Source: Mermis nigrescens
Lineage: Eukaryota > Nematoda > Enoplea > Mermithida > Mermithidae
Reading direction: 5' to 3'
Assembly (NCBI GenBank): GCA_036768485.1
Contig: JAVLUZ010000339.1
Location: 1,031,001-1,095,000, forward strand
DNA length: 64,000 bases
The stretch's first letter is position 1. Every line of letters begins with the position of its first letter. The notes beneath the pieces are model-generated. The model worked only from the letters and a program-made list of their open reading frames with translations, ran no database searches and was not told the DNA's origin. This document shows, piece by piece, positions 1-64,000 of this stretch. The position numbers and the translations under genes were made by a program.

Positions 1-290
1 GAACGCAAATATAAATTAGAGCGCAAAAATGTTGTTAACATCGCAAATTTAAGTGGAAGACTCTGAGTCAGATTATGAATCGGTTCCACCTGACCCGATC
101 AGCGCAATAAGCGCCTACTGCACCAATTAATCATCCGAATCGCATAAAATAACAATCCTACTCTGCGCCAAGCCGATCCTACTAATACAAAACCACCTAC
201 ATTTTGTGAACGCCTGTTACTACCATTCAGAAAAAGCCAAAATGCTAACACCTGCGCATTTACTCGCTGAGCAAGCGTGCAGATGACGAA

Positions 291-1490
291 TTGCATAAAA
301 TTCGCATTGCATTGAATGACTTAACGAAAAAATATCGTGACGAATTTTTTCTTGTAAACGATGTACTTTTTTGTCAATTCCAACCCAAGCGTTCACCAAC
401 TGTCGTTCATCAAATAGTCATACCCAAATCTTTGCATCGTTTTATATTAACTGAATTTCATGACTCTATTTTTGGACTCATTTTTCATCGCACAAAATCT
501 TGCCTGCCATACAAATGCGTTATTGGTGGCGTGCATGGAAAATGTGATTGTGGTGTAGGAATTGTGATGTGTGCTTACAACATAAGGTCGCATTAAATTC
601 CATCCGTTCCGTTGCAACCAATCGAAGTATCCGCGCCCTTTGAACTTATTCGTGTGATTGTTTTGCATATGCCGCGTCTCCCTCCAGAAACGACAAATTG
701 TAGTTTTTATGGATTATTTTACAAAATACGTGGAAGCTTTTGCTGTTTCTGACATAAAAGCATAACAATTGCAAATTTATTATTATGAGAAATTATACGC
801 ATTTATGGAGTTCCCAAGAAATTTTTGACAGATCAGGGTCAAACTTTCCATCTACCTAATTTCGGAAGTTGTAAACTATTAAATGTTCAAAAAATATTTA
901 CAACCCCATATCACCCCAGTGTGATGGGTTGGTGGAACGTTAATCGTACTTTGATTGATGGTTTGTCTAAGCTGAGCGCGCGTTCCCAGTATGATTGGGA
1001 GCAATATCTACCTTTTGCGTTATTTGCGTACCGCGCGACTCCACAATCATCAACTAATATATCTCCTTTTGAAATGCTTTATGGTCGCAATTAAGCATTT
1101 CCACTTGACCCTTTACTCATAAATGACTTCGTGATAAATCCGAATTTACCATCTGTTGCGGAAAAATACGTCATTGATTTGAAGCTGACTTTGCAAGATC
1201 TACATGAAATTGCGTCTCAAATTTAGCGCAAGCGCGTAAGCAGCAAAAATCGCAATATGACAAGTCCGTAATGCACACAAATTTTAATCTCTCGGATATA
1301 GTCTACCTTAACAATACCTCAGTAATTCAACCCAAAATCGGTAAACTATCATCCAAGCGTGTTGATCCATATCGAATTATTGATTTACCTACTCCTGAAA
1401 CTGCAAAAATCGCATATGTCTATAATCCTCTCATCACTCATCTCGTTCACAGGAATAGACTTCTGCCTGAGCCTAAACTTTCCTTATTCT
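291..1490 (+). pseudogene. Ty3/gypsy-type retrotransposon integrase, decayed
   Basis: Fragments of a retroelement integrase lie in order on the plus strand but in several frames. At 291-490 is a zinc-binding-like segment (LHRFILTEFHDS followed by HRTKS). Around 700-770 one frame reads MDYFTKYVEAFAVSD, typical of the start of the catalytic core. At 825-1094 come TDQGQTF, TTPYHPS and FALFAYRATPQSS..SPFEMLYGR, the classic Ty3/gypsy core block. It then meets a stop at about 1095. At 1271-1490 is a C-terminal piece (LSDIVYLNN..KRVDPYRI..HRNRLLPEP). The integrase would insert retroelement cDNA into host DNA, but frameshifts and stops rule out function. No protease, reverse transcriptase or LTR was found, and the left part probably lies outside the window. 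Class assignment is confident from the core motifs. Confidence 0.82.
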
Positions 1491-3293
1491 GATTTGATTG
1501 TGGAAAAACATGCATACGTTCCTGGCGATTTTGTGTTGATTCGTATTACAGCCCTCGCTGCCGTGACAATCGCCATTTTGAGGTTACCCGGGCTGGGAAC
1601 AAAAAGCTTGGGACTGCGCACCTATCGTTTTATTGACAACTCTCAAAACTGTTTGTTTGATACGTATAAATGTTTCGCACATGACCAACGGCTGCCTGGG
1701 TTCCCAAGCAAGAGCATTTATAGGAGGGCGCTGGTCGCCAATGCAATTTGAGGGGCGTGATCCATCCCTAGATGAGTTTTGTTGCTTTATTCAATATGGC
1801 GTTGACGGGGACAAATTTCACTGGATACTGCAAATGACCATAGTCGTGTTGGCGGTACAGAGGCACTCACCCATAAAAAATGATAAAACATACAACCAAC
1901 ACATATACAAATGTAATAAAATGTATTAACGACTTCAAAGAGCTCTAGTGCGGAGAACAGATTTGATAGATTTCCTTTAACATGCTAAAGGCGCAAAAGA
2001 TAATTTCTATCCATATTCGTCACCACCAATCAAGGAGTCTTTTGGAGACATTTTGTTCGTCCAACTAACCAAACGCACGACCAGTGGCACATTCTTGAGA
2101 ATACGATTCTGAACGTTAATGACCAAAGGCAGGCTATAAGACCTGGGATTAACTTTAATGACAACGTCCCACTATCAGGACCTACTTGGCCCATTAGATA
2201 CGCTCGTCCAGTTGCGGCGAAGACGGTCATGTTCTGTTGGGACCTTGCAATTTCCTGACCTCCATTTGAGCCTGCCAGTTGCTCAAAACGCGTTTACCAA
2301 ACGTATATGGTTTAATTGTAATTTCACAGATCGACTTGTGTATTTTTACGTATAGTTCTTTTGAGAGGCTTTGGCAATTTCTGACGTTGAAAATTCTACA
2401 ATAAACTGAAAGATCCGTTGGTCTGTAGTCCCCCATCGACATTCAGCCCCTGGCGAGAAACGTTACTCGTTTGTTTCAAGTATCACAAGCATTTTTACGC
2501 CTTTAAAGTAGCAGCTGAGTTTTTTACTGATACGTGTGGGTCTACAACCTGAATGTTTGGGCCGAGCATTAGGTTTACCTGTTCAGACCAGCATTGTCTT
2601 CCAGCGATGGACCTTCGATAGCTATCGATGTCTTCATAATGACAGAAGTTCTAGAATAATCAACGTATTGACGATGAAAAGCCTATGCCGATTTTGTTAA
2701 AGGCGAATGAACCGCGTTGACTAGCGGCCTGAAAGCTAAGCGCGCCTGCCATTGTTATTAAAACAGCCACCGAGTTAATTGATAACGCTTGTTCAGATGA
2801 TTTGGTTCTGATGGGCGGAGGATTCTCCTGATTGAGGACTTTTGTAGTTCAAACTCAACATAGCCATTATTTCCTACATTGCCTCAGTAACGGAGGCGTT
2901 GACTACTTTGTAATGTGTTCCGATAATCTGACACAAGTTCAGGGTTTGCCAGGCGTTTAGCAACTGGTTTTAATTTGATCGACCGTAAATTAAAATTTGA
3001 GTTTCCGAAGGCCGCAAAATTCTTCTTGTCAACAGTAAAAAATGTTAAGTTTTCATGATAAATTTTTCTCTTATTTTTTATTGTCAGAAATCCAGAAATA
3101 CATAGGCTAAACTAAACTAGCGAAAATTGAAAAAAATAGTGTTACCATACAGAAAGTCTTACTGTTCTATATTTTATTATGTATAACCCAAATTTTCATG
3201 TAAAAGATGGGAAATGGCTCGGGGACCGCTTGTACACGTAAGGGACCTGTGATAACACAGGCACCAATAAACAAGCAGGATAATTAACCTTTT
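1491..3293. other. No defined gene; one unassigned coding-like tract
   Basis: I recognise no gene or repeat boundary here. At about 2010-2250 the plus strand reads as one open stretch of about 75 codons (RHFVRPTNQTHDQWHILENTILN, then GINFNDNVPLSGPTWPIRYARP). Its composition is protein-like but I match it to no family. It may be more retroelement debris, because it follows the integrase on the same strand. The rest is AT-rich non-coding DNA. Confidence 0.3.
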
Positions 3294-3297
3294 AGTG

Positions 3298-4954
3298 GAC
3301 AACGTTCCCAATCGGGAACATATTTTCAAATTTTGTTGCAAAACAACTACCATCTAATTTAAATAAGACTTGTTTTGGATGAGAAACAAGATGTTTGCCT
3401 ATCCTGTGAGAGCGATTTCAAAACTTAATTATGAGTAAGTGCTATGCTATACTGTCTTAAGTTAAACAAAAATAGCAAAAGTTTGTCATGTTTAGAAATT
3501 TGCATATTGTCAATCGACATACAAATTTTTTGAGCCAAATGTCATGCAGTCATGTTTGCAGAGGTTTTCTGATCATTTTGGTATGTTATTCATTTTTATT
3601 TAGTTGTTCATCAAAAGTTATGGTTAAATTTATATTGATGTTCCCGTTTGGGAACGTTGGCTCCTAGGAGTGCAAAAATATTCAATTCCTGGAAAGAGAA
3701 CAAAATCTATGGGGCAGCATATGTAACCTCGGCTATGCTCTTTAGTGACCTCGCATGCATTCCTTCAATTTTCTAGAGCTCCACAAGCATTCTGGTATGA
3801 CTCCAATGCACATATTCAAAATATTAAATGCAGGTTTATGGGATTCTTTACTTGATTCTATGTGTTACGATTACACAACAATGTAGCTCTTGATTTCTAG
3901 CGGTTTTTAGGCAAAAATTCAAGTGTTTCTGTAAATAATTTTAGGTGCTTTTGCAGAAATTACCTGCTCTACCTTACTTTGCTTTATTTTTTTACTATAA
4001 CTTACAGAGCCATGAATCTTTAGAGGCTTAGAGACAAATTTTCTTGAATTCATGCACAATATCATGTGTTTTTGATCTGTAGAACTTGCACTGTACTTTA
4101 TCAAACTTTATATAACTACTGATTTCTAACATTTTTTAATAGCTCAGAAGCATGCTAGCAACATAACTAAACTTTGAGTGTAAGTTTATTGGACTATCGA
4201 TAACAACTGCGGATAGGTAAATGTCCGAATGAGTAAACGTATGATATTATGACTTACTTTTATTCACTGTAAAATTTTACTTTTTGAAAATTGAATGAAA
4301 TTGCCAAATTGACTATATTACACCCTGACTTCCTGTTATTTCCCGAATCTTGATTCATGGCTTCTAATTTTTAGTATACCGAAATACGTCGATGCAGTGT
4401 AAATAGCTCTGAGATCACGGGCATTAGTTCAACAGCGTAGAAATGAGAAAACCAATAAATTTTGAAAAATCCAGAAAAAAACGAAAATACAGATTACAGC
4501 TCAATAATAGTTTTTTACTCATCTTAGCTAGACATTATTTAATGTTATCTAGAAAGCAAGCAAATCTAACAAAAAACAAATATAAAGTTACGGTGTCTAC
4601 TGAAAGTTTCTTGGTTTTCTGAGGTTTAAGGTTCCCATAAGGTTTCAAATACTCAAAACCACACCCTTGTAGGCTCTCTATTTGACAATTTGACAGTTTA
4701 GATTACTTGTGTTATCAATGTTTGTAGCAGATCGCTTTAATCTTATATGTTTTGCAAAACATAACAGAACATGAAATTTGGCAAAAATGTTCCCCAAGAA
4801 GCCAACGTTCCCAAATGGGAACATATGAACAACATGATAGAGAGGAGAGCTTTTGCTCTGGTTTTTTGCATACAGTCTTACATTTTACAGATTTGAAACA
4901 TATTAAGATTGCATTGCTGTAGCACATCTGCTTCATAGAGCGGACTCTAAAAGG
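3298..4954. mobile_element. Non-autonomous piggyBac-like element
   Basis: The ends are TTAA (3294-3297), CCTTTTAGTGGAC, then the interior, then GTCCTCTAAAAGG-like sequence (GGACTCTAAAAGG) and TTAA (4955-4958). TTAA target duplications plus a short terminal repeat beginning CC are the signature of the piggyBac superfamily. Just inside each end is a palindrome of the form AACGTTCCCAA..GGGAACAT (about 3301-3321 and about 4805-4825), and a third copy sits internally near 3640. These repeats are plausible transposase-binding sites. The 1657-bp interior is AT-rich and contains no transposase that I can recognise, so movement would need an enzyme from elsewhere. Terminal identity is only 8 bp, so the superfamily call rests mainly on TTAA plus the paired subterminal palindromes. 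Confidence 0.7.
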
Positions 4955-5058
4955 TTAAGATAATACGAAAATTAGGGTCCGGATTCGGATAAATTGAAAT
5001 AAAGGATATGTTTTATCACTAATAGACAGGGCTGTCTTGAAGGAGCGCGGCCGCCCAC

Positions 5059-5318
5059 CACACATGGGCGTGGGGGGATCTGGGGGGTCTGGACCCCCCA
5101 GAAACCAAAAGACCCCACCAGAAATCAAAAGACCCCCAGAAATCAATTTTTGAAAATTTTTTTCGTTTTTTTTTCGCAATTTTTTGATGCCAATGGATAG
5201 TGCTTGATGAGAAACGTCGAAAAATGGTGTTTTTATCGCCATATCACCATTTTTAAGGCCATTTTTTGATCTTCAAAAAATCTTGGACCCCCCAGAATTT
5301 TCTTGCTGCCCACGTATG
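5059..5318 (-). mobile_element. Family A hAT-type MITE, copy 1
   Basis: Family A is a 240-270 bp element with imperfect terminal repeats, CATACGTGGGCGG at one end and CACACCTGGGCG at the other. The body contains AAGGTCAAAAAATGGCC, a segment on GTTTCTCATCGAGCACTATCC, and CCCCCAGAA blocks. This copy has a perfect 8-bp duplication CCGCCCAC (5051-5058 and 5319-5326). An 8-bp duplication and termini beginning CA fit a non-autonomous hAT-type element. It encodes no protein. The open frames across family A copies exist because the repeat happens to lack stops. Confidence 0.9.
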
Positions 5319-5326
5319 CCGCCCAC

Positions 5327-5993
5327 ATGGCTGAAAAAATTTTTTAAAGTAACTTTATGACTGGAGTTAGAAAAATTGTATCTCTTAGCTCGAAAATCTT
5401 CGAAGTTCGATTTTCCAGCGCTTCGCGTAGAAGGGTCAGCCAGGTCTTAAAGAGTAGGTCAATTGAAGCTTTTCAAACAAAATGGCCTTGAAAATGAATA
5501 GCTTCCATGTTTATATAGACAGCATAAAAAACTCCGTTATTTCGCAGCTTCTGGTACTTTAAGCTTATCGCATAAAATTTTGAATTTTGCCTTATTTTTC
5601 TTATGGAACTGAATCGAACCCCAAACCAAGCAATCCTGGTCGTCCCCACTTAACTCTATTGGCAGTTTTAAATAATTAAGCAAAGCTTTCAAGAAAAATA
5701 TTTATCGTCGAAGATCTACAAGATGTGCGAATGAAAAAAATGTTAATCACGCTTGTTTAACTTGAAATACAACTATACAAAACTACGACATAAGAGATAG
5801 ATTTCTTAAGATATCTGTAAAGACGAAATCTGATTTTATTGCACAACTTGTGCCTTATGCAGTCAATTCACTTTAAAAGAATACAGCTCAAACACTGGCA
5901 GCAGCCGATTTCTGGGAGTCTGGATGGTGTAAGACTGGCTAAAATTCCAAAATTCAATCTTGGGGTCTACCGGATTCTCGGTAGGCTCTATCC
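5327..5993. other. Unannotated spacer
   Basis: AT-rich sequence with no supportable gene. A fragment near 5420 (CAGCGCTTCGCGTAG) resembles the dispersed GGCGC-GAA-GCGCC palindrome in a degenerate form. No element borders could be placed. Confidence 0.4.
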
Positions 5994-6223
5994 CTACCTG
6001 GGCGAGGGGGTTTGGGGTATGCATCCCCCAGAAACAAAAAATACCCCCCCAGAATTCAATTTTTGAAATCTTTTTTTTTGCAATTTTTTGATGCCAATGG
6101 ACAGTGCTCGATGAGAAACGTTGAAAGATAGTGTTCTTTTCCGCCATACCACCATTTTTGAGGACATTTTTTGACCTTTGAAAAAATCCAGCACCTCCAG
6201 AAGTTTGTTTCCGCCCACTTATG
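5994..6223 (-). mobile_element. Family A MITE, copy 2
   Basis: The full family A body is recognisable in reverse orientation, running from TACCTGGGCG to CGCCCACTTATG. The flanking octamers CTCTATCC and GTCTATGC match at 6 of 8 positions, consistent with an older insertion whose duplication has mutated. Confidence 0.8.
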
Positions 6224-6786
6224 GTCTATGCCCCAAAGTTCACGTGTGATGCAGCTCAAGACAATACGTATTTCACTACAAGATAACTTTTTCCCTAGTC
6301 CCCTCCTTTTTAAGTCCTTAATGATGCGTAATTCCAAGTATATTCGTCCTTTTTGTTCCGTTGGAGCATTTTTCTTTGCAAGTATCAATATATACAGCCT
6401 GATACATATTTATCTACATTACTATTATTTATTTAATTAAGTATAATTTATTTCTTAATAAGCTTATCTTTCTATCAAATTATTTATAACTCGCATCAAA
6501 ATCCATTTTTCGTTCTACTAATTAATTAATTCCTTTGTTTATAATTTATTTTTTATACTAAAATCTAAATCATGTAAAAATTGACTTACAGGACTATTTT
6601 ATCAGAGTCAATCGTATGAAAACGATAGAAATGCTGAAACAACAAAGTAAAAATGATGCAAATAAAAATTTATAAAAAGCAGCGCGGCAAAATTATTCTT
6701 GAGATGATAATGAACAGCAACGAAGCAGAAAGCGCGTAAAAACACATATTTACATAACAAGCAATAAAAAATGGGACATATGTACG
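6224..6786. other. AT-rich spacer, nothing recognised
   Basis: Highly AT-rich DNA with runs such as TAATTAATTAATT. No coding potential and no repeat boundary could be supported. Confidence 0.4.
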
Positions 6787-7581
6787 CAGGGGCGTAACAA
6801 CCAGCCGTGGGCGGGTGGGAGGTCCGCCCCCGAAATAAAAAAATAGTTTTATTTTTCACAAGGGTCCCCCAGAGGAAAAAATTAAAAATTCTCGAAGTCC
6901 TACTAAAAGGACAGCCAAAATGCTTTTCTAGCAAATTTTTGAACTACTAAACTCAATATTATCCGGCGCTTCACGCCGTATTTCATATTACTATCTTATT
7001 TCTTACCTTAGAAGCCCAGATTTGACTTAAACATAGCGAACATGTCAAAAATTTTCGGAGCTTCGCGCCGATTTATTATTTTCTTCATTAGTTTCCTTTG
7101 CAAAACCGCAAAATTAAATGCAAAGACAAGTATTTCGAAATGAGTCAAGCTTTAGCTTTATATTGAGAGATAAGTCGCACAGATAGGTGGGCGGCACCAA
7201 AGTTCTGGGGGGTGCAAGATTTTTTTCAAAAGTCAAAAAATGGCCTTAAAAATAGTAATATGGCGCAAAAACACCATTTTTCAACGGTTCTCATCGAGCA
7301 CTATCCAATCGGCCTCAAAGAATTGCGAAAAAAACAAAAATTTCAAAAATTGAATTCTAGGGGGTATTGTGATTTCTGAGGGTTGCATACCCCTCAAACC
7401 CCTTTCACGCCCAGGTATGGTCGTACAGATAGCTTAAAGGATAGATTCTTGATATCCAAGTTTGAAATCAAGCAAGAAAATTTTCTTGCGCCATTATTTT
7501 CGCGTATCTCCTGACTGTTCTCGACACATAGAACTTCAAAAATTTCGCCCCCCCCAAAATAAAATCCTGCTTACGCCCCTG
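6787..7581. mobile_element. Family B element with a nested family A copy
   Basis: Family B elements start CAGGCCCGTATCCAGG or CAGGGGCGTAAC and end with CCCCCCGAAATAAAATCC and the reverse complement of the start. Here the ends are CAGGGGCGTAACAACCAG and ATCCTGCTTACGCCCCTG. The left flank TATGTACG recurs on the right within TATATATGTACG, which suggests an 8-bp target duplication altered by TA slippage. The interior carries the family's GGCGC..GCGCC palindromes near 6964 and 7057. A family A copy (7182-7419) is inserted in it. No coding capacity. Confidence 0.75.
7182..7419 (+). mobile_element. Family A MITE, copy 3, nested in family B
   Basis: Runs from GATAGGTGGGCGG to GCCCAGGTATG, flanked by GTCGCACA and GTCGTACA (7 of 8 match). 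Its position inside a family B element shows that this family A insertion is the younger event. Confidence 0.87.
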
Positions 7582-8060
7582 TATATATGTACGTATAAAT
7601 AAGTCGATCGTGCATACACAAAGTTGAATGGCGAGGAATGAAATAGAAAGTCGAATCAGATTCATCGCATCCATCGTCTACATAAAGATTTCTACTGGTC
7701 TAAAAAAGGACGAATAAATTTTGTTATCATTAAAATAGTAATTTTAATGAACATTACATGATTCTTTTCGACCGCTGCGAGATCGAAATCACCAGAATCG
7801 GGCACGTGGTAAAAAGTAGGTCATGTATATATTTTCAAGGAGTAGTAAGGTGGTTAAAGAGTAATACTTTTAATATAATTGACAAAAGAAATTTTAGAAA
7901 AAAATTATAAAATTTATAAAAATAAAAAAATAAAAAGAGCTAAAAAGCAAAAAAAAAACTAAAACTGGTTTCACGAGTCTGAAATCTCTCAGGAGATTAT
8001 GTCAACCCTACTGGACATAAAATGTCGTTCAGCAAGTAATGAGGAGAATCTGAATTCGAG
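7582..8060. other. Spacer downstream of the 8.1-8.65 kb exon-like block
   Basis: AT-rich DNA with poly(A)-like runs. On the minus strand this would lie 3' of the exon-like block. No clear poly(A) signal, gene or repeat was identified. Confidence 0.35.
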
Positions 8061-8654
8061 CTAACCTTTAGATTCATAGTAATACTCGAGAAACGCTTCA
8101 AACGAAAGCATGCAAATAATCTCATTTCCTATTGTTGAAAATGGCCGCCAATTGGCTAACTTTGGACGAATCGGACGCCGAGGACGACAAAGTAGGCGGA
8201 GCTTTGACGTCGCGTAGATTTCGCCGTCGTCGTTAGCCTTCGCTCGTTCATTCGACACATCGCAATACGAATCGTCGTTGGAAACGCAATTTTTGTTGAA
8301 TTTTATGCCATAAGCCCCGCCCGTTTGTGGCCCAGGCTGTTTGACCTTTGACCCCTTTGCGGTAGTGGACGCCGTCCCTCGCAACGCGCCCTTGTTTTGC
8401 TTGGCGGGCGGAGGAGGCGGAGCTCGATCGGGCCGACCGTTCTGATTGGACGCCGCGTTATCCGGCGACCAACCAGAATCTTCCAGCCTAATCGTCGTCT
8501 CCGAGTCGGTCTGGGCGCGTTTTAGCTTGGAAATAGGATTGGAAGACGAGCTTACTGTAGACACGACTGTCAGCGAAGGCGCTTTTACGGTCGGCTCGCC
8601 GCCTATGATTGGATTCACCGGATGCGATATGGTTTTGGGCCTAAAACGTAGCAT
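8061..8654 (-). CDS. Exon-like coding block, unidentified protein, possible frameshift
   Basis: This block is visibly richer in G+C than its surroundings and stays open for 197 codons. The predicted product is low-complexity and hydrophilic: Ser/Thr-rich at residues 25-45, then LEDSGWSPDNAASNQ, a proline run APPPPPAKQ at about 78-86, and a Lys-rich stretch. This is typical of a disordered region in a regulatory or cytoskeletal protein, but I do not recognise the family. After about residue 145 the frame turns unconvincing (LRLLCRPRRPIRPK). A neighbouring frame over the same bases (about 8110-8215) reads KAPPTLSSSASDSSKVSQLAAIFNNRK, which looks more protein-like. So a one-base indel near 8200-8235, real or a sequence error, is likely. 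The first Met may not be the true start. A family A element begins 22 bp upstream and may have disrupted the 5' part. It could be a live exon or a pseudogene. Confidence 0.45.
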   Translation of the reverse strand: MLRFRPKTISHPVNPIIGGEPTVKAPSLTVVSTVSSSSNPISKLKRAQTDSETTIRLEDSGWSPDNAASNQNGRPDRAPPPPPAKQNKGALRGTASTTAKGSKVKQPGPQTGGAYGIKFNKNCVSNDDSYCDVSNERAKANDDGEIYATSKLRLLCRPRRPIRPKLANWRPFSTIGNEIICMLSFEAFLEYYYESKG

Positions 8655-8676
8655 TCCGTTCCAGACGTGTAGAAGC

Positions 8677-8915
8677 CATACTTGGGCGTGGGAGGGGGGG
8701 ATCGGGGTGCACCCCCCCCCGAGAAACTAAAGTACCCCCCAGAATTCAATTTTTGAAATTTTTGTTTTTTTCGCAAATTCTAGTTGCATGCCAATGAATA
8801 GTGCTCGGTGAGAAACGTTAAAAAAATTGTGTTTTTTCGCTCATACCAGCATTTCAAGGCCATTTTTTTGAAAAATCTTGCAACCCCTAGAATTTTTGCG
8901 CGCTGCCCAACTATG
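8677..8915 (-). mobile_element. Family A MITE, copy 4
   Basis: Runs from CATACTTGGGCGTG to GCCCAACTATG. The flanks GTAGAAGC (8669-8676) and GTAGCAGC (8916-8923) match at 7 of 8. It lies directly 5' of the minus-strand exon-like block, so it may separate that block from its upstream sequence. Confidence 0.87.
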
Positions 8916-8923
8916 GTAGCAGC

Positions 8924-9464
8924 CCAAAATGTTTTACCTAATTATTTATTTTAATTTTATTTATTCAAGTTGTTTTATTTTATTAAAAGTTGATTTAATT
9001 TTATTTAATTCAAAACTATTTCAAAATATCAACCAACGGGAAAAAATATCAAAAATGATCTTAAAGCGCAAGTTTTTTGCAAAAAGGAGGCGGAACATCG
9101 GAGTTCTGGGAAAAGATAAAATTTTTAAAGTACCTCTTTGCGTACTCAAAAAAGGTGAACATGCGTCAGAAACCTAATTTTTCGGCATTTTAGACGGTGC
9201 TCAATCTTCTTAGAGCAGGAAAAAAATTAATAAAAAATATCAGAAAAATTTGATTAAATTATAATAAATATAGTCAAGAAATGAAAAACTGGAGCGAAGC
9301 GCCGAAAAATATGACACTTTTGGCAAACCAGGTGGCTAAAAATCGCTATGCCAGTTTTGAGATCACTTTGGCTAAAAAATGTTTAATTTTTGACCCCATC
9401 AGAAGGGCTGACCGCCCCAGATCGGCCATGCTGTGCATCTATGCTTGTCATCTCATGAAAACTC
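8924..9464. other. AT-rich stretch and start of dispersed repeats
   Basis: The first part (8930-9060) is very AT-rich. From about 9060 onward, sequence such as GGAGCGAAGCGCCGAAAAAT and TTTGACCCC..AGATCGGCCATGCTG belongs to a dispersed repeat seen again near 14.5, 19.2 and 25.5 kb. No gene. Confidence 0.5.
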
Positions 9465-9894
9465 CATGCTGAATCACTGTAGAACCTCAGAATTCTATTT
9501 TTTGTAAGACTTTCGGTGATTTGACCCATCCTGACCTCACTGAACTTTGGTGCTGTACATATAATGATACAGATCACCCATGCCCATGTGTTGTGGAACT
9601 GTGTAGGGGACCGACATGCTAATAAGGGTTAAGGGGTCAATAAGACCTAACCAGGATGGAAAAAATTGGAAATTCTGTGGCGAACAAAGGCAAATTGCTG
9701 GTCAAAAATGCATAATTATAAATTTTCCTTAAAAGCGCTATTGACCAGATATTGTGTAATGAGGTAGTTTTAACGTTATTCCAGCCTTTATTCCAGTCTT
9801 CGAGGTCATTTCGGCCAAGAAAAGCACATCTTTAGACCTTTCCGCCCCCAAATCGGCCATGCTGTGCATCCATGGAGGTCGGAGCATAGATGGG

Positions 9895-10127
9895 CGGCAC
9901 CAAACTTCTGGTGGGGGGGTTCAAGAATTTTTCAAAGGTCAAAAAATGGCCTTAAAAATGGTGGTATAGCGAGAAAAAAACATTTTCAACGTTTCTCATC
10001 GAGCACTATCCATTACATCGAAAAAATGCGGAAAAAACAGAAAACTTTCCAAAAATTGAATTCTGGAGGGTATTTTGGATTCTGTGAGTGCATATGTACC
10101 CATAAAACCCCCTCACGCCCAGGTATG
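9895..10127 (+). mobile_element. Family A MITE, copy 5
   Basis: Runs from CATAGATGGGCGGC to GCCCAGGTATG, flanked by GGTCGGAG and GGTCATAG (6 of 8 match). The same insertion, internally deleted, is present in segment X copy 2 (19243-19427), so it predates the X duplication. Confidence 0.85.
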
Positions 10128-10471
10128 GGTCATAGTTAGTGATGTAAAAGATCATCTGGATCTGATCTTTTTATTCAAATTCAGGTCCAGATCCAGATGA
10201 ACTGGATCTGGTTATTTTCTGATCTGGATCTGCCAGAAAATCAAAACCGATCTTTGTCTGGATCTGTTTAGTAAAGTTATATCTGGTTAAACAGATCAGA
10301 AAGTTATTTTTGCGCAATGGTATTCTTTCTGTATTACGATTTACTGTAGGTAGGTTATCTAAGTAAGTAGTTGTAGCCTTACATGCACGTTGGGGTGGAG
10401 ATTTGCTGGGGGTTTTGACCCCCCCCAGATCCGTGCTGACCCCCCAAGAATAGCCAAAAAGTGCCACTGAC

Positions 10472-10740
10472 CATACGTGGGCAGCAAGAAAATTCTGGGG
10501 GTTGCAAGATTTTTCGAAGGTCAAAAAATGGCTTTAAAACTGGTGGTATAGCAAAAAAACACCATATTTCGACGTTTCTCATCGAGAACTAGCCATTGGC
10601 ATAGAAAAATTGCGAAAAAAACGAAAAAAATTTTCAGAAATTGAATTCTGGGGGATATTTTGAATTCTAAGGGGGGGGGTATTTTGGTTTCTCACGGAGG
10701 GGGAGGTGCATACCCCCCAGACTCCCCACGCCCAGTTGTG
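10472..10740 (+). mobile_element. Family A MITE, copy 6, nested in hAT
   Basis: Full-length copy from CATACGTGGGCAGC to GCCCAGTTGTG. The flanks CCACTGAC and CCGCTAAC match at 6 of 8. It sits between the left end of the hAT element and its transposase relic. Confidence 0.82.
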
Positions 10741-10925
10741 CCGCTAACCTCCCATAATTTATTGGTTTAAGAAAAATTTTTAAAGCTCTGCAGAAAAGTA
10801 ACTTAAGTGATAAAAATGTATTGAAAGGTTGTTTTTTTCACATAAATGATCATCAGAATTGACCTTTGAGAGACTCTTTGGCCTAAAAATAGGAAAATTT
10901 TAAATTTTTTCGAAAAAATTTCCTG

Positions 10926-11153
10926 TTGAAAAAGTTGTTTCAGTGGATGCGCGACATCGAGAAACGTCTAAAAACAAAAAAACAGCTATTATCTACGCGT
11001 CTCAGACGACGCGTGACGTCATCGACGCTAGAACATGAATACGTTGAAAGGGCCTTTTCGGCCGCAGGATTGTCGTGTTTGGGACGTCGGAACAGATTGA
11101 AATATACCAATTTAAAAATAATATTTTATGAAAATGAACCAACATTTAATTGA
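10926..11153 (+). pseudogene. hAT transposase C-terminal dimerisation domain, relic
   Basis: The 75-residue open frame contains EYVERAFSAAGLSCLGRRNRLKYTNLK..FYENEP. This matches the hAT family C-terminal dimerisation region, usually written ERxFSxAGxxxxxRRxxLxxxxxxxLxFLxxN. In an intact transposase, several hundred upstream residues would carry the zinc finger and the RNase H-like catalytic core. Those are missing here, and the sequence upstream is a family A insertion. The relic ends with a stop close to the usual C-terminus, and it lies inside the TIR-bounded element at 10137-11954 in the expected place. Confidence 0.85.
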
Positions 11154-11515
11154 AATTTGAATTATTTGTTGATTAAAATTGTTGTTGATGTCTGTGTGGC
11201 AGAAAGGAACTTTCAAACAGTACAATAAGTATTCATAAGTGATTAATGTTTTAGCACCAGTGTTTGAAAGAATTGCATTCGTAATTTGGATTAATGTAGC
11301 TTCTGTAAAGAGCAGACTACACTATCTTTTGGTTGACTCATGCTCATTTGTAAAAGTCTAAACTTGCGACCTTTTACCTTTTAGACAATTTTTACTGATA
11401 TCATATTTGTAAACGCTCTAAAATGCAAATTTTCCTCGGCTCTTCCCCAGACCCCTCTGGGGGGCTGTTATATCAGCACCACCACCCGAGACCCCCAATC
11501 CATCTTAGTTCGGAC

Positions 11516-11762
11516 CACACATGGGCGGGGGGGGGGTTCGGGGGGTATGCACCCCCCCTAGAAGTTGAAACACCAACCAGAAATTGTTTTTGCTTTTTTA
11601 CTAATTTTTTGATGCCCTTGGATAGTGCTCGATGAGTAACGTCGAAAAATGGTGTTTTTTCGCCATACGACCACTTTTGAGACAATTTTTTGACCTTTGA
11701 AAATTTTTCCAGCCCCCAGAAATTTTTCACCCCCCCCCGAATTTTGGTGCTGTCCACCTATG
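11516..11762 (-). mobile_element. Family A MITE, copy 7, nested in hAT
   Basis: Runs from CACACATGGGCGG to TCCACCTATG. It has a perfect 8-bp duplication GTTCGGAC (11508-11515 and 11763-11770). It lies in the 3' part of the hAT element, downstream of the transposase relic. Confidence 0.92.
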
Positions 11763-12332
11763 GTTCGGACGCTTTACGCCCTCCTTTTTAGCAATACATA
11801 TTGCTGCACAAAAAATATGTTCATCTGGATCTTTTTAATTTTTGATGTGGCAAAACGATCTGGATCTGGCTATTTTCTGATCTGGATCTGCCAAAAAATC
11901 TGCACCCGATCTTTATCTGGATCTGGGTAAAAATCTGGATCTTTCACATCACTAGTCATAGTGTCCAGACAAAAGATTGAAAAAAATTTTCGATACTTTC
12001 CATTTAGCTTTATCCATTGGAATCAAAAAACCAGAAAAAACCCAAAAAAGTCAAATTATACACCCTCTGGAATCTGGCGACGCGTCCTTTAAATCGAGCC
12101 GGTGATTCAACAGATCTGCTTGCAGGTATGCTCAGCATGGGAATTATGGAGAAGGGTTGACATTTTAAATCGATATTATAGGGCTCCTAAAACGGTGGAT
12201 ACGCGTCAAAAACACGTAGAGCTAAGAAGATTCAAAAAGTAGCTTATCTACTTTTATGAAAAATCGCAATTCTGGGGAGGTGAGACTCGAAAATTGGAGA
12301 GGAATGCAAAAGCTTCGGGGGTGGGTGTAAAC

Positions 12333-12601
12333 CATACGTGGGTAGCAAGAAAATTCTTTGGGGGGGACGCAAGATTTTTCAAAGGCCAAAAAATGGTCCT
12401 CCTAAAAGTGGTGGTATGGCGAAAAAACACTATTTTTCGACGTTTCTCATTGAGCACTATCTATTGGCATCAAAAAATTGCGAAAAAAAATTTTGAAAAA
12501 ATTGAATTCTGGGGGAGGGTATTTTGATTTCTGGGAGGGGGGGGGGGTATTTTGGTTACTCGGGGGGGGGGGGTGCATAACCCCCTCACGCCACATGTCA
12601 A
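12333..12601 (+). mobile_element. Family A MITE, copy 8
   Basis: Starts CATACGTGGGTAGC and ends in a degenerate GCCACATGTCA. The flanks GTGTAAAC and TCGTAAAC match at 6 of 8. Poly(G) expansions near 12535-12570 have lengthened it. Confidence 0.8.
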
Positions 12602-12682
12602 TCGTAAACCCCGACCCGCAAATTCATATGCGCCTATACGCTTAAGCAAACTGCCAACGACCTTTAAGATTTAGTTTACACT

Positions 12683-12688
12683 TTTATT
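12683..12688 (-). promoter_or_regulatory. Poly(A) signal AATAAA
   Basis: On the minus strand AATAAA lies 45 bases past the stop of the terminal exon at 12733-12961. It is conserved in segment Y copy 2 (23414-23419), which supports a real 3' gene end rather than a random match. Confidence 0.5.
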
Positions 12689-12732
12689 TAGCTAAAAAGG
12701 AGTATAACATCGAAAAAACGAAGTTTTAACAA

Positions 12733-12961
12733 TCAGGGCATAAATTTCGGCCGTCTCCACTGCATGGAGTCGTTCTTGGCTGCCGTTTCGGGTCTCCAAG
12801 GCGCCGATTCGGGGGCCTGCGGGGTGCGATATTTCAAAGACTGAAATTCGTGCCATTCGCTGGGGCATTTTATCGCCTCGTACATGCACGAATACTTGAT
12901 ATTGTAGCTGCGGCCCTGACTTTTGGGAAAAGCCGTTGGCCCGTCGCGCGCCGGGTCGTAT
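12733..12961 (-). CDS. 3'-terminal coding exon of an unidentified gene (copy 1)
   Basis: On the minus strand a pyrimidine-rich tract ending TTTCGTTTCAG (acceptor at 12962-12963) is followed by an open, GC-rich block of about 76 codons. It begins YDPARDGPTAFPKSQGRSYN, includes MYEAIKCPSEWHEFQSLKYR and PWRPETAAKNDSMQWRRPK, and stops at 12733. A poly(A) signal follows. Segment Y copy 2 preserves the acceptor and most of the peptide. The main length difference between the copies in mid-exon is 15 bases, a multiple of three, which supports coding. The peptide is basic, with several aromatic residues, and has no membrane segment. I do not recognise the family. Upstream exons were not found in the repeat-rich sequence to the right, so this may be a fragment. 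Confidence 0.5.
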
Positions 12962-13120
12962 CTGAAACGAAATTTTGGCCAAATTTGACACTTGACCAGA
13001 AAAAAATAAAAAACAATTTTTTTTTGAAGTTGCTTCTAAACGTCATTGCGAACGTGTCAAGTAAAAAACATTTCGCTCATACGCACGTGACAATCACGCG
13101 TGAGGGAGGGGAGGGAGCAC

Positions 13121-13361
13121 AAATATGCGTGAAGGGTTTTGGAGGTATTCACCCCCCAGAAACCGAAATACCCCCCCCCCCTTAGAATTCAATTTTTGAT
13201 AATTTTTTTTCGTTTTTTCGCAATTTTTTGATGCCAATGGATAGTGCTTGATGAGAAACGTCGAAAAATGGTCTTTTTATCGCCATACCACCATTTTTAA
13301 GGCCATTTTTTGACTTTCAAAGAATCTAGCACCCCCCAGAATTTTTTGCTGCCCACGTATG
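13121..13361 (-). mobile_element. Family A MITE, copy 9, absent from segment Y2
   Basis: The left end is degenerate (AAATATGCGTG); the right end is the canonical GCTGCCCACGTATG followed by GGATGCAC. In segment Y2 the matching site (about 23870-23882) reads GGAGGTATGCACCACC with no insertion. So this copy either jumped in after the duplication or was lost from Y2. Confidence 0.8.
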
Positions 13362-13369
13362 GGATGCAC

Positions 13370-13540
13370 CATGCGTGGGCGGCATCAAAATTTTTGGGGG
13401 AGAGGATTGCAAGATTTTTCAAAGGTCAAAAAATGGCCTTAAAAATGGTAGTATGGCGATTAAAAACACCATTTTTCGAGGTTTTCTCATTGAAGCGCTA
13501 TCCATTGGCATCAAAAAATTGCGAAAAAAACAAAAAGAAA
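13370..13540 (+). mobile_element. Family A fragment, right end missing
   Basis: Starts CATGCGTGGGCGGC and continues with the family body to ATTGCGAAAAAAACAAAAAG, where it breaks off. The same truncation is present at 23882-24050 in segment Y2, so it predates the Y duplication. Confidence 0.8.
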
Positions 13541-13550
13541 CTTTTCTCGT

Positions 13551-13558
13551 TGTATATG
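13551..13558. other. Empty target site for a family A insertion
   Basis: The octamer TGTATATG occurs once here. The paralogous position in Y2 carries it twice (24054-24061 and 24326-24333) around a family A element. This is a direct pre-insertion/post-insertion comparison. Confidence 0.85.
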
Positions 13559-13631
13559 TACGAAGTAGCGCGTTTTCTACATCGAATCCAGGTGTGAAAA
13601 TTTCAAAAGGACAAAGGGCGAAAAGTTTGAG

Positions 13632-14099
13632 GAGCACACATTCCCATAGGGGGGGAGGTGAGAGGGGTATTTATTACCCCTAACTCGGCGATGCAAGACT
13701 CAAATCACTGTCGGACGATTTTGGGCTATCAAAAAATTTTCCGCTTGATTTGTGGGTACGAAAGCAGCGAAGATGTTGAAATTTTTTCGGCGCTCGGCGC
13801 CGACTAATATTTCCGTTTTGTTTACCCATAAAATGCCTAGAATAGACTTAAAATGATCTTAAAAGTTTAAATTCCGTATTAATTCATATATTTTTCACTT
13901 ACGGAAATTGACGAAACTAGTCAGAGTTGGACAAAAAAGTTACTAAAAAAACTGTTTTTAACATTAAAACTGTTACATAGGATGTTTTAAGCATTTTTCA
14001 TATTTGACCTGCGGAAAAGGCTAGAACTCTAAATTTGGTCGTCCCAAATTTTTGGGATTTCACCCCCCCCCCCTTAAATTTTCGATTTTGGGAAACTAT
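13632..14099 (+). mobile_element. Family G element
   Basis: Runs from CACACATTCCCATAGGG to GGGAAACTATG; the terminal repeats are CACACATTCCC and CATAGTTTCCC. The flanks TTGAGGAG and TTAAGGAC match at 6 of 8. Other copies lie at about 24408-24893, 52868-53321 and, reversed, about 56330-56790. The copy at 52868 has a perfect 8-bp duplication and defines the ends. The interior carries a CGGCGC..GCGCCG palindrome near 13789. No protein. Confidence 0.75.
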
Positions 14100-14562
14100 G
14101 TTAAGGACTGAATCGTCCATTTTACAAAAATAAATGGCCCCAAAATCGATGGCTAACCTGCTAAGTTTATTATGCGAATTGCTCCTTTCGCGTATACAGC
14201 CAATGATACATAAAAGTAGATCGGACAAAACAGTGTAAACCAAAAATCTTACCGTAATGCATTCGGATAATATTTTGTATCTTTTATTAATTATCTCAAA
14301 TTAATTGACCGTATCATTAAAACAGGATGTACATATTCTGACATACTTTTTCCTTATAATAATTTTCTGGGGTCTAGATCCTCAGAATCGGAAATGGCAA
14401 ATTTTATTGGGAAAATAATGCAAAATAAAGGCCAAAAATAAACGAAAATTGAAAATTTGTTTAAAAAGTATTTTAAATTAACCTGAAAATGCATAATAAT
14501 GTATTACCAGTTTTTGAGGTCATTTCGACCAAAAAAAACTTAATTTTTGACCTCCCACAAAC

Positions 14563-14570
14563 CAGCTGAC
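14563..14570. other. Empty target site for a second family A insertion
   Basis: CAGCTGAC occurs once here, within AAACCAGCTGACCACC. In Y2 the matching position has CAGCTGAT, then a family A element (25423-25551), then CAGCTGAC. Confidence 0.85.
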
Positions 14571-14660
14571 CACCTAGGTCGGCCACGCTGTGCATCTAAT
14601 ACGTATGCATGTATATACATGACTATATACAACAATAATTTACCTTAAACCGTGAGATCT

Positions 14661-14918
14661 ATACGTGGCAAGCAAGAAAATCTTGGGGGTGGTGCAGGAT
14701 TTTTCAAAGGTCAAAAAATTGCCTTAAAAATGGTGGTATGGCGAAAAAACACCATTTTTCGACGTTTCTCATCGAGCACTATCCAGATTGGCATCAATAA
14801 ATGGCTGAAAAAAGCGAAAAAAATTTCAAAATCTGAATCCTGGGGGGTATTTTGATTTCTGGGGGACTAATTTCATTTTCTTGGGGGTGTATACCCCCAA
14901 CCCGCACGCCCACGTGTG
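14661..14918 (+). mobile_element. Family A MITE, copy 10
   Basis: Runs from ATACGTGGCAAGC to GCCCACGTGTG. A second, partial family A right end (CCCCACGCCCACGTGTC) follows at about 14938-14958, suggesting a tandem remnant or slippage at the border. No clear target duplication. Confidence 0.75.
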
Positions 14919-14959
14919 GTGCATACCCCCATACCCCCCACGCCCACGTGTCCTACATA

Positions 14960-16043
14960 CCTATCTATGTATATATCTACCATATGCACATACCTAAAAG
15001 CTTCTTGATCAGGGTGCAGTGCAGATTGCTATGTACAAAAAGCGCACTATCGTTAACGTTAACGTTAAGCTTATTTTTTAGGCGACGTTAGCGTTAACGC
15101 TAACTTTATTTTAGTTTGAAGAAAGCGTTGAAGCTAACGCTAACTTTTCTTTTTTTCATTAACCTAACCACGCAAGGGAAGGGTTGACGAAAATTTTGGA
15201 GCTGGATATCTCAACAAAAACTTAAATAGGCAAAATTCATGGTGTTTTTTGAGCTTTTTAAAACGAGATCTACTCATTTTGGGAGAGATAAAAATTCTTT
15301 AAAAAAAATTTGATTTCGATTATATTAAAAAATATATGTTGTACATAAATAAAAAACGCGCGAAGAACCCAAAACTTTTGGGCTTAGCTCAAAAATGTCC
15401 TAAAATTAATTCTAGCGGTCTTTCAGATATGTTCGCTTTAAGGATCTCCAATTTTTGCCTCTGGGGACTCTTTAAAAAATATTCATACTCCCAAAATTTC
15501 GGGGGGGGTTAGTCATCCCAATCCAAAAAACACGCCAAAAATTAAATGCTGGGGTCTATCGATTTAGGGGTCTGCCGGATTCTCTGGTGGGGGTCTGAAT
15601 AAACCCTCCTGCCAAGCCCACTTTTGGTATGATTCCAGAGGGTCATTGTTTATATTTCATTATTCCTGCATGTACGCTGAAAATATTTTCTGAATTCCAT
15701 ATTTATTTCTCCGTGAACCCCAATTATAGCACGGAGAGTGCTCTTGATAAAACGGAGCACACGAAAATCAGATTCATTTTGCCACCTTGAAAAGCGAGGA
15801 CGATGAATACCTCTGAGCTTTTTTAGAGTTAAATTATTTAAATTTTGTTGAGCTATCATTGGCCTCGTATTATCTAACAATTTTACGTCTTATGTTACGC
15901 ATTTGATAAAACGCATCGTGAGAGGTTCAACGATGTAAGGCACGTCATTTCGAATGCATTATCAAAATCTCGAATTTTTAACCTAATTATACTTTCGTAT
16001 GTTCAAAGGCTTAAAATTTTAGAAAGCAGTCGGCCGTTATTAG
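14960..16043. other. Spacer with a GTTAACGC palindromic tract
   Basis: At 15050-15150 the sequence cycles through CGTTAACGTTAACG, GCGTTAACGCTAAC and AGCTAACGCTAAC. This is a compact cluster of near-palindromic GTTAAC motifs that could fold back on itself. The rest is AT-rich, and an open frame at 15650-15880 (minus) has no recognisable similarity. No gene is supported. Confidence 0.45.
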
Positions 16044-16051
16044 GTCAGGGG

Positions 16052-16281
16052 CATACATGGGCGTGGGAGTTTAGGGGTTTGCACCCCCAGAAACCAAAAT
16101 ACCCACAGAATTCTATTTTTGAAATTTTGTTTGCTTTTTTCACAATTTTTTGATGCCAATGGATAGTGCTCGATGAGAGACGTTGAAAAATTGTGTTTTT
16201 ACCATACCACAACTTTAAGGCCAGTTTTTGACCTTTGAAAAAATCTTGCACCCCCCATATCATTAGTGCCGTTCATCTATG
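16052..16281 (-). mobile_element. Family A MITE, copy 11
   Basis: Runs from CATACATGGGCGTG to GTTCATCTATG. The flanks GTCAGGGG (16044-16051) and GTCAGGGC (16282-16289) match at 7 of 8. Confidence 0.88.
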
Positions 16282-16289
16282 GTCAGGGC

Positions 16290-16769
16290 GGCTAAAATGG
16301 CCTTTAATTTTCCGCCAGGAAATAATAAAAAGAGCACCTAAAATGACTCAATAAAGCGAAAATGAAATAAAAATTTTTAGGTCTTATTGGGAAGAGGACG
16401 ATCAACTTTTGGTGGGACTAGGAATCCCCTGCCGCCCTATTACATGTACCTGTATGTTTATTGTATAATAAAATTAATGATTTTTATGCTTATATCTATT
16501 TTCGAAATCAATTTGTATAGGTATACGTTTAAATGATCATGTTTGTTATCCGAATCGCTTTTCTATTTTCTTTAATTTTTTCGATTATTCCCTGGGAGAC
16601 GGTTCTCAAGATTTATTATTCGTTGAGCCGACTCTTTTTTGATGTTTTTCTTGAATTTTTCTACGCTTCGAATTTCCGCACTTCTTTTCAAATTTAAAAT
16701 CATGTCGTGACAAGAGATACACATTTTCAAAACACAAGCCGGCAATGTTTTCGTTTTTAAAATGTGAAA
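16290..16769. other. Unannotated spacer
   Basis: No gene or repeat border recognised. A minus-strand open frame (16572-16874) runs into the Helitron and is most likely chance. Confidence 0.35.
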
Positions 16770-17156
16770 TCTACTATATACTTTTGAAAGTTTGTTTGTT
16801 TGTATGTTTGTGCCGGGTTGGCTCCGGCCCAATGAAATTTGGTGGGCTGATATTTTGGGCCGAGGTCGGTCCAATGGGGGAAGGAGCCGTAGCGATCATT
16901 AAATTTCGACAAATGCTCCCATTGGCCCTGGGCAGAGGAGGGAGCAGGGTTTGGCCCTGTGCTATAAGCCTCCACGATTTCGGGAGATGGCCGATTTTTT
17001 GCTATTTTTTCCAAAAATTAGTTTGTACTGTTTGTATAGGGATACCCCGGCCAAGAGGAGCATGCCTGGCAGCAGTATGTACATTGTTATATGTTATAGC
17101 ATTGGTCGGCACTGTGAAACATCAAAATACGGGTTTAACCAAATGATGCTATAACA

Positions 17157-17500
17157 TAGGCAATTTTATAAGATAGGCATGGTATGAGATACTATGTGCA
17201 ACAAGATAAGCAATGCTATAAGATAGGACGTGATATAAGATACTCTGTGCTACAGGATAGGCAATACTATAAGATAGGACGTGATATAAGACACCCCGTG
17301 CTACAAGATAGGCAATGCTATAAGATAGAACGTTATAAAAGATACCCCGTGCTACAAGATAGGCAATGCTATAAGATAGGAAGTGATATAAGATACCCCG
17401 AGCTGCAAGATAGGCAATGTTATAAGATAGTATGGGATATAAGATACCCTGTGCTACGAGATAGGCAATGCTATAAGATAGGTTTGGTATAGATACACCT
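17157..17500 (+). repeat. 51-bp minisatellite inside the Helitron
   Basis: About seven tandem units contain AGGCAATGCTATAAGATAGG and GATATAAGATACCCCGTGCT. The unit is 51 bp, divisible by three and free of stops in some frames, so it produces repetitive open frames on both strands. Those are by-products of the repeat, not genes. Degenerate units continue to about 17580. Confidence 0.9.
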
Positions 17501-17589
17501 GTCTGTGCCATAACATGCAATGATATATAATAGGAGATACCACTAGCTATAACATATCACGTGATATATGACACCCTTTGCTACAACAA

Positions 17590-17990
17590 AAAAAAATTTT
17601 TAAAACATCAAAAATATGGTTTGACCGAAAAAATTTTTCAAAACATCCTAAAACATCAAAAATATGGTTTGACGAAAAAAATTTTCCAAAACATCCCAAA
17701 ACATCAAAAATATGGGTTTGATTAAAAAAATTTTCCAAAACATCCTAAAACAGCAAAAATATGGTTTGACGAAAAAAATTTTCCAAAACATCCCAAAACA
17801 TCAACAATATGGGTTTTATTAAAAAAATTTCAGAACACCCCAGAACATCAAAAATATGATTATGGCTAAACAATTTTCAAAACAATTCTGTAACGTCAAA
17901 AATATGGATTTGATCAAAAAAATGGTTGACAAAAGACATTTTAAAAAAATCCAAAAAATAGAATATGGTTTGTACCAACAATTTTTTTAG
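17590..17990 (+). repeat. About 48-bp minisatellite inside the Helitron
   Basis: Roughly eight imperfect units contain AAAACATCAAAAATATGG and TTTGACGAAAAAAATTTTCC. It directly follows the 51-bp array, is unrelated to it in sequence, and ends about 85 bp before the Helitron terminal hairpin. Confidence 0.88.
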
Positions 17991-18075
17991 AAATATCCCA
18001 AAAACATCAAAAGTCTTGAAAAATAAAAAATACAAGAGACATATTAATTCCATATAGCTATCAGGCCTAAGTTCA

Positions 18076-18104
18076 GCCCGGGCAACGCCGGGCAGCTCAA
18101 CTAG
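18076..18104 (+). terminator. Helitron 3' hairpin and CTAG terminus
   Basis: Stem GCCCGG / CCGGGC with loop GCAACG, then AGCTCAA and CTAG. This is the rolling-circle termination signal of Helitrons, here a transposition terminator rather than a transcription terminator. Confidence 0.88.
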
Positions 18105-18256
18105 TCATCTATAAAATCCGAAAAATACATATTTATAATGCGGTAAGGTAAAAGTTTGATTAGCCATTTCTTATTACATGTTTAACTTACGGTAAAAGGG
18201 CCCTTAAATTCGTGATAAAATTTACATGGAATAAAATTTGCATTTCAGCCCTTGAG

Positions 18257-18494
18257 CTTAGGTGGGCTGCCCGACACCCAAACTTCTGAAGGAGAGGGGT
18301 GCAAGACTTGTCAAAAAGGTCCGAAAAATAGCCTTAAAAATGGTGGTAGGGCGAAAAAACACAATTTTTCAATGTTTCTTATCGAACACTATCCATTGGC
18401 AACAAAAAATTGCGAAAAAACAAAAAAATTTCAAAAATTGAATTCTGGGGGTATTTTCGGTTCTGGGGGGTGCATGCCCCAACGCCCAGGTATG
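18257..18494 (+). mobile_element. Family A MITE, copy 12
   Basis: The body and right end (CAACGCCCAGGTATG) are clear. The left end is degenerate (CTTAGGTGGGCTGC). No convincing target duplication remains. Confidence 0.75.
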
Positions 18495-18810
18495 CCTATG
18501 ACGTCAATGCTTGCGGAGTACTCGACTTGGGGACAAACGTACATATGTACGCTAGGTGGGTAGCAGGCGCGGATTCTGAGGGTCCGATGGGGAAAAATCG
18601 TTAAAAATAGGAGTCAAAATTCAATTCTGATATGGGAAATCTGTTAGATTCTAGGGGTCCCGTCCCGAACACGTAGGCGTTGGGGTTTGGCATAAGCCAT
18701 GCACGTGGGAGGGAGAGGGGGATCCTGATCCCCAAAATGGAAAATTTTGGGAAATGATGAAGGCCAAAAAGGGAGGAAAAACGAATATTCTCTTCAAAAA
18801 AGCTTTACTC
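18495..18810. other. Spacer with decayed repeat pieces
   Basis: It contains fragments such as CAGGCGCGGATTCTGAGG near 18566, resembling the family C terminus, and G-rich tracts. Borders cannot be placed and no gene is present. Confidence 0.4.
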
Positions 18811-19650
18811 CATGCGAATCACTGTATAGAACTTCTCAGAATTCTACTTTTTTAGTAAGATTTTCGGCGATTTGACCACATCCTGTCCTCACAGAACTTT
18901 GGTGCTGTACATGTAATGATACAGATAACGCATGCCTATCTGTTGTGGAACTGTGTAAGGGACTGACATGCTAATAGGGTTAAGGGGTCAATTAGACCTC
19001 TCCAGGATGGAAAAATTTAGAAATTTTGTGTTGAACAAAGGCAAATTGCTGGTCAAAAATGCATAATTATAAATTTTCCTCAAAAGCGCTATTCTTTTCC
19101 AGAATGTTGTGCAATAAGGTAGTTTTAACGTTATTCTAGCGTTTATTCCAGTCTTCGAGGTCATTTCGGCCAAGAAAAGCACATTTATGGACCTTCCCGC
19201 CCCAAAAGCGGCCATGCTGTGTGCATCTATGGAGGTCGGAGTCATACGTGGGCGGCAAGAAAATTCTGGGGGGGGAGTGCAAGATTTTTTAAAGGTCAAA
19301 AAATGGTGGTATGGTGCGAAAAAAACGAAAAAAATTTTCAAAGATTGAATTCTGGGTGGGGGGGGGGTATTTTGGTTTCTCGGGGGGGTGGGGGGTGCAT
19401 ACCGCCCGCGGCTCCCCACGCCGCGTGGTCGTAGTGTCTAGAGAGAAAGATTGGTATGCAGGTAATATAGAACAATATTTTTTGACACTTTTCATCCAGT
19501 TACATCCATTGGAATCAAAAAACCACAAAAGACCCGAAGTTTTTTTTAAACAAATTAGATGTCTTCTGGGATGCAGCGAATGCGTCCCTTAAATCCAGCT
19601 GGAGGTTCATCAGATCTCTTTGCGGGAATGCTCAGCATGGGAATCATACG
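18811..19650. repeat. Duplicated segment X, copy 2
   Basis: Collinear with 9465-12136 once the hAT element there is removed. It preserves the pre-insertion site of that hAT element (GTCGTAGT at 19428-19435). Confidence 0.8.
19243..19427 (+). mobile_element. Family A MITE, internally deleted
   Basis: Runs from CATACGTGGGCGGC to CACGCCGCGTG, with the central segment around GTTTCTCATCGAGC missing. The flanks GTCGGAGT and GTCGTAGT match at 7 of 8. It is the ortholog, within segment X, of the copy at 9895-10127. Confidence 0.87.
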
Positions 19651-19679
19651 TCGTGGGCAGCACCGGTAGATCGGACCAA

Positions 19680-19765
19680 GGCCTCGGCCGGCAAGGCTCG
19701 GCGTTTTGGAGCCTCGGCCTCGGCGCCGAGGGCGAAGCTGAAAGAGTGCCGAGGCGCCGAGGGTT
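19680..19765. repeat. GC-rich palindromic tract
   Basis: Repeats of CCTCGGC, GCCTCGGCGCCGAGG and GTGCCGAGGCGCCGAGG make several overlapping inverted repeats in an otherwise AT-rich area. It could be a decayed terminal region of an element. No coding role is visible. Confidence 0.6.
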
Positions 19766-22348
19766 AAAATCAAATTTGAATAAGTTTAATATATCCGTTG
19801 AATATTAAGTATTTAGAATGCATCTGCCGTACACAGGCTGTTTTTTACCTATTATTTTTTCTTATGGTTTTAGGCGCGTACCCTATTACACCAAGTTACA
19901 TACTGCAAAGTGCCAACTGATATTAATATGATGACTAAGTTTTAATTCTCATGCTCGCTACATGGATCAGAAAGTACAGTGCAGTTTCCGTTACATTACC
20001 TACCACTCCAGGGGCCGATTTCAATAAGACAAGTTCCATCTTAAGCTGAAGTCTGAAATTAAGTAGTTAAGTTCGAACTAGGTCAAGTCTGAACTTAACC
20101 CTCCTGTTACCAAGGGGTCACGCACCCCAGACTTACCAAGGTCTAGATCAGAAATCTAGTCATTGCGGGAGATAACAAAAATGGATAAAAATACATATTT
20201 CTGGTAGCCAAGAGCATGAGAATTTCAAAAATGTCATTAACTTTGCACAAAACTGAAAACCAATTGAAAAAAACGTTTTTTGAACATTCAAAAATGTGTA
20301 AGAAATACAATCTACAACACGCGTAACACATGTATATAAAATCATGAAATCAAGCTTTTTCTAATGAAATATAGGTCAATAAGTTTCCTTTTGCTCAATA
20401 AAGCATGTGTTGCAGTAAAAAAGGGTACTGAGAAGCTTGCACATAAGAATTTATGGCCTTACAGTAAACTTAAAAAACAGGCAGCTAGATCACGGATCTA
20501 GAGCTCGGTAAAAGTAGAGGTTAAGCCGGTTTCAATAAAAATTAAAGTTTGAACTGGTTAAATCAGGAGTTAAGTCAGAACTTAAGTTCTAAATAGAGTT
20601 CAAACTTAAGATCATGCGCGCACTTACGCTAAGTGAGCAGTCAAACATGCGAAACAGATTATGAACCGTTGGGTTAATAATTTAAGTGTAAATATCACAG
20701 GATTTCTTATTACAAAAAATTGGTCATTACACAGACATGCATAACATGGAAATTCTGGAGGAGCAGGGAGTGGAGTCAAAAAGTTTTTCTATAATTTTTT
20801 GATCTCAAAAACAGTGGATACAGGTTGAAAACATTTATTATGTCATTATGATGTCGCTCTGTCTTTTAAAACGTAAAAAACGTAAAACAGTTTGTAAACG
20901 ATTTCGAAAAAATATCGAATAATTTGAATATATTACACAAAATACTCCTATAATCGAATAATGAATATATATTGCGCGAAGCGCCGAAAATTTGGTACTT
21001 TTGAGCAAAACAATAACTAAAAACGCTTAAAATAGCTCCTTTTCTAGGAATTTTCTGCATAATCACGAATTCTGGGGGTGAGGTAGAAAAACTAAGGTGG
21101 TTTGAACCCCCCCCCTCGTAGGTCATATTAGTCATCACGACTTTTCATCTGTCTTATGCCAAAACAAATTATAATGGAAAGCGATCTTACAGCGATTTAA
21201 GAATTATTACGACTTGGAAATATTAAGATTTAGTTGTAGTCGTACATGGACTGCAGCCAAATTCTGGGGTCTAAATGGTGTTAAACTTGCAAAAATCACA
21301 AAAAACATGCCAAAAATTTAATTCTGTGGGTCAATCGATTTTTGGAGGGTTTACCAGATTCCCAATGATCTACCCGCAGACAGCTAGTTGAATTTAAATA
21401 TTGGCTTTACGTTTGCCTCGAAATGATTGAATTTTCTTCAAACGATATTCCATCAGAATTTTTGAGATTCACAATCTACAATGATGAAACGTTGTCCGCG
21501 CCTGTCATTAAAATATTTCATTACATTAGAGAAAACCGAACTTTATGAGAGTTGCCGAGTTCTGGAGTAGTAGTTCTCACTCTAATTTAGATCACCGATG
21601 GTTTTTGAGTCAAAGGATCACCGTAGGCTGTAGTCTCACATTTTCTGATTATTTAGCCCAGGAAATCCGAAACTAAGTTGTTTATTTTTTGTTTACATTA
21701 GTTTCTGAATCGTGTAGAATGAAGCTATTTCAGTTTATTCCGGAAATGAATATAAAGCACTTGCTAAATTTAGCTTTTATGCCCAAAAATATCTTAATAA
21801 ACTGGCTTTATTCTTAAACATGATCGTATATTTCCGACAACTACTTAATTCAATATCCGTTGCAATGATAAGCCCTGTGAACGAAAAGTAAACAATATTC
21901 AACAAAACCAAAGTAGATAGCCAAAAAGCACTAATCGTTCCAATTGACTGATTCAAGATCAGCTCTGAAAATAAGAATGAATTGTTTGACATATTACGCT
22001 TTTAGACTTCGCTCCCATTAAAATACTTGTATGTAAATCGACTCTGCATGAAATTTCTGTTCTCTGAAGTAGTGTTCTCTCAGTCATCTGATATAGGATG
22101 ATGATGACGATGACGCGATAGCACAACAAGGCGGAATAGATGAGGCTGACTCGGATTCAGATGATCTAGATTTTGATGATGAATTATCTGCTTCATCAGA
22201 TTGAAATAATAATTCTGGCCAACAGCAATAAACATTTGCTTTAGTTCGATGATAGTGTTTAATATGAATAACGATTATTCTCTAGCTCATGTGCATACAA
22301 AATATTCTAAAGTGGTAATATTTATGGGTATAGGTATATAAGCTTGAC
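19766..22348. other. Repeat-rich spacer without a gene
   Basis: Contains two similar stretches (about 20010-20100 and 20520-20610) built from CCGATTTCAATAA and alternating AACTTAAG / CTTAAGTT. A dispersed family E stretch follows at about 20745-21130, with CATGGAAATTCTGG and a GCGCGAAGCGCC palindrome at 20974-20985. At 22080-22205 a short acidic Asp-rich tract is readable on the plus strand (DSDDLDFDDEL) but ends quickly. No convincing gene. Confidence 0.4.
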
Positions 22349-22586
22349 CATAGGTGGGCGGCACCAAAGTTCTGGGGGTGGGTGCAAGATTTTTCAAAAG
22401 GTCAAAAAATGGCCTTAAAAGTGGTGGTATGGCGAAAGAACACAATTTTTCAACGTTTCTCATCGAGCACTATCCATTGGCATCGAAAAATTGCGGAAAA
22501 AACGAAAAAATTTTCAAAAATTCGAAATCCGAGAGGTTTTTTGATTTCTGGGGAAGGGGGAATTTCGGTTTCCGAGGGCTGCACAC
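22349..22586 (+). mobile_element. Family A MITE, copy 14
   Basis: Starts CATAGGTGGGCGGC and follows the family body to the G-rich right half. The canonical right end is replaced by the start of the next family A copy. Confidence 0.75.
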
Positions 22587-22794
22587 CATACCTACGGAAC
22601 AGGAAATTCTGGGGGGGAATGCAAGATTTTCGAAGGTCAAAACACGGTCCTAAAAACGGTGGTATGCCGCGTTTTTCACGATTTTTCGGCGGTCCTCACC
22701 GTGCGTCTATCCATCCGCACAAAAAACATTAAAAATTGAATACTGGGGGGAGGGGGTGCACGCACTCCACCCCGAGCCCCACGCCCAGGATGTA
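22587..22794 (+). mobile_element. Family A MITE, copy 15, divergent
   Basis: Starts CATACCTACGG and ends CACGCCCAGGATG. It follows the previous copy directly, giving a head-to-tail pair. The middle is divergent and more GC-rich (GTCCTCACCGTGCGTC). Confidence 0.65.
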
Positions 22795-22944
22795 GTGGAT
22801 CCCCCCAACCCCCACGCCCATGGAGTATGAGCCTGGCCCTCGGCATGTATAACCTCGGCCGAGGGCAAGGATTCACACCCAAAGTCATGCGCGAGGACAC
22901 GAGGGTCCAAAGGACCACTCGGTCCAATCACTGGGCGAGCACCC

Positions 22945-23138
22945 AAAATTGGGGGGGAGGTGTGCAAGGTTTTGCAAGGTTAAAAATGGCCTTAACATTT
23001 CTTATCGAGCACTATCCATTGCTTTGCATCTAAAAATAGCGAAAAAAACAAAAAATTCTCAAAAATTGACTTCTGGGGAAGGGGGTATTTGGTTTCTCGA
23101 GGGGGGTGCATACCCTAAACGCCCCACGTCCAGATGTG
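22945..23138 (+). mobile_element. Family A MITE, copy 16, truncated
   Basis: The family body (ATGGCCTTAA, TCTTATCGAGCACTATCC) and right end (CCCCACGTCCAGATGTG) are clear, while the left terminal repeat is lost. It ends at the start of segment Y2. Confidence 0.7.
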
Positions 23139-23413
23139 ATGGGAATTATAAAGAAGGCAGGGATGAAATTTCAGCAATTATGAACTGGGGCTTCTAAACA
23201 CGGACGGAAACGCGTCAAAATACGAGCTAAAAGATACAAAAAGTATTTTTACCGTTTTACGAAAAATCGCAAATTCTAGGGGGAGCGTGAGACTCAAAAG
23301 TTGGAGAGGAACGCAAAAGCTTTGGGGGTGGTGCTAGACCCCAGCCCCAAAAATCATCAGCGACCTATACGCTTAAGCAAACTTCCGACGTCGTTTAAGA
23401 GTTGCTTTACACT

Positions 23414-23419
23414 TTTATT
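23414..23419 (-). promoter_or_regulatory. Poly(A) signal AATAAA
   Basis: Conserved counterpart of the signal at 12683-12688. In this copy it overlaps the longest frame's stop codon, which suggests the reading frame here runs past its original stop. Confidence 0.45.
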
Positions 23420-23709
23420 TAGCTAAAAGGAGTATACCTTCGAAAAAACGAAGTTTTAATCAATCGGGGCACCAATTTCGGCCGTCTCCACTGCATGGAG
23501 TCGTTCTTGGCTGCCGTTTCGGGTCTCCAAGGCGCCGATTCGGGGGCCTGCGGGGTGCGATGTTTCCAGGCTAGAAATTCGACCATACGCCTGCCATTCA
23601 ACTGCTGAGCGCATTTTATCGCCTCGTACATGCGCGAATACTTGATATTGTGGCTGCGGCCCGTGAACTTTTGGGAAAAGCCGTTGGCCGTCGTCGCGCC
23701 GGATCGTAT
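23419..23709 (-). pseudogene. 3'-terminal exon of an unidentified gene (copy 2), probably decayed
   Basis: Paralog of 12733-12961. The acceptor is intact (TTTCTTGCTTCTAG ahead of 23709) and the block shares NIKYS.MYEAIKC and RTPQAPESAPWRPETAAKND with copy 1. Relative to copy 1 there is a 2-base length difference near GGCTTTTCCCAAAAG, so the two N-terminal readings differ (YDPATTANGFSQKF here). At the 3' end the stop used in copy 1 is lost and the frame runs into the poly(A) signal. Either copy could be the functional one, but copy 1 looks cleaner. The function is unknown. Confidence 0.5.
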
Positions 23710-23881
23710 CTAGAAGCAAGAAATTTTGGCCTCATGTGGCACTCGGCCCGAGAAAAAACCAATGACGGCCTCTCCGGGAGTTGCTTCACAAATGTTATAA
23801 CGAACGTGATCAAGTAAAAAACATTTCGCTCAAACGACTCGTTTCGATACACGCTGTGGGGGAGGGGAGGGAGGTATGCAC

Positions 23882-24050
23882 CACCGGTGGGCGGTCTCCA
23901 TCAATTCTGGGGGGAGGGTGCAAGATTTTTAAAATGTCAAAAAATGCCGGATAAAAATGGTATATGGCGAAAAAACACCATTTTTCAAGGTTTCCTCATT
24001 GAGCGCTATAAATTGGCATCAAAAAATTGCGAAAAGAAACAAATTTTTTC
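23882..24050 (+). mobile_element. Family A fragment shared with Y1
   Basis: Begins CACCGGTGGGCGG and breaks off after ATTGCGAAAAGAAAC, as in 13370-13540. It is inherited from before the Y duplication. Confidence 0.78.
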
Positions 24051-24061
24051 GTTTGTATATG

Positions 24062-24325
24062 CACACCCCTGGGCGTGTTGGGGGTTTGGGGGTATGCACC
24101 CGAGAAACTGAAATACCCCCAAAAATCAAAACTTCCCCCAGAACTCCAATTTTTATTTTCTCTCTCATTTTTTCACAATTTTTTGATGCCATTGGATAGT
24201 GCTGCGATGAGAAACGTCGAAAAATGGTGCTTTTATATCGCCCCACCACCATTTAAAGGCCATTTTTTGACACTTAGTAAAATTTTACACCCCCCCCCCC
24301 AGAATTTTCTTGCTGCCCACGTATG
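24062..24325 (-). mobile_element. Family A MITE, copy specific to Y2
   Basis: Runs from CACACCCCTGGGCGTG to GCCCACGTATG with a perfect 8-bp duplication TGTATATG (24054-24061 and 24326-24333). Segment Y1 shows the empty site at 13551-13558. Confidence 0.93.
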
Positions 24326-24407
24326 TGTATATGCACGAAGTCGCGTGATTTTCTACATCGAATCCGGGTGTGATCATTTCTAAGGGACAAAGGGCGAAAA
24401 GTTTAGG

Positions 24408-24893
24408 GCACATATTCCACATGAGAGGGGGAGGTGAGAGGGGTATTTATCGCCCCTACCTCTGGCGAATCCAAGACTCAAATCACTGTCGGACGATTTT
24501 GGGCTATCGGTGGACTTTCCGCACGATTTCACGGGTTTCGCAAGCGGCGAAGAATGTTGAAATTTTTCGGCGCTTGGCGCCGTACTAATACATTTCCGTT
24601 TTGTTTGCCCAAAAATGCCTAGAATAAGAAGTTAAAAATGAGCTGAAAAGTTTGAACTTCGTATTAATTCATGTACATTTTTTACTTACAAAGTTGACGA
24701 AACTAGTCAGAATTGGACATAAAGTACTAAAAAATTCAGTTTTTCACATTCACTTCTGTCTGCCGAGGATGTTTTGAGCATTTTTCATCATATTTGACCC
24801 GCGAAAAAAGGCTAGAAATTCCTAAATTTGGTCGTCCCAAATTTTGGGATTTCACCCCCTATAAATTTTCGATTTTGGGAAACTATGTTAAGG
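24408..24893 (+). mobile_element. Family G element
   Basis: Runs from GCACATATTCCACATGAG to GGGAAACTATG. It is the ortholog, within segment Y, of 13632-14099. It contains a CGGCGCTTGGCGCCG palindrome at 24568-24582. Confidence 0.75.
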
Positions 24894-25422
24894 ACTGAAT
24901 CGTCCATTTTTACAAAAAATAAATGGTCTCGAAATCGATGGCTAACCGGCTAGGTTCAAGTTAGTGCGAATTGCTTCTTTCGCCTATACTTGTCAATGAG
25001 TAAATAAAAGTAGATCGGACGAAACAGTGTGGACCGAAAAATCTTGCCGTAATCCGCTTGGATAATATATCTTGTTATCACACCTATCAATTATCTAAAA
25101 TTAATTGGCCGTATCATCATGTCCAGATACGCCTGGGGTCTAAGCAAGTGCTCAAAACAGGATGTATGGGGACATGCACACGGAGGTTTTGGGGTCTAAA
25201 TCCCCCAAAGTGGGAAAAATGGTAAAATTTTTTAAAAGAAAATAATACTACAAACATGGAAGCCGGACTGAGATAAAAATTGAAAATTTTTTTAAAATGT
25301 ACTTCAAATTGACCTAAAAATGCGTAAAAACGTAGTTTTAACGCTATTTTGGCGCTAATACAAGTTTTCGAGGTCATTTTGACCCAAATTTTCTCAATTC
25401 TTGACTTCCCAAATCAGCTGAT

Positions 25423-25551
25423 TACACCTGGGCGTGGGCGGGTTGGGGTATGCCTCCCACGAGAAACCAAAATATCCCCGAACTTTGACGCATTTGAAAA
25501 GATATCTCTGCTACCCACACTTCCCAGAATTTCGTGTGCCACCCACCTATG
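25423..25551 (-). mobile_element. Family A MITE, internally deleted, specific to Y2
   Basis: Only 129 bp: both ends are present (TACACCTGGGCG and ACCCACCTATG) but the centre is missing. The flanks CAGCTGAT (25415-25422) and CAGCTGAC (25552-25559) match at 7 of 8. Segment Y1 has the empty site at 14563-14570. Confidence 0.9.
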
Positions 25552-25640
25552 CAGCTGACCACCCAGATCAGCCACGTTGTGCATCTATTACGTATCATTA
25601 TATAGATGACGGCTTTACAACAATAATTAAGTTAAACAAT

Positions 25641-26134
25641 GAGATCAGGATTCAGCCGATGCTCTAATTTTTGACACAGAAAACCATAAACACGTCTGCT
25701 GATGGATTCGTAAAAATAAAAGGCTAAAAGACCAATTTCTATTCAAAAATTTGAGCTAGGACCCACACACGGTCAGCATCGGAATTCTAGAGTAGGATTT
25801 CAAAGTTTCCCTTTTGGGCTTAAAAAGGTGGATACACGCCAAGAACATAATTTTTCGGCGTTCCTGACGATACTCTACCTTTCCAGGGTGTAAAACACAA
25901 AAATTTCAAAAATTACGACAAATTTAACAAAGTATAAGTCAAAAAAGAGTGTATGGCGCGAAAAGCCGAGAAATTTGATACTTTCGAACAAAGAGCGCGC
26001 ATTCGCCGACGTCGGAGGCCCGGTTAAAGTGCAATCGCCCAACGATATCGCCATTGCTTCCTTACTGCTAAATCGCATTTTGGGGTCTGAGAAGTAATCT
26101 GCGGGGGTGCAATACTTCTGCGGAGGGTGTAAAG
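25641..26134. repeat. Dispersed family E copy with a coding-like insert
   Basis: Family E is a loose dispersed repeat recognisable by AGCATGGGAATTCTGG, a segment on AAACGGTGGATACRYGTCAA and a GGCGCGAAGCGCC palindrome. This copy reads CAGCATCGGAATTCTAG at about 25768. From about 25999 to 26088 it is interrupted by a GC-rich tract that reads as protein and is listed separately. Family E borders are not firm. Confidence 0.5.
25999..26097 (+). pseudogene. Coding-like tract, unidentified
   Basis: On the plus strand one frame reads AFADVGGPVKVQSPNDIAIASLLLNRILGSEK and then stops. The composition, with a GC-rich third position and a helix-like run IAIASLLLNRIL, is unlike the AT-rich repeat on either side. 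It looks like a small piece of a gene carried inside a repeat. There is no start codon and no clear splice acceptor, and the last few codons may already be repeat sequence. I do not recognise the source protein. Confidence 0.3.
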
Positions 26135-26397
26135 CACATGTGGGCGTGGGGGGAGGGTGAGGGGGGGGATGGGGTGGGGAAGGAGGTTCAACCCCACTGA
26201 AAAATCCGCCTATGACCCCCCCAGAATTCAATTTTTGATTTTTTTTCCGTTTTTTCCGCAATTTTTGGTGCCAACTGGATGCGTGCTCGGCGAGATACGT
26301 TAAAAATAGTGTCTTTTCACCATACCACCATTTTCAGGCCATTTTTCGACCTTACGAAAATCTTTCCCCAGAATTTTGCAGTGCCGCTCAACCTATG
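26135..26397 (-). mobile_element. Family A MITE, copy 19
   Basis: Runs from CACATGTGGGCGTG to GCTCAACCTATG. The flanks GTGTAAAG (26127-26134) and TTGTAAAG (26398-26405) match at 7 of 8. Confidence 0.88.
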
Positions 26398-26445
26398 TTG
26401 TAAAGTCCCTCCCGGACCCCTCGTCCCTATGTTGCGCCTTACTAC

Positions 26446-26719
26446 TACCTGGGTGTGAGGGGAAGAAGGGTTTGGGTGTACGCATCCCCCCAGAAACCAG
26501 AACCCCTCCCCCTAGAAAATCCGAACAGCCCCCCAGAATCCGTTCATACTTTTGTTGTATTATTCTCTTTTTTCGCAATGATTTTTGATGCCAATGGATA
26601 GTGCTCTGGCGAGAAGCGTTAAAGATATGCTGTTTTTTCGCTCTTACCACCATTTTTTAAGGCCACATTTTCGAACCTCGGAGAACCCCCCCAAATTTTG
26701 GGTGCCGCACCGCCCTATG
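26446..26719 (-). mobile_element. Family A MITE, copy 20
   Basis: Runs from TACCTGGGTGTG to ACCGCCCTATG. The flanks CTTACTAC (26438-26445) and CTTATTAC (26720-26727) match at 7 of 8. Confidence 0.87.
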
Positions 26720-26727
26720 CTTATTAC

Positions 26728-27088
26728 CCTCACCTCCAGGGTCCCATAATGAAGACTCCAGTCGCTTCTCGGACGATTTTGAACTATCAAGCGATCTCCT
26801 GCCGCGATTTTTTGAGGAACGGAAGGAGCAAAAACGCGTAAGATCTTACTCGGCGCTTGGCGCCGACCGTACATGCTCGGTTGTTATTTTTGTAAAATAT
26901 TTTATGCGCTGCAGGGGCGGCTTTAACAGAACTCCTTTGATGGGTGTATTCGCAGTTGCCTGGAGGAGCAAAGAGTTTCTGGAAGGGGGTGTCATAAAAC
27001 TTTCCTGAGAGGATGAAAAACGTCTCCGGATCACACCTCGAGTGGAACCAAAAATTGGCCATGGTGGGGATCGTCAAGGATCAGGACG
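26728..27088. other. Decayed repeat sequence, no gene
   Basis: Begins with family G-like sequence (TCACCTCCAGGGTC, CGGACGATTTTGAACTATC) and a CGGCGCTTGGCGCCG palindrome at 26853-26867, then unassigned sequence. It is probably a truncated family G element. Confidence 0.5.
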
Positions 27089-27339
27089 GCATTCCATATG
27101 ATTCTGGGGGGGGGGTTAAAAAAATTTTCAAAAGTCAAAAAAAATGGTCTTAGCCCCAAGTGGTCGTATAGCGAAAAAACACCATTTTTTCGACGTTTCT
27201 CATCAAGCACTATCCAATAACATCAAAATATCGCTAAAAAAGCAAAAAAAAATTTCACCAAAATCCGAATTCTAGGGGTTATTTTGATTTCTGGAAGTTG
27301 ATTCAACTTCTGGGGGTGTGCACACCCCCGCCCATGTGT
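27089..27339 (+). mobile_element. Family A MITE, copy 21, degenerate left end
   Basis: The body and right end (CACCCCCGCCCATGTG) are recognisable. The left terminal repeat has lost the GTGGGCGGC portion. Confidence 0.7.
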
Positions 27340-28599
27340 TGTGGGGATACCATGAGTGATGCAAATCGGCGGTAGCCAATCCACTGCGATAGATCTCTGG
27401 CACCGAGGCCTGCGTGTGCAGACGGTCGCCATTTCCAGGGAAGGGAGGGTGGTGAGTAGTCCTCTACTTCTAGCGGAAGGGTGCGTGCCAGCCTCTATTT
27501 CCGGTCAAAAACAGCAAAAAAAAGAGAGAAAGTTTTGCCGGTTAAAAACTTGAAGATCGACAGGAATCAGCGGCCTCGGGTGGGGCAGCCCCCCGATCCT
27601 TCTATTAACAGATACCTACAATTACATTTCGGGTTCGCATCCATTAAAATTTGCTAAAAAGGCGAAAATCAAGCGGAATAAATAACGCGAGAACCGCCGA
27701 AAAGTAATGATAAATGTAGGGCAGTAACCAAGGCTAAAGGATAGAAAGGCACGTACCTTGAGGGGGATGGGGGGTTCGGCGGACCCCCCCCCCCCGAACT
27801 TCAGGAAAAATCGGATTAATAGGACCTTTTAAACGTTATTTTGCGCTATTTTTGGCTTTTCGGACCTGTTCCCCCAAAATATTGGTGGTCCCCAAATAGG
27901 ACTGCCGGCTTAGCATTGTTGCCTGAACACAGATCTGACAATCTCAACATTTGTTCATTCAATCTCTAACCGTATCACTCTCAATATATGCGAATTTTGG
28001 GCTGTTCAGCCGGGTGAATTGACCACCGGCATGGATGGTGTATGGGCGCAGTGAGCGACTCCTGCGCCGAATAATACCGTAACACGTCCAGTCCGGTGTT
28101 GATTTCATTGCCAAATCAGCGGTGCGCACGCGTTTTTGGAGTTCGATTCATAGACCGTCAAAATTTTGAATTTTCGGTCGATATCTTGCGGAAAATCCAC
28201 CGCTGTCAAGTCGAAATGGTCAAAACCGCCAGATCAGGTTTTGCTGGCCTCAATGGTGGCCATTTTTCGATTATTTGGCCAACTTCGATTCCAAATCAGC
28301 GGGAGGCTCATGTGCCTTATTGTGTGGCAAGAATCTTAAAAGATTACATGCATAACTACCTAGATTCGTAATAAATTATTCAGGTTCCTTTCAAATACGC
28401 CTCGCAGGATCAATTGTTGCCCGGAGCGATCTCAGTCGAGGTCAGGACCGATTACGGCTCATAATTTGGCAATATGGCCGCCATAGGTAAGTGATCGAAG
28501 CTAGGTTGCGAAGACGGTGTAGAGTGCTTAGCAGATGGTCTAATATTTTGCGTTAGGGAAATCAAAAAATACAGCGGCAAGTTGGTGGAGCCCTATGGC
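27340..28599. other. Low-repeat spacer, no recognisable gene
   Basis: Base composition is more balanced than elsewhere. A 66-codon open frame at 27356-27553 and a 91-codon one at 28096-28371 are present on the plus strand. Neither shows a domain, and the second includes a repeated CCAAATCAGCGG motif, so I do not call them genes. A family D-like fragment lies at about 27750-27905. Confidence 0.35.
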
Positions 28600-28607
28600 G
28601 CACTTAT

Positions 28608-28772
28608 CAGTGGCGGATCCAGGATTTCCTAAGGGGACGGTTCCTAAGGGGGGAACCTGGCTTGGGCGGAAAAATTAGCCGATTTGGCCCAAAAATCAGC
28701 TAAAAAATCGCTCAAAAATCCTTGATTTTGCGCCAATGGGGGCGAAGGCGGCCGCCCCCTAAATCCACCTGG
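28608..28772 (+). mobile_element. Family C hAT-type MITE
   Basis: Family C starts CAGTGGCGGATCCAGG and ends in a matching reverse complement (here AAATCCACCTGG). This 165-bp copy has a perfect 8-bp duplication GCACTTAT (28600-28607 and 28773-28780). The interior, GGCGGAAAAATTAGCC and AAAAATCGCTAAAAATC, recurs in all family C copies. No protein. Confidence 0.92.
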
Positions 28773-28780
28773 GCACTTAT

Positions 28781-29082
28781 TCTTTCGGTGCGCTGTATTC
28801 ATAGGATTCGCTAACGTTCGTTTACCAACAAAGTGCGCGCTTCCTACAAACAAATTTTTTCAAGCAGAAGCCTTTAAAAAAAGATATTGTAAGCGGCATT
28901 AAAAAGGCTCTGTTTTTATCGAAAAAAGTTCTTCACACCTGCCACCTACACATATGTACTTGGCCGGCTACTGCCGACCAAAATTGAAAAATATTTCGGT
29001 TAGTCCAAATCCTAACGTTTCGTTGGTTTAATCACTTTCCTCATATATTATTTTATCGCTTTGTTTCTACAAAGGAACTGCG
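28781..29082. other. Short spacer, nothing recognised
   Basis: AT-rich, without coding signal or repeat border. Confidence 0.35.
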
Positions 29083-29090
29083 GTAATTCA

Positions 29091-29266
29091 CTGGCTTAGT
29101 AGCTGTGGGGGGTGGGGAAGTGGGGGGTCGGGACCCCCCAAATTCGAAAAAAAGGAAAAATAGGTTTTTTCACACGTTCTTTTATGTGCTCTTTCTGAAG
29201 CTTAGGCCCCCCCTAAATTGGTTTTGGTCCCCCCCCCCGAAATAGGAGGGCCAGCTGTCGTGCCTG
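29091..29266 (+). mobile_element. Family D hAT-type MITE
   Basis: Family D ends are CAGGCACGTAGCTG and its complement. Here they are CTGGCTTAGTAGCTG and CCAGCTGTCGTGCCTG. A perfect 8-bp duplication GTAATTCA lies at 29083-29090 and 29267-29274. The interior has GGACCCCCC and TTTTGGTCCCCCCC blocks, as in the other D copies. Confidence 0.92.
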
Positions 29267-29274
29267 GTAATTCA

Positions 29275-30884
29275 AACTTATTTTCGGATCGTTTTTCGGA
29301 GTAGATTTTTGCCGAATTTTTTACCCAGACTTCGGCAGTTTCAGACTCTATTCGAGGTTCGGAGAAAGCGGCAACATTTTTCATCCGCGATTTTGAAAAA
29401 ATTTCGAAATTTTTCAACGAAAGATCTATTTGTAAGTTGAAGAAAGTCCACGATGAAACGTTGTTTTTTCTGAAAATAAATTTCGCATATCCTTTGGTTG
29501 ACCAATTGAATTATATTATATTGAAAATGTTGGGATATTATCAAATTTTTGAGATTTTTGGATTTATTTTTGATTGAAAAGTTGATAGATTCCGTATACA
29601 TTTGTTCAATAATCAATAGACATTTTGTAGCAATTTATCAGATTTTTCGGGGATGACACCAATTTCGGAGGTCTGAATAAAATAGCACAAAACTCGCGTG
29701 TAATAAAGACCCTAATTTTTCGGTGTTTTTCGGAATTTTGGGGGGGGGGAAAGCCCCCATTCCCCCGCAGCTACGTTGCACTGATCCATAATTCGCAAGC
29801 GCATCGCCCAAACTCTCGAAAAATCCGAAAATTTTCCAAAGATCACAGAAATTTCAAAAAATTAACGTTTCCGGACAAAAAGGCATAAAAGTGGGATTCT
29901 AGGAGGAGGAAATTAGAAAATTTCTCTAAAGTGCCTTCCATGGGCTCAAAAAACGGTGGATTCAAGAGCATCATCGTTTCAAAGTTTGCTGACAACGCAC
30001 TGTCTTTGTGAATGTTCGAAAAATCGGGAAATTCGAATAAAATGGACAAAATTTGGTGGAAAACTGATTAGGTGTGCATATGACGCGCAGCACCTAAAAT
30101 TTAGCACTTTTGAACAACGCTTAAAACCCAATCTGCGAAATTTAACGGAAAATCGCGAATTTTGGGAAGAGAGGCGAAAAATCTCTGGGTGGAGGGCAAA
30201 GACCCATACCCTCCAGCAAGCATGTATCCTCTGGAACGAAGAAATTTTCTTAAACGTTTCCTCTATTATTTCCATTCATTGTCATTTCATCAACAAAACC
30301 GTAAAAAAAATGAAATTATTTGCTTGTAAATTTACATAATTTTGAGGATACACCAGGCCCCCCTGGACCAACCAGGCTTCTCAATTTGGAAAATTTGCAC
30401 ACATAAGCTAAACCTCTAGGCGACGAATTTGAGGCTATTTAAATATAAATAGGTGAGGACAACTTTTTAAATTTTCGACGGTACGTACCAGCATTTCCAC
30501 AAATTAAAAAACATCAAAACTAACAATGAAAATAGGTTCATAAGCGCACAAAATCAACAGTGCTAACAAAATCAGACAATAGTTGCCGATTATTTCGAAT
30601 AAAAAAAGATCGTCAACACGAGAATGTTTTCTCTGAAGATTAACTTTTAGGTCGAAAGACACCCCTTCATTTAGGCATACCCTATAGTCAGACACGCATG
30701 TTTAACAGGTGGAGGAGGGGGGCTGAGGGACCCCCCTCCGAAGTCGGACGCCCTTGCCCCAAAGCCAGAAAATTTTTGACCCCCTCCTCGATGTTTGGAA
30801 AAAATCAAATTTTTTGGCCATTTTTAGACGAGTTTTGGCCAAGAATTAGACTCATTTAACCCCCCCCCAACAAAAGGCCGGGAC
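29275..30884. other. Repeat-like spacer, no gene
   Basis: Sequence at about 29860-30240 resembles family E (GGGATTCTAGGAGG, AAACGGTGGATTCAAG, GACGCGCAGCACC) in degraded form. Elsewhere it is AT-rich. Open frames on both strands overlap here without recognisable domains. Confidence 0.4.
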
Positions 30885-30954
30885 CACACCTGGCCTTGGT
30901 TGGGGCAATTTAGGGGTATGCACCCCGAGAAGCCAAAGTACCCCCCAGAATTCA
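30885..30954 (-). mobile_element. Family A fragment
   Basis: Only the first 70 bp of a reversed copy: CACACCTGGCC, TATGCACCCCGAGAAGCC, CCCCCCAGAATTCA. The remainder is deleted. Confidence 0.65.
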
Positions 30955-31328
30955 TGGTTGGGGACCCCTTCCAATTCCGGAGTTGGTACACGTATATATG
31001 GTCAGACATATGACAGCTTAAAATTTTCCTGGGGGACGAAGGGGTATCTAGCCGTTTCCGAGATAAATGCCCCACTTTTCGGGCAAAAATTGCGAAAAAG
31101 TGGCCCGAAAACGCAAAAATCTACAAGATGTCTTTAAGGAAAGAGAGGAACGACTGCATTCTTATATTTTGCGCTTTACTTTCCGAAAGATTTTACAAAA
31201 TTTGGTTCTATTTCGTTTGAGTATCGAATTTCGGCGCGATTTGCTGCCAAAATTCGACGCACTTTACACTGGACTTAAATCTTCCTTCTGCAAAGAGTCT
31301 TATTCCCTGCTAATACGATAGTGCCGAG
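30955..31328. other. Spacer without a gene
   Basis: No repeat border or domain recognised. An 84-codon plus-strand open frame (31067-31321) is basic and featureless and I do not call it. Confidence 0.35.
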
Positions 31329-31579
31329 CATAGGTGGGCGGCACTGAAATTCTGGGGGGGCGCAAGAATTTCCAAAGGTCAATAAACGGCCTCAAAAATG
31401 GTGGTGCGGCGAAAAAACACCATTTTTCAACGTTTCCCACCGAGCCCCGTCCATTGGCATCAAAAAATTTCCAAAAAAACCAAATTTTAAAAATTGAATT
31501 CTGGGAGGGGGTATTTGGCTTCTGGGGGTATTTTGGTTTGAGGGTGCATACCCCAAACCCCTCCCCACGCCCAGTTATG
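31329..31579 (+). mobile_element. Family A MITE, copy 23
   Basis: Runs from CATAGGTGGGCGGC to GCCCAGTTATG. The flanking octamers TGCCGAGC and GGCCGAGC match at 7 of 8; the last C may belong to either the duplication or the element. Confidence 0.87.
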
Positions 31580-31792
31580 GGCCGAGCCGACCACAGATGC
31601 ACAGCATAGTCGATATGGGGGGAGGGTCAGCCATGGAGATATTAGGTGCCAAAATTTACTCAAAACTGGTATAAAGCCTACAATAATGTCAAAGTTACTA
31701 AGGCGGATTTTAGGAAAGGGGGCGACTGCCCCTGTCGTCAAAAAATAGATGGACATAACCAGGAATAGATGTGTTCTTAGACGATTAGAACC

Positions 31793-31991
31793 AGCAGCGG
31801 ATCAATGATTTTCGTAAGGGGAGCAGCGCGAAACCAGCTTTACGGGAAACATTCAAAAATAGGTCAAAAAACCACTCACGAGTGTAATAGCGTTTTCCGC
31901 CGTTTTGTGCAGTCTATTTTGAATAAAAATCATTTCTGGTGCAAAATTTATCGAAAAATTCCGCAGTTTTTGAGGAGCCGTCAAGAATACG
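31793..31991 (+). mobile_element. Family C element, left part
   Basis: Starts CAGCAGCGGATCAATGATTTTC, a mutated family C end, and continues with AAAAATAGGTCAAAAA as in 38232 onward. It is interrupted or truncated at the family F element that begins at 31992. Confidence 0.6.
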
Positions 31992-32435
31992 CGGTGTTTT
32001 TTTGTGTTCGGCAAAGATTTTTCCCGATGTGCAAAGACTTCGGGGACCGTCTTTGTACATGTGCAAGGAATTTTCGTTAGATAAAAGTGCAAAAAGGGTT
32101 CGGAAATTCGCAAAAATTTCGGGCGCTTCGCGCCGAATGCGTAATTGTGCGGTCTTTGTATCGTCATACTGTCAGAAATTGCATTTGGAAAGAGAAAATG
32201 TCAAAGTTTTCAGCGCTTCGCGCCGTTTTGAGACGGTTATTAGTGATTTTTGCCCTCAGAAGCCGGAAATTAGCTCAAATACACTACCAACGGTCGAACA
32301 ACTCTGTTTTTGCCACACTAAAATCGCTACTGTATCATATTATAGCACCCAAAATCTATGAGTACAAATGTACAAAGGCTTTTAAGGATCATCTTTGTAC
32401 ATGAACAAACGGACATTGTACAAAAAAAAACACTG
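31992..32435 (-). mobile_element. Family F hAT-type element
   Basis: Family F ends are CAGTGTTTTTTTTGTAC and its complement. Here they are CGGTGTTTTTTTGTG and GTACAAAAAAAAACACTG. Inside are repeated TTTGTAC and GTACAAAG palindromic motifs, two CGGCGCTTCGCGCCG-type palindromes (near 32121 and 32211), and a conserved block CACACTAAAATCGCTACTGTA. No target duplication is visible, because both flanks appear rearranged. Confidence 0.75.
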
Positions 32436-32445
32436 TATCCTGAAT

Positions 32446-32634
32446 CACCCCCAGAATTCAAATTTTGAAATTTTTTGCTTTTGTAGCGATTTTTTGATGC
32501 CATTGGATAGTGCTCGATGAGAAACGTACGAAAAATAGTGTTTTTTCGCCATACGACCACTTTTAAGACCATTTTTTGGACTTTTGAAAATTTTTTCAAC
32601 CCCCCCCCCCAGAATTTTGGTGCTGCCCACCTAT
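32446..32634 (-). mobile_element. Family A fragment, left part missing
   Basis: Reversed copy lacking its GC-rich terminal third. It starts at CCCCCAGAATTCAAATTTTG and ends GCTGCCCACCTATG. The loss coincides with the adjoining family F element. Confidence 0.8.
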
Positions 32635-32844
32635 GCTCGCCACCTATTTCGGGCCAATGAGAAGAGGGAGTGGGAACGCGACCGCCTCTTTAAATCCGCT
32701 TACAATTCTGGTCACTTTTGTCAGAATACTGATTTTGTTGGCGCTCTAAAAGCTTCTTTTTACGTTCATACACGTGCAAAAGATTTTGTGGTTCTTGCAA
32801 TGATTTATTGAGTGAATAATACACTTAGTATATTCAAACAGCCT

Positions 32845-33010
32845 CAGTGGCGGATCCAGGATGTTCCTAAGGGGGAAGGAACCATGACTTGGGCGGAAAA
32901 ATTAGCCGTCTTGACCCAAAAATCGCTAAAAATCACTGAAAAATCCTTAATTTTGCGCACTATTTTGGGCCGATGGGGGGGGGCGGCCACCCCCGCCAAA
33001 TCCGCCCATG
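32845..33010 (+). mobile_element. Family C MITE
   Basis: Starts CAGTGGCGGATCCAGG and ends AATCCGCCCATG. It has a perfect 8-bp duplication AACAGCCT (32837-32844 and 33011-33018). Confidence 0.93.
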
Positions 33011-33018
33011 AACAGCCT

Positions 33019-35760
<2,742 letters not shown>

Positions 35761-35838
<78 letters not shown>
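35761..35838. repeat. (TA)n microsatellite, right arm
   Basis: Thirty-nine TA units start immediately after the family B element and end 15 bp before the splice donor of the adjacent minus-strand exon. Confidence 0.98.
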
Positions 35839-35842
<4 letters not shown>

Positions 35843-35853
35843 GGGTAGCTCAC

Positions 35854-36043
35854 CCGCGCGCCCTTAGGACGTCGACTTTGGTTGCATATGGTGGGACGGA
35901 CAAGGCGAATGGTTTGCGTTCATTTCTCGCGTCATTATCCGCATCCACCGAGTCAAACATGAACTCGGTGTTGGCATCTTCTCCGGTTTCGGCCTTCGAC
36001 TTACGGCCGAACAGGTTGCTCCAGTTGAATCGGGCCTTGCGAA
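35854..36043 (-). CDS. Internal coding exon of an unidentified gene
   Basis: A 190-bp GC-rich block on the minus strand is bounded by a splice acceptor (TTACTGTAG, AG at 36044-36045) and a strong donor (GG followed by GTGAGC at 35853-35848). One frame is open throughout and reads [19 protein letters not shown], then [16 protein letters not shown] and [16 protein letters not shown]. It has no membrane segment. The mix of basic N-terminal and acidic middle parts looks like part of a cytoplasmic domain. I do not recognise the family. It is on the same strand as Smoothened but 12 kb downstream of that gene's poly(A) signal, so it belongs to another gene. The other exons could not be found among the repeats. 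Alternatively it is an exon captured or stranded by transposition. Confidence 0.55.
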
Positions 36044-36609
36044 CTACAGTAAGCCGCATTTTGGGAAATTTCCCCAAAAAATAAAAGCGCAAAAATTAGT
36101 TAAACCAAGTTGTTATCGTTCATAAATTTGGGATTTTCAGCCCCGCCCAAGAACTTTGCAACCCTTTCAGAGTCGGCGATTTTTTAAAAATTTCAAAAAA
36201 ATCTTGAAAAACATGCTGCTTTAAGCGTTTTGGTCATCTGTGTACTCGAACGTGTCGAAGTTTCGGCGCTCCATTCACGTCTTGACTATATTTCCATCAA
36301 TTTATTCAATTTTTTTATTTTTTCAAATTTTTATTGTTTTTATGCTCTAGAAAGACAGAGCATTATCAGAAACGATGGAAAACAATGTTTTTGGAGTTCA
36401 GTCGGCCATTTTTGAGGTCAAAAAAGACATAGTAAAACTCCACTTCTTCTATAATTCATATCCTGTGAATATCTGGTGATAGGAATAGTGGCCGGGATTT
36501 GAATTGGTTGTAGGGAAGAATTAAGATTTTAATGCTGATATTCATTCTAATTTAATGACTTCAAGGCACATTTTTCGTTGTAAAATGTGAGTGGAAAAAA
36601 GTGGCACAA
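36044..36609. other. Intron-like AT-rich spacer
   Basis: Upstream of the exon acceptor on the minus strand. AT-rich, with no further exon recognised. A degenerate family E stretch may lie at about 36230-36440. Confidence 0.35.
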
Positions 36610-36617
36610 ATGAGAGG

Positions 36618-36786
36618 CAGGCACGTATTTTTGGGGGCATTGGGGGTTTGGACCACCACAAAATTCAAAAAATTGGAAAAATAAGACTTTTTAAGCCTTT
36701 TTTGTGCAATTTTTGGCTTTTTGGGCTCAGTCCCCCCAAAAATTGGTATGGGTCCTCCCAAAATAGGACGGCCAGCTAAGTGCCTG
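36618..36786 (+). mobile_element. Family D MITE
   Basis: Starts CAGGCACGTATTTTTGGG and ends GGCCAGCTAAGTGCCTG. The flanks ATGAGAGG (36610-36617) and ATGACAGG (36787-36794) match at 7 of 8. Confidence 0.9.
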
Positions 36787-36794
36787 ATGACAGG

Positions 36795-37164
36795 CATATA
36801 AAAATTCGACGCTATCGATGTATTTCGGGGGTCAAGTGCCAGTCGGTGAAAAAATATTCAAAACTTTTGGCTCGATGGAACCGTAGCAATTTTAAAAAGC
36901 ACTGCCAAGGTTGAAAGAGGGCAAAAATCGACCTAGAATCATGCTTTATGAACTGTTTAAGTACAGTATGAAGTAATTTTTTAACTTTTTTTCGATTCTA
37001 ATCTTTTTTGCCCCCATTATCCTCATGAGATTCGCTAACTTCTTTCTTGGGCTGAAAAAATTAATAACCCAAAGATTCATAGAATTTGGGTAATTGGGAG
37101 GGCCCATCTTCTGGATTCGATCGTCATTCCACGTGGGTGCACACCTGAGCAATGGGTTCAACTC
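36795..37164. other. Short spacer
   Basis: No feature recognised. Confidence 0.35.
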
Positions 37165-37172
37165 GGTATCAA

Positions 37173-37325
37173 CATGCAAGTATCTCTGGGGAATGGGGTT
37201 CGGACCCCCGATATTCAGAAAAATCGGAAAAACGTTATTTTGTGCTATTTTTGGTTTTTTTTTGTCCTAGTTTCTCCAAAAATTGGCGTTGGTCTCCTTA
37301 AATAGGACGGCCAGCTATGTGCCTG
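37173..37325 (+). mobile_element. Family D MITE
   Basis: Starts CATGCAAGTATCTCTGGGG and ends GGCCAGCTATGTGCCTG. It has a perfect 8-bp duplication GGTATCAA (37165-37172 and 37326-37333). The same octamer flanks the family D element at 51092-51523. Confidence 0.9.
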
Positions 37326-37499
37326 GGTATCAACATTAGACCGTTCGGTATCATCGGTCAAGGCTTCGAGTATCAACAAGAATTTTAAGTAAAAAATTCA
37401 AAGACAAATTCAAAATAGAATCAAAACATATTGAAGCACAAGAAATGGAAGTAATAACATAAAAAATGCATACCAATGGACCAACTAAGCAATACATAT

Positions 37500-37725
37500 C
37501 AATCAATAAATATTAGATCAGCCAGCCATCCAACCAACCAACCCAGCAACCAGCCAAACAGCCAAACCAACCAACAAACAAAACAAACAACCGACTGAAC
37601 AACTAGCAACCAACAACAACAACCAACCAACCAACAAACTAATCAACCAATCAACAAAGCAACCAACTAACCAATTGACCAAATAATCAATCAAACAACC
37701 AACCAGCCAACCAAAATATGCAACT
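37500..37725. repeat. CAACC-rich low-complexity tract
   Basis: Imperfect repeats of CAACCAACCAAC, AACCAGCC and CAATCAAC. It is complementary in character to the (TTGG)n tract near 60.0-60.2 kb but degenerate. Confidence 0.9.
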
Positions 37726-38231
37726 GTGTACTCATTTGACTACGAGCAGTATAATAAAATAAAGTTGATTGCTAAAATTAGGGTGGCCACTGGTTTCCCA
37801 AAATAAAATTTCCGGGTTTTTCCCGGGTTTCCCGGGTGATTTATGGACAATTTCCCGGTTTTAAATCATGCTTTAAACGCACACTATATACGAAGAAGTG
37901 TCATGATAAGAACATGAAAAAGGATAAGGCACAAGCAACTTGTAATCAAACAAATGCAAATACTACACGAAACGTTTTGGAACAATCATAATTTCTTTTT
38001 CAATGATGCTAACGAGTTGTCGATAGCAGTTTTCACAGCCTATAATATAGTACAGTAGCGATTTTAGTGTGGCGAAACAGGATTTTCGATCTTTGGTTGT
38101 AATTCAGCTAATTTCTGGGTTTCTCACGCCTAAAATTACTAAAAATTGACTCAAAACGGCGCGAAGCGCCGGAAAATTTGGCATTTTTCCATTCTAGATG
38201 TAAATTCTGTCATTTTAAAGATATATAGGAT

Positions 38232-39290
38232 CAGTGGCGGATCTAGAATTTTCTTAAGGGGGGGGGGGGGCGGTATCCCAACTTTTCCAGAAAAAGTCAA
38301 AAATAGGTCCAAAAATTTGCTCATAATGCGCAAAATGGCGTTTTTTCGGTGTTTTAGGTTGTATACTTTTACATAAGATCACCTGACGCAATATTCTTTC
38401 TAAAAAATTTAAAAATTTTAGACAATTTTGTGCGAAAAAATCATTAAATTTCTTTGTCTTCAAGGAAAAATCTGGCGCGAAGCGCCGAAAAGTTTGTGAA
38501 ATCAAGGCGGATAGACGTCTAGAAGCATGATTTACTGCTTGATTTCCTGTATTTATACCATTTGATGCGAAACCTCGAAATTTTTAATTGAAAAAAAGAA
38601 GAAAACTATGCAAAAATAGATGTTAAAATTGTTTTAAAACATACATGCACAGAAAATGGCTTCCAGGCAGTGTTTCTTTTGTACAAGGTCCGTTTGTACA
38701 TATACAAAGATGGTCCCTAAAAGTCTTTGTACATTTTGTACACAAAAACTTTTGGATACTATGATATAGTACGGTAGCGACTTAAGTGTGGTGAAAACAG
38801 ACTTGTTCGACCTTTAGTAGTGAATTTTGGCTAATTCCTGGTTTTATGAGGGCAAAAATCATTAAGAGTCGTCTTAAAACGGCGCGAAGCGCCGAAAAAT
38901 TCGACATTTTTCCTTTCGAAGTGTGATTTCTGCTATTATAAAGATATATAGGACACACAATTCCTCATTACGGCGCGAAGCGCCGAAAATTATTGCGAAT
39001 TTCAGACCTTTTTGCGGTTTTTGTCTTCCCGAAAATCTTTGTACATCTACAAAGATGGTCCCGAAAATTCTTTGTACATCGGGAAAAATCTTTGCCAAAT
39101 ACAAAAAAACGTGCTTCCATGTCGCCAAGGAAGTAAATAAATGTCATTAATAGGTATCATCCGGCGCGTAGCGCCGGAAAAATTTGAGAAGTTATGGTCA
39201 CTGACGGCCAAAAATCATTGCAAATTGCTTATCCATTCTTTATCTCGCCAAATATTTTTTTGGCCAATGGGGCGACCGCACCCCCACCGC
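38232..39290 (+). mobile_element. Family C long element, interrupted by family F
   Basis: Starts CAGTGGCGGATCTAGAATTTTC and matches the 46191-46810 element in reverse order. The far end (CCAATGGGGCGACCGC) is recognisable but its terminal repeat is missing. It is split by the family F element at 38668-39113. Confidence 0.75.
38668..39113 (-). mobile_element. Family F element, empty site known
   Basis: Starts CAGTGTTTCTTTTGTAC and ends ATACAAAAAAACGTG. The flanks CTTCCAGG (38660-38667) and CTTCCATG (39114-39121) match at 7 of 8. The unsplit family C copy at 46191-46810 shows the empty site (CCTGGAAG on the plus strand, 46379-46386). Inside are two GGCGCGAAGCGCC palindromes and paired CTTTGTACAT motifs. 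Confidence 0.92.
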
Positions 39291-39934
39291 CCCTTGTCTT
39301 CCCGAAAATCTTCCCAAAACCAGAGTTGATTGACTTTTGATAGGGTATTTTAGCTAATTTCTGAGTCTTTAGGGGCAAAAATCACTAAGAATCGTCTTAA
39401 AACGGCGCGAAGCGCCGAAAAATTTGATATTTTACCCTTTGAAATGCAATCTCTGCCATTATAAAGATATATAGAACACACAATTATTCATTTCGGCGCT
39501 AAGCGCCTAAAATTTTTGCAAATTTCAGACCTCTTTTGCAATTAAAGTCTTCACAAAAATCTTTGTACATAGGTAAAAATCGTTACCGAGTACAAAAAAA
39601 CACTGTTGCAAAAACGTCTTAGCTAACAATAGTACAAATAGCAACATCAAACAAAGAGAATACACAAATAGCAATCAACGATGTGATAATTTGCGAGAAG
39701 AAAAACGGAAATAAATGCTACATGATAAAATATAAAAACTCGTAAACTAGTATGATACTAAAAGTGATAAAAAATTTAACATTGTACTATTAATTCAATA
39801 TTTTTGGCCTCCAAAAACTGAGTTCAAACTGAATTTCTTGACGAAAATCCCGGGTTTTTCCCGGGTGCCGAAAAAATTCCCGGGCTTTTCCCGGGTTTCC
39901 CGGATTCCCGGGTGAGTGGCCACCCAGTAAAATG

Positions 39935-40835
39935 AAAATTCGATCGCAAGATATTATGCAAAATGTATGACGAAATATGCATCTACTTACGTAGATCATT
40001 GCAAAATTTATTGATAAGCATTAGATTATAATTACAAAATTATTATTTTTATTATTATAATTTTTTTATTATCGAAACCGATTAAGCTCTCTCCGTAATT
40101 CGACCGATAAAAAAAGATACATAATGCGCATAGAAATTCATTATTTCTTTGAAAATCGTGAGGTAAATTTTCACAACAAAACAACCATTTTTGAAAATGA
40201 CAACCGACCAAATTTTTCTCGCTCCCGGTATCAACGGGGAGACCGGCCATTGCCCAGGTATGCATGGGCGTGAGGGTTCAGCAGAACCATAAAAATCCAA
40301 ACCCCCAGAACCCCTTATAAAAAAAAGAATTGATGGCAGAAATAAATTCAGGAAAAAATGAAAATAAATCCCAAAAATCGGCCACTTTTCAAAAAAAATG
40401 TAAATAACTTCGGTGACCAGGAATGCAAAAGATCGCCTTAAAGAAACTAAAAAAGCTATAATCTGCTCAAAAATTAGAAGTTTTAAAATATTGAAATTTC
40501 GAAGCAGGTGGGGTTGGTCAACTTTAGCAAAAGTACCCCATCGCCCAATTACGCGCCATGTCTGATAAAATTAAATTTTTCGAAGAATCACGAAACAAAT
40601 CAATTCCCTAAGAAGCTTTAAGCAAAAGACTGTGTCCTTATCATTAAACTTAAGCACGCGTAAATTTAAATTTTCTGCAAGTAATTATAAAATTCATCAT
40701 GATTAAAAATTTATAGAAGTGCGATTAGAAGTAAACTGACCGAAACACGGTCTATAAGGATGGTTACGCGGGCGTAGTTTGATCAAATAATGAGAAAGTC
40801 TCGATATAAAAAATTACAGTATATGTATGCAAGTA
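39935..40835. other. AT-rich spacer, no gene
   Basis: Contains a short family A/I-like fragment near 40251-40262 (GCCCAGGTATGCATGGGCG), otherwise unassigned AT-rich sequence. Confidence 0.4.
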
Positions 40836-40843
40836 TATACAAC

Positions 40844-41027
40844 CAGGGGCGGATTTAGGGGGCGGGGGGGCGGGGGGCGGCCGTCCCCCATTGGCCCAAA
40901 ATAGTGCGCAAAATTAAGCATTTTTGAGCGATTTTTCTAGCGATTTTCGGGTTAAAACGGCTAATTTTTCCGCCCGAGTCAGGGTTCCGCCCCCCCCCCC
41001 CTTAGGAAAATCCTGGATCCGCCACTG
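40844..41027 (-). mobile_element. Family C MITE
   Basis: The ends are CAGGGGCGGATTTAGG and CCTGGATCCGCCACTG. It has a perfect 8-bp duplication TATACAAC (40836-40843 and 41028-41035). Confidence 0.94.
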
Positions 41028-41035
41028 TATACAAC

Positions 41036-41452
41036 CGCATTAAAGTTATATTTAGAAACTCGCAAAAAAGAATAAAAATAGCCGATATAAAACGAGAAAT
41101 ACAAATGCGCAAACAAGCTTATGGAATAATCCTTATAGAGCTTGCGATTATTTATTAATAATTCTTAAGCAATCTATTACCCCTAAAACCCGGCTAAAAT
41201 TTTGAGATTTTTACAAAAAAATGACGACGTGGAATCATTTAGGAGAGATAAACATACTACACTTCAAAAACGTTGATTTTTTTGAAAGACATTGGGAAAA
41301 AGGTAAGAATATAAATTAATAAAAAAGTCAATAATTAAATATAACAATAATTAAAATTCTAATTTAGAAATACATATTTATTGGAAAGAATAGAATATAG
41401 ATGCCGATTAAATAAAAATGTAAATATACATTAAGTAAAATAAATACTAATA
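41036..41452. other. AT-rich spacer
   Basis: Very AT-rich, no feature recognised. Confidence 0.4.
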
Positions 41453-41460
41453 CTTTTAAT

Positions 41461-43226
41461 CAGTGATCGTACGGGGTCAGATTTTCACCCCCGATCGGGG
41501 TCGGGGTCGGGGATGAAAAACCCCGGTTTTTGGGGTCGGGGTCGGGGTCGGGGTTGAAGATTAACAATTAAGATTGCATGATTATATACCAATTTGAAAA
41601 GGATAAAAACGATACCTTCACTTGTTTGTAGAGCATACTAATAAAGCTGGTTATGTTCAACATTTTATTTTCATTCCAAGTTCAAACATGGTTTTAGCAA
41701 TTTAGCATTACTTTCAATTTTAATCACTAACCGCTCTCGCTTTTTCGTTTTCTTCCACAGTTTTTTCAGAACGGTTTTCTATGGCGCACTGATTGTAGAG
41801 GAGCCAATGGCGCGAAGCGCCGAAAATTTTCGAAATTTTTAGCGTTTTCATGTAAAATTTACGCCTTTCTATTGACAAACAGTTCGGAAATCATAAGTGG
41901 CGCAAAGCATCAAGAAATTCAGTCATATTTTACCGCCCTAAGACAATAATCGGCGGTGCTAAGCGCAGGAGAATTTTGACGTTTTTACTCTTTAAACTCA
42001 ATTTATACCGCTTAAATCATACAGAACAGATAAATCCAATTGCGGCGCGAAGCGCCGAAAATTTTTAAAAATTCCTAATCCTTTTACCTTTTCTGTCCTC
42101 CTAAAAATCTCTTTCAACATGTAGAACGAGATTGTACGGCTAGGGGTCTGGGGTGGCGCTCAAGCGCCCCCAGTGAGGTCCAGAGCAGAACCCCTGAAAA
42201 TTTTGTAAAAATGCACTCCAATTTTTAATTGGTAAAGTTAAAATTTTCGCAAATTGGCAAAATCTCGGTTCTGAATCAAGTCCAAAAAAACTCTAAATTG
42301 ATGAACACCTACACTGCACAAAACTTCTGAGCTGAAATGCGTTTTTCGACCTCTGCTAAGTATGTAGCGCAGCAACGGGTCGCAACCAATAAGTCATTGA
42401 AAGATGTATCAATTAGAATTTTGTTCTTACCATTTTCAGGCCCATTTGCGGCCTTCTTATTAACTAGTTCAGAAAACAGAAAATGCGCAAAAACATAAGA
42501 AAATTTGGCCTTTCCTTTCATTTGGAATAGAATTATGTGTCCTTGTAAAGAAAGATAAACAAAGCAGAGAATAGACAAATTGGTATGCAAACATTTTTCG
42601 CACTTTTACTATTATTTTCAACAAGCATGTGCAGTTTCATTCAATGAACTAATAGTGCATTAAATCACTAAAGTGCTGCGAAGTGCTGGATTATTTTAAC
42701 AGATTCAAGCTTTTAAATTCATTGGATCTGTATAACAATAAATAATAATGACTCGGCGCGAAGCGCCGGATAATTTCGACGTTTGTGCCTCTTTAAACTC
42801 AATGTTCTGGACACATTGCGCCAGAAAAATCAGCATAATTTCTGAAAAATTCCGGGGGGGCATGTGCCTGAAAAATTCCGGGGGGGGCATGTGCCACCAT
42901 TCCCCCGGCTACGTCTGTGATTCCGCAGTAATTTCGGCGCAATTCATAATGGAAAATATGCGAACATGTATGTACGTCTTGACAACATGGCGACCAGGCG
43001 TACTTTTTATGAAATATCGCGAGTGTCGAGTTTAACATATTAATTTTGCTGGTGAATGAATCGTCCTTGTTCCGAATTTATTTTTTGTTATTTTTACAAT
43101 TCTTCTATGTGCCAACAAATAAAATGCAATATTTCACCCCCGAAAAAGGTTCAACCCCGACTCGAAAAATCGGGGTCGGGGTTTAGGCCGGGGTTTTTCG
43201 GGGTCGGGGTCCCCGTACGATCACTG
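41461..43226. mobile_element. hAT-type element with GGGGTCGG-rich ends
   Basis: Has perfect 16-bp terminal inverted repeats, CAGTGATCGTACGGGG and CCCCGTACGATCACTG, and a perfect 8-bp duplication CTTTTAAT (41453-41460 and 43227-43234). Both subterminal regions are tandem GGGGTCGG / GGTCGGGGTTT repeats in opposite orientation. The 1766-bp interior holds three or four GGCGCGAAGCGCC palindromes (41809, 42044, 42755) and a pair of GAAAAATTCCGGGGGGG units near 42845-42890. No transposase was recognised, so it is classed as non-autonomous. Confidence 0.92.
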
Positions 43227-43234
43227 CTTTTAAT

Positions 43235-43789
43235 TCAGAAGCTTTAAGAAAAGTATAAATATAACTTTATAAAAATATATTTATATAATTAAATTTTCAA
43301 ATTTATAAATACAGAAACGATTTTAAGCACAACAAAGATATTTAACTTAAATCCAAAAATTCATACATATCATACTGTTTTCGAAATTTTGACTATGACA
43401 CCAAATTTGAAAAAAATCGTAAAAAATGAAGTAAAATTTGAACAATTTGGAAAGCTCAATTATCTTTCTAGAATAAACTATACAGCTATGCTATTCGCTA
43501 TTTTTTCAATTCGACTTTGTCATCATTTTTAACACCAATTGGACATAGAAACGATCGAAAATTCCGTAAATTTAGAATGTTAAATATTCTGCGAAGAAAA
43601 GATTCAGAAAACGAAAAAAGCGAATACAAGTAGCTTCGTAAAAAATAAATCAGACAAAATCGGACACAGATATATACTGTAAAAGATAAACTGGGACAGT
43701 TATAAATGGCTTGTAAACAAAAATAAACAAGAACGACAACATGTTAAACACAAGAGAATGGGGGTGCGGGGTATTAATCCCATCCGAGG
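43235..43789. other. AT-rich spacer
   Basis: Very AT-rich with no supportable feature. Confidence 0.4.
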
Positions 43790-44215
43790 TTTAGGTTTTG
43801 AACACTGATAGCTATACAACCATTTCGGCCGAAAAAGCATTGCGATATATCATTTTGGGCTCAGAAAATCAGCTATACAGCCTTTTTGGGTACAGAAAAC
43901 AAGCTCTTCTTTTCTGGGTTTCAAAAGGATATATAGCTACCAGGGGCGGATTTAAAGATAGGGGCGGGGGGCGGCCAACACCTCCCATTGGCCCAAAAAA
44001 GTGCGCAAAATTAAGGATTTTGAGCGATTTTTAGCGATTTTCGGGTTAAAACGGCTATTTTTCCACCCAAGTCAGGGTTCCGCCCCCCCCTTATGGGTAC
44101 CGCCCCCCCTTAAGAAAATCCTGTATCCGCCACTGATAGCCACTTTCTCGATTTAAAAAAACAAACTAAAAAGTTATTTTAAGTCCAAAAAGCTTATAGC
44201 AATATAGTCAAGCTT
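43790..44215. repeat. Dispersed family H with a nested family C element
   Basis: Family H is made of short phrases such as AGCTATACAGCC, TTTTTGGGCTCAGAAAA and GGCTATATAGCTA, repeated about every 40-60 bp. It recurs at about 54760-55260 and, reversed, at 59815-59930. Here a family C MITE interrupts it. The function is unknown and no open frame is maintained. Confidence 0.65.
43941..44135 (-). mobile_element. Family C MITE
   Basis: The ends are CAGGGGCGGATTTAAAG and CTGTATCCGCCACTG. The flanks ATAGCTAC (43933-43940) and ATAGCCAC (44136-44143) match at 7 of 8. Confidence 0.92.
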
Positions 44216-44472
44216 GACAATTAAAAAGTCTCTTTATCTGCCGAAAATGCATGCAAACGCGCTCACGTATGTCATACTCATAGATTTAAAATGTTAGGGT
44301 GGTCAGGAGAGGATGAAATAGATGATGTGAAGTCAGAGGGAGTGCAATTTGTGATTGACAGGGCAGTAAAATTTTTTTCAAGCTAGCTTAATTTTCCTGA
44401 AAATACACTATTTTAGGCCGAAATCACCCGTCACCATATATACATGATCTAGGTGGGAGGGGAAGTTTCAAT

Positions 44473-44656
44473 GACATGTGGGTGTAGGAGAGGCCTGTAC
44501 CCACAGAAGGCCGAATGACCCCCATAAAAAAACGCGAAATACACCCCCTTAACTGAATTTCTAAATTTTTTCTGTTATTTTGCGATTCTTTGATGCCAGC
44601 GGATAGTGCTCGATGAGAAAAGTTGAAAAACGGTGTTTTTTCGCCATACCACCATA
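44473..44656 (-). mobile_element. Family A fragment
   Basis: Reversed and degenerate at the left end (ACATGTGGGTGTAGG). The body from TTTCTAAATTTTTTC to CCATACCACCATAGATG is clear. The right terminal part is replaced by a family E start. Confidence 0.65.
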
Positions 44657-44954
44657 GATGCAGAGCATGGGCATTCTGGGGGGGTGAAATTATAAAGTGC
44701 CTTTTGTGAATCTAAAAATGGTAGAAACGTGTCAAAAACATCGTTTTCCAGCGTTTCTGATAGCATAAAAAAAATTCGAAAAAATCAAAAAAGTCGGTTT
44801 GGACAAATTGAACAATATACAGTCAAAACATAAGTATAATGGCGCCCGAAAATTTGACACTTTTAAGAAAATTGATAGCTAAACACTCTTAAAAAAGCAT
44901 CTTCTTACAAATTTTCAGGAAATTTTTGGTAACTTTCGAAAAATCAAGATCATG
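44657..44954 (+). repeat. Family E copy
   Basis: Starts near GCAGAGCATGGGCATTCTGG and contains GTAGAAACGTGTCAAAAAC and GGCGCCCGAAAATTTGACAC. Boundaries are uncertain. Confidence 0.55.
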
Positions 44955-45040
44955 TATGCATACAACCATTTTTATGACCATGTTTTCACCTTTAAAAATC
45001 TTGCCCCTAAATTTTGGTGCTGCCCACCTATAGTTACAAC

Positions 45041-45760
45041 CAAGCCCGTATCCGGGATTTTATTTCGGGAGGGAGCCGCAAATTTTTAGAGGCTAGATAT
45101 CCCAAAAACCATTGAGATAGGCGATAAAAAGGCAGTTTTGAGCGTATCTCGACGAGTTCTATACGAAGATGAAGAAAAATTTCGAGAAAATTTGTCACCT
45201 TATTTCATATTGATTCGTATACAGCAAATTTATCATTTAAGCTGATATCTCCATCACTTAATCGACTAATCTTTTCCTTGTCTATTGCCTTTGTAATTAT
45301 TCATTGTGCTTTACAGAGAAAAACAATACAGATAATGAATCGCCAATAAATTAACATATTCTGCATGTCAAGTTCAAACTCAAGCGGTCCTGAGCGGGCT
45401 AGAAGACACAAAACAAATATAAACAATAAACACGGCGCGAAGCGCCGGAAAAATTCCATGTTTTCCTTTGCCATAAGTCAAGTTTGAGCTGTTTTGAGTG
45501 AACTAGAAGGCAAAAACCACAGCTGATCAATGAATCCGGTGCACAGCGCCGGATAAAAGTTGATATGCTCTCTATGTCTAACTCATATTTCAGCGATTTT
45601 TAGCGGTTTACTAGCTCAAAAGTACGCTAAAAACCTGTTTTGGCGGTGTTTTAGACAAACTTCGCTAATTTTTCATTTTTCCCTATGTAAACTTTAGAGA
45701 AAAATTTTTTTTTCATTTCGGGGGAGATGGGGCGGCCACCGCCCCCTGAATATGGGCCTG
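45041..45760 (-). mobile_element. Family B element
   Basis: Reversed relative to the copy at 34587. Starts CAAGCCCGTATCCGGG and ends ATATGGGCCTG. The flanks GTTACAAC and GTTTTAAT match at only 5 of 8, so the duplication is weak. It contains a CGGCGCGAAGCGCCGG palindrome at about 45433. Confidence 0.8.
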
Positions 45761-45769
45761 GTTTTAATC

Positions 45770-46180
45770 GTAAAAAAATTATGATCCTCCGCCAAAAATT
45801 CCTTCAAGCTCCCAAACTTCGCGATTTTTGAAAGTTTCTTAAACATTTGTAGAAAATGCGCTCTTTTAAATGCTTTTAGCTATCTTCTTGTTCAAAAGTG
45901 TCAAATTTTTGGCGCTTCGCGCCATACACTCTTTTTTAACTAGTCTAATCAATTTGTTCTAAGTTTTATGATTTTTCTTCGAATTTTAAACAGTGAGCAG
46001 TAAAATCAGGATTTTAAAATCAAAACAGGGTCAAATTCAGGATTTTAACTACAGTAAATTGTTTTGGCTATTTTCACGTCGAATTTGCTTTAAAATACAC
46101 TTTTTTGGCTCAAATTACTCGTCAAACTAAATTTCGAACCCTTCAGCGGGCAGGAAGTAATATTCCCTCTCACTCCACAC
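45770..46180 (-). repeat. Family E copy
   Basis: Reversed family E sequence (AAAAATTCCTTCAAGC, AGTGTCAAATTTTTGGCGCTTCGCGCC at about 45899-45920). Borders uncertain, no gene. Confidence 0.5.
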
Positions 46181-46190
46181 TATGTGCATG

Positions 46191-46810
46191 CAGGCGCGGA
46201 TTTAGGGGGAGGGGCGGGGGGGCGGCCGCCCTCCCCATTGGCCAAAAATATTTGGCGAGATAAAGAATGGATATGCAATTTGCAATGATTTTTGGCCGTC
46301 ATTGACCATAATTTCTCAAATTTTTCCGGCGCTACGCGCCGAATATCTGTTAATGACATTTACTTACTTTCTTGGCGACCTGGAAGCCATTTCCTGTTCA
46401 TGTATATAGGTTTAAAACAATTTTAACATCTATTTTTGCATAGTTTTCTTCTATTTTCAATTAAAAATTTCGAGGTTTCGCATCAAATGGTATTAATACA
46501 GGAAATCAAACAGAAATCATGCTTCTCGACGTCTATCCGCCTTAATTTTACAAATTTTCCGGCCTCCGCGCCAGATTTATGTGAAAGTCAAAGAAATTTT
46601 ATGATTTTTCGCACAGAATTGTCGAACATTGAAAAATCTTTCGAAAAAAATATTGCGTCAAAAGTGATTTTATGTAAAAGTATATAATGTAAAACACTGA
46701 AAAAACGCTATTTCGCGCGTTAACGGCAAATTTTCGGACCTATTTTTGATTGTTTTGGAAAAGTTGGGATATCGCCCCCCCCACTTAGGAAAATCCTAGA
46801 TCCGCCACTG
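46191..46810 (-). mobile_element. Family C long element, intact
   Basis: The ends are CAGGCGCGGATTTAGG and CCTAGATCCGCCACTG. It has a perfect 8-bp duplication TGTGCATG (46183-46190 and 46811-46818). At 620 bp it is the unsplit form of the element at 38232. It includes two CGGCGC..GCGCCG palindromes and the empty site of the family F insertion found in the other copy. Confidence 0.94.
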
Positions 46811-46898
46811 TGTGCATGTATGTCACGTAAGGAATACAAGCTAAGGTATTCTAGGAAAAATACATAATAAAATCAGTAGAAGTGAAAGAGCTTATAAG

Positions 46899-47168
46899 CA
46901 TACGTGGGCAGCAAGAAAATTCTGGGGGGTGTAGGATTTTTTAAAGGTCAAAAATGGCCTAAGAAGTGGTGGTATGGCGAAATAACACCATTTTTCGACG
47001 TTTCTGATTGAGCAATGAGCACTATCTATTGGCATCAAAAAATTGCGAGAAAAACGAAAAAAAATTTTCAAAAATTGAATTCTGAGGGGGAGGGTGTATT
47101 TTTATTTCTGGGGGGTATTTTGTTTCTCGGGGGGGTTAATATCCCCAAAGCCCCCACGCCCAGGTGTG
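46899..47168 (+). mobile_element. Family A MITE, full-length
   Basis: Runs from CATACGTGGGCAGC to GCCCAGGTGTG. It has a perfect 8-bp duplication CTTATAAG (46891-46898 and 47169-47176). A good reference copy for the family. Confidence 0.95.
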
Positions 47169-47176
47169 CTTATAAG

Positions 47177-48129
47177 TGATCATACGAATAAAAGGCAGAA
47201 AAGGTGAAAAAATGGATAAAACACATAGGAATACAGATACACAAAGCAAATAATAGTTTGATTGTAGAAATTTTGAATGTTTGTTCAAATACGCAAGTTT
47301 AAATGTTCAAATAAAGACGCGTCCAGCGATCACAGGCTACTAGGCGAAAATATGCATCACAAAAATATAAAAACAAAAGATTGTCAAAAATGAAGATAAA
47401 ATAAAACAGCTTTCAATGAGCTAGATTGATTGTCATCAAACAAAGAAAAAACAATTATTCAATAAAGTACTAAGAAATAATTGATAAATAATAATAAATA
47501 ATAATTACATTACTTGCAACTTAGAAAACTTCTGCAGTACGTAATATTTAATGAAGAGGAAATAAAACAACAGATATCGAAAAGAGGGGCAAAAACGAAA
47601 TGAGTTTTAGATTCAAAGAATAAAAAGCGAAAATATCTCAAAATACACAAGGTAAAGATTGTGCACATTATACTGCCGACTCCGTCCGACATACTTTATA
47701 ACGTTTTTACACTAAACATTTCAGCGGACATAGAGTTGCCCATATTTTGAGAGGGATGGGAGAACGACCTTAAACTTTGGGTGAAAAATGGCAAAAAAGC
47801 ATCCAAAAAAGGGATTTTTGCCGAAAACCAGGGAGAAGTACAAGATCTATGCCATTGGGGGACGGCCAACTCTAAGTGGGGTATCCCCATTCCCATACTA
47901 TATAAATAATATATACATTCCCATCCTATGTGTTAAGTATGAGAATACGCGGACGGTCAGATCGGTAAAATTTATTAATAAGCGCCTTTTAGACGATAGA
48001 CTCTGGAGGATCTCAGCATTCAACTATTTTTTTCATAACGTTGCGTTCTTTTCGTTCGAAACATTCAAAAAAATATATATAATTCTAAACTTCCGACAAA
48101 AATTCATGAAATTCAAAGAAAAATAAGAT
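47177..48129. other. Region 3' of Smoothened
   Basis: AT-rich intergenic sequence downstream of the Smoothened poly(A) signal. A fragment near 47865 (GGACGGCCAACTC) could be a family D remnant. No gene. Confidence 0.45.
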
Positions 48130-48135
48130 TTTATT
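48130..48135 (-). promoter_or_regulatory. Smoothened poly(A) signal AATAAA
   Basis: On the minus strand GTCAATAAAATC lies about 87 bases after the stop codon, followed by T-rich sequence. This predicts a short 3' UTR of about 100-110 bases. Confidence 0.75.
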
Positions 48136-48221
48136 GACACAGCACAGGCAAGAACAATGTTAAATGACAAATTTACAAAAAAACAAGCAAGTAAAGCACG
48201 CATCGACGTCTATGGTTGAGG

Positions 48222-51032
48222 TTACGAGGCGGATTTTTTGTCAAGGCTACAAACTGACATTTGAAACTGTTTATCGATTATTTCCGCCTCGTCCGAATCG
48301 CAGCTACTATCCTCCTCCTCATCCTCGTCCGACGTCATCAAATTGTTCTGATTTTGTTGCGGTACGTTTCCCGTAGTTTTGTCAACAATACTGTCTCGTC
48401 GGGTCGCCTGACAGACCCCAGAAGAAACGACCCTACTGGCTCCATCAGTCTGATATTGAGACGGCGATCCTGCTTCCATCTTATAGTCATTATTGACGAT
48501 CGATTCGTCGGGTTGAATAGGGGTGCTGCTCGGATGCTGCGGAGGGAGCCAAAATTGAGGGGCGGCGGGGTAAAAGGGCATGTTGTAATACGGGGGCATG
48601 TAGCCCATGTTTGGTATAATCATAGGGGGCATAGTTGACCCCTGTTGCCCGGCGTTGGTCGGGCTAAAAGGGCCCAAATTCACCGACGCATTCGGTAATT
48701 TGGCCGATGACCCGGAAGTTGGCGCAGTGCCAGGCGGTTGCATCGGCTGAGGAAAACCGAATGGGGCGCCGAAATTCGGCTGATACATCGGGTAATTCGC
48801 CCAAAACTGGCGTTGGTACTCGGCCATTAATTTTAAAGCATTTTGATGCTGTTGTTGCTTCGCCTTGTCGTCGTCGGCGAACGTTAAATCGACAGAGCTA
48901 CAATTCAAGGCACTCGAGAGGGAGGTGCTCAGCAAAGAGGAGGGGGTGTTACGCAGGGTTTTACCACCCCCACCACTGCTACTGCGACTGGTGAAGCCGT
49001 TGTTGATGTGCTTTTTTTGGTAATTTTTGGCCCTATTCTTTAAACGAGCGCTGAAAGCGCTCTGGCTCTCACCCTTTCGATTTTCGCTGCGGGCCGAACT
49101 ACCGGCCAATCTCTGCTTCTCTTCCAACGGGCTCAACGTTATCCCGCGTTCGTCGTTGGACGAAATTTTGCCACCATCGTCCGAATTTAGCAATTGGGTT
49201 TCTTTGCCGACCGAATTATCGTTTTTGTGGCCGTAACAGAGATAACAATGCGATCGGAAAGTTCGCCTGAGGCGATCGAAGGATTTGCGTAGTAAAACCA
49301 GCCAGACCCGTAAAATTCCCGTTCCAAACAACAACGATACGTCGGTGATAAGAGTGCAGGCGAAAAAGGTGAAAATATGCAAATGAATGAGTCGAATGTC
49401 GGGTCGATTTTTAAGCACGCAATGTTGATCGTCCAATAAATTATTATTATTATTGTTACTGCCCGATCTTTTAATCTGGCATATTAAATAATCGATTAGC
49501 GATTGCTTATGCACTTCCGGGTCAAAATTGTTCGACAAAGTTTGAATGCACCAGGCTGTCAATAAAGCCAAACAATGAATGAGATAAAATAAAAACAACT
49601 TCAAGCTGGACAGATAGGCGTTGACGTCAAAATAGACGCCCGAATTGTTTACAATCTGCCGCCGGTGGTTCAATTTGATTCGTTGTAAAAGCCCAACGCA
49701 ATACAGTAGGACGGATAGGGCGAGCAATACTGTGATGGGAGTGTAAACGAACGCGATAGATAGCCACGGTTCGGAATAGCCGATGAAGCAAAGTCCCGAA
49801 ATGCCGTCCGCCTCCACTTTTCCGCCCGACAACGGATAAATGACCAGAACGATGGGCAACGCCCACGTCAGGTGCAACCAGGCCATTTTGTTATTTTGGA
49901 ACAAAAAATCGATCCGCTTTTTCGATTCGACGTTGAATAGATAGAGGTAGCAGCCGAAAACGCACAGCCAAACGGCCGAGCCCAACAGGCCGCAGTAGAG
50001 GCAGAAAAATTGGGCGACGCAGGCGTAATTCTGCTCGCGGGCCATTTCGAATTTCCGTAAACTGCCGTCTTCCCGGCACACGATGAGTCGGCGGACTGTA
50101 GGATAAATTTGCAGCGCCCAGCAGCCGATGACCATCAGGTGGCAGGCGAGGTACCAGCAGAGGGGTCTGTTCAGGCATTTTTGCATCAGGAGGCGATCGG
50201 GCGACTTGGGGTCGGTTCCGTGGGTGGTAAGCAGGAGCGAAATCCAGACGAAAAGAGTCAGTGTAAAGAAGACAATGACCAAGAAGTGGACAAACCCGCG
50301 GAGGTTGTCGTGCTCGGATTCGGTCAACGCGTGGCTGGTGCAGTTGGGGGCGCAGTGGGGCATGGGGAACCAGCCGGGTTCGAATTTGGAAGCGACCAAC
50401 GGATGGACGCATTTGCGGTCACCGGATGGATTGAACGAAAGGTTATCGCCGTTGTGCAACAGGGATTGATAGGAGCACGAGTCGGTGAAAATCGATTTGT
50501 CCGAGCAATTTCGCAGTTCGACGGGCCAGAGGTCGGAATTTTCGATCAAAAATCGACATTTTTGTTTGGCCTTCAGGCACAAGTCCCGGGCCACCAATCG
50601 GACTTTGTTCGATTCTTTGCACGGGGCGAACTGTATCGAGCAAATGAGTTCGCGCAATAAGGGCCAACAGTCGGGCAGTCCCGAAAAATCCTTCGATAAA
50701 GCGTCCTGTACGGTGATTGGGTCGTTTTGTGAAGATTTTGTCGGTCCGGTCCAGGCCAGTGACAAATGGGCATAATGCACTTTGGTGCCGAAACAAAATA
50801 GCTCGTCGTTTTGCTGGACCGGTTCGCATAATTGGTGCGATAGCTCGGTGTAACAATCAGCCTCTTTAAACCAAGGCCTCGGTTTAAACCTATTACGGTA
50901 TTTAGACGAATAGTTGAATTTAGGCAAATTGGTTTTGGAGCTAGTAAGTTCGAATGAATAAATTAGGACGGTATTAATCAAGAATAAAAGCATCCAAAGC
51001 TCATTTGTACAAAATGCATCAATTTTGAGCAT
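48222..51032 (-). CDS. smo: Smoothened, Hedgehog signal transducer (class F GPCR)
   Basis: Smoothened is the seven-pass membrane protein that passes the Hedgehog signal, released from Patched inhibition, to the Gli/Ci branch. From ATG at 51032 the protein has 936 residues. In order: a hydrophobic signal peptide (about 10-28); a Frizzled-type cysteine-rich domain (about 60-186, cysteines at 60, 69, 80, 122, 131, 138, 152, 159, 176, 186); seven membrane helices (about 246-268, 290-309, 339-367, 383-400, 424-450, 475-497, 550-580); and a long hydrophilic tail. CREDGSLR before helix 3 and VEADGISGLCFIGY before helix 5 separate Smoothened from ordinary Frizzled receptors. The third extracellular loop holds an N6 run (NNNNNN, about 526-531). 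The tail has Ser/Asn/Pro-rich stretches and a strongly acidic end (DEDEEEDSS). All coding is in one exon. Translation could be extended 6 codons upstream only by running over a splice acceptor, so the ATG at 51032 is preferred. The open frame shows no breaks. Confidence 0.95.
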   Translation of the reverse strand: MLKIDAFCTNELWMLLFLINTVLIYSFELTSSKTNLPKFNYSSKYRNRFKPRPWFKEADCYTELSHQLCEPVQQNDELFCFGTKVHYAHLSLAWTGPTKSSQNDPITVQDALSKDFSGLPDCWPLLRELICSIQFAPCKESNKVRLVARDLCLKAKQKCRFLIENSDLWPVELRNCSDKSIFTDSCSYQSLLHNGDNLSFNPSGDRKCVHPLVASKFEPGWFPMPHCAPNCTSHALTESEHDNLRGFVHFLVIVFFTLTLFVWISLLLTTHGTDPKSPDRLLMQKCLNRPLCWYLACHLMVIGCWALQIYPTVRRLIVCREDGSLRKFEMAREQNYACVAQFFCLYCGLLGSAVWLCVFGCYLYLFNVESKKRIDFLFQNNKMAWLHLTWALPIVLVIYPLSGGKVEADGISGLCFIGYSEPWLSIAFVYTPITVLLALSVLLYCVGLLQRIKLNHRRQIVNNSGVYFDVNAYLSSLKLFLFYLIHCLALLTAWCIQTLSNNFDPEVHKQSLIDYLICQIKRSGSNNNNNNLLDDQHCVLKNRPDIRLIHLHIFTFFACTLITDVSLLFGTGILRVWLVLLRKSFDRLRRTFRSHCYLCYGHKNDNSVGKETQLLNSDDGGKISSNDERGITLSPLEEKQRLAGSSARSENRKGESQSAFSARLKNRAKNYQKKHINNGFTSRSSSGGGGKTLRNTPSSLLSTSLSSALNCSSVDLTFADDDKAKQQQHQNALKLMAEYQRQFWANYPMYQPNFGAPFGFPQPMQPPGTAPTSGSSAKLPNASVNLGPFSPTNAGQQGSTMPPMIIPNMGYMPPYYNMPFYPAAPQFWLPPQHPSSTPIQPDESIVNNDYKMEAGSPSQYQTDGASRVVSSGVCQATRRDSIVDKTTGNVPQQNQNNLMTSDEDEEEDSSCDSDEAEIIDKQFQMSVCSLDKKSAS

Positions 51033-51060
51033 AGGTTCCCTGGAATACACAAATATTAAA
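51033..51060 (-). promoter_or_regulatory. Splice acceptor in the Smoothened 5' UTR
   Basis: On the minus strand a T-rich tract ending TGTGTATTCCAG (AG at 51041-51040) is followed by GGAACCT and the ATG. This is a good acceptor consensus, so the coding exon is probably exon 2 and a non-coding first exon and promoter lie further right. Confidence 0.7.
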
Positions 51061-51091
51061 AAAACAAGTCATAATATGGGGAAGGTATCAA

Positions 51092-51523
51092 CAGGCACGT
51101 AGCTGGCCCTCCTATTTTGGGGGGACCAACACCAATTTTTGGGGGTCTAAACCAAAAAATTGCACAAAATAACGTGTAAAAAGTTCTATTTTTCCGGTTT
51201 TTCTGAATTTTAGTGGGGGTCCAGACCACACCTGTGCGTGGGGGGATTCGAGGGGGATATGAACCCTCAGAAACCAAAATACACCCCCAGAAATCAAAAT
51301 ACCCCCCAGAATTCAATTTTTGAAAATTTTTTTCGTTTTTTTCGCAATTTTTTAATGCCAATGGATAGTGCTTGATGAGAAACGTCGACAAATGGTGTTT
51401 TTATCGCCGTATCACCATTTTTAAGGCAATTTTTTGACCTTCAAAAAATCTTGCACCCCCAGAATTTTCTTGCTGTTCACGTATGGTTCGGACCCCCCCA
51501 TTCCCCCCACAGCAACGTGCCTG
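51092..51523 (+). mobile_element. Family D element with a nested family A, in the Smoothened 5' intron
   Basis: The ends are CAGGCACGTAGCTGGCC and CAGCAACGTGCCTG. It has a perfect 8-bp duplication GGTATCAA (51084-51091 and 51524-51531). A family A element (51227-51485) is inserted in its middle. The left end is only about 50 bp upstream of the predicted splice acceptor, so it should lie in the intron, close to the branch-point region. Confidence 0.93.
51227..51485 (-). mobile_element. Family A MITE, nested in family D
   Basis: Runs from CACACCTGTGCGTG to GTTCACGTATG. The flanks GTCCAGAC (51219-51226) and GTTCGGAC (51486-51493) match at 6 of 8. Confidence 0.87.
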
Positions 51524-51531
51524 GGTATCAA

Positions 51532-52832
51532 TACCCATGCATTGAATATTCAATGAATCGACGCTTAGCAGTATGTAGATACCTACACAACGGGTGCAGT
51601 AGGAAATTCGAGAGGGCTTTTCGATTAATATATCAAATATGAATGGATTAAAAAATTGCTCAAAATTTAGCCGTAATTACGTCTTATTCTTCATTGGAAA
51701 TTCAGGAAATTGTCATTTTGTTGATACAAAAAAAAACGCAAAAAATTTCTATTAAAAATTTCATTTTTTGCCCAAAATTGAAAGAGAAGTAAAGATTTCT
51801 GAATTTTGGGGCATGGAAGGCGGCGCCTTGTGTCTCAGTAAGATCCTCAACGCCCGTTACAATATTAAGTTTGACCAATATATACTTCGATCCGTAAGTT
51901 AAAGGTCAAGTCGCTTATAAAATACATTCACTGCAGGTATATACAGCAAATTGAAATTAAGATTCGCTCAATGAATAAGGAATGAGTGAAAAATTATTAC
52001 ACACAGCCCTCCAGAATTAGCGATTTTTCGAAAGTTTCCAAAAATTTTAAAAATTTGTAGAAAAGATATCTTTTACTTTTATAACAATCTATTTGCTAAA
52101 AATTGTCAAATTTTCGGTGCTTCGCGCCATATATTTATGTTATGACTATAGTTTGTCCAATTTATTTGACTTTTTGATATTTTTCCAAAAATTTCTGTTT
52201 TTATGCCTTAGAAAGATAGAGCATCGTCAGAAACGCCGAAAAACGATGTTTTTGACGCGTACCAATCATTATTGGCCTCAAAAAAGGCACTTTAAAATTT
52301 CACACACACCTCAGCATTCCCATGCTGTGCGTGTCAGACACATATTTAAAAAGTTGTGGAGGGACCCTGTAAAAGAATGTTCTCTTATTAGCTTCTTTGC
52401 CCATTATATTTCTGAAACGGATGATCTGTTCGCTTCCTGAACGATTCAGTTGACTTGGAGTAACAGAGAAATATTAGAAATATTCAATGCCATTCATTAT
52501 GTGTTGTTCACAGAGGAATATTTTCGACAGAGCAAATAATTTCAGTGTGAAATAATACGCAAACATATCAGCAATTAAAAATAGTTATTTATGTAATGCA
52601 CATGGGCAACTGAATAACGCAGAGCAGATGCCGATCATAAATTTTATAAATACAAATTTTGATAAAAAAAATCAGCAATTATAAAGTCGGGCATTAGCGG
52701 AAATTTGAATTTAGGCATACACTAAATCTTTCAAGATGCGTTTTTAGGATGTTTCAATTCGCCTTCAAATATACATAATTATATGCATTTCCCCGTTTTA
52801 AAGGGGGTAGGAAGCATACATAGACAGAAGCA
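51532..52832. other. Region 5' of Smoothened, family E copy, no gene recognised
   Basis: It should contain part of the first intron and perhaps the promoter and first exon of Smoothened, but no donor, exon or core promoter could be identified with confidence. At about 52010-52345 a reversed family E copy is present (GGTGCTTCGCGCC, CAGCATTCCCATGCTG). Confidence 0.45.
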
Positions 52833-52867
52833 GGCCCGTAACTGGGGGGCACAGGGAGACTCGCCCC

Positions 52868-53321
52868 CACACATTCCCGTAGGGGGTGAGGGGGGGTATT
52901 ACCCCCACCTCAGGGTCCGAGACTTGAATCACTGTCAGACGATTTTGAGCTATCAAACGTTTTCTGCAATGATTTTTGGGTACAAAAGCAGCGCAGAGGT
53001 TAAAATTTTTTCGGCGCTTCGCGCCGACTAGTACATTTCTGTTTTATTTACCCATAAAATACCTAGAATGAAGTTAAAATGATCTGAAAAGTCAAAATTT
53101 TCGATAAATTCTTATATTTTTTACTTACAAGAGTGACGAAAGTAGTCAAAATGGGACAAAAAGTTAGTTAAAAATGCAGTTTTTCACATTAAAACATGCT
53201 ATATAGGATGTTTTAAGCGTTTTGCATATTTGACCTGCAAAAAAGGCTAGAAATCTAAATTAAGTGGTCTCAAATTTCGGTATTTCACCGCCCTCTGAAC
53301 TTTCGACCTTGGGAAACTATG
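52868..53321 (+). mobile_element. Family G element with perfect duplication
   Basis: Runs from CACACATTCCCGTAGG to CCTTGGGAAACTATG. It has a perfect 8-bp duplication CTCGCCCC (52860-52867 and 53322-53329). This copy fixes the ends of family G. A CGGCGCTTCGCGCCG palindrome lies at 53012-53026. Confidence 0.9.
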
Positions 53322-53399
53322 CTCGCCCCCATTTTTCACCAGGGCCACCCAAGAAGAAAAAATTAGAAGTTCTTGAAGTCAATCAAGACGACTACTAAA

Positions 53400-53638
53400 C
53401 ACACCTGGGCGTGGGGGGTTTAGGGGGTATGCACCCCCCAGAAACCAAAATACCCCCCCAGAATTCAATTTTTTGAAAATTTTTTTTCGTTTTTTCCTCA
53501 ATTTTTTGATGCCAATGGATAGTGCTTGATGAGAAACGTCGAAAAATTGTGTTTTTATTGCCCTACCACCATTTTTAAGGCCATTTTTTGACTTTCAAAA
53601 AATCTTGCACCCCCAGAATTTTTTGCTGCCCACGTATG
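53400..53638 (-). mobile_element. Family A MITE
   Basis: Runs from CACACCTGGGCGTG to GCCCACGTATG. It has a perfect 8-bp duplication CTACTAAA (53392-53399 and 53639-53646). Confidence 0.95.
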
Positions 53639-53931
53639 CTACTAAATGAAGGTTTAGCGTACTTTTGAGCTAGTCAAGTGAGAATTTTTCGGCAAAAAAA
53701 GAGGAAATTAAAAAGAATTTTTATTCTTTCTATACCTAGACACAGACCTGTAAAAGCTAGAAATTTTGGGAGGGAGTCCCCGGCCATTTTCAGGGCGAAA
53801 GGGGTAAATGGCCTCAAGTTTTGACCAAAAACGGCCAGAAATCGCCTAAAGACGGCCAAAATTTCAATTTTTACCAAAAATCGGTGAGGGGTCAAAACAT
53901 TTCTGGCTTTGGTGGGGTAGAGGGAGACGAC

Positions 53932-54192
53932 CATACGTGGGCAGCAAGAAATTTCTGGGGGGGGGTGCAAGATTTTTTTGAAGGTCAAAAAATGGCCTTA
54001 AAAACGATGGTATGGTGATAAAAACACCATTTTTCGACGTTTCTCATCAAGCACTATCCATTGGCATCGAAAAATTGCGAAAAAAGCGAAAAAATTTTCA
54101 AAAATTGAATTCTGGGGGGGGTATTTTGATTTCTGGGGGGGGTATTTTGGTTTCTGGGGGGTGCATACCCCAAACCCCCACGCCCAGGTGTG
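53932..54192 (+). mobile_element. Family A MITE
   Basis: Runs from CATACGTGGGCAGC to GCCCAGGTGTG. It has a perfect 8-bp duplication GAGACGAC (53924-53931 and 54193-54200). Confidence 0.95.
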
Positions 54193-54200
54193 GAGACGAC

Positions 54201-54759
54201 CAACTTTAGGTAGGGGGATCCCCCGATCCCCCTGTTACACGTATGCCTTGCCTAGACATATTGAATATGTAGCAGTTTTAAACTAACAACCTTAGATTAT
54301 CAAGTTATCAATTCCTGATTAAAAATAACAAAAATTGACCAAAAAAGCACGGTATTTACTGAAAGTTGGATAATGCAAGTAAACACCTTCGTCAATAAAG
54401 GCACAACGCCCAAAACAGTTAATTTTTGTTTAAGGTCTTTTTGCACATATAAAAGAGGGCAAAAGTCAATGTACATTCAGTTCATACAAACTTTAGGGTA
54501 CTATAATTTGGTACAGCACAGTAGCACTTTATGTGCGGTAAATTGTGTTTCTTGAACCCTATAAGTAAAGTTCAGCCTAGTTTTAAGATATAAAGAATTA
54601 TCGATAAGGCGCGAAGTGCCGGGAAATTTTGATAATTTTACTGTTTCCAGGTAGAATTTCTGACCTTTTTTCCACCGTAAGCTCAAAAACTGTCCTCTAT
54701 TACCTTTCGTTTACTCTAAACCGCATGACAGTACCTGGTTTTCAAAAGCCTTATGTAGG
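54201..54759. repeat. Decayed family F sequence
   Basis: At about 54400-54640 phrases such as GTACTATAATTTGGTACAGC, GTAGCACTTTATGTGCGG and GGCGCGAAGTGCCGGG are degenerate forms of the family F interior. Terminal repeats are lost. Confidence 0.55.
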
Positions 54760-55302
54760 GGCATACATGAGAATGGGGAGGGGTGAAAGGGGTATGAACA
54801 CCCCCTTAAGCTTTGAAAAACTGACAGCTATACAGCGATTTTGGCCGAAAAACCATTAGCCTTTTTGGCATACCTGCGCAATGGATTTTGGTTCTGAAGG
54901 CACCGAAGTGCCTTCTGGCGCCACCCGGTGGCGCGGCATTTGCCCACCTGTGCTTTTTGGGCTCACAAAATTAGCTATACAGCCATTTTGGGCTCAGCAA
55001 ACTATGTAGCTATATAGTCTTTTTTGGGCTCATAAATGCTATTTAGTTGTCTTTTCTGAGTTTCAAAAGGCTATTTTCTCGACTCCAAAAAGAGATTAAT
55101 AGCTATTTTTAGTCCAAAAAGGCTATATAGCTATGTTTGTGAATTTAAAAAAAGCTGTATAGCTAGTTTTCTGAGCATAAAAAGGTTACATCGCTAATTT
55201 TCTGAATCAAAAGGACTATAGAGCTGTTTTTACGAAGCACACAGATATCAAGCAATTTTTGGTTTTCACCCACCCCTGAAAGTTTGACCTTGCGCATCTA
55301 TG
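54760..55302. repeat. Dispersed family H with a nested family I element
   Basis: Repeated AGCTATACAGCC, TTTTGGGCTCA and GCTATATAGCTA phrases. A tiny family I MITE (54869-54952) interrupts it. No maintained open frame. Confidence 0.65.
54869..54952 (+). mobile_element. Family I mini-MITE, 84 bp
   Basis: Ends CATACCTGCGCAATGG and TTTGCCCACCTGTG, with a perfect 8-bp duplication CTTTTTGG (54861-54868 and 54953-54960). The centre contains GAAGGCACCGAAGTGCC and GGCGCCACCCGGTGGCGC, two nested palindromes. The termini resemble family A, so the same transposase might act on both. Confidence 0.92.
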
Positions 55303-55310
55303 TGTAGGGG

Positions 55311-56100
55311 AAGGCCCGTAACTAGGGGGGTGGGGGCGGACTCCCCTTCGGAATGGGAAAAAATTTATGTTTTTTTCTAAGAATCCCCCAGAGAAAAATG
55401 AAAAATTGGCGAAGTGCGTCTGAAACACCGCCAAAACAGGTTCAGCGTACTTTTGAGCTAGTACACTCAAAATTTTCCGGCGCTTCGCGCTGGATTTATT
55501 GTTTATGTATGCTTTTGTCTTCTAAACCGCTAAAAATCGTTCAAATTTGAGATGGATATAGAGAGCATCTTAATTTTTTCCGGCGCGTGCGCCGGATTCG
55601 TTGTTCAGCTATAGTTTTTGCCTTCTATCTCACTCAAAACAGCTCAAATTTGAGTTATGACTTGGAAAACATAAAATTTTTCCGGCGCTTCGCGCCATAT
55701 TTATTGTTTATATTTGTTTTTCGTCTTCTAGCCCGCTCGAAACCGTTTAAATTTGAGCTTGATATTGCAGAATAGGTCAATTTTTTGGCGCTTAGCGACG
55801 AATTATTCAAATATTGTTTTTCTCTGTAGAGAGCAGTGATTAAGTACAAAGGCAAGAGATAAGCAATAATCCATTGATTAAGTGATGAGAAAGCAGCTTG
55901 AATGATTTATTTGCTGGATATCAATATGAAATAGATACAAAAAATTTTAAATTTTGTAGTAAAAGTTTTTTCACCATTGAATAGAGCTCGCCGAGATACG
56001 CTCAAAACTGCCCTTATTTGAGCCCATCTCTTAATGATTCTCGAGATATCTGACCTCGAAAATTTTCGCCCCCCCAAATAGAATCCTTGTTACGGGCCTG
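55311..56100 (+). mobile_element. Family B element
   Basis: Starts AAGGCCCGTAACTAGG and ends CCTTGTTACGGGCCTG. The flanks TGTAGGGG (55303-55310) and TGTAGGGT (56101-56108) match at 7 of 8. The interior parallels 34962-35760 and has four palindromes of the GGCGC..GCGCC type (about 55479, 55580, 55683, 55790). Confidence 0.92.
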
Positions 56101-56309
56101 TGTAGGGTAATACCCTCTCATCCCCCGTATATCCATATGTGGTCTGTATACCTCAACCGACGCCTCTTCTGTATACCACTAATGTTAAAAAACTTAGAAA
56201 AAATCCGATAGGCCACGAAGTTTACAAGTACCATTATAGGATTTTGTTTCAGGAGGAATTGCAAAAAATTACATTATGCGCTTAGGCACAATTTTATGCG
56301 ACACTTAAA

Positions 56310-57287
56310 CAGGCACGTAGCTGTGGGGGACAGGGGGGCTAGTCACAGTTTCCCAAGGTCGAAAGGTCAGGGGGTGATATCCCAAAATTTAGGACCACTA
56401 AATTTAGAGTCTAACCTTTTTTGCAGGTCAAATATGAAAATGGCTAAAACTTCCTATATAGCATGTTTTAATATGAAAAACTGCATTTTTAACTAATTTT
56501 TGTCCCATTATAACTAGTTTCGTCCCTCTTGTGAGTAAAAATATCAGAATTCATCGAAAATTTTGACTTTTCAGATCTTTTTAAGTTTATTCGAGGTATT
56601 CTATGGGTAAACAAAACAGAAATGTATTAGTGCGCCGAAAAAATTTTAATATCTTCGCTGCTTTTGTACCCAAAAATCATACAGAAAATGTTTGGTAGCT
56701 CAAATCATCCGACAGTGATTCAAGTCTCGGACCCTGAGGTGGGGGTAATACCCCCTCACTCCCCATAAGAATATGTGAGACTGGGTCTTCCAAAGGAAAA
56801 AGGTTAAATCTCTTGGAGCGCATTTGAAAGACTGATATAATAAATTCTAGCACACTTTCGAACTAATGAGCCCAGTATTTTCTGGCGCTTAGCACCAAAT
56901 TTATTGTTTTTGTATAACTTTTGTCATCCGAACAGCCCAATTTTGAGTAAGACACAATGAATATATTAAAATTTTCTGACGCGTTGCGCAAAATGATTTA
57001 ATTTTTGTACCTAATGCTTTTCTTTGCAATACTACCAGAATTTGTACAGAAAAAATTAGGCAATTTCGCAGCGGAGTCAAATGTTTAGAAAGACATTTTT
57101 TAGAATGTGATTAAGATGAAGTCAAATTGTTAGAATTTTTTTAGCAAATTTTTTCTTGTCCAGTGTGTAGAGCTCACTGAGAAACACTCAAAAACTTTAT
57201 TATTTTTGCCTGCCAACAAGTAGTTGTTAGGATACCTGACTTAAAATTTTAGTCTCAACCAAATTCAGAAGGCTAGCTACGTGTCTG
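56310..57287 (-). mobile_element. Composite element with family D ends
   Basis: The ends are CAGGCACGTAGCTG and AGCTACGTGTCTG. The flanks CACTTAAA (56302-56309) and TACTTAAG (57288-57295) match at 6 of 8. The interior begins with a reversed family G element (about 56330-56790) and continues with family B-like sequence. It is therefore a 978-bp element whose ends are D-type and whose interior is B-type, suggesting families B and D share one lineage. Confidence 0.75.
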
Positions 57288-57295
57288 TACTTAAG

Positions 57296-57644
57296 AACAA
57301 CATCTTTCGACCTATGCATACTTAGGTGGATATATATATGGCTTTTGGATTCGGTAAGTACCTGCCTACTAATTTCTGCAGCTTGTGGTGATGAACAAAC
57401 ATACAAAAATTATAAGCGATTCGGCAAAAATTTCACCATTTTCACTCTTTTAGACTTTTATTTTGTAGTCTTTTTGCGGACAAGCACTGTAAACACGATT
57501 TAAAAAAGAATCCGTATTCAGCACTTCAGCCAATAAGTACATAAGCGTTTTGAGGGATAAAAACTGTTGTACAATGGAGCAAAACACAAAAAAGCTGGAT
57601 CAAACAGGCGAAAATCAGTTGGAGATACGTTTTGTTTGAGAGCG
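57296..57644. other. Short spacer
   Basis: AT-rich, nothing recognised. Confidence 0.4.
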
Positions 57645-57652
57645 CCCGTAAG

Positions 57653-57817
57653 CAGACATGTAGCTGGCCCTCTAATTTTGGGGGGGACCAACACCAATTT
57701 TGGGGGTCTACGCCAAGAATAGCACAAAATAACGTCTAATAAGTCCTACTTTTCCGGGTTTTTCTGAATTTTGGGGGTTGGTACCCCGGACCCCCATCCC
57801 CCACAGCTACTTGCCTG
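57653..57817 (+). mobile_element. Family D MITE
   Basis: The ends are CAGACATGTAGCTGGCC and CAGCTACTTGCCTG. It has a perfect 8-bp duplication CCCGTAAG (57645-57652 and 57818-57825). Confidence 0.94.
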
Positions 57818-58110
57818 CCCGTAAGAAGAGCGCATAGTTGACTAGAAAAATGTCTAGAGCGAATGAATCGGCGTAACGCACTGCAGCCATCCTTTTTTCC
57901 TAGCGATTTGGTTCAAAAGGTCTTCTGGGACAATATCCTGGATTATGTTTCGGGAAGGGCAAGACCAAAATTTTTTTAAACATACCAGGGAATCAAAGGA
58001 TGAATTAAAAAAGACGGTTCACGACCACTAGAGCACGGTTTACGACCACTAGAGCTGAAAATTTGTAAATTTGGCAACCCAGATGCCTTAAATATGAATA
58101 TGGTGAGAAT

Positions 58111-58470
58111 CAGACATGTTTTTGGGGGTATGAGGGGTTGACCTCCGAGGAATGGCAACTGACCTCCCCCACAAAGTTGTAAAAAGTGTACTTTTTAGGA
58201 GTTTTTAGATCATTTTTAGTTCAAAAATCTCAAATTTTTGGCGCTTCGAGCCATATGCACATTTTTTGACTATATTTTGTTCAATTTATTCATTTTCGAG
58301 ATTTATTTTAGTTTTTATGTTCTATAAAGAGCGGGCATTGTCTGAAACGTCAAAAACCAGTGCCTGTGACGGACGTTTACCTACCCATCGTTTTTTAGCC
58401 CAAAAATAGCACTTTTAAAAAATTATTGGGCCTGATCCCCCCAGAATTCCCATGTTGTACATGTATGGTG
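58111..58470 (-). repeat. Family E element with possible ends
   Basis: Starts CAGACATGTTTTTGGGGG and ends near CATGTTGTACATGTATGGTG. The flanks GTGAGAAT (58103-58110) and GTAAGAAT (58471-58478) match at 7 of 8. Inside are GGCGCTTCGAGCC and the complement of the GGGAATTCTGG motif. This may define family E termini, but other copies do not clearly support the same ends. Confidence 0.55.
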
Positions 58471-58478
58471 GTAAGAAT

Positions 58479-59814
58479 CTAATGGAAACCCTCTTGAACA
58501 AATTTCATTTTCTGCATAAAACCTGTTCAAAAAATATTATATGCAAAATCCACTTTAAGTTGTACAAAGATAAAGGATAATTTTTTAATACAAAGATAAT
58601 TTTTTTGTTGTATAAAGACTAAAAATAAAGTGTTTAAACCGAGTGCTATAGACTAATAGACTCTAATTATAATTGTAAAATTTGGCGCGAAGCACCGAAA
58701 TTTTTTGCAATTTTTGGCTAAAAAAGCGAGGGGCGGAATAAAAGAAAAAATCATCCACATATTTCATTCTGGGGAGGGAAAGCACGGGTTCCTCCTATCC
58801 ACCCTGGATACGGGCCTGGGGTGGGGAGTCTTTGCCGTTTAATCTGAATTTTACGCAATATAAAAGAATGCAGAACAGAAAATTTTGATTCCTAAGCAAA
58901 CAATGGAGAAAACTACGAACACTGGCTGGCGTACCCAGTGGGCGGAAGAGTGGAGAATTCCCCCCCCCCAAGGAAAATTTTGAATTTTTAGAAATGGAAC
59001 TACGCAGTTGCATTACGCTGTTCTGCGACGATTTTCATAGAATAAAGCCAGCTCCTTCTACTCTGTCCATTATGTCAACTTAACAACAACAAAGAGCTAG
59101 AAAGCAATAGAGTTTTAGTCAATAGAAATTAAAAAGTATGCAAAAAATTTATGTGCTTTGTTTAGATTGCGTTTTTTAAAAGCTGCATGACAAGACAAGT
59201 CTACAAAAGATTCGTATCTCATGCATTTTAAGAATTTTTTCAGTCATTTGGCATGGGAATGTCAGAAAATTTCAACACTTCGCGCCACTTCATTTTATCT
59301 ATCAAGTGAATTTAGAATCCAGATTCGGACGATTTATTGAAAATTTTAACATAAAAACTCGATATTTTAGTGCTTATTTTGCAAAATTTTCCAGGGCTCT
59401 GCATTGAACGCCGCTGAGGGCGGTTGAGCGAGCCCCAGACTCCCAGCATCAAAAGAGAGGTTGTTCCTTGCATGCTCTGTCTAATCTAAGGTCGTACTCG
59501 AGTAGTAAAACTTGCAAAATGTGTAGTAAGCATAGGTGCGCAAGGTCAAACTTTCAGGGAAGAGTGAAAATCAAGAACTTGAAGATAGCTACATAAGTGC
59601 TTTAAAAAACGATTCTATTGCAAAACAACTACAATATCTTCTTGAAACCAGCTTCTTCGAGCATTTGTGGCGAAGATAAAGCCTTTTTGGATTAAAAACA
59701 AGTCTTTTGAAGGGAAAAAACTTTAAAAAAACCTTTTTGAAGTCGGGTAACAGCTATGAATGCATTGGGAAGTCAGAAAAACAACTTCAAAGCCTTTCTA
59801 GACTGACACAGTAT
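58479..59814. other. Repeat-rich spacer
   Basis: A family B right terminus (CCTGGATACGGGCCTG, about 58803-58818) is present without a matching left end. Family F-like GTACAAAG and GTATAAAG phrases lie at about 58555-58625. Two degenerate palindromes lie at about 58684 and 59278. No gene. Confidence 0.45.
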
Positions 59815-59930
59815 GTTTCTGCGTCCGAAAAAAGGCTATATAGCTAGTTTTCTGAGTCCGAAAAAGGCTGTATAGCAATGTTTTCTCGGCCAAAATGGCT
59901 ATATAGCCATCAGTTTTGAAAAGCACAGGG
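59815..59930. repeat. Dispersed family H, reversed
   Basis: Contains GGCTATATAGCTAG, TTTTCTGAGTCC and GGCTATATAGCCATC, the complement of the arrangement at 54760. Confidence 0.6.
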
Positions 59931-59969
59931 GAAGTAACAGCCCCTTTCACCCCTACCCATGCCCACAGA

Positions 59970-60356
59970 CATACCTGGGCAATGGATTTTGGTTTTGAAG
60001 GTACCGGGTTCCATTTTGTTGAGGTTGGTTGGTTGGTTGGTTGGTTGGTTGGTTGGTTGGTTGGTTGGTTGGTTGGTTGGTTGGTTGGTTGGTTGGCTGG
60101 TTGGCTAGGTGATTTGTTGTTTGGCCGGTTGGTTGGTTGTATGGTTGGCTAGTTGACTGGTTGGTTGGCCGGTTGGTTGGTTGACTAGTTGGTTGGTTGC
60201 ATCATTTTCTCACTTTTTTATTTTGGGTCAAGAATTCTACCCCCCCCTAATCAGGAACTGTTTTTTTATGGCGACATCCAGCTGGGGTCCTGAAGGTACC
60301 GAAGTGCATTCTGGCGCCACCCAGTGGCGCGGGTGGCGCGGCATTGCCCACCTGTG
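59970..60356 (+). mobile_element. Family I element expanded by a TTGG microsatellite
   Basis: The ends are CATACCTGGGCAATGG and ATTGCCCACCTGTG, with a perfect 8-bp duplication CCCACAGA (59962-59969 and 60357-60364). Both termini and subterminal parts match the 84-bp copy at 54869. The size difference is due to a central TTGG tract (60023-60202) plus flanking sequence. The interior near the right end carries GGCGCCACCCAGTGGCGC. Confidence 0.93.
60023..60202 (+). repeat. (TTGG)n microsatellite
   Basis: Uninterrupted GGTT repeats to about 60096, then degenerate GGTTGGCTGGTTGG to 60202. It lies wholly inside the family I element. The apparent [10 protein letters not shown] protein is only its translation. 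Confidence 0.97.
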
Positions 60357-60364
60357 CCCACAGA

Positions 60365-62271
60365 GTACTCATGAAAAAAGTCTAAAAAATTTCATATGCA
60401 TTTCAATTGTTGCAAGACTATTGGGACGCTCCAAAAATTGTGCAAAGCGCCAGAAATTTCTCACATTTTTACACGTTTTAGCTCAAAATCGGGCGTTTTT
60501 AGACAAATGTTGCCATCATATAGGTATTAATCAGGAAAGGCCAAAACCTTTAACTCTTAATAAGTCTGTGAAAATTTTAGCTTTACTCTACCCGGGCCTG
60601 CAATAGTTAAATCGGTGCAGGAAATACATATTGATCATCTTAGTCAAGTATCCTAGAACAAGTTATCAATAAAAGAGCAGCAATCGGCGCGGTGTGGTGA
60701 GACCAGCAGCAGATCCAGAATTTTCTGACAGGGGTGATCGAAACCCCAAATTTTTTCAATACTTATTACCTAGGCATCACAAATTGTTAAAAAAATACGT
60801 TCATTATGCTAAAGGTATCACTTTTTTGTCTTTTGGTAACAGAATTATTTGTGATCCGAAGAAAGTTAGAGAATTTTGAAAGTTTTCATGAAAAACGCGC
60901 TAAATGAGTGAAAGAACAGCACAAAGCAAAGCACCGAAAATATGAATTCCTACTTTTGGTTGACAAATACATCATTTAGTGTGTGTGGTTAGTTTGCTAG
61001 CAGTAAGCGTATAGAAGCTCTAGGTCCTGGTTTACATAACTTTTTGGATGCGCTAATTCCACCGGTTACATTGTTAGAAAGCTGCTGCTTCTTGGCGGAC
61101 ACGAACCGTGGACCTCTTAATTTAAAGTCCGACGTATTCACCAATAGACGAGGGCCCGTTAATTTCGATATTGGAAGAAAGTTTATTAACAACTTTTTTG
61201 TTTATATCGATCAAGGAGGTTTCTGGGATTGATTGAGAGTCCAGATTGGTGCCAAACATGGGCTAAGCCTAAGGCATAAACGAGACAAAAATTGTTCAAT
61301 GCGCTCCGCTCGCTTTGCAATTTTAGCAGCCTAAGACATTGGTAAAACAACCCAGTGAATGTTTAGAATCATTTGCTAAGCTTAGGAATTCGGATTGACG
61401 CCAGCACCCCGTTTCCACAGCTGTCCAGACATTATATTTTTTATCATGCTGAGGGTTTTAATTGCTTCTGCGCTGGACTTTGGATTTTAAAAATGTCAAT
61501 GATAAAATCAGCACATTCGAAAACCTAAGAAAACCGCGACCAAGCGCTTCTACACAAGCAAAATGCTAGCAAACTAAACGCAACACACACACAAAAGGCA
61601 GGTGTCAACCAAATGTAGGAACACCCCGAAAATATAGGTACGCGATAAATTATTCTAAGAACTGAAAAATCCTTGTTTTGAACATAAAGTACTCTGCTGA
61701 CGTGAAAATGTTTCTCTGTGACAAAGGTGCCAGCCGACCCGCTGCACCCTCCAAATCACCGATTTTCCCACTTTTTGGTCTATTTGTCAGCAAAATTTTG
61801 GGGAATAGAAAGAATTTTCGGGCTTGGTTGGCATTTGTGAAAAATTCTTGTAATTTTAAAATGCGTTTTGAGAGGTAAAATATCAAAAAAATTTAGGTGC
61901 TTCGCACCAAAATGATTTAATTCTTACTTTAAGCCGCGCTGCACCAATTGCAGCATTTTTATCGACAATCTGGTCTGGAACTTATCTACGATTGAAAATC
62001 CTTACCTTCTGCACGGATTTGCTTACTTTCTGTGATGCAAAAATGATTTTAGAGAGCTAAAATTTCAAAATTTTCTGGCGCTTTGCGCCATTTGATATAT
62101 TAGTTTTAATTGTCAGAAGCGACTTCGGAATTGGCTAAAATGCTTTACTGCAGGAAGGACATTCAAGTTTTAACAGAAATTATGTATACTGATTGTGATA
62201 TTTCTAGTAGAGCGCGAAATTTTTATATAAAAAGTGCATCAAACACCGCTATTACATAAGTACATAGCAGG
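60365..62271. other. Mixed repeat fragments, no defined gene
   Basis: A family C-like terminus (CAGCAGCAGATCCAGAATTTTC) lies at about 60705. At 61020-61232 the plus strand has an open stretch reading GPGLHNFLDALIPPVTLL and RRGPVNFDIGRKFINNFF. It is protein-like in part but unrecognised, and I do not call it. Palindromes GGTGCTTCGCACC (about 61898) and GGCGCTTTGCGCC (about 62080) mark further family E/F-type repeats. Confidence 0.4.
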
Positions 62272-62448
62272 CGCGGATCAAGGTGGGGCAAGGGATGGGG
62301 GAGGGGGGCGGCCGCTAAAAACCCTTTTTGAAAATGTTTTGGCAGCAGATATACAATGGAATGTGGAATGCACCCAAAATTGAGCTAAAAACGCCAAAAC
62401 GAAAAAAGTTTTGGCGCTCCTCATTATTTTTTATTTTAGTGTTCCAGC
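62272..62448 (+). mobile_element. Family C element, left part
   Basis: Starts CAGGCGCGGATCAAGG with G-rich sequence following, as in the copy at 46191. It is interrupted at 62449 by a family F element and probably continues after 63201, but its right end was not located. Confidence 0.6.
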
Positions 62449-63193
62449 CACTGTTTTTTTTTTGTACGAGACAAAGATTTTGAGGCTCGTACAAAGATTT
62501 TCGGAGCCATCTTTGTACAATGTACAAAGACTTTTGGGGCAAAGTAATAGTAATTTTAACGTTTTTTGGAGTATTTTTTAGCAAACTTTCTAAAAATTTT
62601 CGGCGCTTCGCGCCGAGTATCATAATTACATTCTATTTAGCTCCAAGCGCGGGCATTTAACTCTCCAAAATCTATCTGTAAGCATCTTTGTACTGATTGA
62701 AGCATCTTTTACATCTATTTCCACTGTTTTATAAAGATTTTATGTAGAAAAAAGAAGTATTAAACAACTTTGCACTGTTTTCTGCCGTTTGAAGATAAAA
62801 TTGACTCTTTTATCTTTGCGTTGCATTAAATTCATAAGCAAATTGGTGTCTATTATGAGATTCAGTCAGCACATTGCAACCGCTTATTATTTATAATTGT
62901 GTAACACAAGTCATTTTAACTTGCTGAGTCGAATTTTATGTGTAATTTCAACCTAAGACTCATGAAAATTTTGGCGTTTCGGGCCGAACTAATATAACCA
63001 GCTGAATTTAAAACAAAGTTACACCTTTTGCGAAGCGTGCGGGTCACAGATAACAATCTATTAGTATGTAAAAATGTGTACATTCAATTGCATATCTATA
63101 CGTTATATGTACAAAAAATTTTTCGCTCGTACAAAGACTTTTCCGGAGATCTTTGTACATGTACAAAAGAGGCTCGTACAAAAAAAAACAGTG
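62449..63193. mobile_element. Family F element, well-preserved ends
   Basis: Terminal repeats CACTGTTTTTTTTTTGTACG and, complemented, CACTGTTTTTTTTTGTACG, each followed by AG, are nearly identical over about 21 bp. It has a perfect 8-bp duplication GTTCCAGC (62441-62448 and 63194-63201). Just inside both ends the motifs GTACAAAGA and TCTTTGTAC alternate as inverted pairs. One CGGCGCTTCGCGCCG palindrome lies at 62601-62615. 745 bp, no protein. Confidence 0.94.
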
Positions 63194-63201
63194 GTTCCAG
63201 C

Positions 63202-63589
63202 ATTGTGTTTAAAGCAGTCAAAATATTCCAGTGCTTCAGTGATTTGATGAACTATATTATTTATTGGTTGAAACTCTAAACGCTTGTTGGACATCGTGTT
63301 AAAGGTGTGTGCCATTTATTGGCAATTTTTCGTTTCGTTTTGTTTTTCAGCTCAGAACGCATTTCAAAGCAAGAATTTATAATGGTTTGTAAGTATGAAA
63401 AGGCTGGTTAACTGTTTTTAAGCTGAGTTTAAAACCATAATTCGGCCGATTTTGTGAAAGTTTCAAAGTTACATTCAACATTTCATTTTACAAAATTTTC
63501 CTGGGCTTAGCCTTGGGTCCCGCTGGGAGCGTTTGAGCGCATCCCCAGAAAGCAAGGGTGTTTCTTGCATTTTTTCGTGTCCAAGGAAT
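63202..63589. other. Spacer, possibly the remainder of the interrupted family C element
   Basis: Directly follows the right target duplication of the family F element at 62449. AT-rich, with no terminal repeat and no gene recognised. Confidence 0.4.
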
Positions 63590-64000
63590 AGTCAGGTAAT
63601 GTAAATGTGTGACCTGACCTGACCAATGATTTTTGTGTACTCGGCAACAATTTCTCACAATGTACAAAGACTTTTTGGGACCATCTTTGTACATAAACAA
63701 AGATTTTTGGGAAGACAAAAATTGCAAAAAAAGGTCTGAAATTCGCAAAAATTTTCTGCGCTTCGCGCCGAAATGAGTAATTGTGTGTACCCATAATATC
63801 TTTATAATAGCGAAATTGCATTTCGAAAGAAAAATGTCAAATTTTCGGCCTTCGCGCCGTTTAGGACAATTCTTATTAATTTTTGCCTTCAGAAACATAG
63901 AAATTAGCTAAAATACACTACCAAAAGTTGAACGACTCCGTTTTTACCACACTAAAATCGCTACTGTACCATTTTATAGCACCTAAATTTGTGTGTACAG
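63590..64000 (-). mobile_element. Family F element, runs off the window
   Basis: Matches 31992-32435 in order: GTGTACTCGGCAAC, TGTACAAAGAC, two GCGCTTCGCGCC-type palindromes (about 63767 and 63848), then CACACTAAAATCGCTACTGTA. The end is outside the window. Confidence 0.8.

Follow-up and report, generated by a model that had tools for sequence, protein, structure and literature searches.

The question raised by this locus is why one short palindrome with a GAA loop recurs in transposons whose ends differ, and whether it is a relic or a working part of the elements that carry it. In the 64-kb window (the whole stretch of Mermis nigrescens DNA that was analyzed), the exact 15-mer CGGCGCGAAGCGCCG occurs 12 times (7 plus strand, 5 minus strand), and GGCGCGAAGCGCC occurs 17 times. 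With up to two mismatches, 37 matches were found, corresponding to 35 sites because those at 39162 and 46327 each match on both strands; Markov controls at this threshold gave means of 0 (first order) and 0.15 (third order), with 20 resamplings each. These counts agree with a sequence-only reading of the window that had described several dozen copies on both strands. The loop variants it named are present (GTA at 39162, CGA at 13788, and two minus-strand CAA loops, at 24568 and 26851), and a copy does stand at 5418, but a weak one with 3 mismatches. The same reading had proposed a genome-wide count against a control, and the 524-Mb genome holds 22,715 exact copies of the 15-mer and none of the pattern read backwards. 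For comparison, we sampled 314 kb, made up of the window and 250 kb from elsewhere (20 stretches of contig C11 and 5 of C265). The 21-mer GGCGCGAAGCGCCGAAAATTT, with up to five mismatches, matched 127 times in the other 250 kb (23 of 25 stretches) versus 48 times in the window, and exact 15-mers numbered 22 versus 12; the window is thus somewhat rich in the motif. Beyond the palindrome, the consensus is asymmetric: Y-GGCGCGAAGCGCC-R-AAAWTTTT..TTT. Pattern scans gave no matches in viral contigs and two in prokaryote genomes, both on bacterial-looking contigs. The Smoothened ORF, used as a protein query, had no match. A literature search on the motif found no paper, and among the matches listed for the heptamer with the word hairpin, none concerned transposons by title.

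The hairpin is carried by small elements with 8-bp TSDs and differing ends, families F1, F2, F3, F5, and F6 (Table 1); F4 was grouped with these by ends only. Short TIRs of the CAG..CTG type are found in F1 (CAGTGTTTTT, ends also written CAGTGTTTTTTTGTAC), F2 (CAGTGGCGGA), F3 (CAGGCCCGTA), and F6 (CAGTGATCGTACGGGG). The start of F5, CATACATG, is not of this type, unlike the F1 ends; the ends CATACATGCA..ATCATGTATG and 8-bp TSDs were seen in F5 copies other than the window core. With ends shiftable by up to two positions per side and counts taken without a random control, all eight TSD bases matched in 4 of 19 F1, 1 of 2 F2, 2 of 5 F3, 4 of 13 F5, and 0 of 1 F4 copies, and seven of eight matched in 4 F1, 1 F3, and 5 F5 copies. 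Both F6 TSDs match at 8/8 (CTTTTAAT in the window and GTTAAAAG in a copy on contig C47 that is 91% identical to the window copy). By TSD and TIR type, F1, F2, F3, and F6 appear to be hAT-like; the ends of F5 do not settle its superfamily. P elements likewise make 8-bp TSDs. MITE traits (small size, TIRs, and many copies) were found in F1 (~446 bp, 29 copies in 314 kb) and F5 (~400 bp, 31 copies), and F6 is longer, at 1,766 bp. Open frames between stops of 138 to 156 codons overlap F1 and F3 copies, with one of 274 in locus L016; the hairpin-bearing families are apparently noncoding and of MITE type. Hairpins lie ~120 to 210 bp from the nearer end in F1 to F5 and further in in F6, with a single orientation within each window element. 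The F2 copy that is split by an F1 element has an uninterrupted homologue at 46191-46810.

Table 1. Hairpin-bearing elements in the window (positions counted from its first nucleotide)
Feature	Position	Strand	Ends, TSD, or other evidence
F1 with two hairpins, 38880 and 38971, 91 bp apart; inside F2	38668..39113	+	Ends CAGTGTTTCT..AAAAAACGTG; flanks CTTCCAGG/CTTCCATG, 7/8
F1, hairpins 32121 and 32211	31992..32435	-	80% identity to 38668-39113; TSD unrecognizable, 4/8
F1 cut at window end; hairpin 63756, damaged one near 63846	63630..64000	-	82% identity to 38737-39109
F1 fragment, hairpins 39403 and 39494	39315..39605	+	Sequence comparison
F1 fragment, hairpin 38157	38040..38230	+	Sequence comparison
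F2, hairpin variants near 46560 and at 46327	46191..46810	-	Ends CAGTGGCGGA..TCCGCGCCTG; 620 bp; TSD CATGCACA, 8/8
F2 split by F1; hairpins 38473 and 39162 (GTA loop)	38232..39314 (right limit approximate)	+	86-89% identity to 46210-46810, two pieces
F3, ~103-bp units; hairpins 35126, 35333, and 35436	34957..35760	-	Ends CAGGCCCGTA..TACAGGCCTG; TSD unrecognized, 3/8, adjoins AT repeats
F3, hairpins 55478, 55683, and 55786	55310..56099	-	TSD CCCTACAC, 8/8
F3, hairpins 45433 and 45537	45041..45760	+	TSD 5/8
F4, hairpin 53012	52840..53340 (limits approximate)	-	Relatives 13635-14100, 24430-24887, and 56334-56777
F5 core, hairpin 52115	52050..52330	-	Relatives around 9153, 20902, 25797, 44660, 45812, and 58222
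F6, hairpins or variants 41808, 41898, 41954, 42043, and 42754	41461..43226	+	Perfect 16-bp TIR CAGTGATCGTACGGGG; TSD CTTTTAAT, 8/8
Hairpin of a further element, F7	62601..62615	-	F7 seed 62300-62900
Exact hairpin in partial F3 copy (~34586-34956)	34764..34778	-	Motif and sequence comparison

Neighboring hairpins are often regularly spaced: 46 pairs listed, a few counted twice via both strands, lie 85 to 105 bp apart. This spacing fits an origin by hitchhiking, in which the hairpin would be a functionless relic of an ancestral internal repeat (unit of ~90 to 103 bp) that recombination spread into differing ends, and the homology of the F1 and F6 units past the hairpin fits it as well. When eight family sequences were compared with the hairpin masked, most pairs were unrelated, with no relation above shuffles; the exceptions were F1-F6 (E = 7e-7), F1-F7 (which have an end region in common), and F2-F3 (a weak match close to the ends). 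Without masking, F4 matched one of the F1 copies (71% over 148 columns; E = 1e-8) and F8 matched a site of F5 type (69% over 132; E = 1e-7), which leaves room for an older kinship among some families and would again suit a relic. Against it, most families have no detectable common sequence beyond the hairpin and a short flank, in keeping with the claim of the sequence-only reading that several TIR families share the module. One recent family is ruled out as the sole cause: after 54 of 213 stem matches without assignable orientation were dropped, the 159 oriented matches formed 36 flank clusters (sizes 72, 26, 10, 6, 5, 4, then smaller, with 26 singletons). Some of the 213 stem matches are due to chance, as the backward motif gave 35 matches at the same loose threshold.

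The stem has six pairs and a computed energy of -7.2 kcal/mol as single-stranded DNA. Compensatory changes in stem pairs exceed expectation (17 versus 8.5; P = 0.002; 213 copies in 61 flank clusters), as the sequence-only reading had anticipated. An earlier run was weaker (24 versus 15.8, with a shuffle maximum of 26; 69 flank clusters, six pairs), and the result strengthened when sites whose AAAATTT flank fits the other side equally well or better were left out, reducing 228 copies to 213 and 69 clusters to 61. A slid control, confined to pairs 2 to 4, gave nothing in the 61; applied to all 213, it reached P = 0.045 in one of its four slides. Two further expectations of that reading failed. 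It had the stem kept and the loop free to change, which is ruled out by equal conservation across the 213 copies (loop positions 0.83, 0.87, and 0.92 versus 0.81 to 0.91 for the five inner stem pairs; loops GAA 144, AAA 15, TAA 8, and CAA 4). It also took the persistence of a CpG-rich motif as a sign of selection, an argument removed by a CpG observed/expected ratio of 1.06 over the 314 kb, at which no CpG decay is expected. The heptamer d(GCGAAGC) forms an extra-stable DNA mini-hairpin whose loop G is needed for a sheared G.A pair. The identical heptamer occurs here, but its loop G is not specially conserved; it is the most often changed loop base and changes more than the last A, so a role for the special stability invoked in the sequence-only reading gains no support.

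A stable stem with compensatory changes, common to families with different ends, is also what one would expect if a cruciform or hairpin acted in a host process (replication, fork stalling, chromatin, or gap repair) that aids any carrier without transposase binding. We consider this unlikely, since the oriented single-base insertions described below, with no mirror insertions, suggest sequence-specific contact and not a symmetric structure. The covariation would fit RNA as well as DNA, and element transcripts might need a stem-loop for processing, stability, or avoidance of small RNAs. That a function in RNA explains the hairpin is most improbable: the carriers are DNA elements that have TSDs, the window contains no Rfam match at or above the gathering score, and insertion into the site acts at the DNA level.

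A signal of selection on the hairpin appears when changes are divided by branch. In F1 (29 copies) and F5 (31 copies), hairpins mutate after insertion approximately like their surroundings and hardly at all on internal branches, so that constraint acts before insertion and not after, a point beyond the sequence-only reading. On leave-one-block-out trees, with columns of more than half gaps left out, F1 hairpins had 44 terminal and 2 internal changes versus 574 and 127 in 23 control blocks, and F5 hairpins had 39 and 2 versus 525 and 208 in 14 control blocks. Combined, 4 of 87 hairpin changes were internal compared with 335 of 1,434 in control blocks (one-sided Fisher P = 3.3e-6; 4.3e-6 for G/C columns alone), and none of 3,542 control-block triplets had equally few internal changes. 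Terminal changes per column were close to those of the surroundings (F1, 1.47 versus 1.56; F5, 2.60 versus 2.36; G/C columns alone, 1.50 versus 2.00 and 2.83 versus 2.62), which makes it less likely that a mutation cold spot or gene conversion preserves hairpins once inserted. Tree-free counts of private changes were slightly lower in hairpins (F1, 2.3% versus 2.9%; F5, 2.5% versus 3.2%), so there may be a mild postinsertion effect. Other parts of F1 are constrained too, as internal changes in 3 of its 23 control blocks were as few as in a hairpin block, or fewer.

The internal-branch test carried little information for F4 (P = 0.30) and for F3 (five copies; P = 0.75). Lowered hairpin divergence was not seen in F2 (seven copies; 10.1% versus 10.6% for the rest) or F3 (five copies; 9.3% versus 8.9%), and when 15-column windows were ranked, a middling or poorer place fell to one of the two F2 hairpins and to each of the four F3 hairpins. 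Divergence as high in the hairpins as elsewhere in the element is what hitchhiking predicts. A relic should, however, change on internal branches as its surroundings do, and the F1 and F5 hairpins do not; we regard a relic as an improbable explanation.

The hairpin is also an exact insertion site, which likewise goes beyond the sequence-only reading. F1 inserts into it at one base position and in one orientation: 52 exact junctions GCGCGAAG|CAGTGTTTTT were found, with F1 directly after GCGCGAAG. Their hosts are F2 (32), F5 (12), F3 (2), F1 (1), F7 (1), and unrecognized sequence (4), amounting to ~21 events if those in F3, F1, F7, and unrecognized sequence are separate. When the offset was left free, 18 of 20 matches fell at a single one of 13 allowed offsets, and none of nine mirror-side matches lay at the mirror position, which rules out targeting of a symmetric cruciform. 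GCGCGAAG is duplicated at both F1 ends in locus L008 and, with one mismatch, in L012; the duplicated flank in L001 is GGGCGAAG. Most F1 copies lie outside hairpins. Judged by eye, ~5 of 21 to 22 left ends are in hairpins, a share that holds for the sample only; a script had given 88 loose matches, including 4 that followed a hairpin half, and from these 21 to 22 ends were kept by eye, with L001, whose end the script had missed, added by eye. F1 insertions also occur at another G+C-rich position of F5, GGTACGCG (L005, L020, and L023), as would be expected if the F1 transposase favored sites that are palindromic or rich in G+C, with the hairpin simply the commonest of these. This role as target alone is very unlikely to be the whole account, as it leaves both the frozen internal branches of the F1 and F5 hairpins and the single offset and orientation unexplained. 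Two copies with damaged hairpins inspected by eye (F4 at 56334 and F3 at 45041) carry ragged deletions and not clean empty sites, and movement of the hairpin by itself found no support.

Landing of F1 at a single base of the hairpin suggests a shared transposition signal, and a transposase or host-factor site is the best fitting of the roles listed in the sequence-only reading. We give about an even chance to the hairpin and its 3' flank being a cis-acting recognition site for transposition in several hAT-like families that also attracts insertions. The recognized unit would be Y-GGCGC-GAA-GCGCC-R-AAAWTTTT, carried inside several families and bound in the donor element by a shared or related transposase or by a host factor of the transposition complex; a transposase-type protein is the presumed recognizer. 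Lineages losing the hairpin would stop spreading, so that it would be fixed on branches yielding new copies, and each landed copy would decay afterwards. The same recognition would steer an incoming F1 onto resident hairpins, where its insertion at a single base pair would produce a duplication of GCGCGAAG. A single recognition event may thus underlie both conservation and targeting, and families other than F1 and F5 may share the mechanism. The hAT dimerization domain is abundant in the genome (at least 150 matches; 150 of 3,147 candidates were scored). Among the hAT transposase loci inspected (8 loci and 8 further short stretches), none was an autonomous partner with F1 to F6 ends, and none was demonstrated to hold a hairpin inside a coding hAT element; where seen, their ends were of another type, TAGGGATGCACCG.

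To our knowledge, what nonautonomous DNA elements need internally, beyond their ends, is poorly known. The subterminal repeats of hAT elements (Ac, Tol2, Tag1, and Herves) are short repeated internal motifs that are bound by transposase and, in textbook cases, stand near both element ends. The motif described here is similarly short and repeated inside hAT-type elements, and its binding is putative; it differs in being a hairpin, in lying further in and not near both ends, in having one orientation, and in being common to families with different TIRs. Internal inverted repeats of P elements are transpositional enhancers and are likewise internal sites, but they differ in sequence, and the hairpin has one orientation and TIRs that are mostly hAT-like. 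Bacterial REP palindromes are described as abundant, dispersed, and attractive to site-specific insertion sequences, including ISPpu9, ISPpu10, and ISPsy8 (PMC1525189). They share with the hairpin the use of a conserved palindrome as an exact insertion target, an analogy of behavior and not of membership; here the genome is that of an animal, the target hairpins belong to other transposons and even to the invading F1 itself, and the invader leaves an 8-bp TSD. Nested insertion with a weak palindrome preference is described for plant LTR retrotransposons (PMC6911290), which, unlike the present elements, are retroelements and do not use one exact base pair.

These elements are numerous enough for selection acting while lineages spread to be told apart from the decay that follows landing; in F1 and F5, the selective signal falls on one 15-bp hairpin. 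It is possible, though doubtful, that the hairpin is a shared landing and launching module, an animal counterpart of REP palindromes that serves as the spread signal of unrelated DNA transposon families and as the address of F1, directing insertions into older transposons. If so, selection would show up in internal branches that are frozen and in tips that are close to neutral. With an exact and oriented site of this kind, new F1 copies would be channeled into repeats already present. The Mermis nigrescens genome is reported to consist of 83.98% repeats (PMC10989877), and directing insertions into repeats could help the nematode to tolerate this load.

The hairpin, a 15-bp palindromic stem-loop with a GAA loop, is present as 12 exact copies in the window and 22,715 in the genome, versus none for the pattern read backwards (pattern scan of 523,963,438 bases in 860 contigs), which bears out the earlier impression of a motif frequent beyond chance. 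The Mermis nigrescens assembly is described as 524.2 Mb in 867 scaffolds, with 83.98% repeats (PMC10989877). Loose copies of the 21-mer (hairpin plus flank) number 48 in the window (7.5 per 10 kb) and 127 in 250 kb outside it (5.1 per 10 kb); extrapolation from these 25 stretches on two contigs would give about a quarter of a million loose copies genome-wide. The module is asymmetric, consisting of Y, stem-loop-stem, RAAAWTTTT, and TTT (ungapped profile, 169 copies). A set selected on the stem only, with orientation assigned from the AAAWTTTT-type flank itself, yielded the same module.

The sequence-only reading had proposed a test for compensatory change in the stem, and an excess is present: the five inner pairs carried 17 compensatory changes versus 8.5 expected (P = 0.002) among 61 flank clusters, one copy each, with the caveat that clusters may be related to one another. 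Slid pairings (pairs 2 to 4) had no compensatory excess in this set. Across all 213 copies, 23 compensatory changes were counted versus 9.2 expected, with one of four slid controls at P = 0.045, and covariation was weaker in an earlier run with looser selection. The predicted DNA fold has a 6-bp stem (-7.2 kcal/mol). The idea that the stem is kept while the loop changes did not hold, as loop letters were no freer to change than stem letters.

Self-comparison and copy alignments identified six families of small transposable elements carrying the hairpin (F1 to F6). Spacing of same-strand hairpin neighbors peaks at 88 to 92 bp (29 pairs, with 91 bp accounting for 16). Element ends differ from family to family, F4 being assigned from its ends only, and 8-bp target-site duplications (TSDs) were found in F1, F2, F3, F5, and F6. 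The carriers are hAT-like and apparently noncoding; F5, which starts with CATACATG, may come from a different superfamily that also makes 8-bp TSDs. Near 37780, previously read as a hAT-type element, the closest hairpin (38157) is part of an F1 fragment. In the ~260-bp element, GATGAGAAACGTCGAAAAATGGTG holds a fixed position and resembles a degenerate hairpin plus flank; this element may be distantly related to the module. The Smoothened-like frame, which marks the genome as an animal's, matched the Frizzled-type membrane region, with the Fz domain slightly under the cutoff.

Features of the carrier families, the window, and sampled stretches outside it (L numbers)
Feature	Location	Strand	Details
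F1			two hairpins, 91 bp apart
F3			units of ~103 bp
F6	41461-43226		perfect 16-bp terminal inverted repeat (TIR); CTTTTAAT duplicated
(AT)n arrays	34486-34586; 35761-35838		perfect, ~100 and 78 bases; flank F3 copies
~260-bp element	5059-5318 and at least 20 related window places		very abundant; contains GATGAGAAACGTCGAAAAATGGTG
Smoothened match	48222-51068	minus	single open frame, 948 aa
Tandem array	17147-17482		51-bp units, 6.6 copies, 86% matches
F1 inserted in F2 hairpin	L004, L008, L012, L025		
F1 inserted in F5 hairpin	L001		
F1 at second F5 site	L005 3915; L020 ~2070; L023 9702		

Kinship was assessed by blastn and nhmmer on eight family sequences with the hairpin replaced by N and 160 shuffled sequences in the database. 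The claim that unrelated TIR families share the hairpin stood in part: ends differ and most masked pairs were unmatched, but matches remained between F1 and F6 (E = 7e-7), between F1 and F7 in the end region, and, weakly, between F2 and F3 near the ends. F4, F5, and F8 had no masked cross-family match better than shuffles among the eight sequences; with single unmasked copies, F4 matched an F1 copy and F8 an F5-type place. Between families, conservation of the hairpin is far above that of its surroundings.

Parsimony mapping of changes covered F1 (29 copies) and F5 (31 copies). The columns under test were withheld from tree building, and the controls were 15-column blocks from other parts of these elements, each excluded from its own tree. 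Hairpins had 44 terminal and 2 internal changes in F1 and 39 and 2 in F5, versus control values of 574 and 127 (23 blocks) and 525 and 208 (14 blocks). Terminal changes per column were similar in hairpin and surroundings; the combined internal deficit was significant (one-sided P = 3e-6), and none of 3,542 control triplets had as few internal changes. Since further F1 blocks were also low in internal changes (the AAATTTGACATTTTT flank, 1; block 12, 1; AAAAATCTTTGTACA, 0; block 387, 2), constraint in F1 is not confined to the hairpin. F4 and F3 (8 and 5 copies) were too small to tell, and plain divergence was not lowered in F2 and F3 hairpins. In F1 and F5, then, landed copies decay almost freely while the hairpin is retained in still-moving lineages, which favors a role in propagation over a host function of the landed copies.

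The hairpin is also an F1 insertion site. Five sampled F1 copies start directly after its GCGCGAAG (or GCGCGGAG, GCGTGAAG, GGGCGAAG); because L004, L008, and L012 look like a single composite lineage, these represent about three events among 21 to 22 F1 left ends, accepted by eye. Genome-wide, 52 exact junctions of GCGCGAAG with CAGTGTTTTT were found versus none for controls. Upstream flanks, inspected at all 52, identified the host as F2 (32), F5 (12), F3 (2), F1 (1), F7 (1), or unrecognized (4). At 88% flank identity the F2 junctions fell into three clusters, one of them holding 30 copies, and the F5 junctions, one of which resembles F5 weakly, formed ten; taking the other eight each as separate gives about 21 insertion events. 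Four F5 flanks are as diverged (mutual identity, 0.71 to 0.79) as random F5 copies (median, 0.74), indicating separate insertions. From the listed end strings, the F1 left end lies at at least 47 of the 52 junctions and the right end at one (a stricter script rule counted 34). When the gap after GGCGCG was allowed to vary from 0 to 12 bases, 18 of 20 matches, which overlap the 52 junctions, fell at a single offset, 15 of these being GAAG. The opposite-strand reading gave 9 scattered matches, none at the mirror position; in two of them the element, reversed, sat at the same 8-mer or at a variant differing by one letter. This oriented offset without mirror insertions indicates an asymmetric target despite the symmetric stem.

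F2 carrying an F1 insertion in the first of its hairpins (L004, L008, L012, and 30 of the 52 junctions) seems to have spread as a composite. A second repeated F5 site, around GGTACGCG, holds F1 elements in both orientations and may be a second hot spot.

The genome is rich in hAT transposase domains; the transposase elements inspected had other ends where ends were visible, and no hairpin could be placed inside them. Three stretches (L086, L087, and L090, the first two partly overlapping) contain 613-codon hAT transposase frames, and the copies are >99.6% identical over ~2 kb. Their ends are of the TAGGGATGCACCG type, and no hairpin could be placed inside the part seen; this family was probably recently active. 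For a single recognition, the weak links are the protein and the small families, F2 and F3 lending no support so far. A putative transposition protein recognizing hairpin plus flank would account, through that one recognition, for the constraint seen in lineages that spread, for the sharing of the hairpin among families, and for self-targeting.
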